Positions 1 through 64,000 of a DNA stretch of 64,000 nt are shown here, in pieces. The stretch lies in assembly GCF_010470675.1 (NCBI RefSeq), contig NZ_VOIQ01000014.1, positions 1 to 64,000 of the forward strand. Direction: 5' to 3'. The notes under the pieces were generated by a model, which worked only from the letters and a program-made list of their open reading frames with translations, did not search any database and was not told the DNA's origin. The translations under genes were made by a program, and so were the position numbers. The stretch is from Desulfovibrio sp. JC010. GTDB lineage: Bacteria > Desulfobacterota > Desulfovibrionia > Desulfovibrionales > Desulfovibrionaceae. How positions within the stretch are numbered: the first letter of the stretch is position 1; every line of letters begins with the position of its first letter.

Positions 1-133
1 TAGGACGGCGGGGTGAAATCTATCCGTTAATGAAATCAGGTCACACCCGACTCCACTTGCGAACTCGGAAGTTAAGCTCTCCATCGCCGATGATACTGCC
101 TCGGTAGCCAGTGGGAAAGTAGGTCGTCGCAAG
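1..133 (+). rRNA. rrf: 5S ribosomal RNA, 5' end outside the window
   Basis: The stretch from about 50 to 133 carries the conserved 5S core: the GAACTCGGAAGTTAAG loop/helix III segment, CGCCGATGATACTGCC, and the GGGAAAGTAGGTCGTCGC 3' domain. The last bases (CGTCGCAAGC) should pair with a 5' strand that is not present, so the gene starts upstream. Between the helix II strand (about 4-13) and ACACCCGA at 43 there are roughly 25-30 extra bases compared with ordinary 5S, including two direct copies of TGAAATC (14-20, 31-37). This is probably the last gene of an rRNA operon. The identity of the 3' two-thirds is clear; the 5' part is unusual. Confidence 0.85.
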
Positions 134-143
134 CTTTTATTTT

Positions 144-177
144 AAAAGCCCATCTAAGATTTTAGGTGGGCTTTCTT
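144..177 (+). terminator. Rho-independent terminator after 5S rRNA
   Basis: AAAGCCCA and TGGGCTTT arms plus flanking pairs form a stem around a short A/T-rich loop, followed by TTCTTG. It lies ten bases after the 5S 3' end and fits termination of the rRNA operon. Confidence 0.8.
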
Positions 178-324
178 GCGTTTTGATCATCTAGATCCTT
201 TATGACCCCGTACATTTTTGTGTGCTGGGTTTTTTGCGTTCTGGGGGAAGTGTATTGGGTGTTGATGCTTAATGATTTGAGGAGTATCAAGTCAGCAGTA
301 TTGATTGCTTACAGGAGGAGCTTG

Positions 325-903
325 ATGCAGATAGTTGATTTCGAATCATATGAGAATGATCTTTTTGAAGGATTGGATTTTAATGATCAAACCCTGCAGG
401 AAGTAAGTTTTTATAGATGCTCTTTCGAGTCTTCTTCATTACAATATGCTGAATTTATTGATTGCGATTTTCAGGAATGCTCCTTTATCGGTTGTAATAT
501 GGCCCTGACTGTTTTTGCTAATTCCAAATTAATTGATATTGAGTTCAGGGATTCAAAATTACTTGGGATTAATTGGGGAAATCTTGGTCCAGTTATCAGG
601 GCCAACTATTCCAATTGCGTAATGGACCGGTGTGCTTTCAGCAGCCAGAATTTAGTAAAAGTAAAATTTAGCTTCTGTTCATTAAAAGATGCTGCTTTTT
701 CTGATTGCAAGCTGGCACGTGTGAAATTTGATGATTGTGATTTTGCCGGTTGTCAGTTTCATCAGTCAGATCTGACTTCTGCTGATTTTAGCACCTCACG
801 TAATTATTTTATGAATGCTGAAACGAATAATCTTAGAAAGGCTAAATTTTCACTGCCTGAGGCCGTGTCGCTACTGGCTAATCTGGAGATAGAACTTACG
901 TAG
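325..903 (+). CDS. Pentapeptide-repeat protein (192 aa)
   Basis: Almost the whole protein is built of A/C-[D/S/N]-[L/F]-x-x pentapeptides, for example CSFESSSLQYAEF, CDFQECSFIGC and SDLTSADFS, predicted to fold as a right-handed quadrilateral beta-helix. It ends in LLANLEIEL, a C-terminal helix typical of Qnr/McbG-size pentapeptide proteins (about 200 residues). The start is placed at the ATG at 325 because AGGAGG lies six bases before it; the frame is open upstream to 202 but that extension is hydrophobic and has no ribosome site. There is no signal peptide from this start. It stands alone between the rRNA operon and the rhodanese operon. Qnr-type members shield gyrase from inhibitors, but resistance cannot be inferred from this sequence. 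Confidence 0.85.
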   Translation: MQIVDFESYENDLFEGLDFNDQTLQEVSFYRCSFESSSLQYAEFIDCDFQECSFIGCNMALTVFANSKLIDIEFRDSKLLGINWGNLGPVIRANYSNCVMDRCAFSSQNLVKVKFSFCSLKDAAFSDCKLARVKFDDCDFAGCQFHQSDLTSADFSTSRNYFMNAETNNLRKAKFSLPEAVSLLANLEIELT

Positions 904-971
904 TTATCAATAATTAGCTGTAGCTGAGTAAAGATCTTACTTTTGGCCTGACGTTTGTACAATTTTACAGC

Positions 972-1035
972 TTGACTTGTTTTTTATTTGGCAATATCAC
1001 CAAACTCATGTCTTTAACTTGGCAATTTTGCCAAA
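972..1035 (+). promoter_or_regulatory. Promoter with two palindromic operators before the rhodanese gene
   Basis: TTGACT (972-977) and TATCAC (995-1000) are 17 bases apart. Two related dyads overlap and follow them: TTTGGCAATATCACCAAA at 987-1004 and TTGGCAATTTTGCCAAA at 1019-1035. Their centres are 31 bp apart, three helical turns, so both would face one side of the DNA. The first covers the -10 region, consistent with repression. Sulfide-responsive ArsR-type repressors often control rhodanese/TauE operons; no such repressor gene is adjacent. Confidence 0.6.
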
Positions 1036-1064
1036 TAACCATATTCATACAATTGGAGTCTGAA

Positions 1065-1445
1065 ATGAAAGCTCTTAATGATGCTGTTGCTGAAATGGAT
1101 TTTGATTTCCTGAGTTCCGGTGAGCACACCATGAGTATTGAAGGTATGCGCAAGGTTCTCGGTAGTGAGAATTCTGAAGTTGTTTTTCTTGATGTTCGTT
1201 CGGATAAGGAAATGAAATATCTTGTACTCCCGTTTGCCAAACATATTCCGTTGAATGAGTTGCCTGCCCGTCTGGATGAATTGCCTAAAGATAAACTCAT
1301 TGTAGCTTATTGCACCTCTATTTTTCGATCTGCAGTAGCCTACACTCTGCTGCGTGCGCACGGCTTTGATCAAGTTAAAGGCATGGCCGCTTCCATGGAA
1401 GATATGGTCGGTGCTTTCAAGCCCGGTCCTTTGGGTAAAATGTAG
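1065..1445 (+). CDS. Single-domain rhodanese-like sulfurtransferase
   Basis: 126 residues. The rhodanese fold is visible in VVFLDVRSDKEM, the HIPLNELPARL segment and the active-site loop CTSIFRS after LIVAY, which gives a C-x4-R loop with a catalytic cysteine. Members carry a persulfide and hand sulfane sulfur to acceptors such as cyanide, sulfite or thiols. The start at 1065 has GGAG six bases upstream; the longer open frame runs back through the operator palindromes and is unlikely to be translated. The next gene, a TauE-type exporter, follows after two bases, so the pair probably handles sulfane sulfur or sulfite and is cotranscribed. Confidence 0.88.
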   Translation: MKALNDAVAEMDFDFLSSGEHTMSIEGMRKVLGSENSEVVFLDVRSDKEMKYLVLPFAKHIPLNELPARLDELPKDKLIVAYCTSIFRSAVAYTLLRAHGFDQVKGMAASMEDMVGAFKPGPLGKM

Positions 1446-1447
1446 TC

Positions 1448-2203
1448 ATGGATATGTTGACTCTCGGCATCACACTTGCCTCATTTGTGCTGAGCTTTAT
1501 TTTTGCGCTCGGCGGGGTCGGCTCGGCAGTGGTGCTTATCCCAACGCTGACATGGATGGGAGTGCCGTTTAATCTGGCCCGGCCTACCGGGCTTTTTGTG
1601 AATGCTGTCAGTATGCTCGGGGCGACTTATTCCAATATCAAGGAAAAACGCCTTGATTTTAAGCTGGGCATTCCCATTGTTGTGGCCTCCGTGGTTATGG
1701 CCCCTGTCGGGGCATGGCTTGGTCATTTTTTGCCTTTGAAGTCCTTAATGCTGATTTTTATTTGCTTCCTGTGCTTTTCAGGAACGATGATGCTTTTCTT
1801 CAAGGCTTCCAAGTATAAGGACCAGTTCCGTGAGGATCGTCCTGTTACCGGTCCCTTTCTGGTTGGTGTGCTTGCAGGATTTATTTCCGGTCTGCTTGGC
1901 GTGGGCGGCGGAGGGGTAATTTCACCGCTGATGATCATGCAGGGATTTAATCCCAAAAAAGTGGCCACTGTGACAGCGTTCGCAGTTCCTTTTTCATCCA
2001 TAACCGCTTTTGCGGCTTATGCCATGATGGGCTCGGTTTCTGTCAGGTTGTTGATTTTTGCCGGACTGGCCGCCTGGGGGGGCGGTTATCTGGGAACAAA
2101 AGTCATGCATGCCCGGATGAAGCCTGCCACTGTTAAAAAATTTCTCGGCGGAACAATTATTCTGCTGGGTATAAAACTGCTCTGGTCTTTTGTTTTGAAT
2201 TAA
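1448..2203 (+). CDS. TauE/SafE-family membrane exporter
   Basis: 251 residues, about eight hydrophobic segments. The two internal halves are visible: an N-terminal FALGGVGSAVVLIPTL segment and a second GLLGVGGGGVISPLM segment, the duplicated GxGG signature of the TauE/SafE (DUF81) family. Members move sulfite, sulfoacetate, taurine or thiosulfate-like anions across the inner membrane. The start follows the rhodanese stop by two bases, suggesting translational coupling. With a rhodanese partner, export of sulfite or another sulfur anion is the best guess; the substrate is inferred from context only. Confidence 0.88.
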   Translation: MDMLTLGITLASFVLSFIFALGGVGSAVVLIPTLTWMGVPFNLARPTGLFVNAVSMLGATYSNIKEKRLDFKLGIPIVVASVVMAPVGAWLGHFLPLKSLMLIFICFLCFSGTMMLFFKASKYKDQFREDRPVTGPFLVGVLAGFISGLLGVGGGGVISPLMIMQGFNPKKVATVTAFAVPFSSITAFAAYAMMGSVSVRLLIFAGLAAWGGGYLGTKVMHARMKPATVKKFLGGTIILLGIKLLWSFVLN

Positions 2204-2239
2204 CTATGTAAACATTAATTGCATAGGATTTGTGAATTT

Positions 2240-2273
2240 CCTCTCCGGCTTCGGCTGGGGAGGATTTTTTTTT
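2240..2273 (+). terminator. Rho-independent terminator after the TauE gene
   Basis: A ten-pair stem (CCTCTCCGGC / GCTGGGGAGG, with G-U pairs) closed by a TTCG tetraloop is followed by a run of nine T. It ends the rhodanese-TauE transcript. Confidence 0.88.
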
Positions 2274-2295
2274 GCCTTTTTTTCAGAAAGTTCTC

Positions 2296-2333
2296 CAGGG
2301 CGGACCTGAATTACCTGATTCAGGTCCGCCCTG
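2296..2333 (+). repeat. Perfect 16-bp inverted repeat before the phage block
   Basis: CAGGGCGGACCTGAAT at 2296-2311 is exactly complementary to 2318-2333, with a six-base loop. No T-run follows, so it is not a classical terminator of plus-strand transcription. It lies some 20 bases before the AGGAGG of the first phage-block gene and would form a very stable RNA hairpin in its leader; it could also be a protein-binding site. Confidence 0.7.
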
Positions 2334-2366
2334 CCAAGTATCTTATGTGTATAGGAGGACGAAGTA

Positions 2367-2570
2367 ATGAAAAGAATTAAGGCAGAGACCCTTGCCGCGC
2401 TCTATCCGCTGGAGACGCGGCAGACAATCAAAAACTATGCATCTTTCATTGAAGAGCATCCCGAATGGCTTGAATTCGGAAATTCACTGCTCGATTACAA
2501 AAGGCAGAAGGTCAGGCCGGTCTACAATTATTCTGTTCGCCGTGCACGTAAGCTTGGGGGGGCGGAATGA
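2367..2570 (+). CDS. Small hypothetical protein, first gene of the phage block
   Basis: 67 residues, basic C-terminus, no membrane segment or signal peptide. A strong AGGAGG precedes the ATG by eight bases, and the stop overlaps the start of the holin-like gene by four bases (ATGA), so it belongs to the block. The N-terminal part (LAALYPLETRQTIKNYASFI) looks like a short helical DNA- or protein-binding domain. I do not recognise the family. Confidence 0.7.
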   Translation: MKRIKAETLAALYPLETRQTIKNYASFIEEHPEWLEFGNSLLDYKRQKVRPVYNYSVRRARKLGGAE

Positions 2571-2956
2571 TCGGTTCAATTATGGATCTTGGATCAACCA
2601 TCATTGATAAAATCTGGCCCGATGCCGGAGAGCGTGAGAAAGCCAAGCTTCGGCTCATGGAAATGCAGAACCGCGGCGAGCTTGCTGATCTTGAGGCGCG
2701 GGTCAAGATCATGCTGGCTGAGATGTCCGGCAACTGGCTGCAGCGTTCATGGCGACCGATTCTGATGCTGACCATTATTGCCATCGTGGCTAACAATTAT
2801 CTTCTGTATCCGTATCTTGCCTTGTTCTGGGACAAAGCTCCCCATCTGGAGCTGCCCATGCAGCTTTGGTCGCTTATGGAACTCGGACTTGGGGGATACG
2901 TGGTTGGGCGCAGTGCCGAGAAGGTTGCAAAAACATGGAGGGAGAAAAATGGCTGA
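2567..2956 (+). CDS. Phage/GTA-type holin with membrane segments
   Basis: 129 residues. An amphipathic N-terminal region (IMDLGSTIIDKIWPDAGER, then a charged helix) is followed by the sequence SWRPILMLTIIAIVANNYLL and two further hydrophobic stretches. This layout matches the three-segment holin family found in prophages and gene-transfer agents (Holin_3TMs type). Holins permeabilise the inner membrane at the end of infection. It is coupled to both neighbours by short overlaps. No endolysin gene is present in the block, so any lysis role would need an enzyme from elsewhere. Confidence 0.75.
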   Translation: MIGSIMDLGSTIIDKIWPDAGEREKAKLRLMEMQNRGELADLEARVKIMLAEMSGNWLQRSWRPILMLTIIAIVANNYLLYPYLALFWDKAPHLELPMQLWSLMELGLGGYVVGRSAEKVAKTWREKNG

Positions 2957-3158
2957 GGAAAGAAGTGAATTGCAGGACCTGCTCATCCGTATTGATGAAC
3001 GGGTCAAGTCTATTCAGGAAGATATTTCGGAGATTAACGGGGCGCGGCGTTGCCATACCCACGCTGAGAAATTCCGCAATCTTGAAAGGGCTGTATGGGG
3101 AACTGCTGCTGTTGTGGCCGGAGTGGCCGGGCGCGTGGCTTACGAGGCGTTCAAATGA
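2949..3158 (+). CDS. Small coiled-coil/membrane phage protein
   Basis: 69 residues from the ATG at 2949, which overlaps the holin stop by eight bases; GGAGGGAG lies just upstream. The first half is a charged helix (ELQDLLIRIDERVKSIQED) and the C-terminus is one membrane segment (AVVAGVAGRVAYEAF). The layout resembles hemolysin XhlA-like accessory lysis proteins, helix followed by a single membrane span. It ends in an ATGA overlap with the next gene. Confidence 0.65.
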   Translation: MAEERSELQDLLIRIDERVKSIQEDISEINGARRCHTHAEKFRNLERAVWGTAAVVAGVAGRVAYEAFK

Positions 3159-3394
3159 TGGTTTCCGCAATATTGTCCGGAGTCACGGCATGGATAGGTG
3201 GGCCGTTTGCCGGAAAGCCGTCTGAAGGCGAAAGATGTGAACAGTGCGGGCGCAGGGATGCGCTGAAGTTGTTCCGGGTGGAGGTCAGTTTCGGCGGAAA
3301 GAAGATAACCCGCAAGGCCCGGCTTTGCCGCGAGTGCATGAAGCGGGCTAGAGCGGAAATTTCCTGCCTGCCTGAAACTAAATGGATTCACTAG
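3155..3394 (+). CDS. Small zinc-ribbon phage-block protein
   Basis: 79 residues. Two cysteine pairs, CEQC and CREC, about 30 residues apart make a likely zinc ribbon; the region between is basic. The start at 3155 overlaps the previous stop (ATGA). The function is unknown; small zinc proteins in this place of phage genomes are often nucleic-acid-binding regulators. Confidence 0.65.
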   Translation: MMVSAILSGVTAWIGGPFAGKPSEGERCEQCGRRDALKLFRVEVSFGGKKITRKARLCRECMKRARAEISCLPETKWIH

Positions 3395-3424
3395 TAATGA
3401 TGATCGCCTTTGCACGACTAATTA

Positions 3425-3525
3425 AAAGGAATCCTAATCCAACAATTAAGGATTCCAAAGGGGATTATCCCCTTTGGCCGCCGGAGGCGAAATCACCTGA
3501 CAAAAGCGCGAAGCGCATCAAATTT
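3425..3525 (+). repeat. Intergenic palindromic element in front of the small terminase gene
   Basis: A perfect ten-pair dyad, CCAAAGGGGATTATCCCCTTTGG at 3455-3477 split by a three-base loop, is nested in an outer imperfect stem (AAGGAATCC / GGATTCC) and followed by a second short dyad GCGCGAAGCGC. It looks like a dispersed intergenic repeat of REP type rather than coding sequence, although the frame upstream of the terminase gene stays open through it. Only one copy is in the window. Confidence 0.5.
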
Positions 3526-3549
3526 AATGAATTACTTGGAGTAATTAAA

Positions 3550-3831
3550 GTGACGAAAAATGAAGTCATAAAAAAACAGAAAGAGGAGCTGGATCGGTTC
3601 CGGGAGGTATTCGCACTGGCGGTGGAGGGCGATGATTCTGACATGGTTAAGGACTTGAAAGCCAAGCTGGACATCATGCACAAGCGGCACGACATGGAAC
3701 GCAAGGCCTGGGGTATCGGAGATGTAAAAAAGGAGGGCGCAACAGCAAAAGGTGCTAAGAAGAGCCGCAGCATCAGCCCGGAACTGAGGGAGAAGCTCGA
3801 TGAAGTTTACGGATCTGGACAGCGCAAATAA
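3550..3831 (+). CDS. Putative small terminase subunit
   Basis: 93 residues from a GTG at 3550 with GGAG eight bases upstream. The protein is helical and charged (KNEVIKKQKEELDRFREVFA ... KAKLDIMHKRHDMERKAWGI), ending in a basic tail with SRSISPELREKLDEVYG. Position directly before, and overlapping by 32 bases, the large terminase gene is the main reason for the call. Small subunits recognise the packaging site. A longer form from the ATG at 3382 would read through the palindromic element and is less likely. Confidence 0.6.
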   Translation: MTKNEVIKKQKEELDRFREVFALAVEGDDSDMVKDLKAKLDIMHKRHDMERKAWGIGDVKKEGATAKGAKKSRSISPELREKLDEVYGSGQRK

Positions 3832-5341
3832 ATGGTACGCTGAAATTTTGCGTGAGGCTGAACAAAAAAAACAGCCTTTGCAGGTAATGGCCGAATTGGG
3901 TCGTAATGATTTGTTTTTTTTGCTGACCCGGTTGCTTGGGCGCGGGGATGCCAACCGTGAATGGGTTTTTGAGCGTTGCCGTGAAGTGCAGGGCAGCCCT
4001 GACGGCCGCCTCGATCTGTGGTCTCGCGAGCATTACAAGTCAACCATCATCACCTTTGCGCTGACAGTGCAGGACATACTGCGTGACCCGGAAGTAACCG
4101 TGGGAATTTTCAGTCATACCCGTCCTGTAGCTAAAGGTTTCCTGCGTCAGATCAAGCAGGAATTTGAGCGTAATGAGCTGCTCAAGCAGTGTTATCCGCA
4201 CGTACTCTGGGCCAATCCGAAAAAGGATTCGCCTAAGTGGTCGGAAGAGGACGGAATTATCGTTAAACGTAAATCCAACCCCAAAGAAGCCACGGTAGAG
4301 GCGTGGGGATTGGTGGACGGCCAGCCCACGGGCAAGCATTTTTCCCGGCTCATCTATGATGATGTGGTCACTCGCGAGTCGGTATCATCGCCGGATATGA
4401 TTTTCAAGACTACCGAGGCATGGGCCTTGTCCATCAATCTCGGTACCCGTGAAGGCATCAAACGTTATATCGGTACCCGTTATCATTTTAACGATACTTA
4501 TCGGGAAATGATGAAACGTGAAGCAGCAGTTCCGCGTATTTATCCGGCAACATCGGACGGAACCATGGATGGCAATCCCGTGCTGCTGACCAAGGAACAG
4601 CTCCAGACCAAGCGGCGGGAAATGGGACCTTATGTGTTCGGCTGCCAGATGATGCAGGACCCGCGCGCAGATGATGTGCAGGGCTTCCGCGAAGAATGGC
4701 TTAGTCGCTGGGATCCGCGCGACAGCAAAGGTAAAGCGCGCTGGCAGCAGTTCAACCGCTATCTGCTGGTGGACCCTGCCAGTGAGAAAAAGGCCGGCAG
4801 TGATTACACAGTGATGCTGGTTATCGGGCTGGGGCCGGACCGCAATTATTACCTCATAGACGGCATACGCGATCGACTCAATCTTACCGAGCGGGCTCGG
4901 GCTTTGTTCCGTTTACACCGCACGTATTCACCGTTGGCCGTGGGTTACGAAAAGTACGGGCAGCAGGCCGATGTGGAGCACATGCGTTACGTGATGGATG
5001 AGCAGAATTACCGTTTTGCCATTGATCCGCTGGGCGGGAATGTTCCCAAGGTGGACCGTATCCGCAAGCTGGTGCCGCTCTTTGAACAATCGCGGTTCTA
5101 CCTGCCGTGGCAGGCGCGGTTCATGGATCATCAGGGTCGGGAGCGTGATCTTGTGCGTGAGTTTGTCGAGGATGAATACCTCGCCTTTCCGGTGGCTGCA
5201 CATGACGACATGCTGGATTGCATGGCCCGTATACTGGACCCTGTTCTGGGTGCTGTCTTTCCGAAGGAAAGGCATGTGCTGGAGCAGCAGGAAGATATGC
5301 AGGGGCTTATGGATTATGACATTTTCATGGGGGCGGGTTGA
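3800..5341 (+). CDS. Phage large terminase subunit (packaging ATPase/nuclease)
   Basis: 513 residues, normal size. The N-terminal ATPase has an atypical Walker A-like loop SREHYKST (about 75-82) and Walker B LIYDDVV (about 184-190), as in T7-like terminases. The C-terminal nuclease shows the acidic RNase H-like pattern: LLVDPASEKKAGSDYT near 322 and HDDMLDCM near 467. The enzyme pumps DNA into proheads and cuts concatemers. It overlaps the small-subunit gene and its stop overlaps the next ATG (TGATG). The reading frame is intact, so the block is either functional or recently inactivated. Confidence 0.9.
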   Translation: MKFTDLDSANKWYAEILREAEQKKQPLQVMAELGRNDLFFLLTRLLGRGDANREWVFERCREVQGSPDGRLDLWSREHYKSTIITFALTVQDILRDPEVTVGIFSHTRPVAKGFLRQIKQEFERNELLKQCYPHVLWANPKKDSPKWSEEDGIIVKRKSNPKEATVEAWGLVDGQPTGKHFSRLIYDDVVTRESVSSPDMIFKTTEAWALSINLGTREGIKRYIGTRYHFNDTYREMMKREAAVPRIYPATSDGTMDGNPVLLTKEQLQTKRREMGPYVFGCQMMQDPRADDVQGFREEWLSRWDPRDSKGKARWQQFNRYLLVDPASEKKAGSDYTVMLVIGLGPDRNYYLIDGIRDRLNLTERARALFRLHRTYSPLAVGYEKYGQQADVEHMRYVMDEQNYRFAIDPLGGNVPKVDRIRKLVPLFEQSRFYLPWQARFMDHQGRERDLVREFVEDEYLAFPVAAHDDMLDCMARILDPVLGAVFPKERHVLEQQEDMQGLMDYDIFMGAG

Positions 5342-5931
5342 TGTACGGTTTTGAAATTGATGGAGGTTTTACCTTCTACAAATTCAGGGATTTTGACGGC
5401 AGTGAATCGCTTACGGACGGTCATCTGCGCTGGTTCTGGGAAATAATGCGTAAGGCTGGTCAGATTCCGGTTATATTTTATGACGGAAGCGTGGAAACAT
5501 TTGCGGATTTCCAGCAGTTGGTGCGCCGGGAAGATCAGCATTTCTTTTTCGGTTTCAAGGATCAGCAGCCCGCAGGAATTTTCTGGTTGAATGGATTCAG
5601 CCCCAAGTCCTGTTTTGTGCACATTGCTTCCATGCCCGCATTTCATGGCCAAGGAAGTTTGCAGATGGGGCGCGGAGGATTGCGTCACCTGCTGTCAGTA
5701 TCTGACGTGGCAGGGGAATATATATTTAACTGTATAAAGGGTTTGATACCTGTGACTAATCCGCTGGCCTGCCGCATGGCGGAAAAGTCAGGTTTCAGCA
5801 GGGCGGGAATTCTTCCGCAGGCCGCTTATCTGGCGGCTGAGGATAAAAGCGTGGATGCCGCAATCTTTTGTGCGGTCAGGAATAATAAGGGTGAAAAGCC
5901 CGCAACAGAAATTTCTAACAAAGGAGAATGA
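5341..5931 (+). CDS. GNAT-like phage protein
   Basis: 196 residues. The middle and C-terminal part has an acetyltransferase-like layout: a strand with FVHIASMPAFHGQG, a helix, then GLIPVTNPLACRMAEKSGF, reminiscent of the final NxxA/S..y.k.GF motif of GNAT enzymes. GNAT-like proteins lie between terminase and portal genes in some podovirus-like phages. A TTG at 5338 is an alternative start; the ATG at 5341 overlaps the terminase stop. The substrate cannot be told. Confidence 0.55.
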   Translation: MYGFEIDGGFTFYKFRDFDGSESLTDGHLRWFWEIMRKAGQIPVIFYDGSVETFADFQQLVRREDQHFFFGFKDQQPAGIFWLNGFSPKSCFVHIASMPAFHGQGSLQMGRGGLRHLLSVSDVAGEYIFNCIKGLIPVTNPLACRMAEKSGFSRAGILPQAAYLAAEDKSVDAAIFCAVRNNKGEKPATEISNKGE

Positions 5932-5933
5932 TC

Positions 5934-6197
5934 ATGGGAGGAGGCGGAGGAGGAAAAGCACCCTCAGCACCAGTTTCACCGCCACCGGCACCGCCGGTGG
6001 CACCGGTCCCGGAACCACCGAAAATGGATGCCGTTAACAAGAGTGAGGAGGAACTTCGGGCCAGGAAGATGCGTGAGATGGAGCGTATGAAAAAAGGGCG
6101 CAGCGCAACTATGCTGACCGGGGGACAGGGCGATACCGGACAGCTGGCAACAGCTACCCAGAATCTGCAGGCCCAGAAAACAAAACTGGGACAGTAG
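5934..6197 (+). CDS. Small glycine/proline-rich virion-type protein
   Basis: 87 residues from the ATG at 5934, seven bases after AAGGAG; the ATG at 5928 is too close to that site. It opens with a run of six glycines, then a proline/alanine-rich stretch, a charged helix (SEEELRARKMREMERMKKG) and a TMLTGGQGDTG segment. Small proteins of this pattern, including the LTGxxG segment, occur next to portal genes in podovirus-like genomes. Function not known. Confidence 0.6.
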   Translation: MGGGGGGKAPSAPVSPPPAPPVAPVPEPPKMDAVNKSEEELRARKMREMERMKKGRSATMLTGGQGDTGQLATATQNLQAQKTKLGQ

Positions 6198-6205
6198 GGG
6201 GAAAC

Positions 6206-6685
6206 ATGCCTAATTATTACAGACCGGATCTGCCCGGAGCAAAGGAAGGCCATTCTAATGTCTGGTTTAATAACGGTTCGCCGGGCTTTAACGGATATTT
6301 TAAATGGCACCGCAGTACATACGGAACCAATCCTAGATCAAACAATAAGGGGTTGAACGCCCCGGCGGATTGGCGGGTGCCGGAAGACTGGACATTTTCA
6401 GAAAAAACCGGGCACTGGTATACTCCTTCAGAAATGAAGAATGCCGGGTTTAGCAAAATCGACAACGAATGGTTGCATCCCAATGATATCCGTCAGCGGG
6501 AAGTGGATCGTCAGAATGCCGAGCTTGACGCCCAAATGGCCCGACGCCGGGAAACCGAAGGGCGTATGCGCAAGGTGCATGCACTCGGGCGCAAGAAAAC
6601 CATTCTCACCGGACCGGACGGGGTGGCGGCAAAGGCTAAGATCAGCAGGGAAATTTTAAACCGTTCCAAAGGATTATTGAAATGA
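6206..6685 (+). CDS. Hypothetical phage protein
   Basis: 159 residues. The N-terminal two-thirds is rich in Trp, Tyr, Asn and Gly (WFNNGSPGFNGYFKWHRSTYG, read here in part), the last third is a charged helix ending in a KKTILTGPDG segment. The preceding gene also has an LTG segment, which may be a shared virion contact. Starts eight bases after the previous stop; ends in an ATGA overlap with the Com-like gene. No membrane segment. Family not recognised. Confidence 0.6.
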   Translation: MPNYYRPDLPGAKEGHSNVWFNNGSPGFNGYFKWHRSTYGTNPRSNNKGLNAPADWRVPEDWTFSEKTGHWYTPSEMKNAGFSKIDNEWLHPNDIRQREVDRQNAELDAQMARRRETEGRMRKVHALGRKKTILTGPDGVAAKAKISREILNRSKGLLK

Positions 6686-6795
6686 GTGAACATCGTTGCC
6701 CGGTTTGTCGCAGGCTTCTGTTGAAAGGGAAGATTATCGAAGTTCAGGTGAAGTGTCCGAAGTGTAAGAAAATAGTCAAACTCATAGGCGAGTAG
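6682..6795 (+). CDS. Com-like small zinc-finger protein (37 aa)
   Basis: A 37-codon frame overlaps the preceding stop (ATGA). It encodes MSEHRCPVCRRLLLK and, eleven residues later, VKCPKCKKIVKLIGE, that is CPVC-x14-CPKC. This is the pattern of the Mu-type Com family, zinc-binding proteins that activate translation of the mom DNA-modification gene in phage Mu. There is no mom-like gene here; the next gene is the portal. A role in translation of the following gene is possible. Too short to be called by most gene finders. Confidence 0.65.
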   Translation: MSEHRCPVCRRLLLKGKIIEVQVKCPKCKKIVKLIGE

Positions 6796-6881
6796 CTATT
6801 TATGCATATGACAAAACAATAAGTTAAAAGAGCGAAGCTAATTAAAAAGTTTCCCTCTCTGGCCCTCGGAGAGTTCAAATT

Positions 6882-8549
6882 ATGAGACATATTGAAAATA
6901 ATAAATATCTTAGACGATTGCAGGGGTTGCGTCAGGAACGCAACAGCTGGGAATCGCATTGGCAGGAGATCAGCGATTATATCCTGCCACGTAAGGGAGT
7001 ATATGCCGGACACCGCCCCAATGACGGGCGCACAAGGTCCGGCAAGATTATCGATTCAACAGCCACAAGGTCCTTGCGTATTCTTGCGGCAGGCCTGCAA
7101 GGTGGGTTGACCTCCCCGGCAAGGCCGTGGTTCAGGCTGGGGATTTCCGATCGTGACCTTGCCCGGCACAAGTCCGTGCGTGAGTGGGTCTCCAAAGTGG
7201 AAAACACCATGTATCGTGCTTTGGCCCGCAGTAATTTTTATTCTTGCATCCATTCGCTGTACACGGAATTGGCCGGATTCGGCACCGGTATTCTTTATTG
7301 CGAACCGGACGAGGAGCGCGGCATCCGTTTCCGTACGCTTACTGCCGGGGAATACTGTCTTGCCACGGATGCGCAGGGCAGGGTGGATACGGTTTACCGT
7401 GAATTTAAAATGACCGCCCGCCAGTTGGAAAAGCGGTTCGGCAAAGAGAATCTTCCGGGAACTGTGCTCACCAGTCTGAACGTGAATCGTGACCACTGGT
7501 TTGATGTGCTGCATGTGGTCCAGCCGCGTGATGAGTTTGATGCGGACCGCATGGATACCATGAATATGCCGTTTGAGTCGGTGTTCCTGCTTAATGGTCA
7601 TGGGGGACATGTGCTTTCCGAAAGCGGATTTGTGGAGAATCCGTATATGGCTCCGCGCTGGGATACTGCAGCCATGGATGTGTATGGCCGTTCCCCGGCC
7701 ATGGATGTTCTGGCCGATGTGAAGATGCTAATGGAGATGAGCAAGAGCCAGATTCAGGCCGTACATCTTACCTTGCGGCCGCCCATGAAAGTGCCTTCCA
7801 TGTATTCAAGACGCTTGAATCTGTTGCCCGGCGGCCAGAACCCGGTGGAGCAGAATCAGCAGGATTCGGTGGCTCCGCTTTATCAGGTTCGGCCCGATCT
7901 GGCCGGGGTCAGCAATAAGATTCAGGATGTGCGTACCGCCATCAGGGAGGGATTTTACAACGACATATTTATGATGATGGCCGGAACCAACCGTAGAACC
8001 ATCACGGCCGCAGAAGTTGCCGAGCGGCACGAGGAAAAGCTGATCCAGCTCGGACCGGTTATCGAGCGTCAGCATACCGAGTTGCTTGATCCGCTTATTG
8101 ACAGGGTTTTCGGTATCCTGCACCGGGCCGGGCAGTTGCCTGATCCGCCTTCGGTTCTGGAGGGGGCTGATCTGAAAATCGACTATATTTCCGTGCTGGC
8201 ACAGGCTCAGAAAATGGTCGGCACCCAGTCCATCCAGTCGTTGGCCCAATTTGTGGGAAATCTTTCGCAGGCTAATCCTGAAGTTCTGGATAAGGTGGAC
8301 ATGGACCGTGCTATTGATGATTATGCGGAATTGATCGGGGTGCCTAACGGAATTGTCCGTTCCGGTGATGAGGTGGATAAGTTTCGTAATATGCGCCGGG
8401 AAATGACCATGAAACAGCAGCAGTTGCAGCAGAGTTTGCAGACAGCATCAATGGGCTCGGGGATAATCAAGGATTTATCACAATCCGGTTTGAATCCAGC
8501 CCAGATGCAGGGAGTGGTTAATCAGGCCGGGCAGATGGTGCAGGTCTAA
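6882..8549 (+). CDS. Phage portal / head-to-tail connector protein
   Basis: 555 residues, typical for podovirus-like head-tail connector proteins (Head-tail_con family). Recognisable features are the N-terminal ERNSWESHWQEISDYILPR segment, GLQGGLTSPARPWF (about 73-86), YGRSPAMDVLADVK near 267 and the C-terminal glutamine-rich helix (MKQQQLQQSLQ). Twelve such subunits form the ring through which DNA enters the head. An 86-base gap with no strong feature separates it from the Com-like gene. It is the last gene before a terminator: no scaffold, coat or tail gene follows. Confidence 0.88.
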   Translation: MRHIENNKYLRRLQGLRQERNSWESHWQEISDYILPRKGVYAGHRPNDGRTRSGKIIDSTATRSLRILAAGLQGGLTSPARPWFRLGISDRDLARHKSVREWVSKVENTMYRALARSNFYSCIHSLYTELAGFGTGILYCEPDEERGIRFRTLTAGEYCLATDAQGRVDTVYREFKMTARQLEKRFGKENLPGTVLTSLNVNRDHWFDVLHVVQPRDEFDADRMDTMNMPFESVFLLNGHGGHVLSESGFVENPYMAPRWDTAAMDVYGRSPAMDVLADVKMLMEMSKSQIQAVHLTLRPPMKVPSMYSRRLNLLPGGQNPVEQNQQDSVAPLYQVRPDLAGVSNKIQDVRTAIREGFYNDIFMMMAGTNRRTITAAEVAERHEEKLIQLGPVIERQHTELLDPLIDRVFGILHRAGQLPDPPSVLEGADLKIDYISVLAQAQKMVGTQSIQSLAQFVGNLSQANPEVLDKVDMDRAIDDYAELIGVPNGIVRSGDEVDKFRNMRREMTMKQQQLQQSLQTASMGSGIIKDLSQSGLNPAQMQGVVNQAGQMVQV

Positions 8550-8553
8550 ATTT

Positions 8554-8586
8554 AAAAAGCGGAGTCATTACGGCTCCGCTTTTTTT
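8554..8586 (+). terminator. Rho-independent terminator closing the phage block
   Basis: AAAGCGGAG / CTCCGCTTT arms with a nine-base loop, followed by six T, right after the portal stop. Confidence 0.9.
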
Positions 8587-8728
8587 ACCGGCTTATGCGT
8601 GAGACATTATAAAGGCAGTTCTTAAATTCTCTCCAGCTCTTGATCTACTTGACTTTTTTTGATTATTTGTGCTTTCTGAAGCTGAGCGAGGGTGTCTGTT
8701 ATTATTTTTTGAGGGAAAGGATTTTTTC

Positions 8729-9415
8729 ATGCTGGTTTTGACTGATTTAACGAGATTCAACGATAGCGATAATGTCTGCATGGCCCTGCTGGATGAGGAC
8801 GACTGCACCTGTTACCGTCCGCTGCCCTATGAAAATCTGGATTTTGTCGAGTTCAGGAATATCCGTCCGGGAATAGTTGTTTCCGCGGACATTATCCCCC
8901 ATGAAGATGCAGGCTCTCCTCATGTTGAGGATTGCACTTTTGAAAATGATGTCTGGCTTGATTGTGTTGACGAGGATACTTTCAAAGATTTGCTTGAACG
9001 CAGTGCAGTCGATTCCGTAAAAGAAGCTTTTGAAGGAATTGTCACTGCTAAAAACAGGTGTGTACCCGTGGAGTCTCCATGTACTCATTCCATCAGAACC
9101 GTACGGGTCGATCCCGATTCCGTGACTGTTTCGGTTGTTCCGTCCGGTGCTGAGCTAAAGCTGCGTCTCGGTTTTAGGGATAAAGGCGGGGAAAGTTTTC
9201 GTCACACCCCGATTGCCGACCTGTGCTTTCACCGTATGGCTATGGATTACGTGCAGCAGGGGCGTCTTGATGAACTGGAAGCCCTGCTCGCCGGAGGGGA
9301 GGAAGTATACATTCGTGCCGGACTGAGCAGGCTGTACACAAGCAAAAATGGCAAACAGGGCTTCTGGATGCAAGCTAACGGTGTTTATATTTTTCCGGGG
9401 TATTATCCGGGATAA
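8729..9415 (+). CDS. Protein with dual OB-fold-like domain (tentative)
   Basis: 228 residues from the ATG at 8729 (AAGG and GAGG upstream). The N-terminal half, VCMALLDEDDCTCYRPLPY ... IRPGIVVSADIIPHED ... HVEDCTF, resembles dual OB-fold (DuOB) domains, which occur in mobile and conflict-related proteins. The C-terminus has a second all-beta stretch with RLYTSKNGKQGFWMQANG. No signal peptide or membrane segment. It is monocistronic between the phage block and a convergent operon. The DuOB call is by pattern memory only. Confidence 0.5.
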   Translation: MLVLTDLTRFNDSDNVCMALLDEDDCTCYRPLPYENLDFVEFRNIRPGIVVSADIIPHEDAGSPHVEDCTFENDVWLDCVDEDTFKDLLERSAVDSVKEAFEGIVTAKNRCVPVESPCTHSIRTVRVDPDSVTVSVVPSGAELKLRLGFRDKGGESFRHTPIADLCFHRMAMDYVQQGRLDELEALLAGGEEVYIRAGLSRLYTSKNGKQGFWMQANGVYIFPGYYPG

Positions 9416-9425
9416 GCATTGATTT

Positions 9426-9902
9426 TCATCGCCGTTGTTTCCGTCTTGCCCGGAGGTAGGATGCGGCAAGACAGAGGTTGAAAATAAGGCTTATTCCAAG
9501 CAGAACCCGGATACTTACAGAAGCCTGCAACGGGTTTTCTTTTTTATGGGCCGCAAGTTCGCTTGCAGCAGATTCGGCAACTTCCACATCAAAGATAAGT
9601 TTGTGGCCCATGCCGCCGTCAACTTCCACTTTCCATATGCCGGGACTGTCCGGCAGGAAGGAGAATACTCCGTTTCTGTCCGTGCGCCCGTTCTGGAATT
9701 CTACATCAGCATTGTCGGGTGCGTAGACGAGCACCTCGCCGTAGGCAATGGGGTCTCCGGTAGAGAAACCGGATTTGAATGTAACAGCCGGTGAGGTTTC
9801 GACCATTTCATAAGCCACCCCGTGCGCCCACGTGATGCTGCCTGAACATAATATCCCGGCCATGATGAAGAACATGGCCGGGATAATTTTTTTGTACATC
9901 AT
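9426..9902 (-). CDS. NikL-like periplasmic protein with C-terminal anchor
   Basis: 158 residues: a signal peptide ending near TWAHG, a beta-sandwich domain (GEVLVYAPDNADVEF ... GVFSFLPDSPGIWKVEVDG) of the carboxypeptidase-regulatory type, and a C-terminal membrane segment followed by RARRKQRR. It begins immediately after the stop of the DUF4198 protein gene. Small anchored proteins of this kind (NikL/CbiL-like) accompany nickel/cobalt ECF transporters. No transporter core is adjacent. Confidence 0.6.
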   Translation of the reverse strand: MMYKKIIPAMFFIMAGILCSGSITWAHGVAYEMVETSPAVTFKSGFSTGDPIAYGEVLVYAPDNADVEFQNGRTDRNGVFSFLPDSPGIWKVEVDGGMGHKLIFDVEVAESAASELAAHKKENPLQASVSIRVLLGISLIFNLCLAASYLRARRKQRR

Positions 9903-10682
9903 TTACTTAACTTCAAAGACCAGCACGGAACGCATTACGTGGCTGTCGTAATCCGCTGTGGGCTTGGCGTTTACATGTTGAACACGAACCATCCATGTGC
10001 CGGGAGCAGTGATTTTTACCTTGGTAAGCCCATTACCGTAGGGTTCGGTAAAGTAAGCATAGGTGTTGGGGTTCATGCTGAATCCGTCATAAGTTGCAGT
10101 CATGCTTTCAACGGAAACAGGCTTGCCGTCCAGCAGGGTCTGGAATTCGATTTCATCACCCACTTTGGCCTGAGTCGGGTCGCTCATGGGGATGATTTCA
10201 AGACGCTGTCCCAGAACTTTGTTGTAGCTGCCGTCAGGTTTGCCGATGGTGAGCAGGGCCTTGCAGAATTTTTCGTATTTTCCGCTTTTGATGACTCCCT
10301 TTAATCCTTTTTTGGACTGCTGCTTCCAGCCTTTAGTGGTCTGGGTCCAGATCATGCCGTTGCGGTGCCCGGCAATGATGGCGGTACCTTCAGTTTCAGG
10401 TTTTACCTGACCGTCGAGGGTCATAAGCATTCCATTTTCCGCAAGTTTTACGGGAGTGGACTTGCCGCCCAGCACCAGCTTGGCACTGACTTCATTGATG
10501 GGTTCCATCTCTTCACTGATCATGAAGACATGTGCGGAAACGATGCTAAAGGGTACAACGTGGCCTTTCTCTGCTGTTAACTGCACAGGCTTAATGATGA
10601 ATTCATGAGCAAATGCGGTTGAGCAGCACAGAACCGCGAGCAGGCAGGACAGTACGAGTGTGGTCAGTTTGACATGTTTCAT
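9903..10682 (-). CDS. DUF4198 (NikK-like) periplasmic protein
   Basis: 259 residues with a clean signal peptide (cleavage near AFAHE). The mature N-terminus HEFIIKP and the later LEIIPMSDPTQAKVGDEIEF and TWMVRVQHV segments match the DUF4198 family, used by several bacteria as a periplasmic nickel/cobalt-binding part of ECF transporters (NikK). The N-terminal His left after cleavage could bind metal. It heads a two-gene operon with the NikL-like gene. Confidence 0.75.
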   Translation of the reverse strand: MKHVKLTTLVLSCLLAVLCCSTAFAHEFIIKPVQLTAEKGHVVPFSIVSAHVFMISEEMEPINEVSAKLVLGGKSTPVKLAENGMLMTLDGQVKPETEGTAIIAGHRNGMIWTQTTKGWKQQSKKGLKGVIKSGKYEKFCKALLTIGKPDGSYNKVLGQRLEIIPMSDPTQAKVGDEIEFQTLLDGKPVSVESMTATYDGFSMNPNTYAYFTEPYGNGLTKVKITAPGTWMVRVQHVNAKPTADYDSHVMRSVLVFEVK

Positions 10683-10841
10683 AAGAATCTCCGTTTTAAA
10701 TATTGTGGATTGATTGTGTTTATGTGCTACGTATTTTGAAAATGTGTGTCAATATTAAAATTAAATTTGGGTGGGTGTTGATTGCGTTCAGGGCTAAGGG
10801 GCGGCATGCCGGAAGCCTGTTAGTTTATTAGAGAGAATCAG

Positions 10842-10879
10842 AAAAAAAAATCCCCTGCTGATTTTTCAGCAGGGGATTT
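10842..10879 (-). terminator. Terminator after the outer-membrane protein gene
   Basis: AAATCCCCTGCTGA / TCAGCAGGGGATTT, a 14-pair stem with a short loop. On the minus strand it is followed by a U-run (A-run at 10842-10850), so it ends the TetR/outer-membrane operon. Confidence 0.88.
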
Positions 10880-10903
10880 AAATTTTTTAAATTACGGATC
10901 AGA

Positions 10904-12426
<1,523 letters not shown>

Positions 12427-12465
12427 TTAATTTAAACCCAACGAATTTATTGATCGGTTGATATT

Positions 12466-13254
12466 ATGAAAATTGTCGTTCCCTGCACCGCAGAGCATTT
12501 GGATGCTAACATTGCGCCCAAGCTTGGCACTGCGGATCACGTTCTGGTCGTTAATAGCGCAGACATGTCGTTTGAAATATTGGAAGGTCCCCCAAAAACG
12601 TCCGGTCCCGGAGCCGGGGTAGCCATAATTTCAATGGCGGTCAGCATGGGGGCGGATGTTATGCTGGTGGATTATCTGGCACCGCACATTGTCAATGCCA
12701 TGAAGGGCAAATCCATTGAGATTGTAACCGGAGTAAAAGGTAATGCCCGTAAAGCCGTTGAAGATTACCTTAAGCAAAGTTCAGTTCGTTCGGGAGCAGG
12801 TGCAACTGAACACCGGACTGAGACTTTAAGTGAAGGTGAACTCTGGAGTGCGGCCTTTCAGAAGGGGCTTCGCCAGTTTTACCAGATTCTGCCCAAGCTG
12901 GCCGGGGTGATTATGCTGCTGGGGTTGTTTCGTGGTTTTGTTTCAGAGAAAGCTTTGTTCGAATTGTTTTCCGGTTCTATAGTGCAGGATTCCATATTAG
13001 GTGCGGCTCTCGGCAGTGTGTTGGTAGGTAATCCGGTGAACAGTTATGTTATCGGGGACAGTCTGCTCAGTGCCGGGGTTAAGCAGGCCGGGGTCATCGC
13101 CCTGATGATGGCCTGGGTGACGGTGGGGCTTATTCAACTTCCGGCAGAAGCAGCAGCCTTGGGGACGCGTTTTGCTCTGGTGCGTAATATTTGCGGGTTC
13201 GTGATGGCCGTAGTCATGTCCTTACTGGGTTCCAACTTGGGAGGGCTGCTCTGA
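12466..13254 (+). CDS. Permease half with N-terminal NifX/NifB-like domain
   Basis: 262 residues. Residues about 1-105 (MKIVVPCTAEHLDANIAP ... FEILEGPP ... GPGAGVAIISMAVSMGADV) match the dinitrogenase iron-molybdenum-cofactor-binding fold of NifX/NafY/NifB C-terminus. After a linker, residues 130-262 form four or so membrane segments resembling one half of DUF318/ArsP-type permeases (GNPVNSYVIGDSLL). The second half is the next gene, which overlaps by one base. A metal or metal-cluster sensing domain on a transporter is the simplest reading; the substrate is unknown. Confidence 0.7.
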   Translation: MKIVVPCTAEHLDANIAPKLGTADHVLVVNSADMSFEILEGPPKTSGPGAGVAIISMAVSMGADVMLVDYLAPHIVNAMKGKSIEIVTGVKGNARKAVEDYLKQSSVRSGAGATEHRTETLSEGELWSAAFQKGLRQFYQILPKLAGVIMLLGLFRGFVSEKALFELFSGSIVQDSILGAALGSVLVGNPVNSYVIGDSLLSAGVKQAGVIALMMAWVTVGLIQLPAEAAALGTRFALVRNICGFVMAVVMSLLGSNLGGLL

Positions 13255-13778
13255 TGTCGAACTTTATACAAATCGGCTGGAAGTACAGCAAACCGTGGTT
13301 ATTTCCTCTGGCAGTTGCTTGTATTTACGGACTTTGCCAGTTGTATGATCCCGAATCGACAGCCCGGTCCATCAAGGTTTGTAAAGCTCTGTTTACCCAG
13401 CTTGGTCTTCCCATCTGTATCGTGCTGGTGATGATGACATTGATTAATCGTTATCTCGATCCGGCAACTGTGGCCCGTTTTCTGGGCAGCAAAACCGGGA
13501 TCCGGGGCGTGTTTTTATCCGGATTGGCCGGAATTATTTCTATGGGGCCGATCTATGCTTGGTACCCGCTTTTCAAAAGCCTTAAAGAGAAGGGGGCATC
13601 GACATTTATTATCGCAAATTTTATCGGCTGCCGATCTGTAAAGCCTGTACTTCTGCCCGTGCTGCTGGCTTACTTCGGCTGGCAGTTTTCTACGGTGTTT
13701 GTGCTGATTAATTTGTTCGGGGCCATGGGGACGGCATATTTGGTGGGGGTGGTTTGTCCTAATACGAAGGTCGATTAA
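13254..13778 (+). CDS. Second half of a two-gene DUF318/ArsP-like permease
   Basis: 174 residues from the ATG that overlaps the previous stop (TGATG). Four to five membrane segments; the FLSGLAGIISMGPIYAWYPL and NFIGCRSVKPVLLPVLLAYF stretches resemble the second repeat of DUF318 permeases. With the preceding gene it makes a complete two-repeat carrier. Probably controlled by the divergent TetR protein. Confidence 0.7.
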   Translation: MSNFIQIGWKYSKPWLFPLAVACIYGLCQLYDPESTARSIKVCKALFTQLGLPICIVLVMMTLINRYLDPATVARFLGSKTGIRGVFLSGLAGIISMGPIYAWYPLFKSLKEKGASTFIIANFIGCRSVKPVLLPVLLAYFGWQFSTVFVLINLFGAMGTAYLVGVVCPNTKVD

Positions 13779-13798
13779 ATTAATTATGGAGTTGAGAT

Positions 13799-15481
13799 AT
13801 GGCTTGTTGCGTTGGAGCTAAGCACAATCATTGGTGTAAGTATTATGAGATAACATATGTAGATAATGAAGGAAATGAATATTGTATTTTTCATGCTCCA
13901 GCTGAACATAAATATGTTTCATGTTTTGCGGAATGGCGTGAGGGAGTCCCTAGGTCGAGTAAAAAAAAGGAAAGGCCAGCATTAATGGCTGAGGATGATT
14001 TCAATCAATTAGTCTTCAAAAGAATAAAGGACGTAGTTGATGCAGGGGAAGAAGTTGAACCTGAACTCTATGACATGTCAATTCCTGAAAATTGGACTCC
14101 ACGATGTAATTTTGCTGGAACAATTTTTTTAGCGCACATTTCATTTACAGAGTTCAAGAGTACTGAGAAGTATAAATTTTTACCTTCTATTAATTTTAAT
14201 AAATGCATATTTAAAGGCTATGTTTTCTTCAATGAAGCTTGTTTTGGTGGATATACCTCTTTCAATCGTACTACATTTCTAGGGATGACTTACTTTGATG
14301 ATGCAAGGGTCTCGAAACATATAGATTTTACAGGATCAAAATTTTATAGTGAAGTTTTTTTCCGTCGAACAGAATTTCTTGCACCAGTGCTGTTCTTCTC
14401 TACGGTATTTAATAATGAAGTTCATTTTCAAAGCACTGAGTTTCATGATGAAATAAAAATGTCTTCAGTATGTTTTAATGGAGATATAAAATTTGCAGAA
14501 GTTGATTTTTACAATCAGGTAAGTTTTATAGATACATTATTTAATAATGACGTATCTTTTAATAAAGTAAAATTTAGAGATATTGTTAACTTTGAAAAGG
14601 CAAAATTTATAGGAAGCCTAAATCTAATATTGTCTCATTTTAGAAGTGCGTCATATTTTTATAATATGTATTTTTGTAAGGAAGCTGACTTTTCATCTAA
14701 TATTTTTAATCATCTTGCCATCTTTCACCAAGTAGAATTTCAAGGTGAAACTTTTTTTAACCATGTTCTTTTCAGAGAATGGGCATATTTTCAAAAGTCA
14801 ACCTTTAAGGAACCAACTACGTTTGCCGGTGCTATATCGAAAGAAACAATACTTTTTGAAGCATCGGATATAACAAATCTCTCCCTTACTGAAACAAATA
14901 TAGAATCATTTAAATTTATCAATTGCAATTGGGATAATGCAATAAAGGAAAAATACGCTCCAATATACGACGAACGGCACAGTGTTCCTACTTCAGAAGT
15001 TGAAGAGATATATCGTCGTCTTAAAAAAATATCTATAAATTGCTCAGATCAAGTACAGACTTCTGCTTGGCATTACCGCGAAAAGAGATGTCAGCAAAAA
15101 ATACGTAATGAAAATCTTTTAACAACACCATCAAATTGGTTCAAAGCCGCTTACCTAAACCTATATTTCCTTTCCAGTGGCTTTGGCGAAAAACCACTAC
15201 GGGCATTTCTAATTCTGTGTTCATTGTTTACGGCTCCCCTTGCACTGCTGGCAATAGGCTATTGCGGCCCGCATTTCACCTTTAAATTATGTGACGAAAT
15301 TTTTCCGACTGCTGATCACATCATTCGTCGTTGGCTTTGGTACCTACCGCTTATCAAGACTAATGTGGCGGGGGCCGTAATCTCGGATTGGAATTATCTC
15401 TGGAAAGCTATACTCAACGTTTTGCTGCCTATTCAGGCAGCTCTTTTTGCTTTTGCATTGCGTAATAAATTGCGTAGATAA
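13799..15481 (+). CDS. Membrane-anchored pentapeptide-repeat protein, A/T-rich
   Basis: 560 residues. An N-terminal Cys/His cluster (CCVGAKHNHWCKYY ... CIFH) precedes a long beta-helix of phenylalanine-rich pentapeptide-like repeats (VSFIDTLFNNDVSFNKVKF), about residues 100-380. Then a helical hinge with EVEEIYRRLKKISINCSD and two or three C-terminal membrane segments (FLILCSLFTAPLALLAIGY; LPIQAALFAFAL). This is the layout of large pentapeptide proteins that present the helix on one side of the inner membrane. The A/T content is visibly higher than in all neighbours, except for the last 300 bases. It was probably acquired by transfer. Function unknown. Confidence 0.8.
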   Translation: MACCVGAKHNHWCKYYEITYVDNEGNEYCIFHAPAEHKYVSCFAEWREGVPRSSKKKERPALMAEDDFNQLVFKRIKDVVDAGEEVEPELYDMSIPENWTPRCNFAGTIFLAHISFTEFKSTEKYKFLPSINFNKCIFKGYVFFNEACFGGYTSFNRTTFLGMTYFDDARVSKHIDFTGSKFYSEVFFRRTEFLAPVLFFSTVFNNEVHFQSTEFHDEIKMSSVCFNGDIKFAEVDFYNQVSFIDTLFNNDVSFNKVKFRDIVNFEKAKFIGSLNLILSHFRSASYFYNMYFCKEADFSSNIFNHLAIFHQVEFQGETFFNHVLFREWAYFQKSTFKEPTTFAGAISKETILFEASDITNLSLTETNIESFKFINCNWDNAIKEKYAPIYDERHSVPTSEVEEIYRRLKKISINCSDQVQTSAWHYREKRCQQKIRNENLLTTPSNWFKAAYLNLYFLSSGFGEKPLRAFLILCSLFTAPLALLAIGYCGPHFTFKLCDEIFPTADHIIRRWLWYLPLIKTNVAGAVISDWNYLWKAILNVLLPIQAALFAFALRNKLRR

Positions 15482-15495
15482 CGATATTAAGGCAT

Positions 15496-15533
15496 CAAAA
15501 AAATCCCGGCTGAACATAGTTCAGCCGGGACTT
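15496..15533. terminator. Bidirectional terminator between convergent genes
   Basis: TCCCGGCTGAA / TTCAGCCGGGA around ATAG-type loop. An A-run on the left gives a U-run for minus-strand transcripts (pheT); the right side has CTTTAAAT for the plus strand. Confidence 0.88.
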
Positions 15534-15554
15534 TAAATCTCGTCAGTACAAAAC

Positions 15555-17954
15555 TTAGAAACGTACAGGCAGGGCCTTCTCAAGTCCTGCGAGAACCTTC
15601 TTGTGTTCTTTGTCTACTGCCTTGTCGGTCAGGGTTTTCTGGCCGTGGCGGTAGGTGATGCGGAAGGAGAGGTTGCGCTCGTCTTCCTGGCCTTCAGGTA
15701 CAAACACGTTAACCAGTTCCACGGATTCGATCAGCGGCAGCTTGAGGCCAAGGATCGCGTCCTTGATGGTTTCCGCGTGCAGGGAGACGGGACCGATTAC
15801 GGTCACGTCACGTCTGGAGGGCGGGAATACCGGCAGAGTCTGGAATTTGATCGTGTGACCCATGACGATCTCGCGCAGCAGGTCTGCGTTGAGGTCGGCC
15901 ATCCAGACTTCTTTTTTGGCGTGGTACTTGTCGGCAATATCCGGCTTGACCATGCCCATGAAACCGATTTCCTGATCACCGAGGGTGATGTTCACGCAGG
16001 GCTCAAGGTAGCTGTGATCTTCAACGAGGGAGAAGGAAGCTTGGCCCAGTTTGAGGTCAGCCAGCAGATGTTCTACGAGCCCTTTCACGTCCATGTAGTC
16101 GGCATCGCCCTGTTCATTAGGCCATTCGGCTCCGGAACGGGGACCGTTGAGCATGATGCCCAGACGGGACTGCTCGCGGGTTTCAGTGTCGGAAGTTTCA
16201 TCCTTGATGAATTTCTTGGCGATTTCGAAGACCCGGATATGGGTGTTGCCCTGTGCGAGGTTGTGACGCACGGTGTTAAGCAGGCCGGGAGCCAGCTCGG
16301 TACGCATTACGTTCTGGTCTTCGCTCAAGGGGTTGGCGATGTTCACGCGGCCTTCTTCGGGCAGGCCCAGCAGGTCGAGATCATCATCACCCACGAAGCT
16401 GTAGTTGATTGCTTCATGCAGACCAACGCCGCGGCCCCAGTTCTTGATGCGGCGGTAAAAGCCGTAAGGGGTTTCCGCAATAACGGAAGCGTCGAAGGTC
16501 TTGGAGATGCGGGGCAGTACGGAAGGAATTTTATCCATGCCGAAGTAGCGGGCTACTTCTTCGTACAGGTCGGCCTCGCGTTCGAGGTCCAGTCTGTAGG
16601 AGGGAGTGGATACCTTCCAGCAGTCTGCATCGCTATCATTAACTTCCAGTCCCATGAGGGAGAAAGCTTTTTTACTGAACTCAGGTTCGAGATCGAGACC
16701 AAGCCAGCTGTTGCAGCGTTTGTGGCGGTAATCGTGGGTACGGTCCTGCCATGGCTTGGGTTCGTTCTTGGCCACGCCGGAAACAACTTTTGCGCCGGAC
16801 AGTTCGCTCATGAGCTGGGCTGCACGGTCCATGGCAAAGGTGTTCAGCTGCTGGTCCACGCCGCGCTCGAAGCGGTAGGATGCTTCGGAGGGCAGGGCCA
16901 GACGGCGTGCGGTTTTGCGGATGAGGCCGGGACGGAACACAGCGGATTCAAGGACCACGTTGGTGGAACCGTCGTGAATCTCGGAGTTCATGCCACCCAT
17001 AACACCGGCCAGAGCAACCGGACGCTCGGCATCCCAGATGAGCAGGTCGGAATCGATAAGTTTGCGTTCCTGTTCATCAAGGGTGGTGAATTTCATTCCT
17101 TCAGGAGCAAGGCCTACGCGAATCTTGTCGCCTTTGAGCAGGTCTGCGTCAAAGGAGTGCAGGGGCTGGCCCATTTCGAAAAGAACGTAGTTGGTCACAT
17201 CAACAATATTGCTGATGGGACGTACACCCACGGAAAGGAGACGGTAACGCATCCAGTCCGGGGAAGGTGCGATTTTTGCGCCCTGCAGGATTCTGGCCTG
17301 ATAGAGCGGGCAGAGTTCAGGATCGTCGATTTCGATCTTGAGCATATCTGCTGCATTACCGCCGTTCTCAACGAGGTTGAGTTTCGGCATGGTGATGGGC
17401 AGATCAAATGCCAGCGCAGCTTCACGGGCAATTCCGAGCATGGAGAGGCAGTCGGCACGGTTGGGAGTGATACCCAGATCCATGACGGTGTCTTCCATGT
17501 TCATTGCTTCAGTGAACTTAGCACCGGGCTTCAGTCCTTCGGGCAGGATCATGATGCCTTCGTGCGCGTCGGAAAGTTCCAGTTCGCGCTCGGAGCAGAT
17601 CATACCGTGGGATTTTACGCCGCGGAGTTTGGCTTTTTTGATCTTGAAATCGCCGGGCATGGTGGTGCCCACTTTGGCAACGGGCACGTTGATGCCCTGC
17701 TTCACGTTGGGTGCGCCGCAAACGATATCAAGAAGCTCGTCGTCACCGACGTCTACTTTACAAACAGACAGCTTGTCAGCTTCGGGGTGCTTACCGCACT
17801 CCACAACATGACCGACAACGATGTCTTTGATCGCTTCAAATGGATTGAAAATTTCTTCAAGCTCAAGGCCGAGCATGGTCAGCCTGTCGCCAAGCTCCTG
17901 AATTTCGCCCTCATAAGGAACGAAATCCCGCAGCCATTGCATGCTTAAAAGCAT
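15555..17954 (-). CDS. pheT: Phenylalanine-tRNA ligase beta subunit
   Basis: 799 residues, normal length. It starts MLLSMQWLRDFVPYEG, followed by the EMAP/OB tRNA-binding domain (VVGHVVECGKHPEADKLSV), the B3/B4 editing region, B5 domain, the catalytic-like core (ANPLSEDQNVMRTELAPGLL) and the C-terminal FDX-ACB anticodon-arm domain (FPPSRRDVTVI). With PheS it forms the alpha2-beta2 enzyme charging tRNA-Phe. Last gene of the operon, followed by a terminator. A long open frame on the opposite strand is a shadow. Confidence 0.97.
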   Translation of the reverse strand: MLLSMQWLRDFVPYEGEIQELGDRLTMLGLELEEIFNPFEAIKDIVVGHVVECGKHPEADKLSVCKVDVGDDELLDIVCGAPNVKQGINVPVAKVGTTMPGDFKIKKAKLRGVKSHGMICSERELELSDAHEGIMILPEGLKPGAKFTEAMNMEDTVMDLGITPNRADCLSMLGIAREAALAFDLPITMPKLNLVENGGNAADMLKIEIDDPELCPLYQARILQGAKIAPSPDWMRYRLLSVGVRPISNIVDVTNYVLFEMGQPLHSFDADLLKGDKIRVGLAPEGMKFTTLDEQERKLIDSDLLIWDAERPVALAGVMGGMNSEIHDGSTNVVLESAVFRPGLIRKTARRLALPSEASYRFERGVDQQLNTFAMDRAAQLMSELSGAKVVSGVAKNEPKPWQDRTHDYRHKRCNSWLGLDLEPEFSKKAFSLMGLEVNDSDADCWKVSTPSYRLDLEREADLYEEVARYFGMDKIPSVLPRISKTFDASVIAETPYGFYRRIKNWGRGVGLHEAINYSFVGDDDLDLLGLPEEGRVNIANPLSEDQNVMRTELAPGLLNTVRHNLAQGNTHIRVFEIAKKFIKDETSDTETREQSRLGIMLNGPRSGAEWPNEQGDADYMDVKGLVEHLLADLKLGQASFSLVEDHSYLEPCVNITLGDQEIGFMGMVKPDIADKYHAKKEVWMADLNADLLREIVMGHTIKFQTLPVFPPSRRDVTVIGPVSLHAETIKDAILGLKLPLIESVELVNVFVPEGQEDERNLSFRITYRHGQKTLTDKAVDKEHKKVLAGLEKALPVRF

Positions 17955-17986
17955 TTGAGCCTCCAGCAGTATCTACTGCGTATATA

Positions 17987-19036
17987 TTAGGAAAACTGTT
18001 CGAGGAACCGGATATCGTTTTCAAAGAACATGCGCAGGTCGCCGATGCCGTATTTGAGCATGGCTACGCGTTCAATGCCGAGTCCGAATGCGAAACCGGA
18101 GTATTTTTCGGTATCGTAATCAACTGCTTTCATTACGTTGGGGTCCATCATGCCGCAGCCGAGGATTTCCACCCAGCCGGTCTGCTTGCATACGCGGCAG
18201 GGTTTGCCGTCGATGGTTCCTTTGCCGCCGCACATAACGCAGGAAATATCTACTTCCGCGCTGGGCTCGGTAAAGGGGAAGAAGCTGGGGCGGAAACGAA
18301 CGTCAGTCTTGGGTCCGAAAAGCTGATGGACGAATGCGGTCAGTGTTCCGCGCAGGTCCGCCATGCTCACATTCTGATCGACGAGAAAGCCTTCGATCTG
18401 GTGGAACATGGGGGTGTGGGTCAGGTCGGAGTCCCTGCGGTATACCTTACCCGGTGCAATCGCTGCCAGCGGAGGAGTTCTGTCCTTCATGGTGCGGATC
18501 TGCAGGGGGGAGGTGTGGGTGCGCAGCAGGATGGAATCTGAAATGTACAGGGTGTCCTGCATGTCGCGCGCGGGGTGCTCCGGCGGAATGTTCAGTGCTT
18601 CGAAGTTGTACCAGTCGTTTTCAACTTCGGGACCGGTTACGACCTCGAATCCCAGCCCGATGAATACGTCACAGATTTCGTCCATGACGAGAGTGACCGG
18701 GTGCAGCGAACCTTCAGCAGGTTTGCGTCCGGGCATGGTGGGGTCAAAACGGGAGAGGCTCTCAGCGATGGCTGCTTTTTCAAGCTGGCCTTTGCTTCCC
18801 TCAATAAGTTCGGTGAGAGCGGCCTTTACTTCATTGGCTTTTTTACCTGCGACAGGCTTGTCTTCGTTGGGAAGTGAGGGCAGACCGGACATAATCTTGG
18901 CAACGCGTCCTTTGCGGCCGAGAAGATCGATCTTGATGTCTTCCATCTGAGACAAAGAAGAAGCCTGATCCAGGCGTGCTTCGCACTCCGGGACCAGGCC
19001 TTCAAGTTCCTGTAACAGGGACTTTACGTCCGACAC
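17987..19036 (-). CDS. pheS: Phenylalanine-tRNA ligase alpha subunit
   Basis: 349 residues from a GTG that begins one base after the rplT stop. The class II core has the [43 protein letters not shown] and [15 protein letters not shown] motifs. A CVMCGGKG ... CRVCKQTGW cysteine pair set in the C-terminal half suggests a zinc site, seen in a subset of bacterial PheS. A longer frame reading back into rplT is open but would overlap it by 53 bases and lacks a ribosome site. Confidence 0.96.
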
Positions 19037-19037
19037 T

Positions 19038-19391
19038 TTAGCTAACCTGAGCTTTAGCGGTCTCGACGATTTTAGCGAATGCAGGAGCATCGTTAACTGC
19101 GATATCGGCGAGAACTTTACGGTTCAGAGCAACACCGGCGAGGGAGAGGCCGTGAATAAGACGGCTGTAGGACAGACCGTTCAGGCGTGCTGCTGCGTTA
19201 ATACGCTGAATCCAGAGTTTACGCATGTCGCGTTTGCGCAGCTTACGACCAACGTAAGCCATGCAGAGTGAACGCTCAACGCGCTCTCTGGCGGTGCGGT
19301 AAAGGGTTGATCCGGAACCACGGAAACCCTTGGCCATCTTTAAATATTTTTTGTGACGCCTCTTGGCGGCTACACCACGTTTTACTCTCAT
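19038..19391 (-). CDS. rplT: 50S ribosomal protein L20
   Basis: 117 residues, full length: [20 protein letters not shown] start, [20 protein letters not shown] and [14 protein letters not shown] segments. AGGAGG lies just before the ATG. L20 is an early 23S assembly protein and in some bacteria represses its own operon by binding the leader. Confidence 0.98.
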
Positions 19392-19497
19392 TGTATTCCT
19401 CCTGGGGAATTTCTTCTCTTAAAACCCGCCGCGAACGTGTGTTATTACCGCGGACAGGAGTGTATAATCTAATTAATTCAGTATTATGCTCACGCAA

Positions 19498-19695
19498 TTA
19501 AGCGTAGGGGAGCATGCGCTTGACCTGACCGATGTTCGCACTGTCAACAGTGGTGCTCTGGCCGAGTCTGCTTTTACGTTTAGCGTTTTTCTTGGTCAGG
19601 ATATGACGCAGACCCTGACGACGACGCTTGAATTTACCACTACCGGTTTTTGCGAAACGCTTTGCAGCGCCTCTTCTAGTCTTCATTTTAGGCAT
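19498..19695 (-). CDS. rpmI: 50S ribosomal protein L35
   Basis: 65 residues: MPKMKTRRGAAKRFAKTGSG start and RRQGLRHILTKKNAKRKSRL, the L35 signature. TAGGAGGATAAA precedes the ATG. A small CCGGCT / AGCCGG hairpin at 19715-19730 lies between infC and this gene, where L20-type translational control acts in other bacteria. Confidence 0.97.
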   Translation of the reverse strand: MPKMKTRRGAAKRFAKTGSGKFKRRRQGLRHILTKKNAKRKSRLGQSTTVDSANIGQVKRMLPYA

Positions 19696-19738
19696 TTTAT
19701 CCTCCTAGGGAATACCGGCTGTTAAGCCGGAAAAGACC

Positions 19739-20284
19739 TTATTTTTTAATAGGAGCCAACATCATGTTCATGGTGCGGCCTTCGGACCTTGGAGCCTGTT
19801 CCATTTTGGAAATATCCATGGTCTCTTCTTTGACTCGCTCCAGAACAGCCAACCCTCTGTCCTTATGGACAATTTCTCGGCCCCTGAAAAATATAGTGAC
19901 TTTGCACCTGTCGCCGCCTTCAAGAAACCGACGGATGTGCTTGAGCTTTGTCTGGTAATCGTGCTCGTCTGTCTTGGGGCGAAACTTGACTTCCTTGATC
20001 TGGACTATCGTCTGCTTCTTTTTGGCTTCCTGCTTACGCTTCTGCTGCTGATATTTGAACTTACCATAGTCCATAATCTTGCAAACAGGCGGATCTGCCT
20101 TTTCTGCAACTTCAACCAGATCAAGACCCCGGTCCTGTGCTATTTCAAGGGCTTCACGTGTGGGAAGTTCACCCAACTGATTACCCTCATCGTCAATAAC
20201 CATGACTCTGGGAACTCTAATGCGCTCGTTTCGGCGGGCACCGTCATCCCTGCGATAGGGACGCCTGTCTCTATGAAAAGCTAT
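19739..20284 (-). CDS. infC: Translation initiation factor IF-3, AUA start
   Basis: 181 residues when started at an ATA codon (20284-20282). The upstream codons read [20 protein letters not shown] then [13 protein letters not shown], the normal IF-3 N-terminus; a start at the internal ATG (20203) would delete it. GCGGAGG sits eight bases before the ATA and no ATG, GTG or TTG is available in frame at that place. IF-3 genes use AUU/AUC/AUA starts so that IF-3, which rejects non-AUG starts, limits its own synthesis. The start overlaps the thrS stop by 14 bases. Both IF-3 domains are complete (C-terminal: [20 protein letters not shown]). Confidence 0.95.
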
Positions 20285-22199
20285 AGCTCATGCCTCCGCG
20301 TTTGAATGGTTCATTAATGGCGGTCGAAATAAGCTCTGCCGCATCTTCAATAGATTTGAGTCCGGGGTCTTCCCCGTCGCGGGCCCTTACATTGACCGAT
20401 TCCGCAGCGACTTCTTTGTCGCCTACTACTAACATGAACGGGATTTTTTCAAGCTGGGCCTCCCGAACTTTGTAGCCCAGTTTCTCATTGCGATAATCAA
20501 CCTCGGCACGAATGCCCTTTTCTTGCAGAAACTGCAAGACTTTTTGTGCAAATTCGTTCTGAGAGTCGGTGACAGTGAGAATTTTTGCCTGAACAGGGGA
20601 CAGCCAGGCAGGCAGTGCGCCACCGGTGTGTTCAAGGAGAACACCGATGAAGCGCTCGATGGAACCGAGGATTACCCGGTGTAGCATTACTGGTCTGTGA
20701 CGACCACCATCTTCGCCCACATAGCTTAAGTCGAACCGCTCTGGCAAGGTAAAATCACACTGGATTGTAGCACATTGCCAGCGGCGTTCAAGTGCATCTT
20801 TAATAATAATGTCGATTTTGGGACCGTAGAACGCGCCGTCGCCCTCATTTATGGTGTATTCCATACCCATTTCATTGAGTGCGCCTTCGAGAGCTTCTGT
20901 TGCTCTGTCCCAATCTTCATCAGAACCGATGGCCTTTTCAGGTTTGGTGCTGACTTCCGCTTCGTATTCAAATCCGAACAGATCCATCACGTCGCCGACA
21001 AACTTGGCTACCCCGATGATTTCATCGCGAAGCTGATCCGGGCGGCAGATGAGGTGCGCATCATCCTGAGTGAAGGTACGCACACGGAGCAGGCCGTGCA
21101 GTACGCCGGATTTCTCATGGCGGTGGACAACCCCGTGTTCAAAGTAACGTTGGGGCATGTCACGATAGCTGCGCAGTCTGGATTTGAATACCAGCATATG
21201 AGAGAGGCAGTTCATGGGTTTAATGCCGTATGACTGCTCATCAATCTCAGTGAAATACATGTTTTCGCGGTAGTTGTCGTAGTGACCGGACTTTTCCCAA
21301 AGCTCACGCTTGAGAATGAGCGGACCCTGTACGAACTGGTAGCCGCGCTTGAGGTGTTCCTTGCGTTCGAAGTCTTCAAGGATGGCTCTGATCAGCGCAC
21401 CTTTGGGGTGCCAGATGGTCATGCCTGCGCCCACTTCGGGGTTCACGGAGAAAAGGTCAAGCTGGGTTCCCAGTTTGCGGTGGTCGCGTTTTTTAGCTTC
21501 CTCAAGTTGGGCAAGGTGCTTTTTCAGGGACTTGGGATCGGGAAAAGCTGTTCCGTAGATGCGCTGCAGCTGTTCGCGGTTTTCATCTCCACGCCAGTAG
21601 GCACCTGCAACGGAGAGCAGCTTGAAGGCCTTGAGCATGCCGGTGCGGGCCACGTGGGGGCCACGGCAGAGGTCTGCAAACTCACCGTTGGAGTATACGG
21701 AAACAGTGTCTTCACCCAGATCGTTGATCAGTTCGATTTTGTAGGACTCGTTCATGCCCTCGAATTTTTTGATCGCGTCCGCGCTGGAAAGCTCTTCGCG
21801 GGTAAATTCTTCGTTGGCACCCACACGGCGCAGCATTTCGGCTTCGATGGCCTCCAGATCTTCAGGAGTGAAGGGGCGTTCATAGTCGAAGTCGTAGTAG
21901 AAGCCGCTGGCGATTGCGGGGCCGATGGTCACCTTGGCAGTGGGGAAGAGCTTCTTCACCGCTTCAGCCATAAGGTGTGCAGTGGAGTGGCGGATTACTT
22001 CCAGACCTTCTTCGGAGTCAGCCATTACCGGCTCAAGGTCGGTACAGTCGGCAGGCACGGTGGTGGTGAGATCAAGAAAGGTATCGCCGCATTTGGCTAC
22101 TACAACGTTCTTGAACTGCTTTTTGGACAAGGCCTCTTTGAGAACCTCGCCGCAAAGCGCACCCTGCTGAACCTCAAGTTCTTTACCTGCAACTTGCAT
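20271..22199 (-). CDS. thrS: Threonine-tRNA ligase
   Basis: 642 residues, normal length. Order: TGS domain (1-62), editing domain with HSTAH and [10 protein letters not shown], class II core with [19 protein letters not shown]-type zinc Cys/His region, [18 protein letters not shown] and [13 protein letters not shown], and the anticodon-binding C-terminus. First gene of thrS-infC-rpmI-rplT-pheS-pheT. It has a 170-base leader from the predicted promoter, where ThrS autoregulates in E. coli. Confidence 0.97.
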
Positions 22200-22516
22200 A
22201 ATCCTTTCTCTCTTTGCGGAAAAATTGTTTTAATGTCCGTTCTTTTCGGACAAATGAAAATGTCTTCTTTTTTAGGAAAATATTGCTTTCGCAACCTTTC
22301 GTTATCCTTGAATTCATAAGGGTCGAAGACGTGATACACTGCACAACGTGCGCAATAATGTTGCTGCACGAAGGCGGTATATTTAGCTGAGAAATGGTGG
22401 GAAGTCAAGCGGAACGGGGGCTTAGGGGCAGAATTATTGCAAATTAAAGTTATATTGAAACGCATCCCGGAAGATTGCTTCCAAGTCTGTTTTTCTTAGC
22501 ACAGAATTTGGGCAAA
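22200..22516 (-). promoter_or_regulatory. thrS promoter and leader region
   Basis: On the minus strand, TTGACT (22408-22403) and TAAATA (22385-22380) are spaced by 17 bases, giving a transcript start near 22372 and a leader of about 170 bases. The leader contains a CGTGC ... GCACG stem around 22336-22362. I see no T-box and no gene in this stretch; a short open frame here has no ribosome site. Confidence 0.6.
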
Positions 22517-22549
22517 TAAAACCTCCCCCGGTAGGGCCGGGGGAGTATG
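22517..22549 (-). terminator. Terminator after the sulfatase gene
   Basis: CTCCCCCGG / CCGGGGGAG stem; the A-rich run on its left (AATAAAA) gives the U-run for minus-strand transcripts. Confidence 0.8.
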
Positions 22550-22569
22550 ATTTTCAGTTGCGGGAATAA

Positions 22570-24234
22570 TTAAACGGATTTTACCCCCGCCTTTTTTGGC
22601 CATTTAAACCCATCAGGCAACGCTTTGTATTTTACCAGCTCATCCGTCAGCATGTCATGTAGTTTTTGCATCATGGCCCGGTTGGCTTTTGCCCGTGCTC
22701 CCCAAGCCAGATTGACCATCTGTCCCGGATCATCGGCCAGATTATACATTTCGTATTCCAGCTTGGTGCCTTTGTTGGTGAAGTAGACAGCATACATCCA
22801 GTCTTTGTAGCGGATACTGCGGATTTTGCCCGCTACAGTATCATATACGTTTTTCATTCCCAGCAGACCTTCGAAGAGTGATTCACAATCTTCGGTAAAG
22901 AACATGGCCCGGTCACGGACACTTGCGTTGGGATCGTTCATGACCGGGACAAGGGACTTGCCGTGGATACCCGCCTTTTTTAATTCTTCAGGTGCAGCGG
23001 CTCCGGTCAGTTCCGCCACGGTGGGTACAAGATCGATCAGGCTGGAAAAGGATTCGGTTTTGGTCCCTTTGGGAAAGAGCTTCGGATTGGAGATGATCAG
23101 CGGAACGTTGATGGTTTCCTGATAGCTGTTTACCCCTTTCTGGATCATCTGGTGCGACCAGCCCTGTTCTCCGTGGTCTGCAATACGGAAAATAACAGTA
23201 TCTTCGGTGAGTCCCTTTTCTTCAAGCTTATCAAGAACAGCTGAAATCTGTTTGTCGACCACTCTGTGCAGGTGGGCATAGAAACGGCAGAAATCCACCC
23301 GGTCCTTTTTAGTGGGGCAGCTGGAAACCTTGTCGCAGAGCTTCTGGTATTCCTTCTGGGCGGATGGTTTTTCATCAAGGCTGTCATTGTAGTTCGGCGG
23401 CAGGTTGATTTCATCAAGGTCGTCATAGTCCGCCTTGTCGTAACCCCATTTGTCCTGATCCGGCCAGGCACTGATGTCGTGCGGGTTACCGAAGGAGCAG
23501 ACCATGAGAAATGGATTGTCTGTGTCCGGATCATGGTTGTCCAGATATTCGAAAATGGTCTCGCCGTTAGTTATGGCTGGAGTCATGCGGTTGTAGGTTT
23601 CCGGTACTCCGTCCACAAAACGCTGGTCGTTGCTCGGATACCCACCTCCGATCCACGGGTTGCCGCCGATATCCACGGCGCAGTCCGGCGGATTCCAGCG
23701 GTTGGCGCGGTAATTATCTGCGGCCCATTTAATATCGTAGCTGGTAAAGTTGTCCATGGACGGATTGGATTGCGGGGTAAAGAGATGCATTTTGCCTTTG
23801 TAGGCGATATCGTATCCGGCTTTTTCAACCAACTTGAAGATGTTGGTTATGTCTCCTCCCAAGGGAGGATTGGGCGGAACCTGCGTTACGCCGTGTACGC
23901 TGGGATAAACCCCGGTCAGGAAGCTTGCCCGGCTTGGGGAGCAGGCGGCAGCGGCTGTGAAATTGTTGGTGAAAGTAACGCCCTTGTTTTGCAGGCGTGC
24001 CATGCTGGGCATGTTCTTATCGAGCCACCCTGCAGGCCAGTGCTGTTCCTGCCGCTGCTGGTCGGTAATGATCAGCATGATGTTGGGCCGTCTTTTGCCT
24101 GTTTTTGGGGATGATTTTTTACCTGTGGGTTTTGCTTCGGCTGTTTGTGTATCGCCCAGCACACCGGAAGCCATTGCTCCGGCTGTAAGTGCCAGCCCGT
24201 CTCTGAGGAATTCTCGCCGTGTCTTGTCTTTCAT
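22570..24234 (-). CDS. Tat-exported Cys-type sulfatase
   Basis: 554 residues from MKDKTRREFLR, a twin-arginine signal (RREFLRDGLALTAGA). The alkaline-phosphatase-like core starts at NIMLIITDQQ with the metal Asp at about 58. The formylglycine motif is CSPSRASFLTG, with Cys at about 98; Cys-type sulfatases need oxidation of this Cys to formylglycine before export. ADHGEQGWSH gives another metal site. The enzyme hydrolyses sulfate esters in the periplasm. The maturase gene lies directly upstream on the same strand. A longer start at 24288 would put 18 residues before the Tat signal and is unlikely. Confidence 0.92.
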   Translation of the reverse strand: MKDKTRREFLRDGLALTAGAMASGVLGDTQTAEAKPTGKKSSPKTGKRRPNIMLIITDQQRQEQHWPAGWLDKNMPSMARLQNKGVTFTNNFTAAAACSPSRASFLTGVYPSVHGVTQVPPNPPLGGDITNIFKLVEKAGYDIAYKGKMHLFTPQSNPSMDNFTSYDIKWAADNYRANRWNPPDCAVDIGGNPWIGGGYPSNDQRFVDGVPETYNRMTPAITNGETIFEYLDNHDPDTDNPFLMVCSFGNPHDISAWPDQDKWGYDKADYDDLDEINLPPNYNDSLDEKPSAQKEYQKLCDKVSSCPTKKDRVDFCRFYAHLHRVVDKQISAVLDKLEEKGLTEDTVIFRIADHGEQGWSHQMIQKGVNSYQETINVPLIISNPKLFPKGTKTESFSSLIDLVPTVAELTGAAAPEELKKAGIHGKSLVPVMNDPNASVRDRAMFFTEDCESLFEGLLGMKNVYDTVAGKIRSIRYKDWMYAVYFTNKGTKLEYEMYNLADDPGQMVNLAWGARAKANRAMMQKLHDMLTDELVKYKALPDGFKWPKKAGVKSV

Positions 24235-24356
24235 GGCCTGCTCCAGTTCAGTCCGGCGCAGATAGCACGACTCAACAAAGAGGTTCATGTGTAACGCCGA
24301 ATTAGAGAATCAGCATAACTATACGTGAGAATGGGGAGTGGGTAAAAGTTTTTTGC

Positions 24357-25571
24357 TTACTCAGCGCAACATTTTTTGAATTTCTTACCACTTCCGCAGG
24401 GGCAGGGCTGATTTCTGCCTGTCTTTTGTTTCGCAGCCGGGGTGATGCGTGGTTTTTGCAAGGCATGGGCGAGCTGGCGGAATCTTTTATCCGAGTACTC
24501 AAAGAACAGTTTGTAGGCCGGACATAGGTAATTCAGCCCACTTTTATTGTTTTGAGGAATTCGGTCTTTGGGACAACCTCCGCGACATAGAGATAGCCAG
24601 CGGCAGTTTATACACTCGGCAGGCAGATTTGCCTTTCTGTATCCGAAATCGTGTTGTCTGCCGGAGTTCAGCATTTTGATGAGGCTCGAATCCTGTATGT
24701 TGCCGAGTTTCCATTCCGGCTGGACAAAGAAATCGCAGGAAAAGACATCTCCGTTATGCTCCACAGCCACATAGTTTCCGCATTCTTTAAGCATGGTACA
24801 TTCCGGCGCAGGGTGGCCTATGTAGCGATGAAGTAAAGAATCGAACATGCGTAGGGACGTGCGCGGGTTCAGGGCCGGGAAATCAGCCATCCAAAGGTCG
24901 AATATACGGCAGAGGAAATGCCCGTATTTGTCAGCAGGAACGGAAAAAGGGGAGAGAAGTGATGGATTGACTCTGTCTGCTTCCACACAGGGGATGAACT
25001 GCATATGGGATAGACCCATATTCTTGTGAAATTCATATATTTCATCCGGGAAATGAACCGAGTGGTCGTTAACGACAATAAGCGCGTTTACAGCCAGTCC
25101 GGCGGCGATCATTTTTTCGGCATTGGCTGAAATTGTTTTCCATGTGCCGTTTCCGCTACGAGTCCGGCGGTAGTGGTCGTGCACATGCTCAGGTCCGTCC
25201 AGAGACAGGCCGACCAGCCAGTTGTATGATTTAAGGAACTGAATCCAGTCGTCATCTATGAGCAGTCCGTTGGTCTGCAAACCGTTTCCGACCATCTGTC
25301 CGCGCCCATAGAGTTGCTGCAAATCAACTGCTTTGCGGAAGAAATTAAGTCCCATGAGCGTCGGCTCGCCGCCCTGCCAGATAAAGCTGACCTGATCCCC
25401 GGATTGTTCCATGGTCTGCCTTATAAGCTCTTCAAGTATGTCTTCAGACATGCGATGAATCGGGTTTTCATTAAACAGCGAGTTTTTTTCCAAGTAGAAG
25501 CAGTAGGTGCAGCCCATGTTGCAGTCCGGGCCTGCGGGTTTGATAAGGATTGTTTGCAGTGGTTTAGGCAT
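24357..25571 (-). CDS. Anaerobic sulfatase-maturating radical-SAM enzyme with SEC-C tail
   Basis: 404 residues from MPKPLQTILIKPAGPDC. The radical-SAM cluster motif CNMGCTYC is at about 17-24, followed by IWQGGEPTLMG (the SAM-binding GGEP). C-terminal cysteine clusters (CTMLKECGNY, CDFFV, CINCRWLSLCRGGCPKD) hold the auxiliary Fe-S clusters of the SPASM type. A SEC-C zinc motif, CPCGSGKKFKKCC, ends the protein. It oxidises the sulfatase Cys to formylglycine without oxygen. An ATG five codons upstream (25586) is an alternative start; neither has a clear ribosome site. Confidence 0.92.
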   Translation of the reverse strand: MPKPLQTILIKPAGPDCNMGCTYCFYLEKNSLFNENPIHRMSEDILEELIRQTMEQSGDQVSFIWQGGEPTLMGLNFFRKAVDLQQLYGRGQMVGNGLQTNGLLIDDDWIQFLKSYNWLVGLSLDGPEHVHDHYRRTRSGNGTWKTISANAEKMIAAGLAVNALIVVNDHSVHFPDEIYEFHKNMGLSHMQFIPCVEADRVNPSLLSPFSVPADKYGHFLCRIFDLWMADFPALNPRTSLRMFDSLLHRYIGHPAPECTMLKECGNYVAVEHNGDVFSCDFFVQPEWKLGNIQDSSLIKMLNSGRQHDFGYRKANLPAECINCRWLSLCRGGCPKDRIPQNNKSGLNYLCPAYKLFFEYSDKRFRQLAHALQKPRITPAAKQKTGRNQPCPCGSGKKFKKCCAE

Positions 25572-25663
25572 AGTTTTGCATAGCATGCGGGGATGGGGAT
25601 GTCTGTATTAAAAAAGGTCAGGGTGTTTAGGTATGTTTCGGGGGGGGATTGCAGCGGTTTAAG

Positions 25664-26212
25664 TTATTCGGGTAACTGTCCCTGTTCTTGGAGTTGTTTT
25701 ACTTTGGTCATAAATTTTTTGAAAAATTCTGATTCGGTTCCGAACTTTGAATCCAGTAATGTTAGTACAGATGTTTTTGCATCTTTTTTGGCTTTGACGA
25801 GTTTAGGGAGGAGTATCGTCCTGCGATTCCATCTTGTGTTGGTTTCGTGTGCTTTTACAAGCTCGGTTAGTTCTTTTTCAGTGAACTCATTGACATAAGT
25901 GTTTGCCATCACAGTTCTAATTCCTTTCTTTGCTCTGAGCTCATATAAATCTTCCTGTAGGCTGTCTTTCAGTGTTTTTAGTATTATATCGCTATATTTT
26001 GCTAATTTTTTGCTTTCTTTGAAATTGATTTCTGCTTCCGTGAGGGTCGTTTCGTAGAATGCCTGATAGGCTGCTTCTATATTGAAAGTTATTTCTACAA
26101 AGTCATATGCAGCTTCAAGATGGCTGTCTGCTTGTGGCTGTGGCTTTTTAGCTGCGCAAGATAAGATTATTGCCAATAGCGTGCATGAAAGTAGAATTTG
26201 AAAATATCTCAT
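25664..26212 (-). CDS. DUF2059-like lipoprotein
   Basis: 182 residues from MRYFQILLS, a lipoprotein signal with Cys after AIILS. The C-terminal half has YVNEFTEKELTELVKAHET, close to the DUF2059 signature (fTexELkxLxxFYxSPxGKK) but without the SPxGK part. It follows a related gene on the same strand. Likely periplasmic; function unknown. Confidence 0.7.
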   Translation of the reverse strand: MRYFQILLSCTLLAIILSCAAKKPQPQADSHLEAAYDFVEITFNIEAAYQAFYETTLTEAEINFKESKKLAKYSDIILKTLKDSLQEDLYELRAKKGIRTVMANTYVNEFTEKELTELVKAHETNTRWNRRTILLPKLVKAKKDAKTSVLTLLDSKFGTESEFFKKFMTKVKQLQEQGQLPE

Positions 26213-26283
26213 AATGAAGTCTTGTTGTTCTAAGTGTTTGTGTTTTTTTGATGTCTTGATGCATGGCAACCCGTTTGGGGGTA

Positions 26284-26811
26284 TTATTCAGTGGGCATAA
26301 TTCCATCATTTTGCAGCTTTTCGATTTTAGGAGCCAGTTTTTCATCAAATCTATTTGCAAAAACAGAGCTGAGTAAATCTTCAGCTTTTTTCTCACCTTT
26401 TTGCATGATTATTTGTTGTTTTTTCGCGAATTTTTTTCCCAGAGGTGTTTTGTAGAAGTGCAGCAGTCCCTCAAGTTCTTTTTTGTTGAATTCCTCAGTG
26501 TAGACTTCTGCATGTAGAAGGTACATGGAGTCAAGAATCTCCGGGTCGTAGAATGTTTCTTTAAATGCTTCCTTGTATGCGTTGATTAGCGGTTCTCTGT
26601 AGCCTTCTGTTTCCGGATCATTATAAACCCCGGCTTCGACCGCCATTATGGTCATGTAGTGAAATGCTGTGTACAGGGCTTCTGTGTCGAGCATTGCGTG
26701 GGCTAATTCTAGAGCAACTTCCATTTTTTTGTTTTCTTCCGCCTGTGCGGGGGCGGCAATCAAGCAGAGGAGTGCCATTATGCATATAATGCCTGTTTTT
26801 ATTGATTTCAT
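26284..26811 (-). CDS. DUF2059 periplasmic protein
   Basis: 175 residues with a signal peptide ending at APAQAEE. EEFNKKELEGLLHFYKTPLGKKFAKK, cited in part as FNKKELEGLLHFYKTPLGKK, is a good DUF2059 motif. All-helical. Adjacent to a divergent paralogue downstream; the two may act together. Function unknown. Confidence 0.78.
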   Translation of the reverse strand: MKSIKTGIICIMALLCLIAAPAQAEENKKMEVALELAHAMLDTEALYTAFHYMTIMAVEAGVYNDPETEGYREPLINAYKEAFKETFYDPEILDSMYLLHAEVYTEEFNKKELEGLLHFYKTPLGKKFAKKQQIIMQKGEKKAEDLLSSVFANRFDEKLAPKIEKLQNDGIMPTE

Positions 26812-26937
26812 AGCTAGTCCTTAACTTTTTTTGAATATTTCAGTTATTGTTTTTCTGTTTTTATATAGCATGTGTAATATTGTCAAAGATTAGTTTCATA
26901 ATTCTGAGGCGTTCTACAGAATTTGCGGGCAGATATG

Positions 26938-26976
26938 AAAAAAGCTCAGCATATGAAATCATATACTGAGCTTTTG
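26938..26976 (-). terminator. Terminator after the thioesterase gene
   Basis: AAAAGCTCAGCATATGA / TCATATACTGAGCTTTT, a long stem with AA loop, A-run on the left. It ends the TetR-shc-thioesterase transcript. Confidence 0.88.
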
Positions 26977-26998
26977 ATCTTTGATCTCCAAAATATTT

Positions 26999-27724
26999 CT
27001 ATTCAACTCTCAAAGCAAATGCAGCCTTCCCCTCACTCTCATTCATGCCGATCAATTCAAAACCATTTTCGCCGCAATCACAATTCATCAACTTGATTTC
27101 ATTTCCTTCGAAAACTTCGGAAAGAAATGCAATGCGGATAGATTTGACCTTGTTCTGATCCAGGCCCAGCGGACGTAGACCATCGAATGACCAGCGCAGG
27201 TATTCGGTGTTGTTTACGTGTCCGTTGGCATCGAGGGAGCTGTACCCAACTTTCAGGGAGCGGATTTCTTTTTCCGGTGTGCCGGGACGCAGTCGTTTCA
27301 TGCTGTCCGGGAAAGCGCAGCGGTCCAGAGCGTGCAGATTCAGTTTTTGATCAACTGCAATGGGACGGCGTGTTTCAGAGTCCAGCACCATCCATTCAGA
27401 AGTGGCCCGGACGATCTCGCGTCCTGTTTCATCGCAGCCGGAGAAGTCGCGGAAAGCACGCAACTTCTTAGCTCCGCGTGACCATGTTGTCAGTGTAAAT
27501 TCCTTTTCGCGTACAGGCAGTTCGGCAATTTCAATGCGCATGGAAGTCAGCACCCAGAAGCAGCCTAGTTTGGCCATGCCTTCAATGCCGAAGCCAAAGG
27601 AATCCGCATGCGCGGTAGCAGCTTCCTGCAGGTGATGCATAAGCCAGTGGCAGTGCATGCGGTCATCCGGTCCCGTCTCGTAAGCCGGGACCGTGTTGCT
27701 GATCAGGAGTGAATCGTTGTCCAC
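26999..27724 (-). CDS. Acyl-ACP thioesterase-like double-hotdog protein
   Basis: 241 residues, GTG start one base after the shc stop. Two hotdog domains: N-terminal with MHCHWLMHHLQEAATAHADS and MRIEIAELPVREKEF, C-terminal with VGYSSLDANGHVNNTEYLRW (the catalytic-type Asn-His region of FatA/FatB thioesterases). Such enzymes release fatty acids from acyl carrier protein. Linked here to hopanoid synthesis, so it may adjust the fatty acid supply or act on another thioester of membrane lipids. Confidence 0.82.
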   Translation of the reverse strand: MDNDSLLISNTVPAYETGPDDRMHCHWLMHHLQEAATAHADSFGFGIEGMAKLGCFWVLTSMRIEIAELPVREKEFTLTTWSRGAKKLRAFRDFSGCDETGREIVRATSEWMVLDSETRRPIAVDQKLNLHALDRCAFPDSMKRLRPGTPEKEIRSLKVGYSSLDANGHVNNTEYLRWSFDGLRPLGLDQNKVKSIRIAFLSEVFEGNEIKLMNCDCGENGFELIGMNESEGKAAFALRVE

Positions 27725-27725
27725 G

Positions 27726-29843
27726 CTACCATTTCCTGCCGAGGTCGAGCGGGGTGTCGCGGCGCATCATGATCTGCTTGGTGTCTTCATCGGCCACAAA
27801 ACGTTTGTACACGCCCAGTGCCCACATGGGGAAGTATTGGGAGTAGCCGTGGTAACGCAGGTAGAAAACCTTGGGGAATCCGGTTCCGGTGAAAAGGGTT
27901 TCATCCCAGCTGCCGTCATCTTTCTGAGTGTCCAGCAGGTAGCGGATACCGCGGCTGACAGCTTTGGAGTGAACCCGCCCGGCAGCCATGAGTCCCAGCA
28001 GGGCCCATGAAGTCTGTGAGGCAGTGGAATCGCCCAGACCCGCAAAATGCTTGCTGTTGTAGCTCAGGCAGGTTTCGCCCCAGCCGCCGTCTTTGTTCTG
28101 ATGGTTTTCAAACCATTCCACGGCCTTGCAGACATAGGAAGAATTCATGTCTTCCCCGGCCTGACGCAACCCGCAAAGCACGGACCATGTGCCGTAAATA
28201 TAGTTCACACCCCAGCGGCCGAACCATGAACCGTCGTCTTCCTGTTCTTTTTTCAGGAATTCAATACCGCGTTTGATGGGCTTAAAGCTCTTGTCGTAAC
28301 CGATAACACCCAGTAGCTCGACCACACGGGCGGTCAGGTCGGATGTGGGCGGGTCTAGCAGGGCACCGTGGTCCGCAAAGGGGATGTCGTTCAGGTATTC
28401 GGCGCAGTTGTCGATATCGAATGCCGCCCAGCCGCCGTTGGTGGACTGCATGCCGATGAGCCAGTTTACGCCTTTAACAAAATTTTCGTGATGTTCGGGC
28501 TGATCCAGAACCCCGGCGCGACACATGGCCATAAGCACCATGGCGGTGTCATCAAGGTCGGGGTAGAAGGTGTTTTCAAACTGGAAAGCCCAGCCGCCGC
28601 CTTCGAGCTTGGGGGCTTTGGAAATCCAGTCCCCACGGAAGAAAATCTGCTGGTCCCAGAGCCAGTTCAGGGACTGCTGGGTACATCTGCTGTTCTGGTC
28701 CTCACCTGCTTCCATCATTGCCGAAAGGGTCAGGCAGGTATCCCAGATGGGGGAGTTGCAGGGTTGGCACATGGCCTGTTCGAGGTTCTCAGCAGTACCG
28801 TGGTTGGGGGAAATATCCAGCTCCGGTGCCGCTGAAAGTTCCGCACCGCCGGTAATGACAGTGTGTTCCCATGGCGACTTTTCAGGCACGTGGAATTTAT
28901 CAACCATGAGGTCGTCCACAGCCTGCAGGCCGCGGGCGTAATCCGGGTCGGATTCATCAAAACCCATCAGGTGCAGGGCCATGACCGCGTTGGCCATTGC
29001 CGGAAAGATCGCCCCGATGCCGCCGCGTCCGGCCATGTGTTCGCGGGTCCATTCTGTGGCGTATTTAATGGCCTTGTCGTTAATCTTCTTGGGGATCAGG
29101 TGCATGGTCCGTTTCAGGAAACGGTCGGTGAAGATGAAGAAATTTTTGCGCCAGCTTTTGTTGCGCCACTTATCAATATGAATGTGCTCTTCTGCAGGTT
29201 TGCAGAAAAGTTCAGGCACAGCTTCTTCCGGACGCAGCCGGCAGACCGGCTGCTTGGCGTAGATCAAAAGCAGCGGGTAGATAACCGAGCGGGACCAGTA
29301 TGAGACTTTATCCAGATGAAAGAAGAACCATTTGGGCAGCAGCACGATTTCCACTGGCATGGCCGGAGGGCAGTGCCACGGAATCTGACCGAAGGTGGCA
29401 AGGCAGATACGGGTGAACACGTTACATGTTTCAGCACCGCCTTTTGCAAGAATGGTTCTGCGGGCGCGGACCATGTGCGGATCGTTTTTATCATCACCGA
29501 GCATCTTCAGGGCCATGTATGCCTTTACGGATGCACTTATGTTGATGGGGCCGTCTTCATCGTGCAGGGGCCAGCCGCCGTCCGGCATCTGCTTGGCGCG
29601 GATGTAGTTGCCCAGTCGCTCGGCAACACCTTTGTCCATTTTGCGGCCCAGAAATCTGTTGAACATGATGTATTCGGAAGGGATGGTAACATCAGCTTCC
29701 AGTGCGAAGACCCAGTAGCCGTCCGGGGATTGCAGGGAGCGGAACCGTTTCATTACCCGGTTCAGGGCATCCTTGGGTTGCAGCAGTGATACAACGTGGT
29801 TCTTGGGCTTTTTGTTCGTTTTCATGGCACTTTTCTTGTTCAT
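27726..29843 (-). CDS. shc: Squalene-hopene cyclase
   Basis: 705 residues, slightly longer than usual because of a basic N-terminal tail. The catalytic DxDD motif is present as YPDLDDTAMV, with several QW repeats (QDDGSWFGRWG, QKDDGSWDE, QNKDGGWGE, QMPDGGWPLHD). The enzyme cyclises squalene into hopene at the inner membrane. AAGGA lies eight bases before the ATG at 29843. Middle gene of TetR-shc-thioesterase. No other hopanoid genes in the window. Confidence 0.95.
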   Translation of the reverse strand: MNKKSAMKTNKKPKNHVVSLLQPKDALNRVMKRFRSLQSPDGYWVFALEADVTIPSEYIMFNRFLGRKMDKGVAERLGNYIRAKQMPDGGWPLHDEDGPINISASVKAYMALKMLGDDKNDPHMVRARRTILAKGGAETCNVFTRICLATFGQIPWHCPPAMPVEIVLLPKWFFFHLDKVSYWSRSVIYPLLLIYAKQPVCRLRPEEAVPELFCKPAEEHIHIDKWRNKSWRKNFFIFTDRFLKRTMHLIPKKINDKAIKYATEWTREHMAGRGGIGAIFPAMANAVMALHLMGFDESDPDYARGLQAVDDLMVDKFHVPEKSPWEHTVITGGAELSAAPELDISPNHGTAENLEQAMCQPCNSPIWDTCLTLSAMMEAGEDQNSRCTQQSLNWLWDQQIFFRGDWISKAPKLEGGGWAFQFENTFYPDLDDTAMVLMAMCRAGVLDQPEHHENFVKGVNWLIGMQSTNGGWAAFDIDNCAEYLNDIPFADHGALLDPPTSDLTARVVELLGVIGYDKSFKPIKRGIEFLKKEQEDDGSWFGRWGVNYIYGTWSVLCGLRQAGEDMNSSYVCKAVEWFENHQNKDGGWGETCLSYNSKHFAGLGDSTASQTSWALLGLMAAGRVHSKAVSRGIRYLLDTQKDDGSWDETLFTGTGFPKVFYLRYHGYSQYFPMWALGVYKRFVADEDTKQIMMRRDTPLDLGRKW

Positions 29844-29914
29844 GTTGGAAGTCCTTATATAAATAACGGAATTTAATCCGACCCGTGCGAAAAAGATTAG
29901 TTCGATTATAGTAA

Positions 29915-30523
29915 TCAGCCGATGGCGTCAACAGCGGAGTCAATTACCTGCGCTTTCAATCTGTCCAGCGGACCCCATTCAAAAGAGGGGTAGGTGATCA
30001 AAAGTGAGGTAAGTCCATGGGTTGCGGCAACTACAGAGTTTGCGGTGACCAGCACGTCCTCGTCTGAAGCGTTTTTGGGCAGGCAGTCTTTAACGCATTT
30101 ATTGATGCGGTTGTACATGGTTTTGCCCAGCGGATTATCCTGAAAGTGGGAATCGTGATCCTTCCAGAGATCGCTTTCCATCATGAAGCCCACCCGGTAG
30201 GCACTGGGGTTTTCCAGCCCCATGTCCACAAGGGTGTAGAGAATGTTTTTCAAGGCTTCACGCGGGGGAGGAGCAGTGGCAATGATTCCATTGATGCGCT
30301 GCAGGAAATCCCGGTAGGTCTCTTCAGTAAGGCAGAGGAAGAGTTCCTTCTTATCCTTAAAGTGATGATAGATGGTGGTCGGTGAGTAGCCGATGGTGGT
30401 AGCCAGTTTGCGCATGGAAACCTGCGCGTACCCGTGCTCGGCAAAGAGCTTGCGGGCGGCATCCAGAATCAGCATACGCAACGGCTGCTGCGGTGCATCA
30501 ATTGTTTTTGAATTGACATTCAT
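29915..30523 (-). CDS. TetR-family regulator of the hopanoid operon
   Basis: 202 residues from the ATG at 30523 with AGGAGA nine bases upstream. HTH: VSMRKLATTIGYSPTTIYHHF. C-terminal TetR_C-type ligand domain. The gene is 71 bases upstream of shc on the same strand, with a perfect dyad just before its ribosome site. Probably an autorepressor that senses a lipid or acyl compound. Confidence 0.88.
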   Translation of the reverse strand: MNVNSKTIDAPQQPLRMLILDAARKLFAEHGYAQVSMRKLATTIGYSPTTIYHHFKDKKELFLCLTEETYRDFLQRINGIIATAPPPREALKNILYTLVDMGLENPSAYRVGFMMESDLWKDHDSHFQDNPLGKTMYNRINKCVKDCLPKNASDEDVLVTANSVVAATHGLTSLLITYPSFEWGPLDRLKAQVIDSAVDAIG

Positions 30524-30540
30524 CGTCTTGATTCTCCTGC

Positions 30541-30557
30541 GCTTAACGGTGTTAAGC
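30541..30557. promoter_or_regulatory. Perfect palindrome before the TetR gene
   Basis: GCTTAAC-GGT-GTTAAGC, seven-base arms, eighteen bases ahead of the start codon and just upstream of its ribosome site. Good candidate for the regulator's own operator. Confidence 0.55.
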
Positions 30558-30706
30558 TGAAAAGCGTTCTTGCATGAATGTATGCGTCTGTCAACCAAAT
30601 GTAACGATAAGTATTGTTTCTCCGGTAAATATCTAGGTGCAGAAGATCCCGTTATATACGTAGTGCCGGACTGCATGGAAAATAAAGGAAATAATCAAAA
30701 AATTGC

Positions 30707-30735
30707 TTGCAATCGAAAAACGGTTTGGATATTAA
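30707..30735 (+). promoter_or_regulatory. Promoter of tRNA-Arg
   Basis: TTGCAA (30707-30712), 17-base spacer, TATTAA (30730-30735), followed by a C/G-rich discriminator as in stable-RNA promoters. The tRNA begins 56 bases later. Confidence 0.6.
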
Positions 30736-30791
30736 TTCTCGCCTCGGACGGAGAAATGCGCTAAAGTTCTCCATCTGTTTTCACATAAAGT

Positions 30792-30868
30792 GGCCCCGTA
30801 GCTCAGTAGGATAGAGCACAGGATTCCTAATCCTGGTGCCGCAGGTTCGATTCCTGCCGGGGTCACCA
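30792..30868 (+). tRNA. tRNA-Arg, anticodon CCU
   Basis: 77 bases including encoded CCA. Acceptor GGCCCCG / CGGGGTC, D-loop AGCTCAGTAGG, anticodon stem CAGGA / TCCTG-type with loop TTCCTAA (CCT), T-arm GCAGGTTCGATTCCTGC. It decodes AGG. tRNA genes are common integration targets, and an accessory island begins right after it, but no integrase or duplicated tRNA 3' end was found. Confidence 0.96.
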
Positions 30869-30893
30869 TCTAGTGCAAAACTAGTGTAATATT

Positions 30894-30927
30894 AAAGGGT
30901 TAACTCATTTTCAGAGTTAACCCTTTT
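30894..30927 (+). terminator. Terminator after tRNA-Arg
   Basis: AAAGGGTTAACTC / GAGTTAACCCTTT stem, 13 pairs, seven-base loop, followed by TTCTG. Confidence 0.85.
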
Positions 30928-31217
30928 CTGCGTTTATTTGCGGTTTTTTTTGGGTGCTGCCAACCTTTGGTGCCAACCGGGGTGGGTGAGTGGTATTAGA
31001 TGAAATTGATTATGATAATTAATATCTATTATGTTTGTGAATTCGGTTGGCCGAAGTTGTTCATGTGTAGGATGAAAGGATTGAATTAAACCCTCGCTAC
31101 CCAGTTGATTTTTATTAATAAGAAATATACTTATTTTGGCGATACTGAGTTCGCTTTCAAAGTGTATTACATTGATATATTGTTGAAATTAAATTTACCT
31201 GTTTTGGGGAGGATGAG
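30928..31217 (+). other. Gene-free stretch at the island's left edge
   Basis: No gene seen. It turns A/T-rich from about 31000. At 31042-31056 there is TTCGGTTGGCCGAAG, nearly the reverse complement of the CTTCGGTCAACCGAAG hairpin found at the start of the long intergenic repeats at 34.4 and 35.7 kb; this could be a worn inverted copy. Confidence 0.4.
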
Positions 31218-33512
31218 ATGGTTTGGGATTCGATTAAGAATAAATTCAGTTCTATGGCAAACAACAGGAAAAAATTGTTAGAACTAAATGAGCGAGTTCG
31301 TCCTATTGTTGAAGAGTTGAAAGAAAATGAAAAATATTTAGATGAAGACGTTAGAAAGCAGGTTGGGTATTTTCCTGAATATACTGCTAAAGAATGGCAG
31401 TGCAATTACTTTATTGAAGATATTGATATTGATGCTATCCGAGATACAATTAAAAAGAAAAAAGAAGAAGAGGTGATTGTTAACAAGGCAATGCGAATTG
31501 TTAATCAACTGAAAGACTCTGCCGATTTTTTGGATAGCTCATTGTCTATGAAGATTAATGCTTTTATTAATAGACCTACTTTTGAAGCAAGCACCTATTT
31601 TATCGAGGAATTAGATTATAAAAATATCTTAAGAGAACTACCAAAACTAAAAAGAAAGTTTAAAGAACAGCAGTTTAGGCAAAAAATTGAACAATACGAT
31701 GGTAAAGCCAATGCCGTAAGTATTGTTTCTGGAGACTGCATGCATTTTGATGCAAACTATAGACAACTTCGTGGGAAAAATTATTTTGAATTTTATCGTA
31801 CTCTTTCTGATTTTAATCAAAAAGAAATAGCTTCATTGAAATTGTTAGAAGTTTTTTCCAGATTTGGTCTTCCTAATGAAGAAATCAGTCAAAGTTTTGT
31901 TTCAGAAGCAAAGCTGGCTATTGTTTATAATCGTGGAAATTGTATACAATCATTTGATGAGAGTATTGATGCGTCCGATCGAATAGTTGGGGCGTTAAAT
32001 CATGTTGTCCAGAGTAGTCAGATGTCTGGACAAACTAAACAAATTGCAACCAATATTACAAAAATATCTAGCAAGCATATGAAGGTTGCTGATGTTAAGG
32101 CAGCCCTTGGTGAGGCTGTTATTCCTTCAAAAACAGCATGTTCACTTGTTTTATCCGCTGCTTTACGAATTCAAGAAAAATTACCTAATGATAGCTGTAC
32201 TGTATACATTAATGAAATACTAGGATCTGCTAATAGTTGGTTAAACTCCCGAGAAAATAAAAATTCAAAGATTTCATTTGTGGATAGCAAAAGTGAGTCT
32301 AAAAAAATATCTAATAGTTTGTTGCTAGGAAAAAATAGTGATGGATCGTATGCTCATTATTGCGGAGAAGGATCGCTTCTAACCATTGCACACTCAGGGG
32401 CAGGGAAAACTCAAAGTAATGCAATACTAAATCTTATGAGATACAATGGACCGTCAATAGTGTTAGACATTAAGGGGACATGTTATGCCTCTTCCGCTGA
32501 ATGGCGTGAAGTTAATGTTGGAAAGACATATCGGTTTAGTCCCTTTGACAAAGAATCAAGTTGTAAAATCAATCCCTTGGATAGAATTCGCAGAGATATT
32601 AATTATGTAGTAGAAGATTCAATGTCTCTAGCTTCAATGTTAATTGTTATACAAAATAGTAATAATCCTACATGGGATATTAGGGCTAGGCAGGTAGTTG
32701 CAAGCTCTATTGCTTGTTTAGTTTTGGACCCAGAAATTGAAAACCCAACAATGCAAGATGTTCAAGATGTTTTAGCTTTCAATGGAGATGAATGGGTTGA
32801 TTTTAGGAGAAAAATGTATGGTGCTGGTGACTTTGAAGTTCCTAAGACTCTTGAGCGCGATGCAAAAATTTTTGGGAATATTCCTGATGATCAGTTTGCA
32901 ACAATTATAGACACAGCTAGAGAGCAGGTGGCATCTTGGGATGTAAATAGTATTGCGAATGCGACAGAAAAAACGAATTTCGACCCTTCTTCTTTTAGGA
33001 ATGGTAAGAATGCTACTCTGTATATTACGCTTACCAAAGACGAACTCAAAATGTATGCTTCTGTTATTAGAGTTATTCTTGCCAGTCTCATAAATCCATT
33101 GATGAAAGAAATTCCGTCAGACGATGTTAACGATTTGATTCTCTTTTTAGATGAGTTCCCACTTTTAGGTCAAATGGACCCTATTGATGATGCTTTGTCG
33201 TTAGGTAGAGAGTATAAGATCAAATTATGGTTTTTTTCTCAAACAGAAGGTTCAATACACGATGCATCGAAGACTCCAGGGTTAATAGCTGATAATTGTG
33301 ATGTTCATATATATATGACCCCCGCACCAAATACTGCTGAACGTTTATCTCGCCAGTTGGGGGTGGTTGAAAGCATTGCTGACGGACAACAGAAACCCTT
33401 GGTTACACCTCAAGAATTAACGGGAGAAGAATTTTCAGATAAAGCTCTCGTGCTAACTAAAGGGTGCAAACCAATGAAACTCGAGAAGGTAATGGCTTAT
33501 CAGTTTTATTAG
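31218..33512 (+). CDS. Soluble VirD4/TraG-like ATPase
   Basis: 764 residues; GGGGAGG five bases before the ATG. The C-terminal half is a type IV coupling-protein motor: Walker A HSGAGKTQS (about 391-399), the VirD4 hallmark IVLDIKGTCY shortly after, a VASSIACLVLDPE segment, Walker B LILFLDEFPLLGQMD near 640, and a TraD/TraG-type end with FFSQTEGSI. The N-terminal 380 residues are helical and charged; the usual membrane segments are missing. No relaxase, mating-pair or secretion gene is near. It is A/T-rich and forms an operon with the lysine-rich gene. A role in moving or remodelling DNA or protein is inferred from the family. Confidence 0.82.
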   Translation: MVWDSIKNKFSSMANNRKKLLELNERVRPIVEELKENEKYLDEDVRKQVGYFPEYTAKEWQCNYFIEDIDIDAIRDTIKKKKEEEVIVNKAMRIVNQLKDSADFLDSSLSMKINAFINRPTFEASTYFIEELDYKNILRELPKLKRKFKEQQFRQKIEQYDGKANAVSIVSGDCMHFDANYRQLRGKNYFEFYRTLSDFNQKEIASLKLLEVFSRFGLPNEEISQSFVSEAKLAIVYNRGNCIQSFDESIDASDRIVGALNHVVQSSQMSGQTKQIATNITKISSKHMKVADVKAALGEAVIPSKTACSLVLSAALRIQEKLPNDSCTVYINEILGSANSWLNSRENKNSKISFVDSKSESKKISNSLLLGKNSDGSYAHYCGEGSLLTIAHSGAGKTQSNAILNLMRYNGPSIVLDIKGTCYASSAEWREVNVGKTYRFSPFDKESSCKINPLDRIRRDINYVVEDSMSLASMLIVIQNSNNPTWDIRARQVVASSIACLVLDPEIENPTMQDVQDVLAFNGDEWVDFRRKMYGAGDFEVPKTLERDAKIFGNIPDDQFATIIDTAREQVASWDVNSIANATEKTNFDPSSFRNGKNATLYITLTKDELKMYASVIRVILASLINPLMKEIPSDDVNDLILFLDEFPLLGQMDPIDDALSLGREYKIKLWFFSQTEGSIHDASKTPGLIADNCDVHIYMTPAPNTAERLSRQLGVVESIADGQQKPLVTPQELTGEEFSDKALVLTKGCKPMKLEKVMAYQFY

Positions 33513-33540
33513 AGGTTTGAGTGTTGACGAGAGGTGAACC

Positions 33541-34263
33541 ATGAATGACAAGTATATGCACCAAAAAAGTAAGAAAGATGGAAAGGAGGACAAATGTCGC
33601 AGGAGTTCCCTGAGTTCTTATGAAATAAATGATATTGCTGAGGCGGCTGTTAATACTGTTGATGTTGTTATCTATAAGGCTGTTTGCGAAAAAAAGGAAG
33701 ATGCGAGTGCTGTTTTTACTGGACCAGCTTATGATGTAAAACAAATCAGCGAAGTTCCACCTTTGGACTACTGTAAAGAGCCTCTATCCACTCAATCTGA
33801 AGGTGATTATGTTGGTGCTTTGTTTTTAAGTGGCGCTTATCTTACTCATGAGGCCGTCAAGCTGGCCCAAAAGCAGCGTAAGAGAATTAAAGATTTAGCT
33901 CTTAAATTTAACAAAGAAAAACGTAAGGACAAGTCCAAAAAGAAAGATAATATTGCCGAATTTGCGATTAGCGAAGTAAAGCGTAAGGATAAATCCAAAA
34001 GGAAAGGAAAAGCTATTGAGGTTGAATCAGAAATAGCAAAAACTAAGGATAAGAACCAAAAAACTAAAGTTGCTGAGTTCGAAGTTAATGAAGTAAAGCG
34101 TAAGGATAAATCTAAGAAGAAAGGAAAACCTACTGAGGTTGAACCTGAAGAAGTAAAGAGTAAGGGGAAGGCTAAAAAAGACAAGGTTGCTGAGTTTGAA
34201 GCTTTAGAAGCAAAACGTAAGGATAAATCCAAAAAGAAAGAAAAGAAGAAATCGTTATTATAA
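33541..34263 (+). CDS. Lysine-rich repeat protein
   Basis: 240 residues. The first 110 residues are a small domain with a short hydrophobic stretch (YVGALFLSGAYLTHEAV). From about 117 the chain is a low-complexity basic tail with four copies of [E/A]-[V/A/K]-KRKDKSK[K/R]K alternating with acidic VAEFE-type pieces, roughly one per 32-42 residues. Such tails bind nucleic acid or acidic partners. It starts 28 bases after the ATPase gene. A substrate or adaptor of that ATPase is possible. No family recognised. Confidence 0.7.
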   Translation: MNDKYMHQKSKKDGKEDKCRRSSLSSYEINDIAEAAVNTVDVVIYKAVCEKKEDASAVFTGPAYDVKQISEVPPLDYCKEPLSTQSEGDYVGALFLSGAYLTHEAVKLAQKQRKRIKDLALKFNKEKRKDKSKKKDNIAEFAISEVKRKDKSKRKGKAIEVESEIAKTKDKNQKTKVAEFEVNEVKRKDKSKKKGKPTEVEPEEVKSKGKAKKDKVAEFEALEAKRKDKSKKKEKKKSLL

Positions 34264-34294
34264 TATAGCACAAGTTAACTGTGTTTTTTAACAG

Positions 34295-34332
34295 AATAAT
34301 ACCTTTGAACCGAGGTCCAAGGGTATTATTTT
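34295..34332 (+). terminator. Terminator of the VirD4-like operon
   Basis: AATAATACCTTTG / CCAAGGGTATTATT stem with a nine-base loop and following TT, 32 bases after the lysine-rich gene. Confidence 0.75.
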
Positions 34333-34350
34333 ATATGAAATCCAACACGT

Positions 34351-34506
34351 CGCCGTCACCTTCGGTCAACCGAAGAATCGAAACAACCCAATCCCCACCA
34401 AACACACATCCCCACCTGATCCCCAGAATCACCCAAAAAAATCACCAGCCCTCAGTGACCAAATCAAACCAATCAAGATAACCTTCAATTTTCAGAATTA
34501 TTTAAC
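34351..34506 (+). repeat. Long intergenic repeat, copy 1
   Basis: Starts with CGTCACCTTCGGTCAACCGAAGAATC, cited in part as CTTCGGTCAACCGAAG (a perfect hairpin), then a C/A-rich middle, CCCCAGAATCACCCAAAAA, and a conserved end AATCACCAGCC ... CAGTGACCAAATCAAACC ... GATAACCTTCAATTTTCA followed by GAATTATTTAAC. Copy 2 at 35702-35881 has the same order with over 90% identity in both ends. Copy 3 (54077-54131) has only the end part. The three copies delimit cargo blocks of the island. Confidence 0.8.
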
Positions 34507-34545
34507 GGTAGTCCCCCCATTCTTAGGGGGCCTGAAAAGTAGAGG

Positions 34546-34802
34546 CTATGCAGCCATTCTCAGTTTTTGCATCGGGGTGATACCGCCAATGCCCATATTG
34601 GGACGTTCGTTGTTATATGTCCAGAGCCATTTGGTCGCGTAATCCTGCACTTCTTGGATGCTTTCAAACATGTAATGACTCAGCCAGTCATACCGCACGG
34701 TCCGGTTGAAGCGTTCAACGTACGCATTCTGTTGCGGTTTGCCCGGTTGGATATATTCGAGTCGTATATCTTCTTTCTCAGCCCATAGCAGTAGCCTGTT
34801 GC
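34546..34802 (-). pseudogene. IS3-family transposase remnant (C-terminal end)
   Basis: Only the last 80 or so residues of an IS3-type OrfB integrase domain remain: YIQPGKPQQNAYVERFNRT, WLSHYMFESIQEVQDYA, TYNNERPNMGIGGITPMQKL. The catalytic Asp residues upstream are gone; the open frame runs upstream into unrelated sequence. CCCCCC ATTCTTA GGGGGG-like inverted bases at 34512-34530 may be the element's end. Confidence 0.85.
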
Positions 34803-34884
34803 TGATATATTCAATTTCGTCCAGAAATATTTTTACTGCTGAAAAGTCATTATAGATTACATCGTAAGAGTCTTTTTTTATCAT
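34803..34884 (-). pseudogene. 5' fragment of a gene cut by the IS3 remnant
   Basis: The frame starting MIKKDSYDVIYNDFSAVKI and then FLDEIEYISNR reads directly into the transposase remnant, so a short gene following the ParD-like gene lost its 3' part. Its position directly after a ParD-like gene suggests a toxin or partner protein, but 27 residues are too few to classify. Confidence 0.45.
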
Positions 34885-34903
34885 TATTTTTCCGATGGTT
34901 GTG

Positions 34904-35590
34904 CTAGTCAAGTTGAATTTTTAATGCTTCTGCATATGCTTCTTCAAGTCCCGATGCTAATCCGTCAAGAGCAGCACGTTCACCATCATCAGTAATATTT
35001 TGTGCTAAGTTAATATGGTTTTCACAGTATTCAATATTGTCTGGACAAATACACAATTCTTTTTTTGTTGACCTTCTTGCTATTCCAAAATGAAAGGATT
35101 TGCATCCAATCTCGTTTTCGTAGTAGGCCCGATTTGCCTCGTCTTTTAGATGGTAGTAGTAATATACTTTGTATGCAAATTTTTGGGGCGGACCATCTAT
35201 GACTAGAATCTCTTTGCCTGTTCTCCGTGATAATTCTTGGTATATTTCAGCGTTTAAAAGTGGTGTGTTGGAAGGTAGGGTTAAGAAATAACATCTATGT
35301 CCTTCTATCTGGAATTGTTGAGTAATGTTTTGGCCAAGAATATTGTGTTTAATTTCATAATATTTCCATGACAAACCAAGTGCATCGAAAAAGGCTGCCC
35401 AGTATGCAGCTAATGTATTTTCGAAATTGACTCCATTGTATGAAATTTGGGCTTCAGCTTGTGGTTGGTTTTCCTGACAGAACATATATCTTAAAGCTTC
35501 ACTGATAACTTCAGTTTCGTTGGTGTAAAGTCCTGATTCAACTTTAGTCTTTACAATTCGTTCTAGTTCAGGGGGAAGAGATATATTCAT
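34904..35590 (-). CDS. ParD-like ribbon-helix-helix protein with degenerate nuclease-like domain
   Basis: 228 residues. Residues 1-40 (MNISLPPELERIVKTKVESG, TNETEVISEALRYMF) are a ParD/CopG-type DNA-binding antitoxin domain. Residues about 55-140, ENTLAAYWAAFFDALGLSWKYYE then a strand-rich part and GKEILVIDGPP, resemble phage-associated PD-(D/E)XK-fold domains of the FRSxLEAxWAxFFDxLGxxWxYE type, but the expected catalytic PDF and EVK residues are absent. The C-terminal part has a Cys/His set (CICPDNIEYCENH) that might bind metal. The downstream gene is truncated. Confidence 0.6.
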   Translation of the reverse strand: MNISLPPELERIVKTKVESGLYTNETEVISEALRYMFCQENQPQAEAQISYNGVNFENTLAAYWAAFFDALGLSWKYYEIKHNILGQNITQQFQIEGHRCYFLTLPSNTPLLNAEIYQELSRRTGKEILVIDGPPQKFAYKVYYYYHLKDEANRAYYENEIGCKSFHFGIARRSTKKELCICPDNIEYCENHINLAQNITDDGERAALDGLASGLEEAYAEALKIQLD

Positions 35591-35701
35591 GTGGGGTCTC
35601 CTGTTAAAAATATAGATATTGTTTGTAATCCCTGTTGCTAAGTAATGTAAAGTTGAATTGTTAATAGTAATTAGGTTTAAAAATTAACCTATTAAAAAAG
35701 C
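35591..35701 (-). promoter_or_regulatory. Upstream region of the ParD-like gene
   Basis: A/T-rich region with a near-palindrome TAGGTT ... AACCTA at 35673-35692 that could be an autoregulatory site for the ribbon-helix-helix protein. No gene seen. Confidence 0.35.
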
Positions 35702-35881
35702 CACCGTCACCTTCAGTCAACCGAAGAATCAGTAGCACGAGCAACGATCACAAAACAACCGCCCCAATTCACCAGACCACATCCCCATCATCTGACCCCC
35801 AGAATCACCCAAAAAATCACCAGCCCCCAGTGACCAAATCAAACCAATCAGGATAACCTTCAATTTTCAGAATTATTTAAC
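35702..35881 (+). repeat. Long intergenic repeat, copy 2
   Basis: Same architecture as copy 1: CTTCAGTCAACCGAAG hairpin near 35711, a variable C/A-rich middle, CCCCAGAATCACCC and the conserved end with CAGTGACCAAATCAAACC and GATAACCTTCAATTTTCA, then GAATTATTTAAC. It lies directly before the DUF6573 gene and the nine-gene cluster. The hairpin in this copy has one mismatch. Confidence 0.8.
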
Positions 35882-35907
35882 AATATGAAATTGAAGGAGA
35901 TTTACTG

Positions 35908-36225
35908 ATGGCAATTAACTGCGATCCACTGTTTCGGATGATCTATTCCTATACCCGTAAACAGGCAATCGAAGATGGAAATCTGATCGATGTGACCGAA
36001 CAGGCCAAGGAGACCGGATTTAAGGTTCCAGTAGCTGTTTCATTGAACCTGTATGCGAATTACATCACCCCACCGAAAGGGCTTGAAGGCGAAGGGCAGA
36101 GCGTAGAAGGACGACTCCACGATCTTTTCACCATGTGCTTGCTGGCTATGCAGGATAAACTAGACCAGAGCAGGATAAGCTTTCAGTTGTTGTTTTTGGT
36201 TCATCCGGCTCAAGCTTACTTTTGA
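35908..36225 (+). CDS. DUF6573-family mobile-element protein
   Basis: 105 residues; AAGGAG nine bases before the ATG. The sequence IYSYTRKQAIEDGNLIDVTE then TGFKVPVAVSLNLY, VEGRLHDLFTMCLLAMQD and SRISFQLLF follows the DUF6573 pattern, small proteins found mainly on plasmids and integrative elements. Function unknown. G/C content is higher than in the VirD4 operon. A 78% identical scrap of this gene lies on the other side of the nine-gene cluster at 53182. Confidence 0.75.
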   Translation: MAINCDPLFRMIYSYTRKQAIEDGNLIDVTEQAKETGFKVPVAVSLNLYANYITPPKGLEGEGQSVEGRLHDLFTMCLLAMQDKLDQSRISFQLLFLVHPAQAYF

Positions 36226-36239
36226 CAAAATAAAGGAAA

Positions 36240-36384
36240 ATGGCGTCCAATCGATGAAAGTACCACCAATCATCGAAAAGGATTAATCGCCATGTCCACG
36301 AGTTTCATCTACCACGCCTTGGGTCTGCCCGGCTATGAGTATGTTCGTCAGGATTTTGTTGCATTTATAGAGGGATCTGTTTAA
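36240..36384 (+). pseudogene. ISL3-family transposase remnant (N-terminal end)
   Basis: The ATG at 36292 opens MSTSFIYHALGLPGYEYV followed by RQDF and IEGSV, the very N-terminus of ISL3-type transposases, and then hits TAA after 30 codons where homology breaks. The bases from about 36240 probably include the left end of the element. Confidence 0.7.
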
Positions 36385-36387
36385 TTG

Positions 36388-36415
36388 TTGACTTATGTCT
36401 TTATTTCAATATAGA
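36388..36415 (+). promoter_or_regulatory. Housekeeping-type promoter of the nine-gene cluster
   Basis: TTGACT (36388-36393), 16-base spacer, TATAGA (36410-36415). Predicted transcript start near 36422, about 60 bases before the first start codon. Confidence 0.6.
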
Positions 36416-36481
36416 TTTTTGCTTATATAGGCATTGGAGTTTAAAAATACGAGCGAAAATTTTTTTGAGTTTGGAGGTTGG

Positions 36482-37057
36482 GTGGAAGTGTCTATGCAGA
36501 ATGTGGCCGGATTCTTTTCAGGTATCATTAAAACTACAACTCCTTTTCTCTTTCTGTGTGCGCTGGCGGCTCTTGCTTATTATGTGTTTTTTGCTGTGGT
36601 GGAACAAATCAGGAAAAAACCTGACCGTGAGTTTACCTTGCGCTCACACATGGCCAATGTTGCGTCGCTTTTGGGACTCGTTGTCGCTTTGTCTATAGGC
36701 GGGACAATTGACAATACTTTCCCAAAGAAGGTGGTCGCAGGTGTGTCTCCTCTGGGGTCTGTATCCGGGCCGGTGGAACCAGTCCCGGTTGTAGTTGAAA
36801 AGTCTGTGCTAAAGATACTGTCCAATAAAATTGAAGTAGTTGATCTTTATAATGAAGCAAGAATTCTCTTTGATGAAAAAACCGGTGATCGTTCCAGTAA
36901 AGAGGTTGACGCTATTAAAATCATGATGGTTTTTAAAAAGGATCTGCCGGATGAAAAGGTCGCTTATGGAATTCTTGACGGTGCGATACGCATGTATCTG
37001 GCTGGTGATAAATCCGGTGCGCTGAAGTGTATCGATTTTGCTATGCAAAATATTTAA
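36482..37057 (+). CDS. Cluster gene A: small two-span membrane protein
   Basis: 191 residues from the GTG at 36482, four bases after GGAGG; a GTG at 36488 is also possible and the frame is open back to a TTG at 36434. Two membrane segments: TTTPFLFLCALAALAYYVFF and, after a basic loop with KKPDREFTLRSHM, NVASLLGLVVALSIGG. The C-terminal 110 residues are helical and soluble, ending GDKSGALKCIDFAM. The family is not recognised. As first gene before the MotA-like channel it is likely an accessory of that channel. Confidence 0.7.
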   Translation: MEVSMQNVAGFFSGIIKTTTPFLFLCALAALAYYVFFAVVEQIRKKPDREFTLRSHMANVASLLGLVVALSIGGTIDNTFPKKVVAGVSPLGSVSGPVEPVPVVVEKSVLKILSNKIEVVDLYNEARILFDEKTGDRSSKEVDAIKIMMVFKKDLPDEKVAYGILDGAIRMYLAGDKSGALKCIDFAMQNI

Positions 37058-37095
37058 ATTGAGGTTGTTTTCTAGTTTTTTAGTGGGGGGGGCTT

Positions 37096-39009
37096 GTGGA
37101 TATTTTGAAGCGTATTTGGGGTGGGCTGCAATTTGCGGCAATGTTTTTAAAATATATTCCGATTCTTATCGCCGTGTTTATAGCGGGATTTGTGGACTGG
37201 GCCTTCTGGGTGGACCGGGCCAAGTTTAGCGGGAATGATATGGCTGATAGTGTAGGACTTTTTTCGCTTTATGCTTCTTGTTTAATTATTAGCTGGCAGA
37301 TTGTTTATGTTCTCTTTTATGCTGGCAAGCTGCTCCTATTGAAGAAAGGCAGGCTTCCCTGTGCGGCAAGCCAGAATGTGAGAGAAGTGTGCATTGCCAG
37401 CGGTATTTTCGGTACATTTCTTGGCTTTTTCCTGTTGTTCGAAGGCTTGGAGTCGGGAAAAGGTTTCAGTCTGAGTGACGGCAATCTCGAAAGTATTACC
37501 CTGGCCATCGGCACCAGCCTTACCGGTGTGGCACTGGCTATCGGATACGATTTCCTGTTTGAACGGGTCTGCAATTTTACTGAATCTGATATCTATGACC
37601 GCATTTTAAGAAGCCGTGGCTTTAATGCGTCTATGCGTATCCTGAGAAAAAGAATGCATCTTTTGGCTGTCAATATTAAATTGATAGATAGAGGTTTGCA
37701 AAATAATGATATTGTAGCACCTCTTAATACTTCGATCACTAATCTGGGGCTCTTTAACGAGCGGGTCCGCTCCGCAACTCCTTCAAAGGATATGGTGGAG
37801 AATATTGCGGACATTGCCCAAAATATTAAGTTGTTGAGTAAAGATGCTGCGCTGGGTGAGCTTGCAGACAAGCTGGCTTCTATCAACGAAAATCTGATTA
37901 CGGTTGAAGATATTAACGCCTTGTCTGAAGCCCTGCGAAAAACTACCGCCGCTTTGGGTGCGGTGGATATAAATGTGATTGTCAATATTTCAACTCAGAT
38001 TACAACAGCATTTAACAACTTGAGGGACGGTTTGGACTATTTGGGACCAACTGCCGATCTCGGTGAGGCAATTCACAATCTTGAGCGGAATATACACGCC
38101 TTCAACGAAAGTACGGTGCTTCAGGAGTTGCAGCAGAGGCTTGCCGAGATCAACAAGAATTTGATCAGCCCTGCAGAGGTGCAGGCTTTGGCCGCAGCCG
38201 TGAGAGCCGCCACACTGACTTTCGGGTATTTGGACGGGGAGCAGCTTCTTGATCTAAGGAATCAAATTCAGGATGCCTTTGCGCGCATAAATGACAGTCT
38301 TGCAGGGCTTGAGCCCGGTGCCGACCTTGCTGCAGCAGTTAATCAGCTTGAAGCTGATATACGTCATTTCAATGAAAGCGCATTGCTGGATAGAACGCAT
38401 CGCAGCCTTGCCGTAATAAATGACACCATGATTGATCCTGTGAGAATTCAGGACTTGAATCATGCAGTAGGAGAGGCGACACGTGCTTTAGAGGGATTTG
38501 GTGAACTGGACTCTTCTGGTTTGGCGCAGGTGTTGAAAGATATTCGGGAGCGTATCGGCAGTCTTGTGCCTTCAAAGGAAATTGTTGACGACTTCGTGAG
38601 TATCGCCGGGCAAATCAGGGCTATAGCCGACCTTGATCTTGCAACTGTTCTCACCGAGTTGCGTCGTACCGCAGGCGCATTTGCCGATATTCCCTATGGC
38701 GACATCCAGCAGATGCCCGACAGAATTCGTCGTATTGCCACTGAGATTGAGGAGTATGCAGATGCCCTTACAGCCGGGGCCGGAGCTTTAACAGTGACCG
38801 GTCCCCTGCGTGAGGCCATTGACAGCCTGACCGGGGAGCTTGGCCGCATACCTGACATAATTTCTGAAAAAACCCTTGAGAGGATGGATGAACAACAGTT
38901 TCCTGTACGGCAGGAAGTCCAGTATGTCCGCGAATACTATTCACGGTTGACCGAATTGCTTATCAATATCCAAACTATGCTGGCTAAAAATGAAGAGCTT
39001 CGGCGTTAG
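37096..39009 (+). CDS. Cluster gene B: MotA/ExbB/ZorA-like channel with long repeat tail
   Basis: 637 residues, GTG start after a G-rich ribosome site. Four membrane segments (about 19-38, 55-79, 99-117, 133-155). The last two, SGIFGTFLGFFLLFEGL and AIGTSLTGVALAIGYDFLF, carry the GxxGTxxG and A/G-T-S-L-x-G pattern of MotA/TolQ/ExbB proton channels. The 480-residue cytoplasmic tail is helical and contains about 90-residue repeats (approximately 208-291, 292-380, 381-472, and a partial 473-536), each with a HFNES-like piece, an INxNLI piece and an ALxxAVRxAT helix. A long tail is also the feature of ZorA. It should form a pentamer around gene C's product and pass force or signal to the cytoplasm. 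Confidence 0.82.
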   Translation: MDILKRIWGGLQFAAMFLKYIPILIAVFIAGFVDWAFWVDRAKFSGNDMADSVGLFSLYASCLIISWQIVYVLFYAGKLLLLKKGRLPCAASQNVREVCIASGIFGTFLGFFLLFEGLESGKGFSLSDGNLESITLAIGTSLTGVALAIGYDFLFERVCNFTESDIYDRILRSRGFNASMRILRKRMHLLAVNIKLIDRGLQNNDIVAPLNTSITNLGLFNERVRSATPSKDMVENIADIAQNIKLLSKDAALGELADKLASINENLITVEDINALSEALRKTTAALGAVDINVIVNISTQITTAFNNLRDGLDYLGPTADLGEAIHNLERNIHAFNESTVLQELQQRLAEINKNLISPAEVQALAAAVRAATLTFGYLDGEQLLDLRNQIQDAFARINDSLAGLEPGADLAAAVNQLEADIRHFNESALLDRTHRSLAVINDTMIDPVRIQDLNHAVGEATRALEGFGELDSSGLAQVLKDIRERIGSLVPSKEIVDDFVSIAGQIRAIADLDLATVLTELRRTAGAFADIPYGDIQQMPDRIRRIATEIEEYADALTAGAGALTVTGPLREAIDSLTGELGRIPDIISEKTLERMDEQQFPVRQEVQYVREYYSRLTELLINIQTMLAKNEELRR

Positions 39010-39024
39010 AGGGTGGTGGTATAA

Positions 39025-40605
39025 ATGAGTTTCAAACGCAGAAGGAGTCTGCTTTCCCCTCTTGTGGATCTTTTCATGATGCTGGCCTTGTTGTTTTTGG
39101 TGCTCTACCTGGCTGCGGATGGTCGCGGTCAGGGAGGCTCGTTTAGCTTTCTGGAAATGAAAAGGGGGGGGACTTTCGCTTATAACAGTGACAATATTGC
39201 AATTGAAGCCGCCCCGGCAATAAGGCAGGCCTTTTATAATATTGTTTATTCCATTAAGAGCGACTGGCGTGATCTGGGAGTGGACAGACCTAGAAGATAT
39301 TACCGCCTGATTGCCAATTCGGATTCTCTTGAATTCCCCGGCAGCGTCCGAAACAGCAGATTGAGTCTGGACCGGGCTACCAGTGCGTTGGTGCTGGGAA
39401 TGATGGAACGAGCAACTTTTAACGAATTGGTGATCTATAAGTATCTGGAAGTTCTCAAAACAAAATTAGGTAAGGACTATGCGGGACCGCAAAATCTGGC
39501 CGAGTTCAGGAAGAAACATTATCGCTGGCTTTATACCAATGACTATTCTACTCCCAAAGCTAATGGAAGCTGTGCCTTCCTGTTGATCTGGTCTGATCCG
39601 GGTTTTACGCGCGACAAGGACAGTCTGCTCTTGAAAATTGAGAAGGAGCAGATCTCATATGCATATTTTGCTATGGACAGCAAAATTGGATTTGACGAAG
39701 AAAAGCCTTTTTACCGCCTTATAACGTACAGAAGTGCCTATCCAGAGTGCGCACTTGATGTCGACAAGGCTCATAGAATTGTAGCCGCTGCACTGGGCGG
39801 GCTTGAATTTCGGCCTGTTAAAAATTCATTTATTCCCCTGCAGGAATATATCGCGACTCATGTGCGGGACAGTCAGGCCTTTCCTATTTGCAGGACTAAT
39901 TATCCGTATCTTCCCTTTCTTCAGGTTTCCTCAAGAGCCTCCTATTTGTCTGACCCCTATGTGTGTACACAGTCGGTGCAGGAGATATCCAGAAAGCTGA
40001 AGGAGCGTATGGCCAAGGAAAAAGACAGTAAGAGGTTGGAGCTGTTGGGACATGCGCTGGGGTATCAGGATATGTCAGGCAACAAAAGAAGCTATTTGAC
40101 TAATAAGCTGTTTAGTTCCGATACCAGTAATGTGGATCGATTTTTTGAGAAAAACGGTCAGGTTGTGAATTATCTCCTGAGCAATCAAAAGAATCGGGAG
40201 TTTATGGTCAAAGAAGTCTGGTATGAGGTTGTGAATGGTAAAAAAATAAACGTTATTAGAGATATCGTTCTAGGCCTTGAGATAATGAACAACAACCCTT
40301 GGGCGAAGAACGGCACAATTTTTAATCGCTGTATGAAGAGTTACCGTGTAGTTCCAACCCCTCTGGAAAAAATACCCAAAAATGAGCGCCAGGCGTTTAA
40401 AAAGGCGTGGGAAAAGGCGCAAAATTGCACTAGCAGCAAGAAGGTAGGGGCGGTTCATGATCGGCTGACAATTTATGCGCTGATGAAGGATGCCTGTAGA
40501 GAGGCTGTAAATAATCCTGATTTATTTAAAACATATAGAATCTTATTCCCTGAATCCAAAAAAGTGAAAGCGAAAATAATAAGTTTAACCAGATGGTTTC
40601 TATGA
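39025..40605 (+). CDS. Cluster gene C: MotB/ExbD/ZorB-like stator protein with novel large domain
   Basis: 526 residues. A short basic N-terminus (MSFKRRRSLLS) precedes a single membrane segment PLVDLFMMLALLFLVLYLA; its Asp at 15 is in the place of the proton-carrying Asp of MotB, ExbD and TolR. The remaining 490 residues lie outside the membrane, presumably in the periplasm. I see no OmpA-type peptidoglycan-binding motif there, unlike MotB and ZorB. Tyr/Cys-rich segments (PICRTNYPYLPFLQ, ECALDVDKAHRIV) might form disulfides. Follows gene B after 15 bases; the two surely act together. Confidence 0.75.
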   Translation: MSFKRRRSLLSPLVDLFMMLALLFLVLYLAADGRGQGGSFSFLEMKRGGTFAYNSDNIAIEAAPAIRQAFYNIVYSIKSDWRDLGVDRPRRYYRLIANSDSLEFPGSVRNSRLSLDRATSALVLGMMERATFNELVIYKYLEVLKTKLGKDYAGPQNLAEFRKKHYRWLYTNDYSTPKANGSCAFLLIWSDPGFTRDKDSLLLKIEKEQISYAYFAMDSKIGFDEEKPFYRLITYRSAYPECALDVDKAHRIVAAALGGLEFRPVKNSFIPLQEYIATHVRDSQAFPICRTNYPYLPFLQVSSRASYLSDPYVCTQSVQEISRKLKERMAKEKDSKRLELLGHALGYQDMSGNKRSYLTNKLFSSDTSNVDRFFEKNGQVVNYLLSNQKNREFMVKEVWYEVVNGKKINVIRDIVLGLEIMNNNPWAKNGTIFNRCMKSYRVVPTPLEKIPKNERQAFKKAWEKAQNCTSSKKVGAVHDRLTIYALMKDACREAVNNPDLFKTYRILFPESKKVKAKIISLTRWFL

Positions 40606-40708
40606 AAATAAGCTTATTTATAGTAAAATTTACTTTTGCAGATAAATATGCAATAGGCTTTATGTGGATAAGTTGTCATGGATCATATTGTCTTATCGGG
40701 GAGGAGTC

Positions 40709-41698
40709 ATGGAGGAACCGGCAGGAAATAATGGTGCTCGGGAAGCTGGATATGTTGCCCGCTCGCCTTTTTCGGTTGATATTGTAGCTGAGTCCCATGC
40801 GATGAAGCAGGTGATGGAGCGTTGCCATTCTTATGGCGGGGTGCATGGTCCGGTGCTTATTACCGGAGAATCGGGTACAGGCAAATCGTTGGTGGCCGGC
40901 CTTATTCATAAGGCTTCAAAACGAAAGGGGCGTTTCTTGCGTCGCGGATGCGGAGAGCTTTCCGGCCCTACCGCCGAATCCTTGCTTTTCGGCCATACCG
41001 ATGATGCCTACACCGGAGCCCGAACTGCTCAGGAAGGAATATTCCATCAGGCTGATAAAGGAACTCTGGTTCTGGATGATATTGATTATCTTCCCAAGAA
41101 ATACCAGCCGAGACTGATGCGTTTTTTGGATGACGGAGCTTTTTGTCGTCTTGGGGAAACCGGGCGACCTGTGGTTGTGGATTGCCGCTTTGTGGCCACC
41201 ACCAATAAGAATCTCGAATCATACGCCAGGGAAGGGCATTTTCTTGAAGATCTTTTTTATAGGCTGATCCGATGGAGGGTGCATATTCCTCCGCTTAGGG
41301 AACGTCCGGCAGATATACGCGAACTGGCAATCTTCTTCCTGCGGCAATTCCAGCAGGAACATCCTGACGACAGGGATACGGATTGGTGGTTTGAGGACGA
41401 TGTGCTTGATATGATGTGCCGCATGGACTGGCCCGGCAATGCCCGTACTTTGAAAGCCGCTGTGCAAAATATAGCCCTTGCGGATCACGGTGGAAACAGG
41501 CCTATTACCCGAATTCAGGCTATGAATTATTTCAATTCTGGTGGCTGCGGGAAAGATTGCGGCAATCTTCAGCCCAATGAAATTCTGCAGATATTGACCG
41601 ATTCAGGCTGGAATATCAGCCGGGCCGCCAAGATTGCGGGAATGGCTCGCGGCACCCTTTATAAACACATTGATAAAAACGGGTGGAAAAAGGAATAG
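40709..41698 (+). CDS. Cluster gene D: receiverless sigma-54 activator
   Basis: 329 residues from the ATG at 40709 after GGGGAGGAG. AAA+ domain: Walker A GESGTGKS (about 53-60), Walker B TLVLDDID (about 118-125), arginine-finger region FYRLIRWRVHIPPLRERPADI, and a C-terminal Fis-type HTH (NISRAAKIAGMARGTLYKHI). The sigma-54-contacting loop reads DAYTGA instead of GAFTGA. There is no receiver, PAS or GAF domain, only a 35-residue N-terminal stretch. Sits between the channel genes and the VWA/tubulin genes, and a matching sigma-54 promoter lies directly downstream, so it most likely switches on the second half of the cluster. Confidence 0.88.
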   Translation: MEEPAGNNGAREAGYVARSPFSVDIVAESHAMKQVMERCHSYGGVHGPVLITGESGTGKSLVAGLIHKASKRKGRFLRRGCGELSGPTAESLLFGHTDDAYTGARTAQEGIFHQADKGTLVLDDIDYLPKKYQPRLMRFLDDGAFCRLGETGRPVVVDCRFVATTNKNLESYAREGHFLEDLFYRLIRWRVHIPPLRERPADIRELAIFFLRQFQQEHPDDRDTDWWFEDDVLDMMCRMDWPGNARTLKAAVQNIALADHGGNRPITRIQAMNYFNSGGCGKDCGNLQPNEILQILTDSGWNISRAAKIAGMARGTLYKHIDKNGWKKE

Positions 41699-41700
41699 CG

Positions 41701-41745
41701 GTGTTCATTGAACAGTTGTGTGCTGTTCGATGAACACTTTTTTTG
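41701..41745 (+). terminator. Hairpin: terminator and/or two activator sites
   Basis: GTGTTCATTGAACAG pairs with CTGTTCGATGAACAC (one G-U) and is followed by seven T, a good terminator for the A-D transcript. The same bases contain two tandem 13-bp palindromes, TGTTCATTGAACA (41702-41714) and TGTTCGATGAACA (41724-41736), centres 22 bp apart and about 107 and 85 bp before the predicted sigma-54 transcript start, the usual place of activator sites. Confidence 0.75.
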
Positions 41746-41788
41746 TCCGATGATTTAAGTAACCTTTGGTATATTAGATAGTTTTTTG

Positions 41789-41804
41789 TGGCATACTGCT
41801 TGCT
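41789..41804 (+). promoter_or_regulatory. Sigma-54 promoter of the VWA/tubulin genes
   Basis: TGGCAT-N5-TTGCT matches the -24/-12 consensus TGGCAC-N5-TTGCW with one change and exact spacing. The predicted start at about 41815 leaves a leader of about 14 bases that just includes the AAGGAG ribosome site of gene E. Confidence 0.72.
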
Positions 41805-41828
41805 CTTAAGCTGGTAAGGAGTGATGTC

Positions 41829-43652
41829 ATGAAAGTAAATAGATTTTTGCTTATAGTTTGTGTGGTGTTGGCGGCCGGGATTGTTTCGGTTGAGCGCGGC
41901 TTTTCGGCTTCGCAACCGGACGATGCTTTTTCGGTGCGTAAAAATATTTACGTCTATCTGGACTGTTCCGGTTCTATCATCCAAAGGGGGGGGAAGGCCA
42001 AGGGACAGAGTCCGCATTCACTGCTCATCCAGATGATTGAGAAGGCCCTGAATCCCGCAGCCGGATTTGTACAGCCTGACGACCGTGTATTCATAAAATT
42101 CTTCTCCGACAAGCTGGAGTCCGGTGGCAGCAATTCCATCGACGGTCGCGATACCGTCGCTCTTGATAAGCGGCTTGAGCAATATGACAATCACGAAATT
42201 TCTTTTGCCTCCAACCTTGATGCGGTGATGGCGGATATTTCAAAGGTGGTCAGCAGCACCGAGAATGAGCAGGTCTACAATTTTTTCATCATCGCCAGCG
42301 ACTTTGTAAATGATCCTGTTCCCAGCCGATCATACTGCACAGCCATAAGGGCCGAGAGCCTGAAGGCCAATATTGAAAATCTGGCCGACGAATCCTCAGC
42401 CGTATTTTCCGGTGACGATCCCCGCAACAAGATCGTCATGTTTGTTTTTCCTCCGCCGGAATCCTCCAAGCATGCACAGTGTTACATGCAGCATGCCATA
42501 AACATGGACCTCATGGTCGGCAGGCTCAATGCCCTGCGTATCAATTATGGCAATGACGATCCCTCCGGCGTGCTGCTCGACAATCTGCTCGACAGCTCTA
42601 CACGCTGGCTTGAAATCGAAGATTGCGAGTTTGTGGTCAACTCCAAAGCTCATTACCCGGACATGCTGCTCACCGTAAAAAACGCAGGTATCGTGGGAGT
42701 CAGGCTCAAGGATATCCTTGTCAGCAGGGATAAGAGTGCCATCCCCCTTCCTGAGGAAACTGCTCCATGGCGGATAAAATCCGTGAATGTCCAGCCTAAT
42801 GGCAGCAGGAAGGTTTCCTTTATTCACAACCCGGACATGAAGAACGATTACCGGGATTTGCGTACCATCATGCTTAGTACTTATCAGGAGCCTGAACCTC
42901 TCAAAGGGGCTCCGCACATGTTTTCCGTTGATATTCCGTCCGGTAATATCCGTATCCTGAATGTTTCAGCCTCCCTGATTCCGGGCAAGGATGCACTTGT
43001 TCGTTTGAAAGGATTTGTGGAATCACGCACCGAGGAAGGTGGAGCGGTTATTTTCAGTGCTTATGCCCGCGAGAACGCTAAAATCCTTATGGAGCATGAC
43101 GACAAAAAGGTTCAGCAGGATGAGGAGCTTAGGCGCTGGATTCATATTGACGTGCCCCGTAACAAAATCAACGATCTTGATGAACTGAGCCTGCAGGTCC
43201 GCATGGGCACCCTTTCCGCTGAGAAAACCGTGGATATCACCACCTGGGAATACTTCAGGGTATGGATTCTGTGCGTGCTACTGCCCGTTCTTCTGGGGAC
43301 TGCGTACATAGCCTATTATATTATAAGGCTCAGGAGGCTGGAAGCCCTCGGATGGAGCAGTGTACTTGCCTTTGTCATTTATGTGGCCAACCTGTCCCTT
43401 GCGATGTCATGGCTCATGGGCATGATCGCCTTTAAACCGCTCTGGGCTATCCTGCCGGGAGCGATCTTCACGGCCCTCTGGGTCTATCAACTCATTTCTC
43501 TGGTCCTTTATCCGTACATGGATAATTTCCTGAAAAGCACCAACCGGATTCCCTTTGAAGCATATGCCGTCAAGCTTTACGGCGTGGCTTTCGCTGTCGC
43601 TTCCGTAGTCGGTGTGGCCGCTTATTTTACCCTGAACATTTTTGCCGGATAG
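41829..43652 (+). CDS. Cluster gene E: exported VWA protein with four C-terminal spans
   Basis: 607 residues. Signal peptide 1-26 (ends GFSASQ). VWA domain with a full MIDAS-type DxSxS: YLDCSGSI (Asp 45, Ser 47, Ser 49), and the later FFIIASDFVND Asp. A middle beta-rich part (about 240-470), then four membrane segments beginning VWILCVLLPVLLGTAYIAYY and ending VASVVGVAAYFTL. So the metal-dependent adhesion domain faces the periplasm. Same size and layout as gene G. First gene behind the sigma-54 promoter. A ligand or partner, perhaps gene C's outer domain, can only be guessed. Confidence 0.8.
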   Translation: MKVNRFLLIVCVVLAAGIVSVERGFSASQPDDAFSVRKNIYVYLDCSGSIIQRGGKAKGQSPHSLLIQMIEKALNPAAGFVQPDDRVFIKFFSDKLESGGSNSIDGRDTVALDKRLEQYDNHEISFASNLDAVMADISKVVSSTENEQVYNFFIIASDFVNDPVPSRSYCTAIRAESLKANIENLADESSAVFSGDDPRNKIVMFVFPPPESSKHAQCYMQHAINMDLMVGRLNALRINYGNDDPSGVLLDNLLDSSTRWLEIEDCEFVVNSKAHYPDMLLTVKNAGIVGVRLKDILVSRDKSAIPLPEETAPWRIKSVNVQPNGSRKVSFIHNPDMKNDYRDLRTIMLSTYQEPEPLKGAPHMFSVDIPSGNIRILNVSASLIPGKDALVRLKGFVESRTEEGGAVIFSAYARENAKILMEHDDKKVQQDEELRRWIHIDVPRNKINDLDELSLQVRMGTLSAEKTVDITTWEYFRVWILCVLLPVLLGTAYIAYYIIRLRRLEALGWSSVLAFVIYVANLSLAMSWLMGMIAFKPLWAILPGAIFTALWVYQLISLVLYPYMDNFLKSTNRIPFEAYAVKLYGVAFAVASVVGVAAYFTLNIFAG

Positions 43653-43669
43653 CCCGTAAGGAGATAACC

Positions 43670-46600
43670 ATGGCTGATAAGTATTTTCCCGCACTTATTA
43701 TAGGAGTCGGAGGTTCCGGCATCAGGACCCTGCGTTTTATTCAAGCCCAGGCCTCAGAAGGCAAGGATCCGGAACTGGCAAGAATGCTTGATAACGGCAC
43801 CATTCAGCTTTTGGGGATTGATACCGACGCTAAAAGTAATGCTGTTGACGAAGTGGTCGACCCTAATCTGGTCAATGCCGAGGGCGTGCCCGAAGGACAG
43901 CGTGAAGAAGCCCCGCGCATCCTGCCCCGGCTCAAGAAGTGGATCACCATCCCCACTGAATCCATCAATGACGCCCTGCCCAAGGTGCATGAATCTTTCA
44001 TGCCCCGGCAGGATGATGACAACGAACGCAGTGCCCATATCGTGAACGCTTCCGGGTTGGATATTCCGCACAAGAGCATCGCTCGCTGGTTTCCCCGTGC
44101 CGACCCTGAAACCGGTGACCAGATCACCATGGGCCATTCCAAGATGGGCGGTGCCGCCCAGTGGCGTCCGCTGGGACGTCTGGCATTTTTTCTGGAATCC
44201 AAGAGAATTTACGAGGAGATGCAGCAGGCCTACACGCGTATCAAGGACCAGACCAATTCTAACGGTCCGGTCCGGGCCTACATTGTTTCGTCGCTGGCCG
44301 GAGGAACCGGAAGCGGCATGTTCTGGGATGTGGCCTTTTTTTTACAGATGATCCAGCGCCAGACCCGGACAATAGGCACCTTCATCCTTGCCGAGCCTTT
44401 TCTCGCTGTAGATGAAGGAGGGCGTTTGCAGCCTAATGTTTATGCGGCTCTCAAGGAGATGGCCTGGCTTAAGAACTGGCGGCGCAGCGAAACCATCAAG
44501 GTGGAGTATCCCATCGGTTCCACCAAGAAGGTGTTTACCGGCAAGCCCCATTCCACGCTTGTTTTCGATATGGTCTACCTGTACCAGTCCTTTGCTCCGG
44601 GGTTCGGTGTTGCCGATTACAGTAAGGCCACCATCGACGCCACCTGCTTTAGGGTCAGCCAGAATATACTGGCCCAGCTGAGGACTGATCTGCACGCGGT
44701 GCTTGATGTGGGGGCCAACAACATGAGCAGTGATGTCACGGCCATGTCTTCGTCAAGGGAAGCTTCTTATTGCTTTTCCACTTCCGGAGCTACCCAGTTC
44801 CATCTCAGTGTGGCCGCGCCTCTTTATACTCACTTCACCAGCCAGTGGACCCGCACCCAGCAGGAGGAGTTTTACAAGATCCAGTACAACCCGGTGCCGC
44901 AGGAGGATTTTCTCGATTCCATCGGCCTCGGTGAACTGGATGTGGATGGACGCGAAAGTTTTTTCGATCTCTGGATGAAACGTCAGGTTGAGCAGATGAT
45001 GGTAGAGGGCTCACCCGAATTGCGGGAAGTGTCCGGGCGACTTGAAAAAGGGCGTGAAAAGCTCAGCGGTGTTCCCCTTGGCGGCAGCAGTGACCGGGGT
45101 AATGATAATACTGACGGCTACAAAAACTGTGCCTCTGATCCGCGTCAGGTTTATAATGATTATGTGGACGATGATCTCAAGAAGACCTTGCGCCTATGCC
45201 AGAAAAACAGGGGTGACTTCACCGAAAGTTTCACCTCTGTGGAACGCATGTTTGATACCGAGGTTAAGTGCCGTCTGGATGAATTGCTTAAAACAATGGA
45301 GTCCGGGGTGGAGTCGTTCCTTGAGGGCAGTTCCATTCTGGACAAGCGGGGGCGGGCCATCCTGTTGCGGCTTATGAATGAGCTTGATGAGAATATGAAG
45401 GTGGCATCCCGGGATAATGATCTTAAATTATTCTGCCCAATTGCCTACAGTCAGGCCAGCATTTATCTGGACGGCGGCAAGAGGTTCTATATGCCCCTTG
45501 GGTTGGGGCGTTTTCCGGACAAGGCCCGCCGTGCGGTTCTGGCTGTTTTTGACGACCTGCTGGCCCAGATTTCCAATAAGAGCAGTTTCGACAGCGATGC
45601 CCTTGAAAATTATTTCAGGGAGATATGGAACAGGCAGCGCAAGCAGTTTCAGAAACTTCTGCGCAGGATCGTTGAAGAAGATGAAACTCGTCAAGGCAAG
45701 CAGGGATATATCTACAAGGTTATAAATGAGCTTGAAGACGAAATGGATAAGCAGCCCAAGGTTGAGGCTGAAAAGAGTCAGCTGGAATCATTGTTTCGGG
45801 CCATGGTTCCCGAAGGCAGCACTCTTGACGGCAGCGAAGCATGGTTCCAGAAACATTCATTGGCTCTTAACCGCGAGTATGAAGAATATCTTGAAGGCCG
45901 TCTGGATAACAAATCTTTCGGCAAGGGTCGCAACAACACTCTTTTTCCTTGTCAGGACCATGATCAGGTTCACAGTGCCCTGACTGTACTTGTGCGCACA
46001 CTCAAAGAAATTGAAACAGATACCACCGCCGATGAAGATGGCAGACTCAAGAAAAGTTCAACCGCGCTGGTCGATTATTTTGAGAAGTTGTTTCCGGCCA
46101 ATGAATCGCTTTTTCCCAGCGGCTCTCAGGTGAACAGGAATGTTGAAATCTGTGAAGGGATCATCCGTACCACCCTGTTGTATTGGACCAACCAGAATAA
46201 CCTGCTCATCCAGCGGGCCGGAGGCGAGGACGGACTCAGGAGACGGCTTGTGGCCTGCCGGTCCTCGGTGTTCAGGAACGGAGTTATTGAGAACACGCTG
46301 CGCAACCGCCATCTGGTCATTATTCCGCCTTCCAGCAGGGAAGGAAAGCGCAATTTCCAGAGTGAGCGCCGTGAAATCCAGCAGATGTTTCATAACGTGA
46401 GTCAGGAAGTGGTCCAGACTACTCCCTCAGTGGCCAATACCGGCTCCGATGCTCCAATTATTTATTATGATGATCTGTTCCGTTCTCCGGAAGAGGTTAA
46501 TCGAATCAGGGAATATTACGAATCCTATTCTCATTATTCATCTAATTCACGTCGTTTTTTTCACGCCTGTGCCGACTGGGCCGATTTTGAGGAAGTGGTG

Positions 46601-48307
46601 GGCGAGGCTGTGGACCATGAACCGGTTTTTTGCGGCAACCCGGGCTGTTCGGTCAACATCCGGCGTTATTCTCGCTCGGAAAGTGTCTGCCCCGGCTGCG
46701 GGCAGCCTATTTGGAACCGTTGCGGAAATGAGAATTGTGCTTCGGATAACGTACTTGATCTGGTGCGCAGCCATCAGGAAGAGGGCGGAGGTTCCATCCC
46801 TTATTCCTGCCCTGCTTGCAAAGGGGATCTCAAAAACTACTGGTGGGAATGCCCGGAACACCTGAAAAAGGTTCCGGCGGACAAGTCTATCTGTCCGGAT
46901 TGCCTTATGGAGTATCAGCAGGGAACCCGTCCCTATGACAAAACCGGAAAAAGGGCTGGGCATCAGGTCACTTATTGTCCCGGTTGCCTGAAGCTTACTG
47001 GTGGCGACGAGAAGAAAAGTGTCAAGGTGCCCCGTGAACTGGAAGCGATGTTTCGCAACGGGGTCAACGGGCATGATACACTGCCGTTTGATTCTCTGGT
47101 CAAAAAGTACAAGCTCAATCCGCATATCTGCCCTAATCAGGATAAGATCCATTACCTGTTCCCCACCTGCTCCGAAGACCAGCGGGACAAGGGCAGGGTT
47201 CACCATGTCTTTCGCAATGAGGGCCGTTTTTATTGTTTGAAGCATCCTGACATCCATTTCCTTGAATGCCACAGCTGCCAGTATCCAATTGATGAAAATG
47301 ATGAGGAGCTTAAAAATAAGGGTCAAACCACCTGTCCGAGGTGTTTTACCGAGCTCAGGCGCTGTGCCTTTTGCAGTGACAAGGAAAAGAAACTCTACCG
47401 CAGCGACAACAACAAATGCCCCAATTGTGGAAACCTGATGAGCGTCGGTGACAACATCGAGAAGATCTCTATCGAAAAGAAATACAGGGAACCTGCCTTT
47501 TGCCGGAACCTGTTTACCTGCGAGGCCGGTTCACGCCCATGGCAGACCGCGACGGAGTATGATCTCAAAAACTGCCGTGTCTGCCCGGAAAAGCTGGGCG
47601 AATGCAGTCGCAACTACGGACGTCTTGAGCCCTCGGCACTGCTGGCTCGTCAGGATCTGCATTTTTACGTGGATTTCTGCCCCATGTGCATGGCTCTGCT
47701 CGGAAAATATGATGACAAGGGCTATCTTAATGAACTCAGCGGCGTGAAGATTCTTGAACATTTTCACGAGATATATAAGAAGGATAATGGAAATGATTCC
47801 AGGCGTTTACAGGGGCGTTGTCCCATCTGCAGCACCAAGCCGTTCGAGATTATGAACTGGATGGCCCTGGACGGTTTTTTTATGGACAACCAGCCTTTGA
47901 GCAGGCTGCATTTGCACAGAGAGTTTACCGGTAACGGTTCCGTTGCCGATGACCTGCCGTCCGGGGTTTACATGGATTCCATCATGAGCTGGTGCAACAA
48001 TAACGGAGTAACCCACAAGCCGGAGTTTGATTTCAATATCGGCTTCAGCATCCTGAGTATCGTGCACCGCAATCTTGATGATAATGCGGCTTATGAAGCC
48101 ATTAAGGGGCTTGAGCGGTATTACAGCATGGTTTTCGATTTCAAGTCTACCAAGAAGGAGCTGATCAGTGTGTTTGATACCAGTTCCGTTACCGGGCTAG
48201 GTCTCATGCAGCGTCTCAATTGTCTTGAGGACCGTTTCCTTGAGCGCACCCGTCGTGAAAAACAGAGCGTCAGTTACGGTGAAGGCAAAGGCAGTGGAGG
48301 TTTCTGA
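43670..48307 (+). CDS. Cluster gene F: tubulin-like GTPase with zinc-ribbon array
   Basis: 1545 residues; AGGAG before the ATG. The N-terminus IIGVGGSGIRTLR (about 10-22) and the loop SLAGGTGSGMFWD (about 207-219) are the nucleotide-binding glycine loops of the tubulin/FtsZ superfamily, in the bacterial Tubulin_2 type. A long helical middle (about 430-950) follows. From about 986 to 1386 there are eleven CxxC pairs and two CxxxxC pairs, enough for six or more zinc ribbons (CPGC, CPAC, CPDC, CPRC, CPNC, CPMC and others). No membrane segment, so cytoplasmic. It may polymerise or act as a GTP-gated scaffold beneath the VWA proteins. Confidence 0.82.
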   Translation: MADKYFPALIIGVGGSGIRTLRFIQAQASEGKDPELARMLDNGTIQLLGIDTDAKSNAVDEVVDPNLVNAEGVPEGQREEAPRILPRLKKWITIPTESINDALPKVHESFMPRQDDDNERSAHIVNASGLDIPHKSIARWFPRADPETGDQITMGHSKMGGAAQWRPLGRLAFFLESKRIYEEMQQAYTRIKDQTNSNGPVRAYIVSSLAGGTGSGMFWDVAFFLQMIQRQTRTIGTFILAEPFLAVDEGGRLQPNVYAALKEMAWLKNWRRSETIKVEYPIGSTKKVFTGKPHSTLVFDMVYLYQSFAPGFGVADYSKATIDATCFRVSQNILAQLRTDLHAVLDVGANNMSSDVTAMSSSREASYCFSTSGATQFHLSVAAPLYTHFTSQWTRTQQEEFYKIQYNPVPQEDFLDSIGLGELDVDGRESFFDLWMKRQVEQMMVEGSPELREVSGRLEKGREKLSGVPLGGSSDRGNDNTDGYKNCASDPRQVYNDYVDDDLKKTLRLCQKNRGDFTESFTSVERMFDTEVKCRLDELLKTMESGVESFLEGSSILDKRGRAILLRLMNELDENMKVASRDNDLKLFCPIAYSQASIYLDGGKRFYMPLGLGRFPDKARRAVLAVFDDLLAQISNKSSFDSDALENYFREIWNRQRKQFQKLLRRIVEEDETRQGKQGYIYKVINELEDEMDKQPKVEAEKSQLESLFRAMVPEGSTLDGSEAWFQKHSLALNREYEEYLEGRLDNKSFGKGRNNTLFPCQDHDQVHSALTVLVRTLKEIETDTTADEDGRLKKSSTALVDYFEKLFPANESLFPSGSQVNRNVEICEGIIRTTLLYWTNQNNLLIQRAGGEDGLRRRLVACRSSVFRNGVIENTLRNRHLVIIPPSSREGKRNFQSERREIQQMFHNVSQEVVQTTPSVANTGSDAPIIYYDDLFRSPEEVNRIREYYESYSHYSSNSRRFFHACADWADFEEVVGEAVDHEPVFCGNPGCSVNIRRYSRSESVCPGCGQPIWNRCGNENCASDNVLDLVRSHQEEGGGSIPYSCPACKGDLKNYWWECPEHLKKVPADKSICPDCLMEYQQGTRPYDKTGKRAGHQVTYCPGCLKLTGGDEKKSVKVPRELEAMFRNGVNGHDTLPFDSLVKKYKLNPHICPNQDKIHYLFPTCSEDQRDKGRVHHVFRNEGRFYCLKHPDIHFLECHSCQYPIDENDEELKNKGQTTCPRCFTELRRCAFCSDKEKKLYRSDNNKCPNCGNLMSVGDNIEKISIEKKYREPAFCRNLFTCEAGSRPWQTATEYDLKNCRVCPEKLGECSRNYGRLEPSALLARQDLHFYVDFCPMCMALLGKYDDKGYLNELSGVKILEHFHEIYKKDNGNDSRRLQGRCPICSTKPFEIMNWMALDGFFMDNQPLSRLHLHREFTGNGSVADDLPSGVYMDSIMSWCNNNGVTHKPEFDFNIGFSILSIVHRNLDDNAAYEAIKGLERYYSMVFDFKSTKKELISVFDTSSVTGLGLMQRLNCLEDRFLERTRREKQSVSYGEGKGSGGF

Positions 48308-50112
48308 TGCACATGGGGAGGTGGATCGGGTTGGCCCTGGTCGTGATATCTGCGGTTGTTCTGTCCGGGCATGCTGCCCGGGCGGAGCATTCGGATGATA
48401 GTTATCAGCTGTATTTTTATGTGGATAAATCAAATAGTCAGGTCTCCTCTGAGGGGGAATCTTATGCTTTTGGCAATGCGGAAAAGCTTGAGGCTGCCAT
48501 TAAGGAGGATAAAGACCTTATCGCTCGTTGCAATAGGGAAATGTATGAGTTTGCAGATATTGTTGTTGAGGCAGGGACAGGAAACGGCCAATTGAATGAA
48601 AATATTACCCGTCTTGGCTGCGTGTATGAAGATATCGCTAAAAAGATAGATGCAATATCAGATGATGATGATAAACAACATGTTTTTTTTATTGTCAGTG
48701 ATTTTGTTGATTCCGGTGATGATGGGTATATTGTTCAATGTGATTTTGATTCATTTAATAGATCAACAGATGTTTTTAGAGATCTTGTCAAGAAATTTAA
48801 TGGCAGGAATAAATCGAAATTAACTTTAATTATTAGTGTGCTGGCTCCTAAATCATTCTCCGGAGCAGCGATCCAGCCATGTGTTAAATATTTGCAAGAT
48901 AAGTTTAAAAGCGAGTACAGTGGCCATCAGAAAGAATATAAGAATATCAAACAGGTTAAAAAGATAGTTCAGGAGGTGCGCAGATTTGTACTACTAGAAA
49001 GGTTAAAGCTGATACCATCAATTTCAAAAAAGGATATAGTAAAAATACGTATTTTGAATGATAATAATTGGCCGATAAATGCGAAAATAAATGTATGTGA
49101 CAAGTTGTACTATGGAGAAGGTAATAACTATAAAGGATTGATAGAGTATAAGTCTTCTGTGACTGTAAATGGGAAGGATTATCGTGATATAAATATTAAA
49201 GTAAATAAGGATGGCAATGTAGACAGAGTGAAAGAGTTTGGTGTCTATGCGGATATAGTCACAAACAGTACCGTGCTGCATAGATATCAGAAAAATAAAT
49301 TAAGTTCGAATATTATTAAATTCAAATTTCCTAGTGCTAAATTTGATCTTTTTTTTGAGAACGGATTCATTACTAGATTTCGCTGGAAGCACAACTATGC
49401 GGCAGCAGTCCTTCCTATTCATTCTGATAACTATATAGCATGCGCAACTGTTGAGGATGATCCTTTTAAGATATTTATATCAGATGCTGATATTAATCAT
49501 ATGTTTATCCTCCAGAGGGACAAGAAACAGAATGGGATACCTGAGTATATGCGGCTTCTCATTCCAACCCACGAAGCTTACAAGTCATTGCAAAACGCCG
49601 ATATGACACTGGTCAGGTCCAATGTCGAATGGGACAGGATAAAATTCAACGATCTGGATGGCATTGACGATTTGCTGATTGAAATCGACCTGTATACCTA
49701 CGGATTTATTGCCGTATGGGTTTTACTTGTTCTGCTGTTTATTGCCAGAGTCAGTCCTGCCAACAGCATTGCTTTGATCTGCTCGACAGTTCCCATTCTA
49801 TTCGTGTTGCTTGAAGTTATTTTCAATACGAGCGGACCGTTTTCCTACAAGTATTTCTGGTGGACGGAGATTGTTCTTCTGTTCATTCTTTGTGTGGCTC
49901 TGTTTTACAGAGTTTCGATCATAAGGTGGTCGCAAAAAGTCCGGGTGGCCCACGGTCAGGTTCATACTGACAGGTGGTGGCACCCTGTTCTTTTTTCGGT
50001 CTTGTTTGTGGGGCTGCTTTTCTGGTACGGCTATCGCGCCTACGGCGTATTCTCCAAAGTATATGTAAACGACTGCTACGATGTGGAGGTGCCTTACAGT
50101 GCGACAAAATAA
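48307..50112 (+). CDS. Cluster gene G: second exported VWA protein with C-terminal spans
   Basis: 601 residues, start overlapping the F stop (TGATG) with GGAGG upstream. Signal peptide ends near RAEHS. The VWA MIDAS is YVDKSNSQ (Asp 40, Ser 42, Ser 44), with FFIVSDFVDSGDDG as later Asp. Four C-terminal membrane segments (FIAVWVLLVLLFIA; LICSTVPILFVLLEVIF; IVLLFILCVALFY; VLFSVLFVGLLFWYGY). Layout and length match gene E: a paralogue. Bases about 48600-49450, the VWA and middle part, are clearly more A/T-rich than the two ends of the same gene, suggesting replacement of the exposed domain. Confidence 0.78.
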   Translation: MHMGRWIGLALVVISAVVLSGHAARAEHSDDSYQLYFYVDKSNSQVSSEGESYAFGNAEKLEAAIKEDKDLIARCNREMYEFADIVVEAGTGNGQLNENITRLGCVYEDIAKKIDAISDDDDKQHVFFIVSDFVDSGDDGYIVQCDFDSFNRSTDVFRDLVKKFNGRNKSKLTLIISVLAPKSFSGAAIQPCVKYLQDKFKSEYSGHQKEYKNIKQVKKIVQEVRRFVLLERLKLIPSISKKDIVKIRILNDNNWPINAKINVCDKLYYGEGNNYKGLIEYKSSVTVNGKDYRDINIKVNKDGNVDRVKEFGVYADIVTNSTVLHRYQKNKLSSNIIKFKFPSAKFDLFFENGFITRFRWKHNYAAAVLPIHSDNYIACATVEDDPFKIFISDADINHMFILQRDKKQNGIPEYMRLLIPTHEAYKSLQNADMTLVRSNVEWDRIKFNDLDGIDDLLIEIDLYTYGFIAVWVLLVLLFIARVSPANSIALICSTVPILFVLLEVIFNTSGPFSYKYFWWTEIVLLFILCVALFYRVSIIRWSQKVRVAHGQVHTDRWWHPVLFSVLFVGLLFWYGYRAYGVFSKVYVNDCYDVEVPYSATK

Positions 50113-52357
50113 CTCTTTTTTTAATTCCAGACCGACCCTTTACATCGGGCTCGGCGGAGCCGGAATCCGGGTGGTCAGCACTTTGCGTTCTTATTTGCGT
50201 ACTGTGCATCCCGACATGAATAAATCTCTGTGCCGGTTTGTCGGCATAGACATTGAATCTGCATACCAGCTTCCCCATGAAGAAGGCGGAAACGGGACTG
50301 AATATTCGGCTTTGGGGCCCTTGCGTATCCTAAATGATATTGATCCCGGGGGCCGTGACTCATGTCTCGATTACCGGGTTGCCCTTGACCTTGATGCCAC
50401 AGTCACCGCGGTGACCAGAATGAAATCCGGTGCCGGGTTCGGCGAATCATATCCTACGCTCCGCGATTGGTTTCCCGTACCAGAAGGGCTGACCGAGACC
50501 GCCCCCTATCATCTGAGCAAGACCGCAACCGGGCTTTTATGGCGCCCGATCGGTCGTCTGGCGTGGGCTTTTAATTACCGGTCTATTTATTCAACTCTTT
50601 CAAGAGCTTATTCTGAACTTAGTCAGGGACGTTCCCATTATGTGCGGGCAGTGGTTGCCGGATATCTTGGCGGCGGGGTTTGCGGCGGGACATTCTGGGA
50701 CGCAGCTTTGATGCTGCGCCGTATGGAAAGCGAAGTGGATTTCGAGATGCTGGGTTATTTCATGCTCCATGCCACGGAGTCGGACTCTTTTCCGGAAGTC
50801 CACCGCCGCAATAACGTCGATGCGGCTCTGACCGAAATGGATGCGTACCTGAAGCGGCCTGCCGGAACTCCCCTGCAAACTTATACCCCCGGTGCGCCGA
50901 GAGGGGAAAATCTCTCCGGATATCCTTCGGCCAGTCCGGTATTTGATCGTATTTATCTGTATAAACCGAAACGAAGTCTTGAAGCAGGCAGGAGCGAGAT
51001 TCTGCCGGGCCATTCGGATTGTCTGAAAATGGCCAAGAATATGGCGGCCTTTGTCACCCCTTCGATCAGCGAATATGTCTGCTCAGTACATGCAGCACTT
51101 TCGTCTGCAGACCGCGCTGGCAGTGGAAAGCCTCGGCTGGCGGTCTCGGCAAGTTTTCCTTTTGAAATGTATGATCTGAATGAGGCCGCCGGGGTCCTGA
51201 ATGAGGCTCTGAAACTGACCCGGACCGTAGATCCTGTGCCGGAAGATGGACCGGATGCTTGGAAGGAAAGTGTCCGGGCTAAATCAGAGGGTGATGAATC
51301 CGGCAGAAATAAGATTACAGCACCCGCGTCCGGTACAGATACGGATTTGTCAGGTCGGACTTATACGGAAGACGATAAAGTTCGAGATCTGTTGATTGAT
51401 GTGCTGGTCAGATGCGTGTTGCGCATTTTGCTGGAAAAAGAATGTCCAGATGAAGCAGCTTTCCGCAAGGTCATGGGCGAGTTTGATCTGGGGCTTGATA
51501 TGGTTTCCTCCAAAAGAATAATCGCTTCCGCCGACAACCGGTATTGTGGTCCTTTATGCTTGCTTGTGGAAAAGGCTTCAGCCGGTAATATTCCCGGTGT
51601 GCTCAACAAGTTCACGGTAATCCAGAAGAACCTGTACGCCGTGCAGGATAAGTACGAATCTCTGAAAAAGATGGCAATGCCGTATCATCCTGCGGAAGAC
51701 ATAACCGGACGTCCTTTAAGGGACATTGTTAAGGAACTGGATGCCGAGGGCCTCGTGCATCGAGAAAAAATCAAGAAGCCTCTGGCGGATGAATCGTTAC
51801 CTGTTTCTTTTGCCTCACAGGACAAGGCTGTGGTGGATTTGGCACTGGAAATTGTTCGACAAGGTCTGCTGCAAAGAGCCGGGACTCATAAGGTGGGGAC
51901 TGATATATCATGCAGTGAATATGAGCATGATCTCTACGGGCTGTTGCGAAACTCGGCCCATTTAGCGAAAGATTGGGAATATGGACCCTACTCCGGGGAA
52001 GTAACTCTGCTTCAGGAGCGTAGGTATGCGGGGTTGCTGGACGTAATCAGCGAGCCGGATATGTTCAATTCATTAATGGTAAAAATTAAGGATATTTTTT
52101 GCCGGCAGGATGAGTGGCTTAGACGGGGGGCTGCACAGGCCAGTGATGCCCGTAAAGGTCTGGGTGCAGTGCGTAGTATACTGGAAAAGTTGAATCTGGG
52201 CCTGCACGAGAACAGGTTTCCTGATTCGGCACTCGGGGGTTTTGTAAAAGCGTGTTTGTCAGGAAAATGGGAAGAATTTCGGGACTTGTTTGAGAAAGTT
52301 AGCGAGGGCAAAGTGCCTTCAGATCCCGCAGGAGAAGATGGAGGGGCAGGTAGGTGA
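50099..52357 (+). CDS. Cluster gene H: second tubulin-like protein, altered GTP loop
   Basis: 752 residues from a GTG at 50099 (GGAGG upstream), overlapping gene G by 14 bases. N-terminal YIGLGGAGIRVV is a normal first glycine loop. The signature loop reads LGGGVCGGTFWD (about 188-199), where gene F has LAGGTGSGMFWD: the Thr and following Gly are replaced by Val-Cys, so GTP hydrolysis may be impaired. Shared motifs with F (LLWRPIGRLAW versus QWRPLGRLAF) show common descent. No zinc ribbons. Probably forms a heteromer with F. Confidence 0.78.
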   Translation: MRQNNSFFNSRPTLYIGLGGAGIRVVSTLRSYLRTVHPDMNKSLCRFVGIDIESAYQLPHEEGGNGTEYSALGPLRILNDIDPGGRDSCLDYRVALDLDATVTAVTRMKSGAGFGESYPTLRDWFPVPEGLTETAPYHLSKTATGLLWRPIGRLAWAFNYRSIYSTLSRAYSELSQGRSHYVRAVVAGYLGGGVCGGTFWDAALMLRRMESEVDFEMLGYFMLHATESDSFPEVHRRNNVDAALTEMDAYLKRPAGTPLQTYTPGAPRGENLSGYPSASPVFDRIYLYKPKRSLEAGRSEILPGHSDCLKMAKNMAAFVTPSISEYVCSVHAALSSADRAGSGKPRLAVSASFPFEMYDLNEAAGVLNEALKLTRTVDPVPEDGPDAWKESVRAKSEGDESGRNKITAPASGTDTDLSGRTYTEDDKVRDLLIDVLVRCVLRILLEKECPDEAAFRKVMGEFDLGLDMVSSKRIIASADNRYCGPLCLLVEKASAGNIPGVLNKFTVIQKNLYAVQDKYESLKKMAMPYHPAEDITGRPLRDIVKELDAEGLVHREKIKKPLADESLPVSFASQDKAVVDLALEIVRQGLLQRAGTHKVGTDISCSEYEHDLYGLLRNSAHLAKDWEYGPYSGEVTLLQERRYAGLLDVISEPDMFNSLMVKIKDIFCRQDEWLRRGAAQASDARKGLGAVRSILEKLNLGLHENRFPDSALGGFVKACLSGKWEEFRDLFEKVSEGKVPSDPAGEDGGAGR

Positions 52358-53178
52358 GCAGTAACAACAGGTTTGAGACTAAAACCTTTTCGTTTGATTT
52401 TGTTGAAGACAATTTTGAAAAGTGGAGTGGTTTGATCCATTCGCCTGCCCTTGACGAGTTCTGGGACAGGATTTCCGGCTTTGCCGAGGTTGCTTTTGAA
52501 GCGGATGGAGCAGCTGTTGCGAAAAGTGAACTCATTGAGGATCTGGCCCGTCAGATTGCCGCAAAATTAGGAGCACATAAGGATGGTTCGTACATAGGCA
52601 ATGACGTTGTCTCGGAAGCTTTAAAAATAGTTCAAGCAGTGGAATCAGCTGACCGGATCGGATTCTATACGGCCCTGATTCAGGGGGTGCATGGGCTTAC
52701 GGAAAAGAAAGGTGATGCTTTGCAGAATGGTGATTCCAAAAGTGTGGGAATGCTGTTGGGCGCGGTGTTGGATGTTTTTACCGCAAGTGTCAAGGAGTCT
52801 CTTTTGGAAAAGGATATCAGGCAATGGTTGCGGGACGGGCAGACCCTGCTGCCTGAGAACCTGCCTGTTCCCGAGAGGACAAGGGTGGTCGTCTACAGTG
52901 GGCCGGCCGGGGATACCTTGAAAGACGGGAGTATGGGGGATTCGTTGTTCAAGTGCGGATTGGAAGTGTTTCATGCTGATGTGGAAAAGCGACTCGGACC
53001 CTCTGCCGTTCCCCAGCTTTATTTTGAGGACATTAGTTTTTCCCTTGATGCTGTTTGCAGCGATGGTGTTGGAGGTAGGGGCCGTTTTGAATCCATGCCT
53101 GATGATGAAAAAAAATACTATTTTGTGTTTCCAGAAGTTTTTGTGTCTCAGAATCACGAAGAGAGTGATGAAGATTAG
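52354..53178 (+). CDS. Cluster gene I: soluble hypothetical protein
   Basis: 274 residues, GTG start overlapping the H stop (GTGA), AGGAGAAGATGGAGGGG region upstream. Mostly helical to about 170, then a beta-rich end (TRVVVYSGPAGDTL, PQLYFEDISFSLDAV, KKYYFVFPEVFVSQ). No signal peptide or membrane segment. Last gene of the cluster and translationally coupled, so its product likely works with the tubulin-like proteins. Family not recognised. Confidence 0.7.
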   Translation: MSSNNRFETKTFSFDFVEDNFEKWSGLIHSPALDEFWDRISGFAEVAFEADGAAVAKSELIEDLARQIAAKLGAHKDGSYIGNDVVSEALKIVQAVESADRIGFYTALIQGVHGLTEKKGDALQNGDSKSVGMLLGAVLDVFTASVKESLLEKDIRQWLRDGQTLLPENLPVPERTRVVVYSGPAGDTLKDGSMGDSLFKCGLEVFHADVEKRLGPSAVPQLYFEDISFSLDAVCSDGVGGRGRFESMPDDEKKYYFVFPEVFVSQNHEESDED

Positions 53179-53181
53179 ATT

Positions 53182-53217
53182 GTTACCGCACTGGCTAAGA
53201 AAACCGGATTCAAGGTT
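53182..53217 (+). pseudogene. Scrap of a second DUF6573 gene
   Basis: These 36 bases match 35992-36027 of the DUF6573 gene at 28 positions (78%), encoding VTALAKKTGFKV against VTEQAKETGFKV. The frame ends at a TAA shortly after and nothing further is conserved. It directly follows the last cluster gene. Confidence 0.55.
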
Positions 53218-53353
53218 ACAATGTAAGTCCTGTGTTGTTCAGATTGAATTGCCAGTGCTGTTTGGATGGTTTATTCTCCCACCAGCTAACTGTTTTTTTG
53301 CCTAAGATAAATTCGTCAGAATATCGGGTGTTGAATTATAAAGGAGCTGGTAG

Positions 53354-53743
53354 ATGTACAAATATATTAAGGATCTTTTTCAGTCTTTCTTTGATGTTAA
53401 AAAATCGGAAGATCCTGCTGCATCGATAGGAAAAGACACTGCACAAGAAGAGCAAGTTACATTCGATAAAGAGTCTTTTGATTCGGAAGATGTTAGAGTC
53501 TATGCCCTTTCAACCTGCATTCACTGTAAGAATGCTAAGCGATACCTCGATAAGTGCGGTGTGAAATATAATTGTGTTTATGTAGATGAGCTTACTGGTG
53601 GGGATCGCAAGGAAATTGTACAGGAAATCAAAGAGCACAATCCTTCACTGTCCTTCCCTGTAATTATGATCAAAGAGACTGTGCTTGTTGGCTATAACAA
53701 GGATGAACTCGCCGCAGTCCTTGAAAAGGAATGGAAAGAATAA
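53354..53743 (+). CDS. Glutaredoxin-like protein with N-terminal extension
   Basis: 129 residues; AAAGGAG before the ATG. Residues 47-129 are a glutaredoxin fold with active site CIHC (55-58) in VYALSTCIHCKNAKRYL and the cis-proline segment SFPVIMI, then GYNKDEL. The 45-residue N-terminal extension is charged and not conserved in ordinary glutaredoxins. Its stop overlaps the start of the FTR-like gene (TAATG), so the two are coupled: the partner may be its reductase. Confidence 0.85.
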   Translation: MYKYIKDLFQSFFDVKKSEDPAASIGKDTAQEEQVTFDKESFDSEDVRVYALSTCIHCKNAKRYLDKCGVKYNCVYVDELTGGDRKEIVQEIKEHNPSLSFPVIMIKETVLVGYNKDELAAVLEKEWKE

Positions 53744-54075
53744 TGGATGCCAAACAACTTTTCGAAATTTTGAAAAAAATCCAAGAGCCCAAGGGTTACT
53801 GTTTTAACTCCGATATGGATATTACCATGACGCTTCTGGAATCGCTCCTCAAGAATAAGGATCGCTACGGTTATATGGCATGCCCTTGTCGCCTTGCAAG
53901 TGGAGAGCAAAAAAATGACAAGGACATTGTCTGCCCATGCAGCTACCGCGAGGACGATGTTGAAGAGTACGGTTCCTGTTACTGTACTCTTTACGTCAGT
54001 AAAGAATACAATGAAGGCAAGATCGAAAAACAGGCCGTTCCTGAACGTCGGCCCCCGGAAAAGATTTTCTTTTGA
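53743..54075 (+). CDS. Ferredoxin-thioredoxin reductase catalytic-subunit-like protein
   Basis: 110 residues. The cysteine pattern CPC (47-49), CPC (64-66), CYC (79-81) is that of the FTR catalytic chain, which holds a 4Fe-4S cluster next to a redox disulfide; the classical third motif is CHC, here CYC. FTR passes electrons from ferredoxin to a disulfide. No separate variable chain is nearby, as in anaerobes. With the preceding glutaredoxin-like protein it forms a probable ferredoxin-driven thiol pathway. Confidence 0.85.
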   Translation: MDAKQLFEILKKIQEPKGYCFNSDMDITMTLLESLLKNKDRYGYMACPCRLASGEQKNDKDIVCPCSYREDDVEEYGSCYCTLYVSKEYNEGKIEKQAVPERRPPEKIFF

Positions 54076-54076
54076 T

Positions 54077-54131
54077 AATCACCAGCCTCCAGTGACCAGA
54101 TCAAACCAATCAGGATAACCTTCAATTTTCA
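54077..54131 (+). repeat. Long intergenic repeat, copy 3 (3' part)
   Basis: AATCACCAGCCTCCAGTGACC, then AGATCAAACCAATCAGGATAACC and TTCAATTTTCA, matches the conserved end of copies 1 and 2 with one to three changes over 55 bases. The hairpin and middle parts are missing, being replaced by the end of the FTR-like gene. Confidence 0.8.
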
Positions 54132-54241
54132 TAGAAATAGGCATTGATCCGATGTTTTACTCCCTTTACCTTGCACGAACCCCTGCAGCGGGTTAAAATC
54201 TGGCATGACTGTATAACCCTAGCAAACTTTGGAGGGCAGGT

Positions 54242-54514
54242 ATGTCAGTGGAAAACGCCAGAGCTTTTATTGAAAAGGTTAAGTCGGACGGTTCGTTCAG
54301 CGCACAAATCAACAATGCAGAGTCCAAAGAGGCGCGTGTGCAGATTGCCAGAGAGGCAGGCTTGGAATTTACTGAGCAGGAATATTTGGAGGTAACTTCG
54401 CAGCTTCCCGCTTGGACCATGGATGACTGGCTTGCTGCCCGGCGGGCGTACGATTCATACGAGACAAGCTGGCTGGCCGGTGAATTCAATCCCTGGCGTA
54501 TTGATCTTAAGTAG
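54242..54514 (+). CDS. Nif11-domain protein
   Basis: 90 residues; GGAGG before the ATG. SVENARAFIEKVKSDGSF then AREAGLEFTEQEYLEV matches the Nif11 domain, best known as leader of lanthipeptide-type precursors and as a nitrogen-fixation-associated protein. There is no double-glycine cleavage site and no Cys-rich core after the domain (the tail is WTMDDWLAARRAYDSYETSW), and no modifying enzyme next to it. So it is probably not a peptide precursor. Function unknown. Confidence 0.75.
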   Translation: MSVENARAFIEKVKSDGSFSAQINNAESKEARVQIAREAGLEFTEQEYLEVTSQLPAWTMDDWLAARRAYDSYETSWLAGEFNPWRIDLK

Positions 54515-54526
54515 TATTGTGTTCGC

Positions 54527-57259
54527 TTAAGCCTCAGACTCCCCAATTCCTTCAATGGGCAGTCTGATTATAAACGCCGTGCCTACACCTTCTTCGGATT
54601 CTATGTCGATGGTGCCGCCATGTTTTTCGACGATGATGTCATGGACTATGGCTAGACCCTGTCCTGTTCCTTTGCCTACTTCTTTTGTGGTGAAGAACGG
54701 GTCGAATATCTTATGCATGTTTTCTTTTGAAATTCCGCAGCCGGTATCTTTGATGATGATGGTGGCAAAAGGAGGTTCAAATTTTGTGGTCACAGATATT
54801 ATTCCTTTCTGCTCCCCATCTTTATTATCCGCTATGGCGTGTGCTGCATTTACAATTACATTGAGCAGAACCTGATTGATTGCTCCGGGCAGGCATTGTA
54901 CCGGAGGCAGGTCCGGCTCAAGGGCGGTTTCAAGCTCTGCCGCATATTTCCATTCATTACGGGATACTTCAATGGTGTTCCGGATGGCTTTGTTAATATC
55001 AACTGCCTTTGGTTTTTCTTCTCCTGAGTGGGAAAAATTCTTCATGGCCAAAACAATTTTGGCTACCCGTTCAACTCCTTCCAGTGCCCGGTCACAGGCT
55101 TTAATGGATTCGGTTTCAATGAATTCCAGATCGATATCATCTTTGTGTTCTTCGATCTCTTCAAGAATTTCACTTTGTGTGTCAGAAGATTTTGCTTTTA
55201 TGTATCTTTCATACATTTCCAGCAGTTCGGTGGTGTCGCCGTAGGCTTCCTTAACAAAACGGATGCTGTCGCCAACATATTGGATGGGCGTGTTGATCTC
55301 GTGCGCAATGCCTGATGCCAGCAGTCCTATGGATTCCAGCTTTTGCGCTATGTTCAGCTTTCTTTCAAGATGCTTGCGATCCGTAATGTCAAATACTACC
55401 TGCACAAGGTGGGTCGTTCCGCTGATGTGGATTTCAAAAAGATGGCGTGAGACAGGCAGCGGGGCTGAATCCTTCAGGGTTAGGATTCCTTCTTCGTATG
55501 AACCCTGCTCATGCCAATTGGGGCAGAGCAGGTCTTTTTTGGTGTCGGAAGTGAAGCTGAACTCTGTCTGGCAGGCGGCATTAAGAATTGCATTGCGACT
55601 CATGTTGAGCAGTTTTTCTCCTACACTGTTGCAGTCGACCATCATGCCAATGGTGGGGTCAAAAACGAATACAGCCGCGCCGAGACCTTCGAATATAGTG
55701 CCCAGAAATTCCTGATGTTCCGCCTGCTGGATGAGTACTTTTTTCTGCTCCGATATGTCATGGACATTTGCCAGAATAACTATTTCCCCGCCCAGTTCAA
55801 TGCGGTTCAAAGCTACCTCTACCTCAAAAAGATGGCCGTCTTCAGGGCGTCTGGCTGTCCACTCAAAAAGCACTTTCTCCCCGTTTAGGGCCTGCTTCCA
55901 TTTTTCATCCAGAATTTCCAGATCTAAATCCGGGGCGGAGTAATCATCCTTAATATTATATTGAACGGCTTCTTCTTTGTTTACTTTATACACTTCAAGC
56001 ATGGTGTCATTGACAGTTATAATGTCGCCTTCAACATCGTGGATGAAGATGGAGTCGTGGGTGTTGTCGAAGATCAAGCGCATGGCTGTCTCGGCTTCCC
56101 GTCGTTCCTGCACTTCTCTGGTCAATGCATCTGCCTGTTTTTTCAGGGCCGCTGTGCGTTTCTGCACCCTTGTCTCCAGTTCATCGTTGATCTGCATAAG
56201 GGCTTTTTCTGCATGGCTGCGGGCCTCGACTTCATTTATCAGCTGTTTGTTTTTCTGTTCGATTTTTTCAGCCTGCTTTGCCGCTTCCTCTACACGGATA
56301 TTGAGGACAAGGTTACGGGCGTTGATTTTGATAATGAAAATTCCGCCACCCAAAAGGAGTAAAGCCAGCAATATCGTATAGATGAGAAGGTTGCGCGGGG
56401 AGATTGTTCCTACTACTTCCGCTTCGGGGGTGATGCTCAGCAGTGAAAAGGGAGTCCCTTCCACCACGGACCGCACAATAAATGTTTGCAGTGGTTTTCC
56501 CTGCTGCTCAAGGTCTATGAGAAGCTCACTCACTCTGCCTGCGGGAATATTCCGGTTGCTGGATATCTTTTCTGCCAATTGCAAAGGGATTTCATTGAAG
56601 GGGCAGTATACGTCTTTGTCGTATATCAGGTAGTTAAAACTTTTCAGTCCGGAGTCAGGGCTAGAGCCTTCCTGAAAGGGCAGGATTTCTTTTGCATTGA
56701 GCCATGCCAGAATGGTTCCGACTTTTTCTCCCCTGAACATGTACGGAAGCATGAGTATAAAACAGGTCTTGTCTTTGCTTTTCTTAAATACAATCCGGAC
56801 TTCTTGGTGAATCAGGTCCGGGGGTATAGGGGCCTTGCATAGCGTATTCCTTGTTCGGCCATGTTCATTGTCGGCAAGAATTTTTTTGGACTGGTCTACA
56901 AAGACGAGTCGTGAGTATATGGGAACATCATTGATCTGTTTTATTTTGATTATCCGGCTAAACAGTTCGGATATTTGTATAAGGCTGGCATGAAGGCCGT
57001 ATTCAGGGGCCATCCCCAATGCCTTGTTGTCAAAGTAGCTCAAAAGCTCCCTGCTGGCGGAGAGGTCGATAAGGTCATTCCGCCTTTCGGAAAAGAAATG
57101 GCTTAATGAATCGGCCTCCCGCTGTGAATACTCGCTGAACTGTACTAATGATGCTTTCCGTAAATCCACCTGTGAGCGGTAGTTTGTCCAGATGATGGAT
57201 ATGACGAAGATAGCTATTAAAGCGAGTGCCGCCGGGATAGCTTTATTGCTTTTGAACAA
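54527..57259 (-). CDS. PAS-containing membrane sensor histidine kinase
   Basis: 910 residues, TTG start after GAGGAG. Two membrane segments (8-25 and about 285-305) enclose a 260-residue periplasmic sensor. A coiled coil follows, then two PAS domains (about 390-510 and 520-640), a dimerisation domain with GIAHEINTPIQY (phospho-His) and a HATPase domain with NVIVNAAHAI, DTGCGI and GKGTGQGLAI. The long insertion after the His box is typical of this kinase subgroup. It follows the solute-binding protein gene, which may deliver a ligand. Confidence 0.9.
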   Translation of the reverse strand: MFKSNKAIPAALALIAIFVISIIWTNYRSQVDLRKASLVQFSEYSQREADSLSHFFSERRNDLIDLSASRELLSYFDNKALGMAPEYGLHASLIQISELFSRIIKIKQINDVPIYSRLVFVDQSKKILADNEHGRTRNTLCKAPIPPDLIHQEVRIVFKKSKDKTCFILMLPYMFRGEKVGTILAWLNAKEILPFQEGSSPDSGLKSFNYLIYDKDVYCPFNEIPLQLAEKISSNRNIPAGRVSELLIDLEQQGKPLQTFIVRSVVEGTPFSLLSITPEAEVVGTISPRNLLIYTILLALLLLGGGIFIIKINARNLVLNIRVEEAAKQAEKIEQKNKQLINEVEARSHAEKALMQINDELETRVQKRTAALKKQADALTREVQERREAETAMRLIFDNTHDSIFIHDVEGDIITVNDTMLEVYKVNKEEAVQYNIKDDYSAPDLDLEILDEKWKQALNGEKVLFEWTARRPEDGHLFEVEVALNRIELGGEIVILANVHDISEQKKVLIQQAEHQEFLGTIFEGLGAAVFVFDPTIGMMVDCNSVGEKLLNMSRNAILNAACQTEFSFTSDTKKDLLCPNWHEQGSYEEGILTLKDSAPLPVSRHLFEIHISGTTHLVQVVFDITDRKHLERKLNIAQKLESIGLLASGIAHEINTPIQYVGDSIRFVKEAYGDTTELLEMYERYIKAKSSDTQSEILEEIEEHKDDIDLEFIETESIKACDRALEGVERVAKIVLAMKNFSHSGEEKPKAVDINKAIRNTIEVSRNEWKYAAELETALEPDLPPVQCLPGAINQVLLNVIVNAAHAIADNKDGEQKGIISVTTKFEPPFATIIIKDTGCGISKENMHKIFDPFFTTKEVGKGTGQGLAIVHDIIVEKHGGTIDIESEEGVGTAFIIRLPIEGIGESEA

Positions 57260-57284
57260 TAGAATCTCCTCTTAGCGAAAGGGA

Positions 57285-58172
57285 TTAATTTTGAAAAAAT
57301 TCTCTGTAATAGCTGAATACTGCAGGATAATATTTCCTTATCAGCCTGTTGTATTCGCCGCTTTTCCTGAGTTCGGCGTAGAATTCATTGAATTCTTTGA
57401 GTAGTTCCGGTGAATTTTTGCGAAATCCGGCACCCATGGTCTGCCGATGGGAAATAGGACCGATTACCTTGATTTTTCCGGGCCATTTGTTCAGCGCAAC
57501 CAGCGAATCCGGAACATCAAGCAGGGCCACGTCGGCTTCTCCTTTGATAATCGCCGGTGCTATGTCGTTGAGGCTGCCTGGAAAATTGATGATGGTGGCA
57601 ACGCTGGAGTCAATGCCGTAAAGCCCCGGAGCTAGGCAGGTCCCCTGTTTGCCCATGACTTTTTTGCCTTTGAGCATGTTCTTGACCGCTTTGATATCAT
57701 CATCAATGTCTCCGCTGGGCTTGATGGGCTTTAACGGGGAGTCTCCACGGGCAACACACCAGACCTGCGTGGGAAAAGTCGATTCGGAGTAGTTGATGAC
57801 TTCCTGCCGCCATTTCAGCTTGGTCAAACCGTTGGAAATGATATCCCCTTTGATGGGGGTTTTTTCCAGAAACTCAACACCGTCCCCATCGGGTTTGACC
57901 ATTGTTCCGGTCAGGTCACCGAAAATAGTGGACCAGTTGGAGCGCACAAATTCATATTTGACTCCGAGATGTGCCGCGAAAAGTTTAATCACTTCCACGC
58001 TTAATCCGGTTTCCTGACCGGTTACAAAGTTTGCGTAGGGAATTCCCAGATGCCGCAGGGTTCCTCTTTTTTTGATCTGGTCAAGATCGGAAGCGAAAAC
58101 CGTTCCGGCAAATATTATTATAAGCAGGGACATGGCTGCAGCGAAAAAGGATGTGTTTTTCTTAAGGCTCAT
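57285..58172 (-). CDS. Periplasmic solute-binding protein, family 3 type
   Basis: 295 residues: signal peptide ending TVFASDL, RGTLRHLGIPYANFVTG start of lobe one, ETGLSVEVIKLFAAHLGVKYEF, and IIKGEADVALLDVPDSLVAL near the hinge. Family 3 proteins bind amino acids or small acids. No ABC permease is near; it sits between a response regulator and a sensor kinase, 26 bases from the latter, so it probably serves as the periplasmic sensor of that kinase. Confidence 0.82.
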   Translation of the reverse strand: MSLKKNTSFFAAAMSLLIIIFAGTVFASDLDQIKKRGTLRHLGIPYANFVTGQETGLSVEVIKLFAAHLGVKYEFVRSNWSTIFGDLTGTMVKPDGDGVEFLEKTPIKGDIISNGLTKLKWRQEVINYSESTFPTQVWCVARGDSPLKPIKPSGDIDDDIKAVKNMLKGKKVMGKQGTCLAPGLYGIDSSVATIINFPGSLNDIAPAIIKGEADVALLDVPDSLVALNKWPGKIKVIGPISHRQTMGAGFRKNSPELLKEFNEFYAELRKSGEYNRLIRKYYPAVFSYYREFFQN

Positions 58173-58217
58173 ATTTTTTCTCCGCTTTTTAGAATGTTCC
58201 GGGGGGGCTTACCTCTG

Positions 58218-59345
58218 TCAGTCAATATATTTGAGCGGGACAAGAACGCGGATCCTGGGAGGCAGCTTCTTGGCCCTGCTGAAATTGTTTATTCTTATGA
58301 TTGCCGTTTCAGTCATTTCAGTACCTTCAGCAATCAGATGCACTTCGTCTTCACTCCAGAGTCCCTCATCCAGAATCATGCCCGCCTTGAGTTCCTCAAG
58401 ATCAATTTCGCGGCGCACGTATCCATCCTCTCCAGCTGTTCCTTTTTCAAGGACGTCCAGAATTTTGGAGTCGTAAATACCTTCCATGCCGCGCAGGATG
58501 CCTATTGCATCCATCTTATCAATCTTTTGTTGGATAAGGGAATCATAATCAAGGCATGCCTTCAGCACTCTTGACTCAACAGGCATGGTCGGGTTTTCAT
58601 CCAGCCTGTCATTCTGGTGCTGGATGATTTCTGAAACTGTTTCCATGCGTGGAATCTGGGCAAGCATGCCCGCAGTTACTGAAGGGTGCATGTCGTAGCC
58701 CTGGCGTTCCTCGTCAGTCATATCCTCCCCGGTAAAGACTTTCTGGAGAACTGTATCCGGCAAGGTTACGCAGCCCAGCTGGCCCAGCATGGCGGCCAGA
58801 TCAAGGTAGAGGGTCTGCTTCAGGTTCAGGTGTTGGCCTACATATCCGGCCAGCCGGCGGACTCTTTCGCTGCGCCCGAAGGCTTCCGGGTTGACCAGTG
58901 CCAGAATGTCGGTGAGTACCTTCACGCTTCCCCGTAATGTGCCGCGCAGCAGTTCCCGTTCGGCCATGACCAGCGAATATTGCTTCATGGCCGCTTCAAG
59001 GGTGCGGATCATTTCATCAATGGAGCTGGGTTTGGTCAGGAAACGGAATACAGATCCTTCATTAACCGCGGAAATTGCAGCTTCAAGGTCGGCGTGGCCG
59101 GTCAGCATGACCCGGATTGTATCCGGCGAAAGCTGCTTCACTTTGGTGAGAAAGGTGATCCCGTCCATTTTCGGCATTTTCAGGTCTGAAACAACAATTG
59201 CATACGGTCCTGAAGTCCTGACTTTTTCCAATCCTTCTTCCGGTCCGAGAGCTGTTTGCACTTTGAATCTTTTGCGCAGCAGGGCTCTGTAGGTATCCAG
59301 TATATTCTGTTCATCATCTACAAAAAGAATCTTATTTTTCTTCAT
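58218..59345 (-). CDS. Response regulator with degenerate HD-GYP domain
   Basis: 375 residues from the ATG at 59345 (GGAG eight bases before), overlapping the upstream gene by 14 bases. Receiver: ILFVDDEQN, phospho-Asp in VVSDLKMPKMDG, Lys in LTKPSS. The output resembles an RpfG-type HD-GYP domain, but the HD pair is replaced (AAMLGQLGC for ALLHDIGK) and no GYP is left (GYDMHPSVTAGML). It cannot be an active c-di-GMP hydrolase and is likely a binding module. Confidence 0.85.
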   Translation of the reverse strand: MKKNKILFVDDEQNILDTYRALLRKRFKVQTALGPEEGLEKVRTSGPYAIVVSDLKMPKMDGITFLTKVKQLSPDTIRVMLTGHADLEAAISAVNEGSVFRFLTKPSSIDEMIRTLEAAMKQYSLVMAERELLRGTLRGSVKVLTDILALVNPEAFGRSERVRRLAGYVGQHLNLKQTLYLDLAAMLGQLGCVTLPDTVLQKVFTGEDMTDEERQGYDMHPSVTAGMLAQIPRMETVSEIIQHQNDRLDENPTMPVESRVLKACLDYDSLIQQKIDKMDAIGILRGMEGIYDSKILDVLEKGTAGEDGYVRREIDLEELKAGMILDEGLWSEDEVHLIAEGTEMTETAIIRINNFSRAKKLPPRIRVLVPLKYID

Positions 59346-60546
59346 GTGCATTCTCCAACAGGTTGTTACATGCAGCACGCCAGTCATTAATATACTTTAA
59401 AAGACCTGCCTCTGCCAGCTTGTCTGCATTGAATTCCGAAAATATATAGCCGCTACTGTGAGGAATAAGTTCATGTTGCAACACATCCGCTGTATGGATT
59501 GCATGGGTGGGAGTAAACGTATCTGCGCAATTTTCAAGGGAGTGATGGTAGTAGACCATTTTGACGATATCATTGCTGAATCCCCATAAACCCAGCAGGT
59601 AAGCTCCCACTTCCGCGTGGCTTACTCCGAGAATCTCTTTTTCCACATCAATAACCGGGCCGCCGAATTCCCGGACGTGTTTAAGAACTTCTTTGTATTT
59701 TGTGTTCATCTCGGTGATGAATACGAATTTGCCTATGTCATGGAGCAGACCGCCCACAAAGCAGTCTGTTGCGGTCTTTTCGTCCATATCCATTAAGGCG
59801 CATATTTCTTTGGCAAGATATCCTGTCTGCAGGCAGTGTCCCCAGAGTTTCTCTATGGAATAATGGCCGAGGATGTCTGTATCCAGCTCCTGGAGGAAAT
59901 GTACCCCGAGAATCAATCCCTTAAGCACGTTAGTGCCCAGAAGCACAGCTGCTCTGGAAGGGCAGGAAACAGAGCCGTAGAAACCGAAGAAAGATGAATT
60001 GACTACTTTAAGCAGAGTTGTGGATATTCCCGGATCCATTCTGGCAAGTTCTCCGATCCTCTGCAGGTTTGGTTCAGGCTTGTTCAGTTCCCGGGTTATT
60101 TTAATGTATAAATCCGGCAGCGCCGGCAGGGTGTCCAGCCCGGTTACTATTGTCCTGACTTTCTGGTCTGCAAGAATAGGGCGTAGTTCCAGCATCCTGC
60201 GGATTGTTTCGATGAGGACTTCTGTATTGCAGGGTTTGCTCAGAAACTGGTGGGTGTGCTTTGCTGATTTCAGCAGTGACTGCATGTCCGAATGTCCGGA
60301 TAGCATGATGCGGACTGTGTCCGGCTGCATGTCGGCTACATTGCGCATCAGTTCACAGCCGTCCATATCCGGCATTTTCATGTCAGAAATAACAACGTCA
60401 AATTCAGTTTTGTTGACCTTTTCCAGCGCGTCCCGCCCGGTGGAAGCAAATCTGCTTTTCCATTCCTTGCGCAGGCCGTGCATCATGGCCCTGAAGCTGT
60501 CCAGAATATTCTTATCATCGTCGACAAAGAGAATTTTCGGGCTCAT
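59332..60546 (-). CDS. Response regulator with HDOD output domain
   Basis: 404 residues. Receiver 1-120: ILFVDDDKN, phospho-Asp in VVISDMKMPDMDGC, Lys in LSKPCN. HDOD domain about 130-340 with LPALPDLYIKITREL, DPGISTTLLKVVNSSFFGF and GGLLHDIGKFVF. HDOD proteins are non-catalytic relatives of HD hydrolases used in signalling. Translationally coupled to the following regulator by an overlap. Confidence 0.92.
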   Translation of the reverse strand: MSPKILFVDDDKNILDSFRAMMHGLRKEWKSRFASTGRDALEKVNKTEFDVVISDMKMPDMDGCELMRNVADMQPDTVRIMLSGHSDMQSLLKSAKHTHQFLSKPCNTEVLIETIRRMLELRPILADQKVRTIVTGLDTLPALPDLYIKITRELNKPEPNLQRIGELARMDPGISTTLLKVVNSSFFGFYGSVSCPSRAAVLLGTNVLKGLILGVHFLQELDTDILGHYSIEKLWGHCLQTGYLAKEICALMDMDEKTATDCFVGGLLHDIGKFVFITEMNTKYKEVLKHVREFGGPVIDVEKEILGVSHAEVGAYLLGLWGFSNDIVKMVYYHHSLENCADTFTPTHAIHTADVLQHELIPHSSGYIFSEFNADKLAEAGLLKYINDWRAACNNLLENAHEEK

Positions 60547-60669
60547 ATTGCACCTTATGTAAGATTTATTAGAATTGTGATCTTTGCTTTATTAATATCG
60601 CCTTTTTGTTTTTTTTGTAAAGGAAATAACAATGCTTATCTTGGGTAAATGAATATTTATAATACAATA

Positions 60670-62937
60670 TTATTCCGCCCCATCCCCACGCGGAAATGTG
60701 ATGGTGAAACAGGCTCCCTGATCCGGCTTTGTGGATGCGGTTATGGTTCCGTTGTAGTCCTTGATGATTCCGTAGGATATGGAAAGGCCCAGCCCGGTTC
60801 CTTTGCCCACGTCTTTGGTGGTGAAGAACGGCTCAAAGAGGCGGGCCTGAATATGTCCGGGAATGCCCGGTCCGGTATCGCAGATTTCAATTGTTATTTC
60901 ATCTTCGCTGAAGTCTGTGGAAATGTATATTTTCTTGTCATCAGCCAGAGGAACTGCGTCTTTCCAGCGTTCTTCAATTGCATCTCGGGCATTGATGAGC
61001 AGGTTGATGACCACCTGTTCAAGTCTGTTGGCATCGGCCATAATTATGGGCAGATGGCTGTTCAGGTTCCATTCAACGCTGATATTGCGCAGGGTCAGCT
61101 GCCTGCTGAAAAATTCAAATCCCCGGCGCAGCACATCGTTGACCTGCACGGGCATGGTTTTCATATCTGATTTACGGCCGAACTCGCGCATGTGGTCGAT
61201 GATCTTGCTGGCCCTGTTGACGTGGGTGTCCACACCTTCCGCCATTTCACGCAGAATCTTCGGTTCTATTTCCTGATCCCGCGAAGCCTTGCGCATAAGC
61301 AGGTTGCTGATGGTCTTGAGGATTGCAAGGGGCTGGTTCAGTTCATGGGCCACCCCGGATGCCATCTCACCCAGTGTACTCATCTTGCTTGCCTGAATCA
61401 GCTGTTGTTCGGCTTCCAGCTTCTGGGTCACATCACTACAGGTGATGATCAGGGTTTTATTGCCGTCAAATTCGGCCGGGGAAATACGCAGTATGGCATA
61501 GATGGCGGTTCCGGACTTTGTGACCTGAGAGCAGGGGCCGATTTCCTGTTTTACCTTAAGCAGGTGTTCGTAGTCCGGCCGTTCTTCTTCGCGGAAAAGA
61601 TGCAGGAAAGAACTGCCCAGAATCATTTTTCGCGAATAGCCGTAAATTTCTTCCACCGGGTCATTGCAGTTGAGGATGGACAGATCTTCGGCATCAAGCA
61701 CAAACACCGCTTCGGGGATGGAATCAAAAATTGCGTGGTAACGCTGCTCGGATGCGGCAAGGCTTACTTCGAGTTCCTTGCGGCGGGTAATGTCGAGCAT
61801 CATTTCCATGGCGGCGACGATTTTTCCATCACGGTCTTTGATGGGGGAAGTGTAAACGATCCAGTGGATGGGGTTGCCGTCCTTGGATCGACCTGATTCC
61901 TCGCTCATGTGCGGGGTCAGGTCAAAAAAAGTTCTTTCCACCGGACATTCTTCGCATTTGCTGTCGCGGTCCTTGTTGATCTGGTAACACTGCCTGCCGC
62001 GCGGTTTGCCGAAATGCTTTTCGTAAGCCTTGTTGTGGCGGATGACTTTGAAGTTGAGATCAACCACGGAAACAAGACAGGGTACATTGTCAAAGAGGTC
62101 GCGGTATTCTTCTTTCTGCTCCAGCAGGGCGCGGTGTTTTTCCTGTACCTGCCTGCCCATCATGTTGAATGCATCGGCAAGGGTGCCGATTTCATCGGTC
62201 TGGGCCAGCTGTATTTCAACAAAATCCTGTTCCGATCCGAATTCACGGGTGGCCGTGATTAACTGGCTGATAGGTTTGAATATGAAATTGTAGGCAAATA
62301 CGAAAAGAGCACCGAATGTTGCAATAAATACGACCAGTGCAATTCCGAAGTTGGCCCGTTCAAAAGTAGCCAACATGGAGTTTTTCTTTTCCGTGGATAT
62401 TTCAAGGTCAAGCAGACCGAGCAGTTTCTCATCAACAGCGTGAACATGACAGGGACCCGGAGCACACCCTTCCGAGTTGGGGATCGGGGTCATGATGCCC
62501 ATGAACTGTCTGCCGTTTACGGTTTTCAGTCTGGTGCGCTGTTCAAGGTCCATGGTGGCCGGAGGATCATCGTGTTGGTGGCAGTTCCAACAGGGCGGGC
62601 TTTTGATGTCGATGACATTGTGGATTTCATCCGGGTCGTTGGAGTAGATGATCTCTCCTTTTTTATTGATAACCCGGATGGACTTGATTTCGCCCTGCCT
62701 GCTGATGTTGTTGATGTCGTTCTGAATGAACTCTTTGGAGTCGAGCAGCATGGCGTGATGCAGACTGAGCAGCACGGTATCGGAAAGCATGGCTATATCG
62801 GACTGGATATTGCCGGTGACGTTCTTTTTGAAAAAGACCACATTGAAACTGGTCCAGAGAATCACGCTCAGGAGCAGGGTGATTCCCCCGGAAAGGATCA
62901 TTTTCATGATCAGGGTGTGACGGTACTTTTTGAACAA
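60670..62937 (-). CDS. Sensor histidine kinase with periplasmic c-heme motifs
   Basis: 755 residues, TTG start after GGATG. Between two membrane segments (about 12-35 and 196-216) the periplasmic domain holds CWNCH (116-120), a classical c-type heme motif, and CAPGPCH (158-164), a C-x4-CH variant. HAMP about 217-270, PAS with CEECP cysteines, a second PAS, HisKA with GVAHELNQPLAIL and a HATPase with NLLINARDAI and GKGTGLGLSI. The domain is like heme-binding Tll0287/dCache-type sensors that respond to redox state or gases. Located between an Rrf2 gene and the HDOD regulator, likely its partner. Confidence 0.9.
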   Translation of the reverse strand: MFKKYRHTLIMKMILSGGITLLLSVILWTSFNVVFFKKNVTGNIQSDIAMLSDTVLLSLHHAMLLDSKEFIQNDINNISRQGEIKSIRVINKKGEIIYSNDPDEIHNVIDIKSPPCWNCHQHDDPPATMDLEQRTRLKTVNGRQFMGIMTPIPNSEGCAPGPCHVHAVDEKLLGLLDLEISTEKKNSMLATFERANFGIALVVFIATFGALFVFAYNFIFKPISQLITATREFGSEQDFVEIQLAQTDEIGTLADAFNMMGRQVQEKHRALLEQKEEYRDLFDNVPCLVSVVDLNFKVIRHNKAYEKHFGKPRGRQCYQINKDRDSKCEECPVERTFFDLTPHMSEESGRSKDGNPIHWIVYTSPIKDRDGKIVAAMEMMLDITRRKELEVSLAASEQRYHAIFDSIPEAVFVLDAEDLSILNCNDPVEEIYGYSRKMILGSSFLHLFREEERPDYEHLLKVKQEIGPCSQVTKSGTAIYAILRISPAEFDGNKTLIITCSDVTQKLEAEQQLIQASKMSTLGEMASGVAHELNQPLAILKTISNLLMRKASRDQEIEPKILREMAEGVDTHVNRASKIIDHMREFGRKSDMKTMPVQVNDVLRRGFEFFSRQLTLRNISVEWNLNSHLPIIMADANRLEQVVINLLINARDAIEERWKDAVPLADDKKIYISTDFSEDEITIEICDTGPGIPGHIQARLFEPFFTTKDVGKGTGLGLSISYGIIKDYNGTITASTKPDQGACFTITFPRGDGAE

Positions 62938-62961
62938 ATTACATCCCCTGATCTTTAAAAA

Positions 62962-63393
62962 TTAATCCGGCCTGTCCATGGGGCAGAGGTTCGCGTCCTT
63001 TATCAGGTCGGCGAGGGTGTAGGAATCGAGCATTTTGTACATGGCCTGATTGGCGTCATCCCAGATGGAACGGCGCAGACAGACCGCAGCACGCGGACAG
63101 GTGGTCACGTCACCGTCGCAATCGAGAATGATATCTTCGCCTTCAAGTGCTTCCGTAAGCTTGCCGAGGGTGATTTTTTCCGGGGGCATGGTCAGCACGT
63201 TGCCGCCGTTAGGGCCGCGTTTGCCGATGATGTATCCGCCTTCTTTGAGAAGTTTAAGTATTTTTTCAAGGTACTTGAGTGAAATATTTTCCCGGCGTGC
63301 GGAATCCTTGCTGGGCACCGGGCCGTGTTCGGAGTGCAGGGCAATGTCTAGCAGCAGTCTTGCGCCGTATCTTGAGCGGGTGGTAAGTTTCAT
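62962..63393 (-). CDS. Rrf2-family transcription regulator with cysteine cluster
   Basis: 143 residues. Winged helix MKLTTRSRYGARLLLDIALH with YLEKILKLLKEGGYI recognition part; the Rrf2 cysteine set is CDGDVTTCPRAAVC, suitable for an Fe-S cluster. Such proteins (IscR, NsrR, RsrR relatives) sense Fe-S status, NO or redox state. It is 24 bases before the heme-kinase gene and likely in one operon. Confidence 0.9.
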   Translation of the reverse strand: MKLTTRSRYGARLLLDIALHSEHGPVPSKDSARRENISLKYLEKILKLLKEGGYIIGKRGPNGGNVLTMPPEKITLGKLTEALEGEDIILDCDGDVTTCPRAAVCLRRSIWDDANQAMYKMLDSYTLADLIKDANLCPMDRPD

Positions 63394-63493
63394 TTTAAAT
63401 CTACTGGCTTAATATTATTAGATTATCTTGTGTCCTGTCTTGCTCTTATAACAGGATACAGGTTGGATTGAAAGGTGCAATGGGTAACCGGTG

Positions 63494-64000
63494 CTATGAG
63501 CACTGGCTGAGCGGAGTCTGTTTCTTGAGCTCAACTTTGCGGGGCAGGGTGATGGTGAAGGTTGTGCCCTTGCCCGGCTCTGATTCCACGGTGATACTGC
63601 CGCCGTGCTGTTCAATGGTCTGGTTTGAAATGAACAACCCGATCCCGGTTCCCCGTTTGCCTTTTGATGAAAAGAATAGGGTGAATATTTTATCCCGGGT
63701 TTCGCGGTCCATTCCGGCACCGTTATCACTTATGGTCAGTTCAATTTTCTCGCCGAGGTCGCGGGCGGAAACATTGATGAAGTATTCATGGTCCGGCTTT
63801 TTATACTCGCAGGCATCCACACCGTTTTCAAGGAAGTTGACAATTGCTGCGGACATGGAACTGCTGTCCACTTCAATACTGCCCATTTCTTCGGGAATAT
63901 CCATATTGAATTTTACGTCAGCGGCTGCGGCTTTGGGTACGATCAGGGCGGCGGTATCGCGCAGGAAATGGCCAGCGGGAACAGTCTCAACCTCAATCTC
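63494..64000 (-). CDS. Sensor histidine kinase, C-terminal part only
   Basis: The frame is open to the window edge (169 codons visible, N-terminus beyond 64000). HATPase domain: FLENGVDACEY (N box), ISDNGAGMDRE (G1) and GKRGTGIGLFIS (G2), ending GTTFTITLP. The sensor and phospho-His parts are not in the window. Upstream of the Rrf2 gene on the same strand, extending the signalling array. Confidence 0.9.
   Translation of the reverse strand, partial: EIEVETVPAGHFLRDTAALIVPKAAAADVKFNMDIPEEMGSIEVDSSSMSAAIVNFLENGVDACEYKKPDHEYFINVSARDLGEKIELTISDNGAGMDRETRDKIFTLFFSSKGKRGTGIGLFISNQTIEQHGGSITVESEPGKGTTFTITLPRKVELKKQTPLSQCS

What the first reader, a model, noticed from the sequence alone, without database searches (positions are those of the whole stretch)
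36482..53178. Nine-gene cluster joining a proton-channel pair, a sigma-54 activator, two VWA proteins and two tubulin-like proteins
Genes A-I lie on one strand with overlaps or small gaps: small membrane protein, MotA/ExbB/ZorA-like channel, MotB/ExbD-like partner, activator, VWA, tubulin-like, VWA, tubulin-like, soluble protein. Channel and stator-type protein should use ion flow; VWA domains face the periplasm; tubulin-like GTPases are in the cytoplasm. Together they suggest an envelope machine with a cytoskeletal part. Its place in a mobile island near transposase remnants fits a conflict/defence or stress role. I know of no named system with this set; Zorya shares only the channel pair.
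Basis: partly seen in the sequence, partly recalled or inferred. Interest (0 to 1): 0.92.

Follow-up and report, generated by a model that had tools for sequence, protein, structure and literature searches.

The report
Sigma-54-switched tubulin and VWA operon
Nine neighbouring bacterial genes turn out to be built around a smaller conserved unit, a dedicated gene switch that drives a membrane-anchored sensor-like protein and a tubulin-like protein, probably an envelope-stress or anti-phage response that the literature foresees only in part.

Summary
The nine genes are there, but not as one simple unit. A terminator, two 13-bp dyads and the window's only perfect sigma-54 site separate A-D from the tightly coupled E-I. 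The conserved core is D-E-F: a sensor-less PspF-like AAA+ activator, a VWA membrane protein, and a tubulin fused to a Cys-rich (zinc-ribbon-like) array. Seven of 82 genomes of the order of Azospirillum carry full-length F with the VWA gene beside it; six of the seven have an intact D. Seven of 8 loci, window included, have a sigma-54-like site and half-dyads before the VWA gene; the exception is the locus with a degenerate D. A-C and G-I were not found outside the own genome. B/C as MotA/MotB-like rests on weak scores. Context favours conflict: the same flank carries known or candidate defence genes in the 4 genus relatives examined, and STAND NTPase genes adjoin D in 3 of 4 scanned loci. Best reading: a sigma-54-gated envelope response, probably anti-phage. 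Tubulin-vWA systems are published (PMC2875224, PMC7159879); this switch and architecture I did not find in ten literature searches.

The parts
36482..37057 (+). A: small protein with two hydrophobic stretches, no known domain
37096..39009 (+). B: probable MotA/ExbB/ZorA-like membrane protein (weak evidence)
   Evidence: found only in the own genome
39025..40605 (+). C: one N-terminal hydrophobic stretch with Asp15, possible MotB/ExbD-like partner; no OmpA domain by Pfam
40709..41698 (+). D: sigma-54 AAA+ activator with HTH and no sensor domain (alternative start GTG 40664)
41700..41738 (+). Terminator-like hairpin after D (17 pairs, T run), made of the two dyads
41702..41714 (+). Dyad 1 TGTTCATTGAACA, presumed D binding site
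41724..41736 (+). Dyad 2 TGTTCGATGAACA, 22 bp from dyad 1
41789..41804 (+). Sigma-54 promoter-like site TGGCATACTGCTTGCT, 25 bp before E
41829..43652 (+). E: signal-like N-terminus, VWA-type domain (DCSGS), several C-terminal hydrophobic stretches
43670..48307 (+). F: Tubulin_2 domain with intact GTP loop and C-terminal Cys array (11 CxxC)
48307..50112 (+). G: second VWA-type protein, weak paralogue of E (22% over 162 aa)
50081..52357 (+). H: second Tubulin_2 protein, altered GTP loop (GGGVCGG), no Cys array
52354..53178 (+). I: soluble protein, no known domain

Best explanation
A sigma-54-gated envelope response, most likely anti-phage. D, an AAA+ activator without a sensor domain, binds the dyads before E and, once released from inhibition, makes sigma-54 RNA polymerase transcribe E-I in a burst. 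E lies in the inner membrane with its VWA domain in the periplasm. F is a cytoplasmic GTP-binding tubulin that assembles beneath it; its Cys array binds a partner. In the three-gene form E and F are the only linked candidates to inform D, so I infer PspA/PspF-like feedback: E/F hold D off until the envelope is disturbed. Here G-H is a diverged second pair (H probably a non-hydrolysing partner), and A-C a stator-like pair plus helper that may feed ion-driven envelope tension into the machine. Shown by sequence: gene content, dyads and sigma-54-like site, conservation of D-E-F with them. Inferred: binding by D, control of D by E/F, polymerisation, topology, the role of A-C, defence.
For: Only perfect sigma-54 site of the window lies in the D-E gap; two dyads and terminator there. 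D-VWA-F conserved in 6 of 7 loci of another class, VWA-F in 7 of 7. Sigma-54-like site and half-dyads in 7 of 8 gaps, 0 of 2000 shuffles as good for either; lost together with D's Walker A in L086. Azospirillum D matches window D best among 22 activators of the own genome, 250.5 against 168 bits; window D at E 1e-60 or better matches one plasmid record, that locus. rpoN present. Defence setting; vWA-tubulin next to BrxL in two Thermaceae plasmids.
Against: No function was tested. PADLOC has no model for E, F, G, H or I nor for a VWA and an F homologue of L088. B/C scores are not significant, and A-C were found in no other lineage. The fourth locus whose neighbours were scanned, L092, has metabolic neighbours. 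In G003 the three genes scanned had no PADLOC match. The window cluster begins 5.8 kb from the shared flank, after a conjugation gene. D's contact loop departs from GAFTGA in the window and in the six intact homologues. F of L088 lacks the GTP-loop pattern that I searched for.
Confidence: 0.5

Rival explanations
1. A physiological membrane-remodelling or vesicle machine (the 2010 FtsZl1-vWA proposal), switched on by sigma-54 under nutritional or other stress, without a role against phages.
For: Tubulin-vWA operons and a membrane-remodelling proposal in PMC2875224 (parts 1-3 of 5 read); L092 neighbours are metabolic.
Against: Defence-type genes at the same flank in 4 relatives, STAND genes beside D in 3 of 4 scanned loci, rarity (Tubulin_2 in 15 of 395 phylum genomes, own included).
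Confidence: 0.25
2. Two or three separate systems that happen to be neighbours: A-C (Zorya- or Tol-like remnant or unknown), D-E-F, and G-I.
For: D-E-F stands alone in 6 of 7 loci; D-E gap ends one unit and starts another; A-C not found with D-E-F elsewhere.
Against: All on one strand; E-I overlap or nearly so, so G-I share the switch; G and H are paralogues of E and F; D lies in the unit behind A-C.
Confidence: 0.35
3. A lineage form of the GAP1-N2 GTPase-centred conflict systems of 2020.
For: Those systems in firmicutes have two tubulin and two vWA genes, one vWA with TM helices and extracellular vWA (PMC7159879 section 29).
Against: No GTPase or GAP1-type match among the nine by Pfam; their tubulins carry coiled coils; MotA, ExbB and Desulfo- do not occur in that text and NtrC once in general terms.
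Confidence: 0.08

Closest known systems
FtsZl1 (Tubulin_2)-vWA predicted membrane-remodelling system, Makarova and Koonin 2010 (PMC2875224; parts 1-3 of 5 read)
   Same: Tubulin_2 gene next to vWA genes, membrane proteins around; vWA with MIDAS motif
   Different: Here a dedicated sigma-54 activator and its sites, a Cys-array tubulin, no protein kinase, P-loop GTPase or OmpA match by Pfam
GAP1-N2 GTPase-centric conflict systems, eLife 2020 (PMC7159879; passages and section 29 read)
   Same: Two tubulin and two vWA genes, vWA outside the membrane, presumed conflict role
   Different: No GTPase/GAP1 component found; sigma-54 switch; Cys array on the tubulin itself
Zorya (PMC11890865; passages only)
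   Same: Possible MotA/MotB-like pair
   Different: No peptidoglycan-binding OmpA domain in C, no Zorya model hit in PADLOC; tubulins and VWA instead of ZorC/D/E
Phage-shock (PspF-PspA) regulation (recalled; papers seen only as listings)
   Same: AAA+/HTH activator without sensor domain beside its sigma-54 operon with upstream sites
   Different: No PspA match; targets are VWA and tubulin genes

Membership tests
FtsZl1-vWA system (2010) | Tubulin_2 domain with GTP loop | tested here: met
   F 117.4 bits against cut-off 27 with AGGTGSG; H 82.8 bits but GGGVCGG
FtsZl1-vWA system (2010) | vWA protein in the operon | tested here: inconclusive
   DxSxS motif and place kept; profile best E 0.013; PF00092 in 2 of 10 family members
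FtsZl1-vWA system (2010) | Frequent partners: protein kinase, P-loop GTPase, OmpA protein | tested here: not met
   no such Pfam match in the nine; the paper calls them frequent, not obligatory
FtsZl1-vWA system (2010) | Filament formation and membrane remodelling | not testable with these tools
   a prediction in the paper too
GAP1-N2 GTPase-centric system | GAP1 and GTPase components | tested here: not met
   no match by Pfam; a diverged GAP1 in A, C or I is not excluded
Zorya | ZorA/ZorB 5:2 ion channel | tested here: inconclusive
Zorya | Peptidoglycan-binding domain of ZorB | tested here: not met
   C has no Pfam match at E 1 or better
Zorya | ZorC/ZorD or ZorE effector | tested here: not met
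   no Zorya model among PADLOC hits
Sigma-54 enhancer-binding activator | AAA+ domain, HTH and sigma-54 promoter nearby | tested here: met
   contact loop DAYTGA instead of GAFTGA
Psp-type control | Protein inhibitor of the activator encoded in the operon | not testable with these tools
   no PspA match; inhibition by E/F is inferred
Anti-phage defence system | Protects against phage | not testable with these tools
   only context:

The most novel reading that the evidence does not exclude
A new class of cytoskeletal defence: a periplasmic VWA sensor and a zinc-array tubulin hold a sensor-less sigma-54 activator in check; phage attack or envelope damage frees it and a burst of VWA-tubulin assembly follows. 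In this genome a second, GTP-inactive tubulin and an ion-driven stator-like pair turn the assembly into a powered, envelope-spanning machine.
Probability: 0.25. Interest if true: 0.88.

Novelty: new variant of a known kind. Interest (0 to 1): 0.66.

Why it matters
Tubulin_2-vWA systems have been predicted since 2010 and their trigger and function are open. A conserved three-gene form with its own activator, presumed binding sites and promoter is a small, testable unit: what releases D should tell what the VWA-tubulin pair senses. If it is defence, it would be a transcriptionally induced, tubulin-based kind.

Tried and rejected
Searches that led nowhere: genome contigs with F alone found none, the two-sequence alignment found one locus; viral contigs gave none for B or H; plasmids gave none for B; PDB by sequence gave nothing sensible for B or F; a 4-member VWA profile found no PDB hit. 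B matched 1 of 395 phylum genomes, the own. Models: B 1-240 mean pLDDT 52; 7 of its first 10 Foldseek hits are ExbB, TolQ or ZorA chains, but the best E is 0.15 and TM-scores are about 0.2, so it carries little weight. E domain mean pLDDT 39, not searched.

Rejected: that the tubulin of G011 (same genus, L024) is the same system; no half-dyad and no sigma-54-like site in 400 bp before its VWA gene, and its activator stands 5.6 kb away beside a histidine kinase. An empty insertion site was not defined: the TetR side is collinear in relatives, but the genes at 53-64 kb were not found in the stretches fetched, apart from two at a contig end in G009. The promoter-like site before A is one of 31 found against 22.8 expected and is not claimed; the terminator-like count, 23 against 19.7, is no excess either, only the stem after D stands out by length.

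Limits of my statistics: gaps were cut at annotated ORF starts, so L084 and L092 missed their sigma-54-like sites, and a stricter dyad definition held in 6 of the 7 loci tested there; one search used gaps lengthened for L084, L086, L088 and L092 after I had seen, and the half-dyad was defined after looking. The sigma-54 consensus was fixed beforehand and is recalled. In L048 the script's best site (1 mismatch) overlaps the VWA start; the site that I believe has 2 mismatches. ORFs were picked by length, which can miss genes in GC-rich loci. A helper read F with alignment gaps; BLAST skipped them, and shifted F positions were redone. Literature searched: open-licence PMC papers only.
Full report
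What is there. Nine ORFs lie on the + strand between 36482 and 53178. Pfam recognises D (sigma-54 AAA+, lid, Fis-type HTH) and the tubulin domains of F and H; A, B, C, E, G and I have no match over a curated cut-off (B's best is a sub-threshold coil-type hit, E 0.0026). PADLOC finds RtcR/PspF-type activators for D, and two weak hits for B, E 0.0056 and 0.028.

One cluster, probably two units. Gaps are 38, 15, 58 (103 with the better D start at ATG 40709), 130 between D and E, then 17, -1, -32, -4. The D-E gap holds two 13-bp dyads, TGTTCATTGAACA and TGTTCGATGAACA, 22 bp apart. Together they form the longest terminator-like stem of the 23 listed for 36-54.6 kb (17 pairs, T run). Then follows TGGCATACTGCTTGCT at 41789-41804, the only zero-mismatch site among 51 matches with up to 2 mismatches in 64 kb (51 is below the 72.8 expected, so only the perfect one is notable). 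With one mismatch allowed, related dyads also occur at 17996 and 46645. The own genome has one rpoN match.

The conserved core is D-E-F. tblastn of F against plasmids found one relative with 68% of F covered, in Azospirillum brasilense, beside a VWA protein and a D homologue. A second came from genome contigs. An alignment of five F-type proteins searched in 82 genomes of the order of G434 matched 16 at 1e-10, seven along the whole length (three of these as two matches). I fetched the five new ones. In all seven the VWA gene precedes F; in L088 it reads as two ORFs. Six have a D homologue (40-45% identical to window D), before VWA in L048, L084, L088, L090 and L092, after F in L044. The seventh, L086, has a 292-aa protein, 23% identical to Azospirillum D over 224 aa, without the Walker A motif. 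By blastp at 1e-3 (1e-2 for L044) no A, B, C, G or I homologue appeared in these stretches; the H-like hits there are F itself. A, C and I were also sought by tblastn in every locus held, with matches only in the own genome; B and G were not sought in the extra flanking stretches.

The switch is conserved with it. A sigma-54-like site (GG and GC kept, at most 2 mismatches) precedes the VWA gene in 7 of 8 loci including the window; shuffles give a mean of 0.28 and 0 of 2000 reach 7. Half-dyads CTGTYCA or TGRACAG are present in 7 of 8 (mean 0.32, 0 of 2000). The locus without either is L086, whose D is degenerate. The limits of this test are told under Tried and rejected; the loci are also related to each other. 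D is specific: of 22 matches in the own genome the Azospirillum D hits window D best, 250.5 against 168 bits, and at E 1e-60 or better window D matches one plasmid record, that locus. D's sigma-54 contact loop (GAFTGA, recalled) reads DAYTGA in the window and L092, DAYTSS in L044 and L048, DAYTSA in L084, GAYTNA in L088, GAFTSA in L090; the Thr is kept in these seven and lost in L086.

Proteins. E and G begin with a signal-like hydrophobic stretch, carry DCSGS and DKSNS and a later S-D-F, and end in several hydrophobic stretches, so the VWA domain should be periplasmic (inference). The 10-member family profile gave 6 PDB hits, best E 0.013: three pilin-type surface proteins, two TRAP-type proteins (VWA by recall) and one PhoU. 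PF00092 matched 2 of 10 members. F has the loop AGGTGSG, 36 Cys after residue 960 and 11 CxxC; nine other F-type proteins have 7-11 CxxC, and eight of the nine the GTP-loop pattern, L088 not. H has GGGVCGG at that place, probably not a normal GTPase. F and H are paralogues (27% over 314 aa, 3e-15); E and G weakly so (22% over 162 aa, 9e-4 by pairwise blastp, no phmmer hit).

B and C. PF01618 touches B residues 97-150 at E 0.131. hhalign against the own genome's MotA/ExbB-type set aligns residues 98-160 with p 0.0066 but probability 5.8%; C's first stretch aligns to MotB/ExbD types with p 0.0062, probability 6.0%, 20 columns; the crossed pairs give p 0.31 and 0.69. A low-confidence model of B has ExbB, TolQ or ZorA chains at 7 of the first 10 ranks, none significant. 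I call B/C probable, not shown. B was found in 1 of 395 phylum genomes, the own, and a MotA-type motif in none of 25 other loci, most of them tubulin neighbourhoods.

Setting. Tubulin_2 occurs in 15 of 395 phylum genomes, own included. In the genus, 16 of 16 genomes, own included, have the TetR gene of the left flank. I examined the four most similar ones (G007, G010, G003, G001); in all four TetR and the cyclase gene are adjacent as in the window. Within about 3 kb of TetR they carry: UG17 reverse transcriptase and SLATT (G007), PD-Lambda-4_A over its whole length (G001), a KAP NTPase with partial PifA/QatA matches (G010), and an AbiJ_NTD5/DUF4145 protein (G003; Pfam only, no PADLOC hit). In the window the cluster starts 5.8 kb from TetR, after a type IV secretion coupling protein. 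Beside D I scanned one neighbour each in L084, L088 and L090 and two in L092: the first three are divergent genes with nSTAND_NTPase5, two of them with a phosphoesterase domain and partial PDC-S60 matches; L092 has metabolic genes. L044, L048 and L086 neighbours were not scanned by Pfam. Two Thermaceae plasmids show vWA-tubulin-hypothetical-BrxL, and another Azospirillum tubulin lies among caspase and OmpA genes. This favours conflict, by association only.

Known and new. Tubulin-vWA operons and a membrane-remodelling role were proposed in 2010 (PMC2875224, parts 1-3 of 5 read); conflict systems with two tubulin and two vWA genes in 2020 (PMC7159879, section 29 and passages). What I read of them does not describe the sigma-54 activator and its sites, the Cys-array tubulin with it, or a stator-like pair. 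A 2026 BREX survey was seen in passages only and does not mention tubulin (PMC12839542).

Verdict. A real and interesting cluster. The nine-gene single system is not established; the D-E-F module with its own switch is well supported by sequence. I rate it a new variant of a known kind.

Noticed in passing
window 29915-30676 flank; L099, L100, L101, L102: The place beside the TetR and cyclase genes looks like a defence hotspot of this genus: four relatives carry four different known or candidate defence genes there.
   Followed up: partly
window 31218-33512: Type IV secretion coupling protein (T4SS-DNA_transf, 2.1e-48), a sign of a conjugative element or its remnant.
   Followed up: partly
window 35908-36225; copies in L099, L100, L101, L105, L107: DUF6573 gene with similar copies at several places in genus relatives, so perhaps a mobile or island-associated gene.
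   Followed up: no
L045 about 10294-18371; L082 about 13188-21147: vWA, tubulin-like, hypothetical and BrxL genes in one row on Meiothermus and Thermus plasmids, near other defence-type genes.
   Followed up: partly
L024 9532-15446: Another genome of the same genus has a different VWA plus Cys-array tubulin pair, without the dyads of this system.
   Followed up: partly
L084 14297-16333, L088 17278-20000, L090 16960-19776: STAND NTPase genes (nSTAND_NTPase5), two with a calcineurin-like phosphoesterase domain, divergent from D.
   Followed up: partly
L057 946-2031 (G000:C14 near 101584-101928, outside the window): A 361-aa protein with a MotA_ExbB match and a GTFLG motif on the same contig.
   Followed up: no
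L047 15393-22766: On an Azospirillum plasmid a tubulin-like gene sits among three caspase-family and three OmpA-family genes.
   Followed up: no
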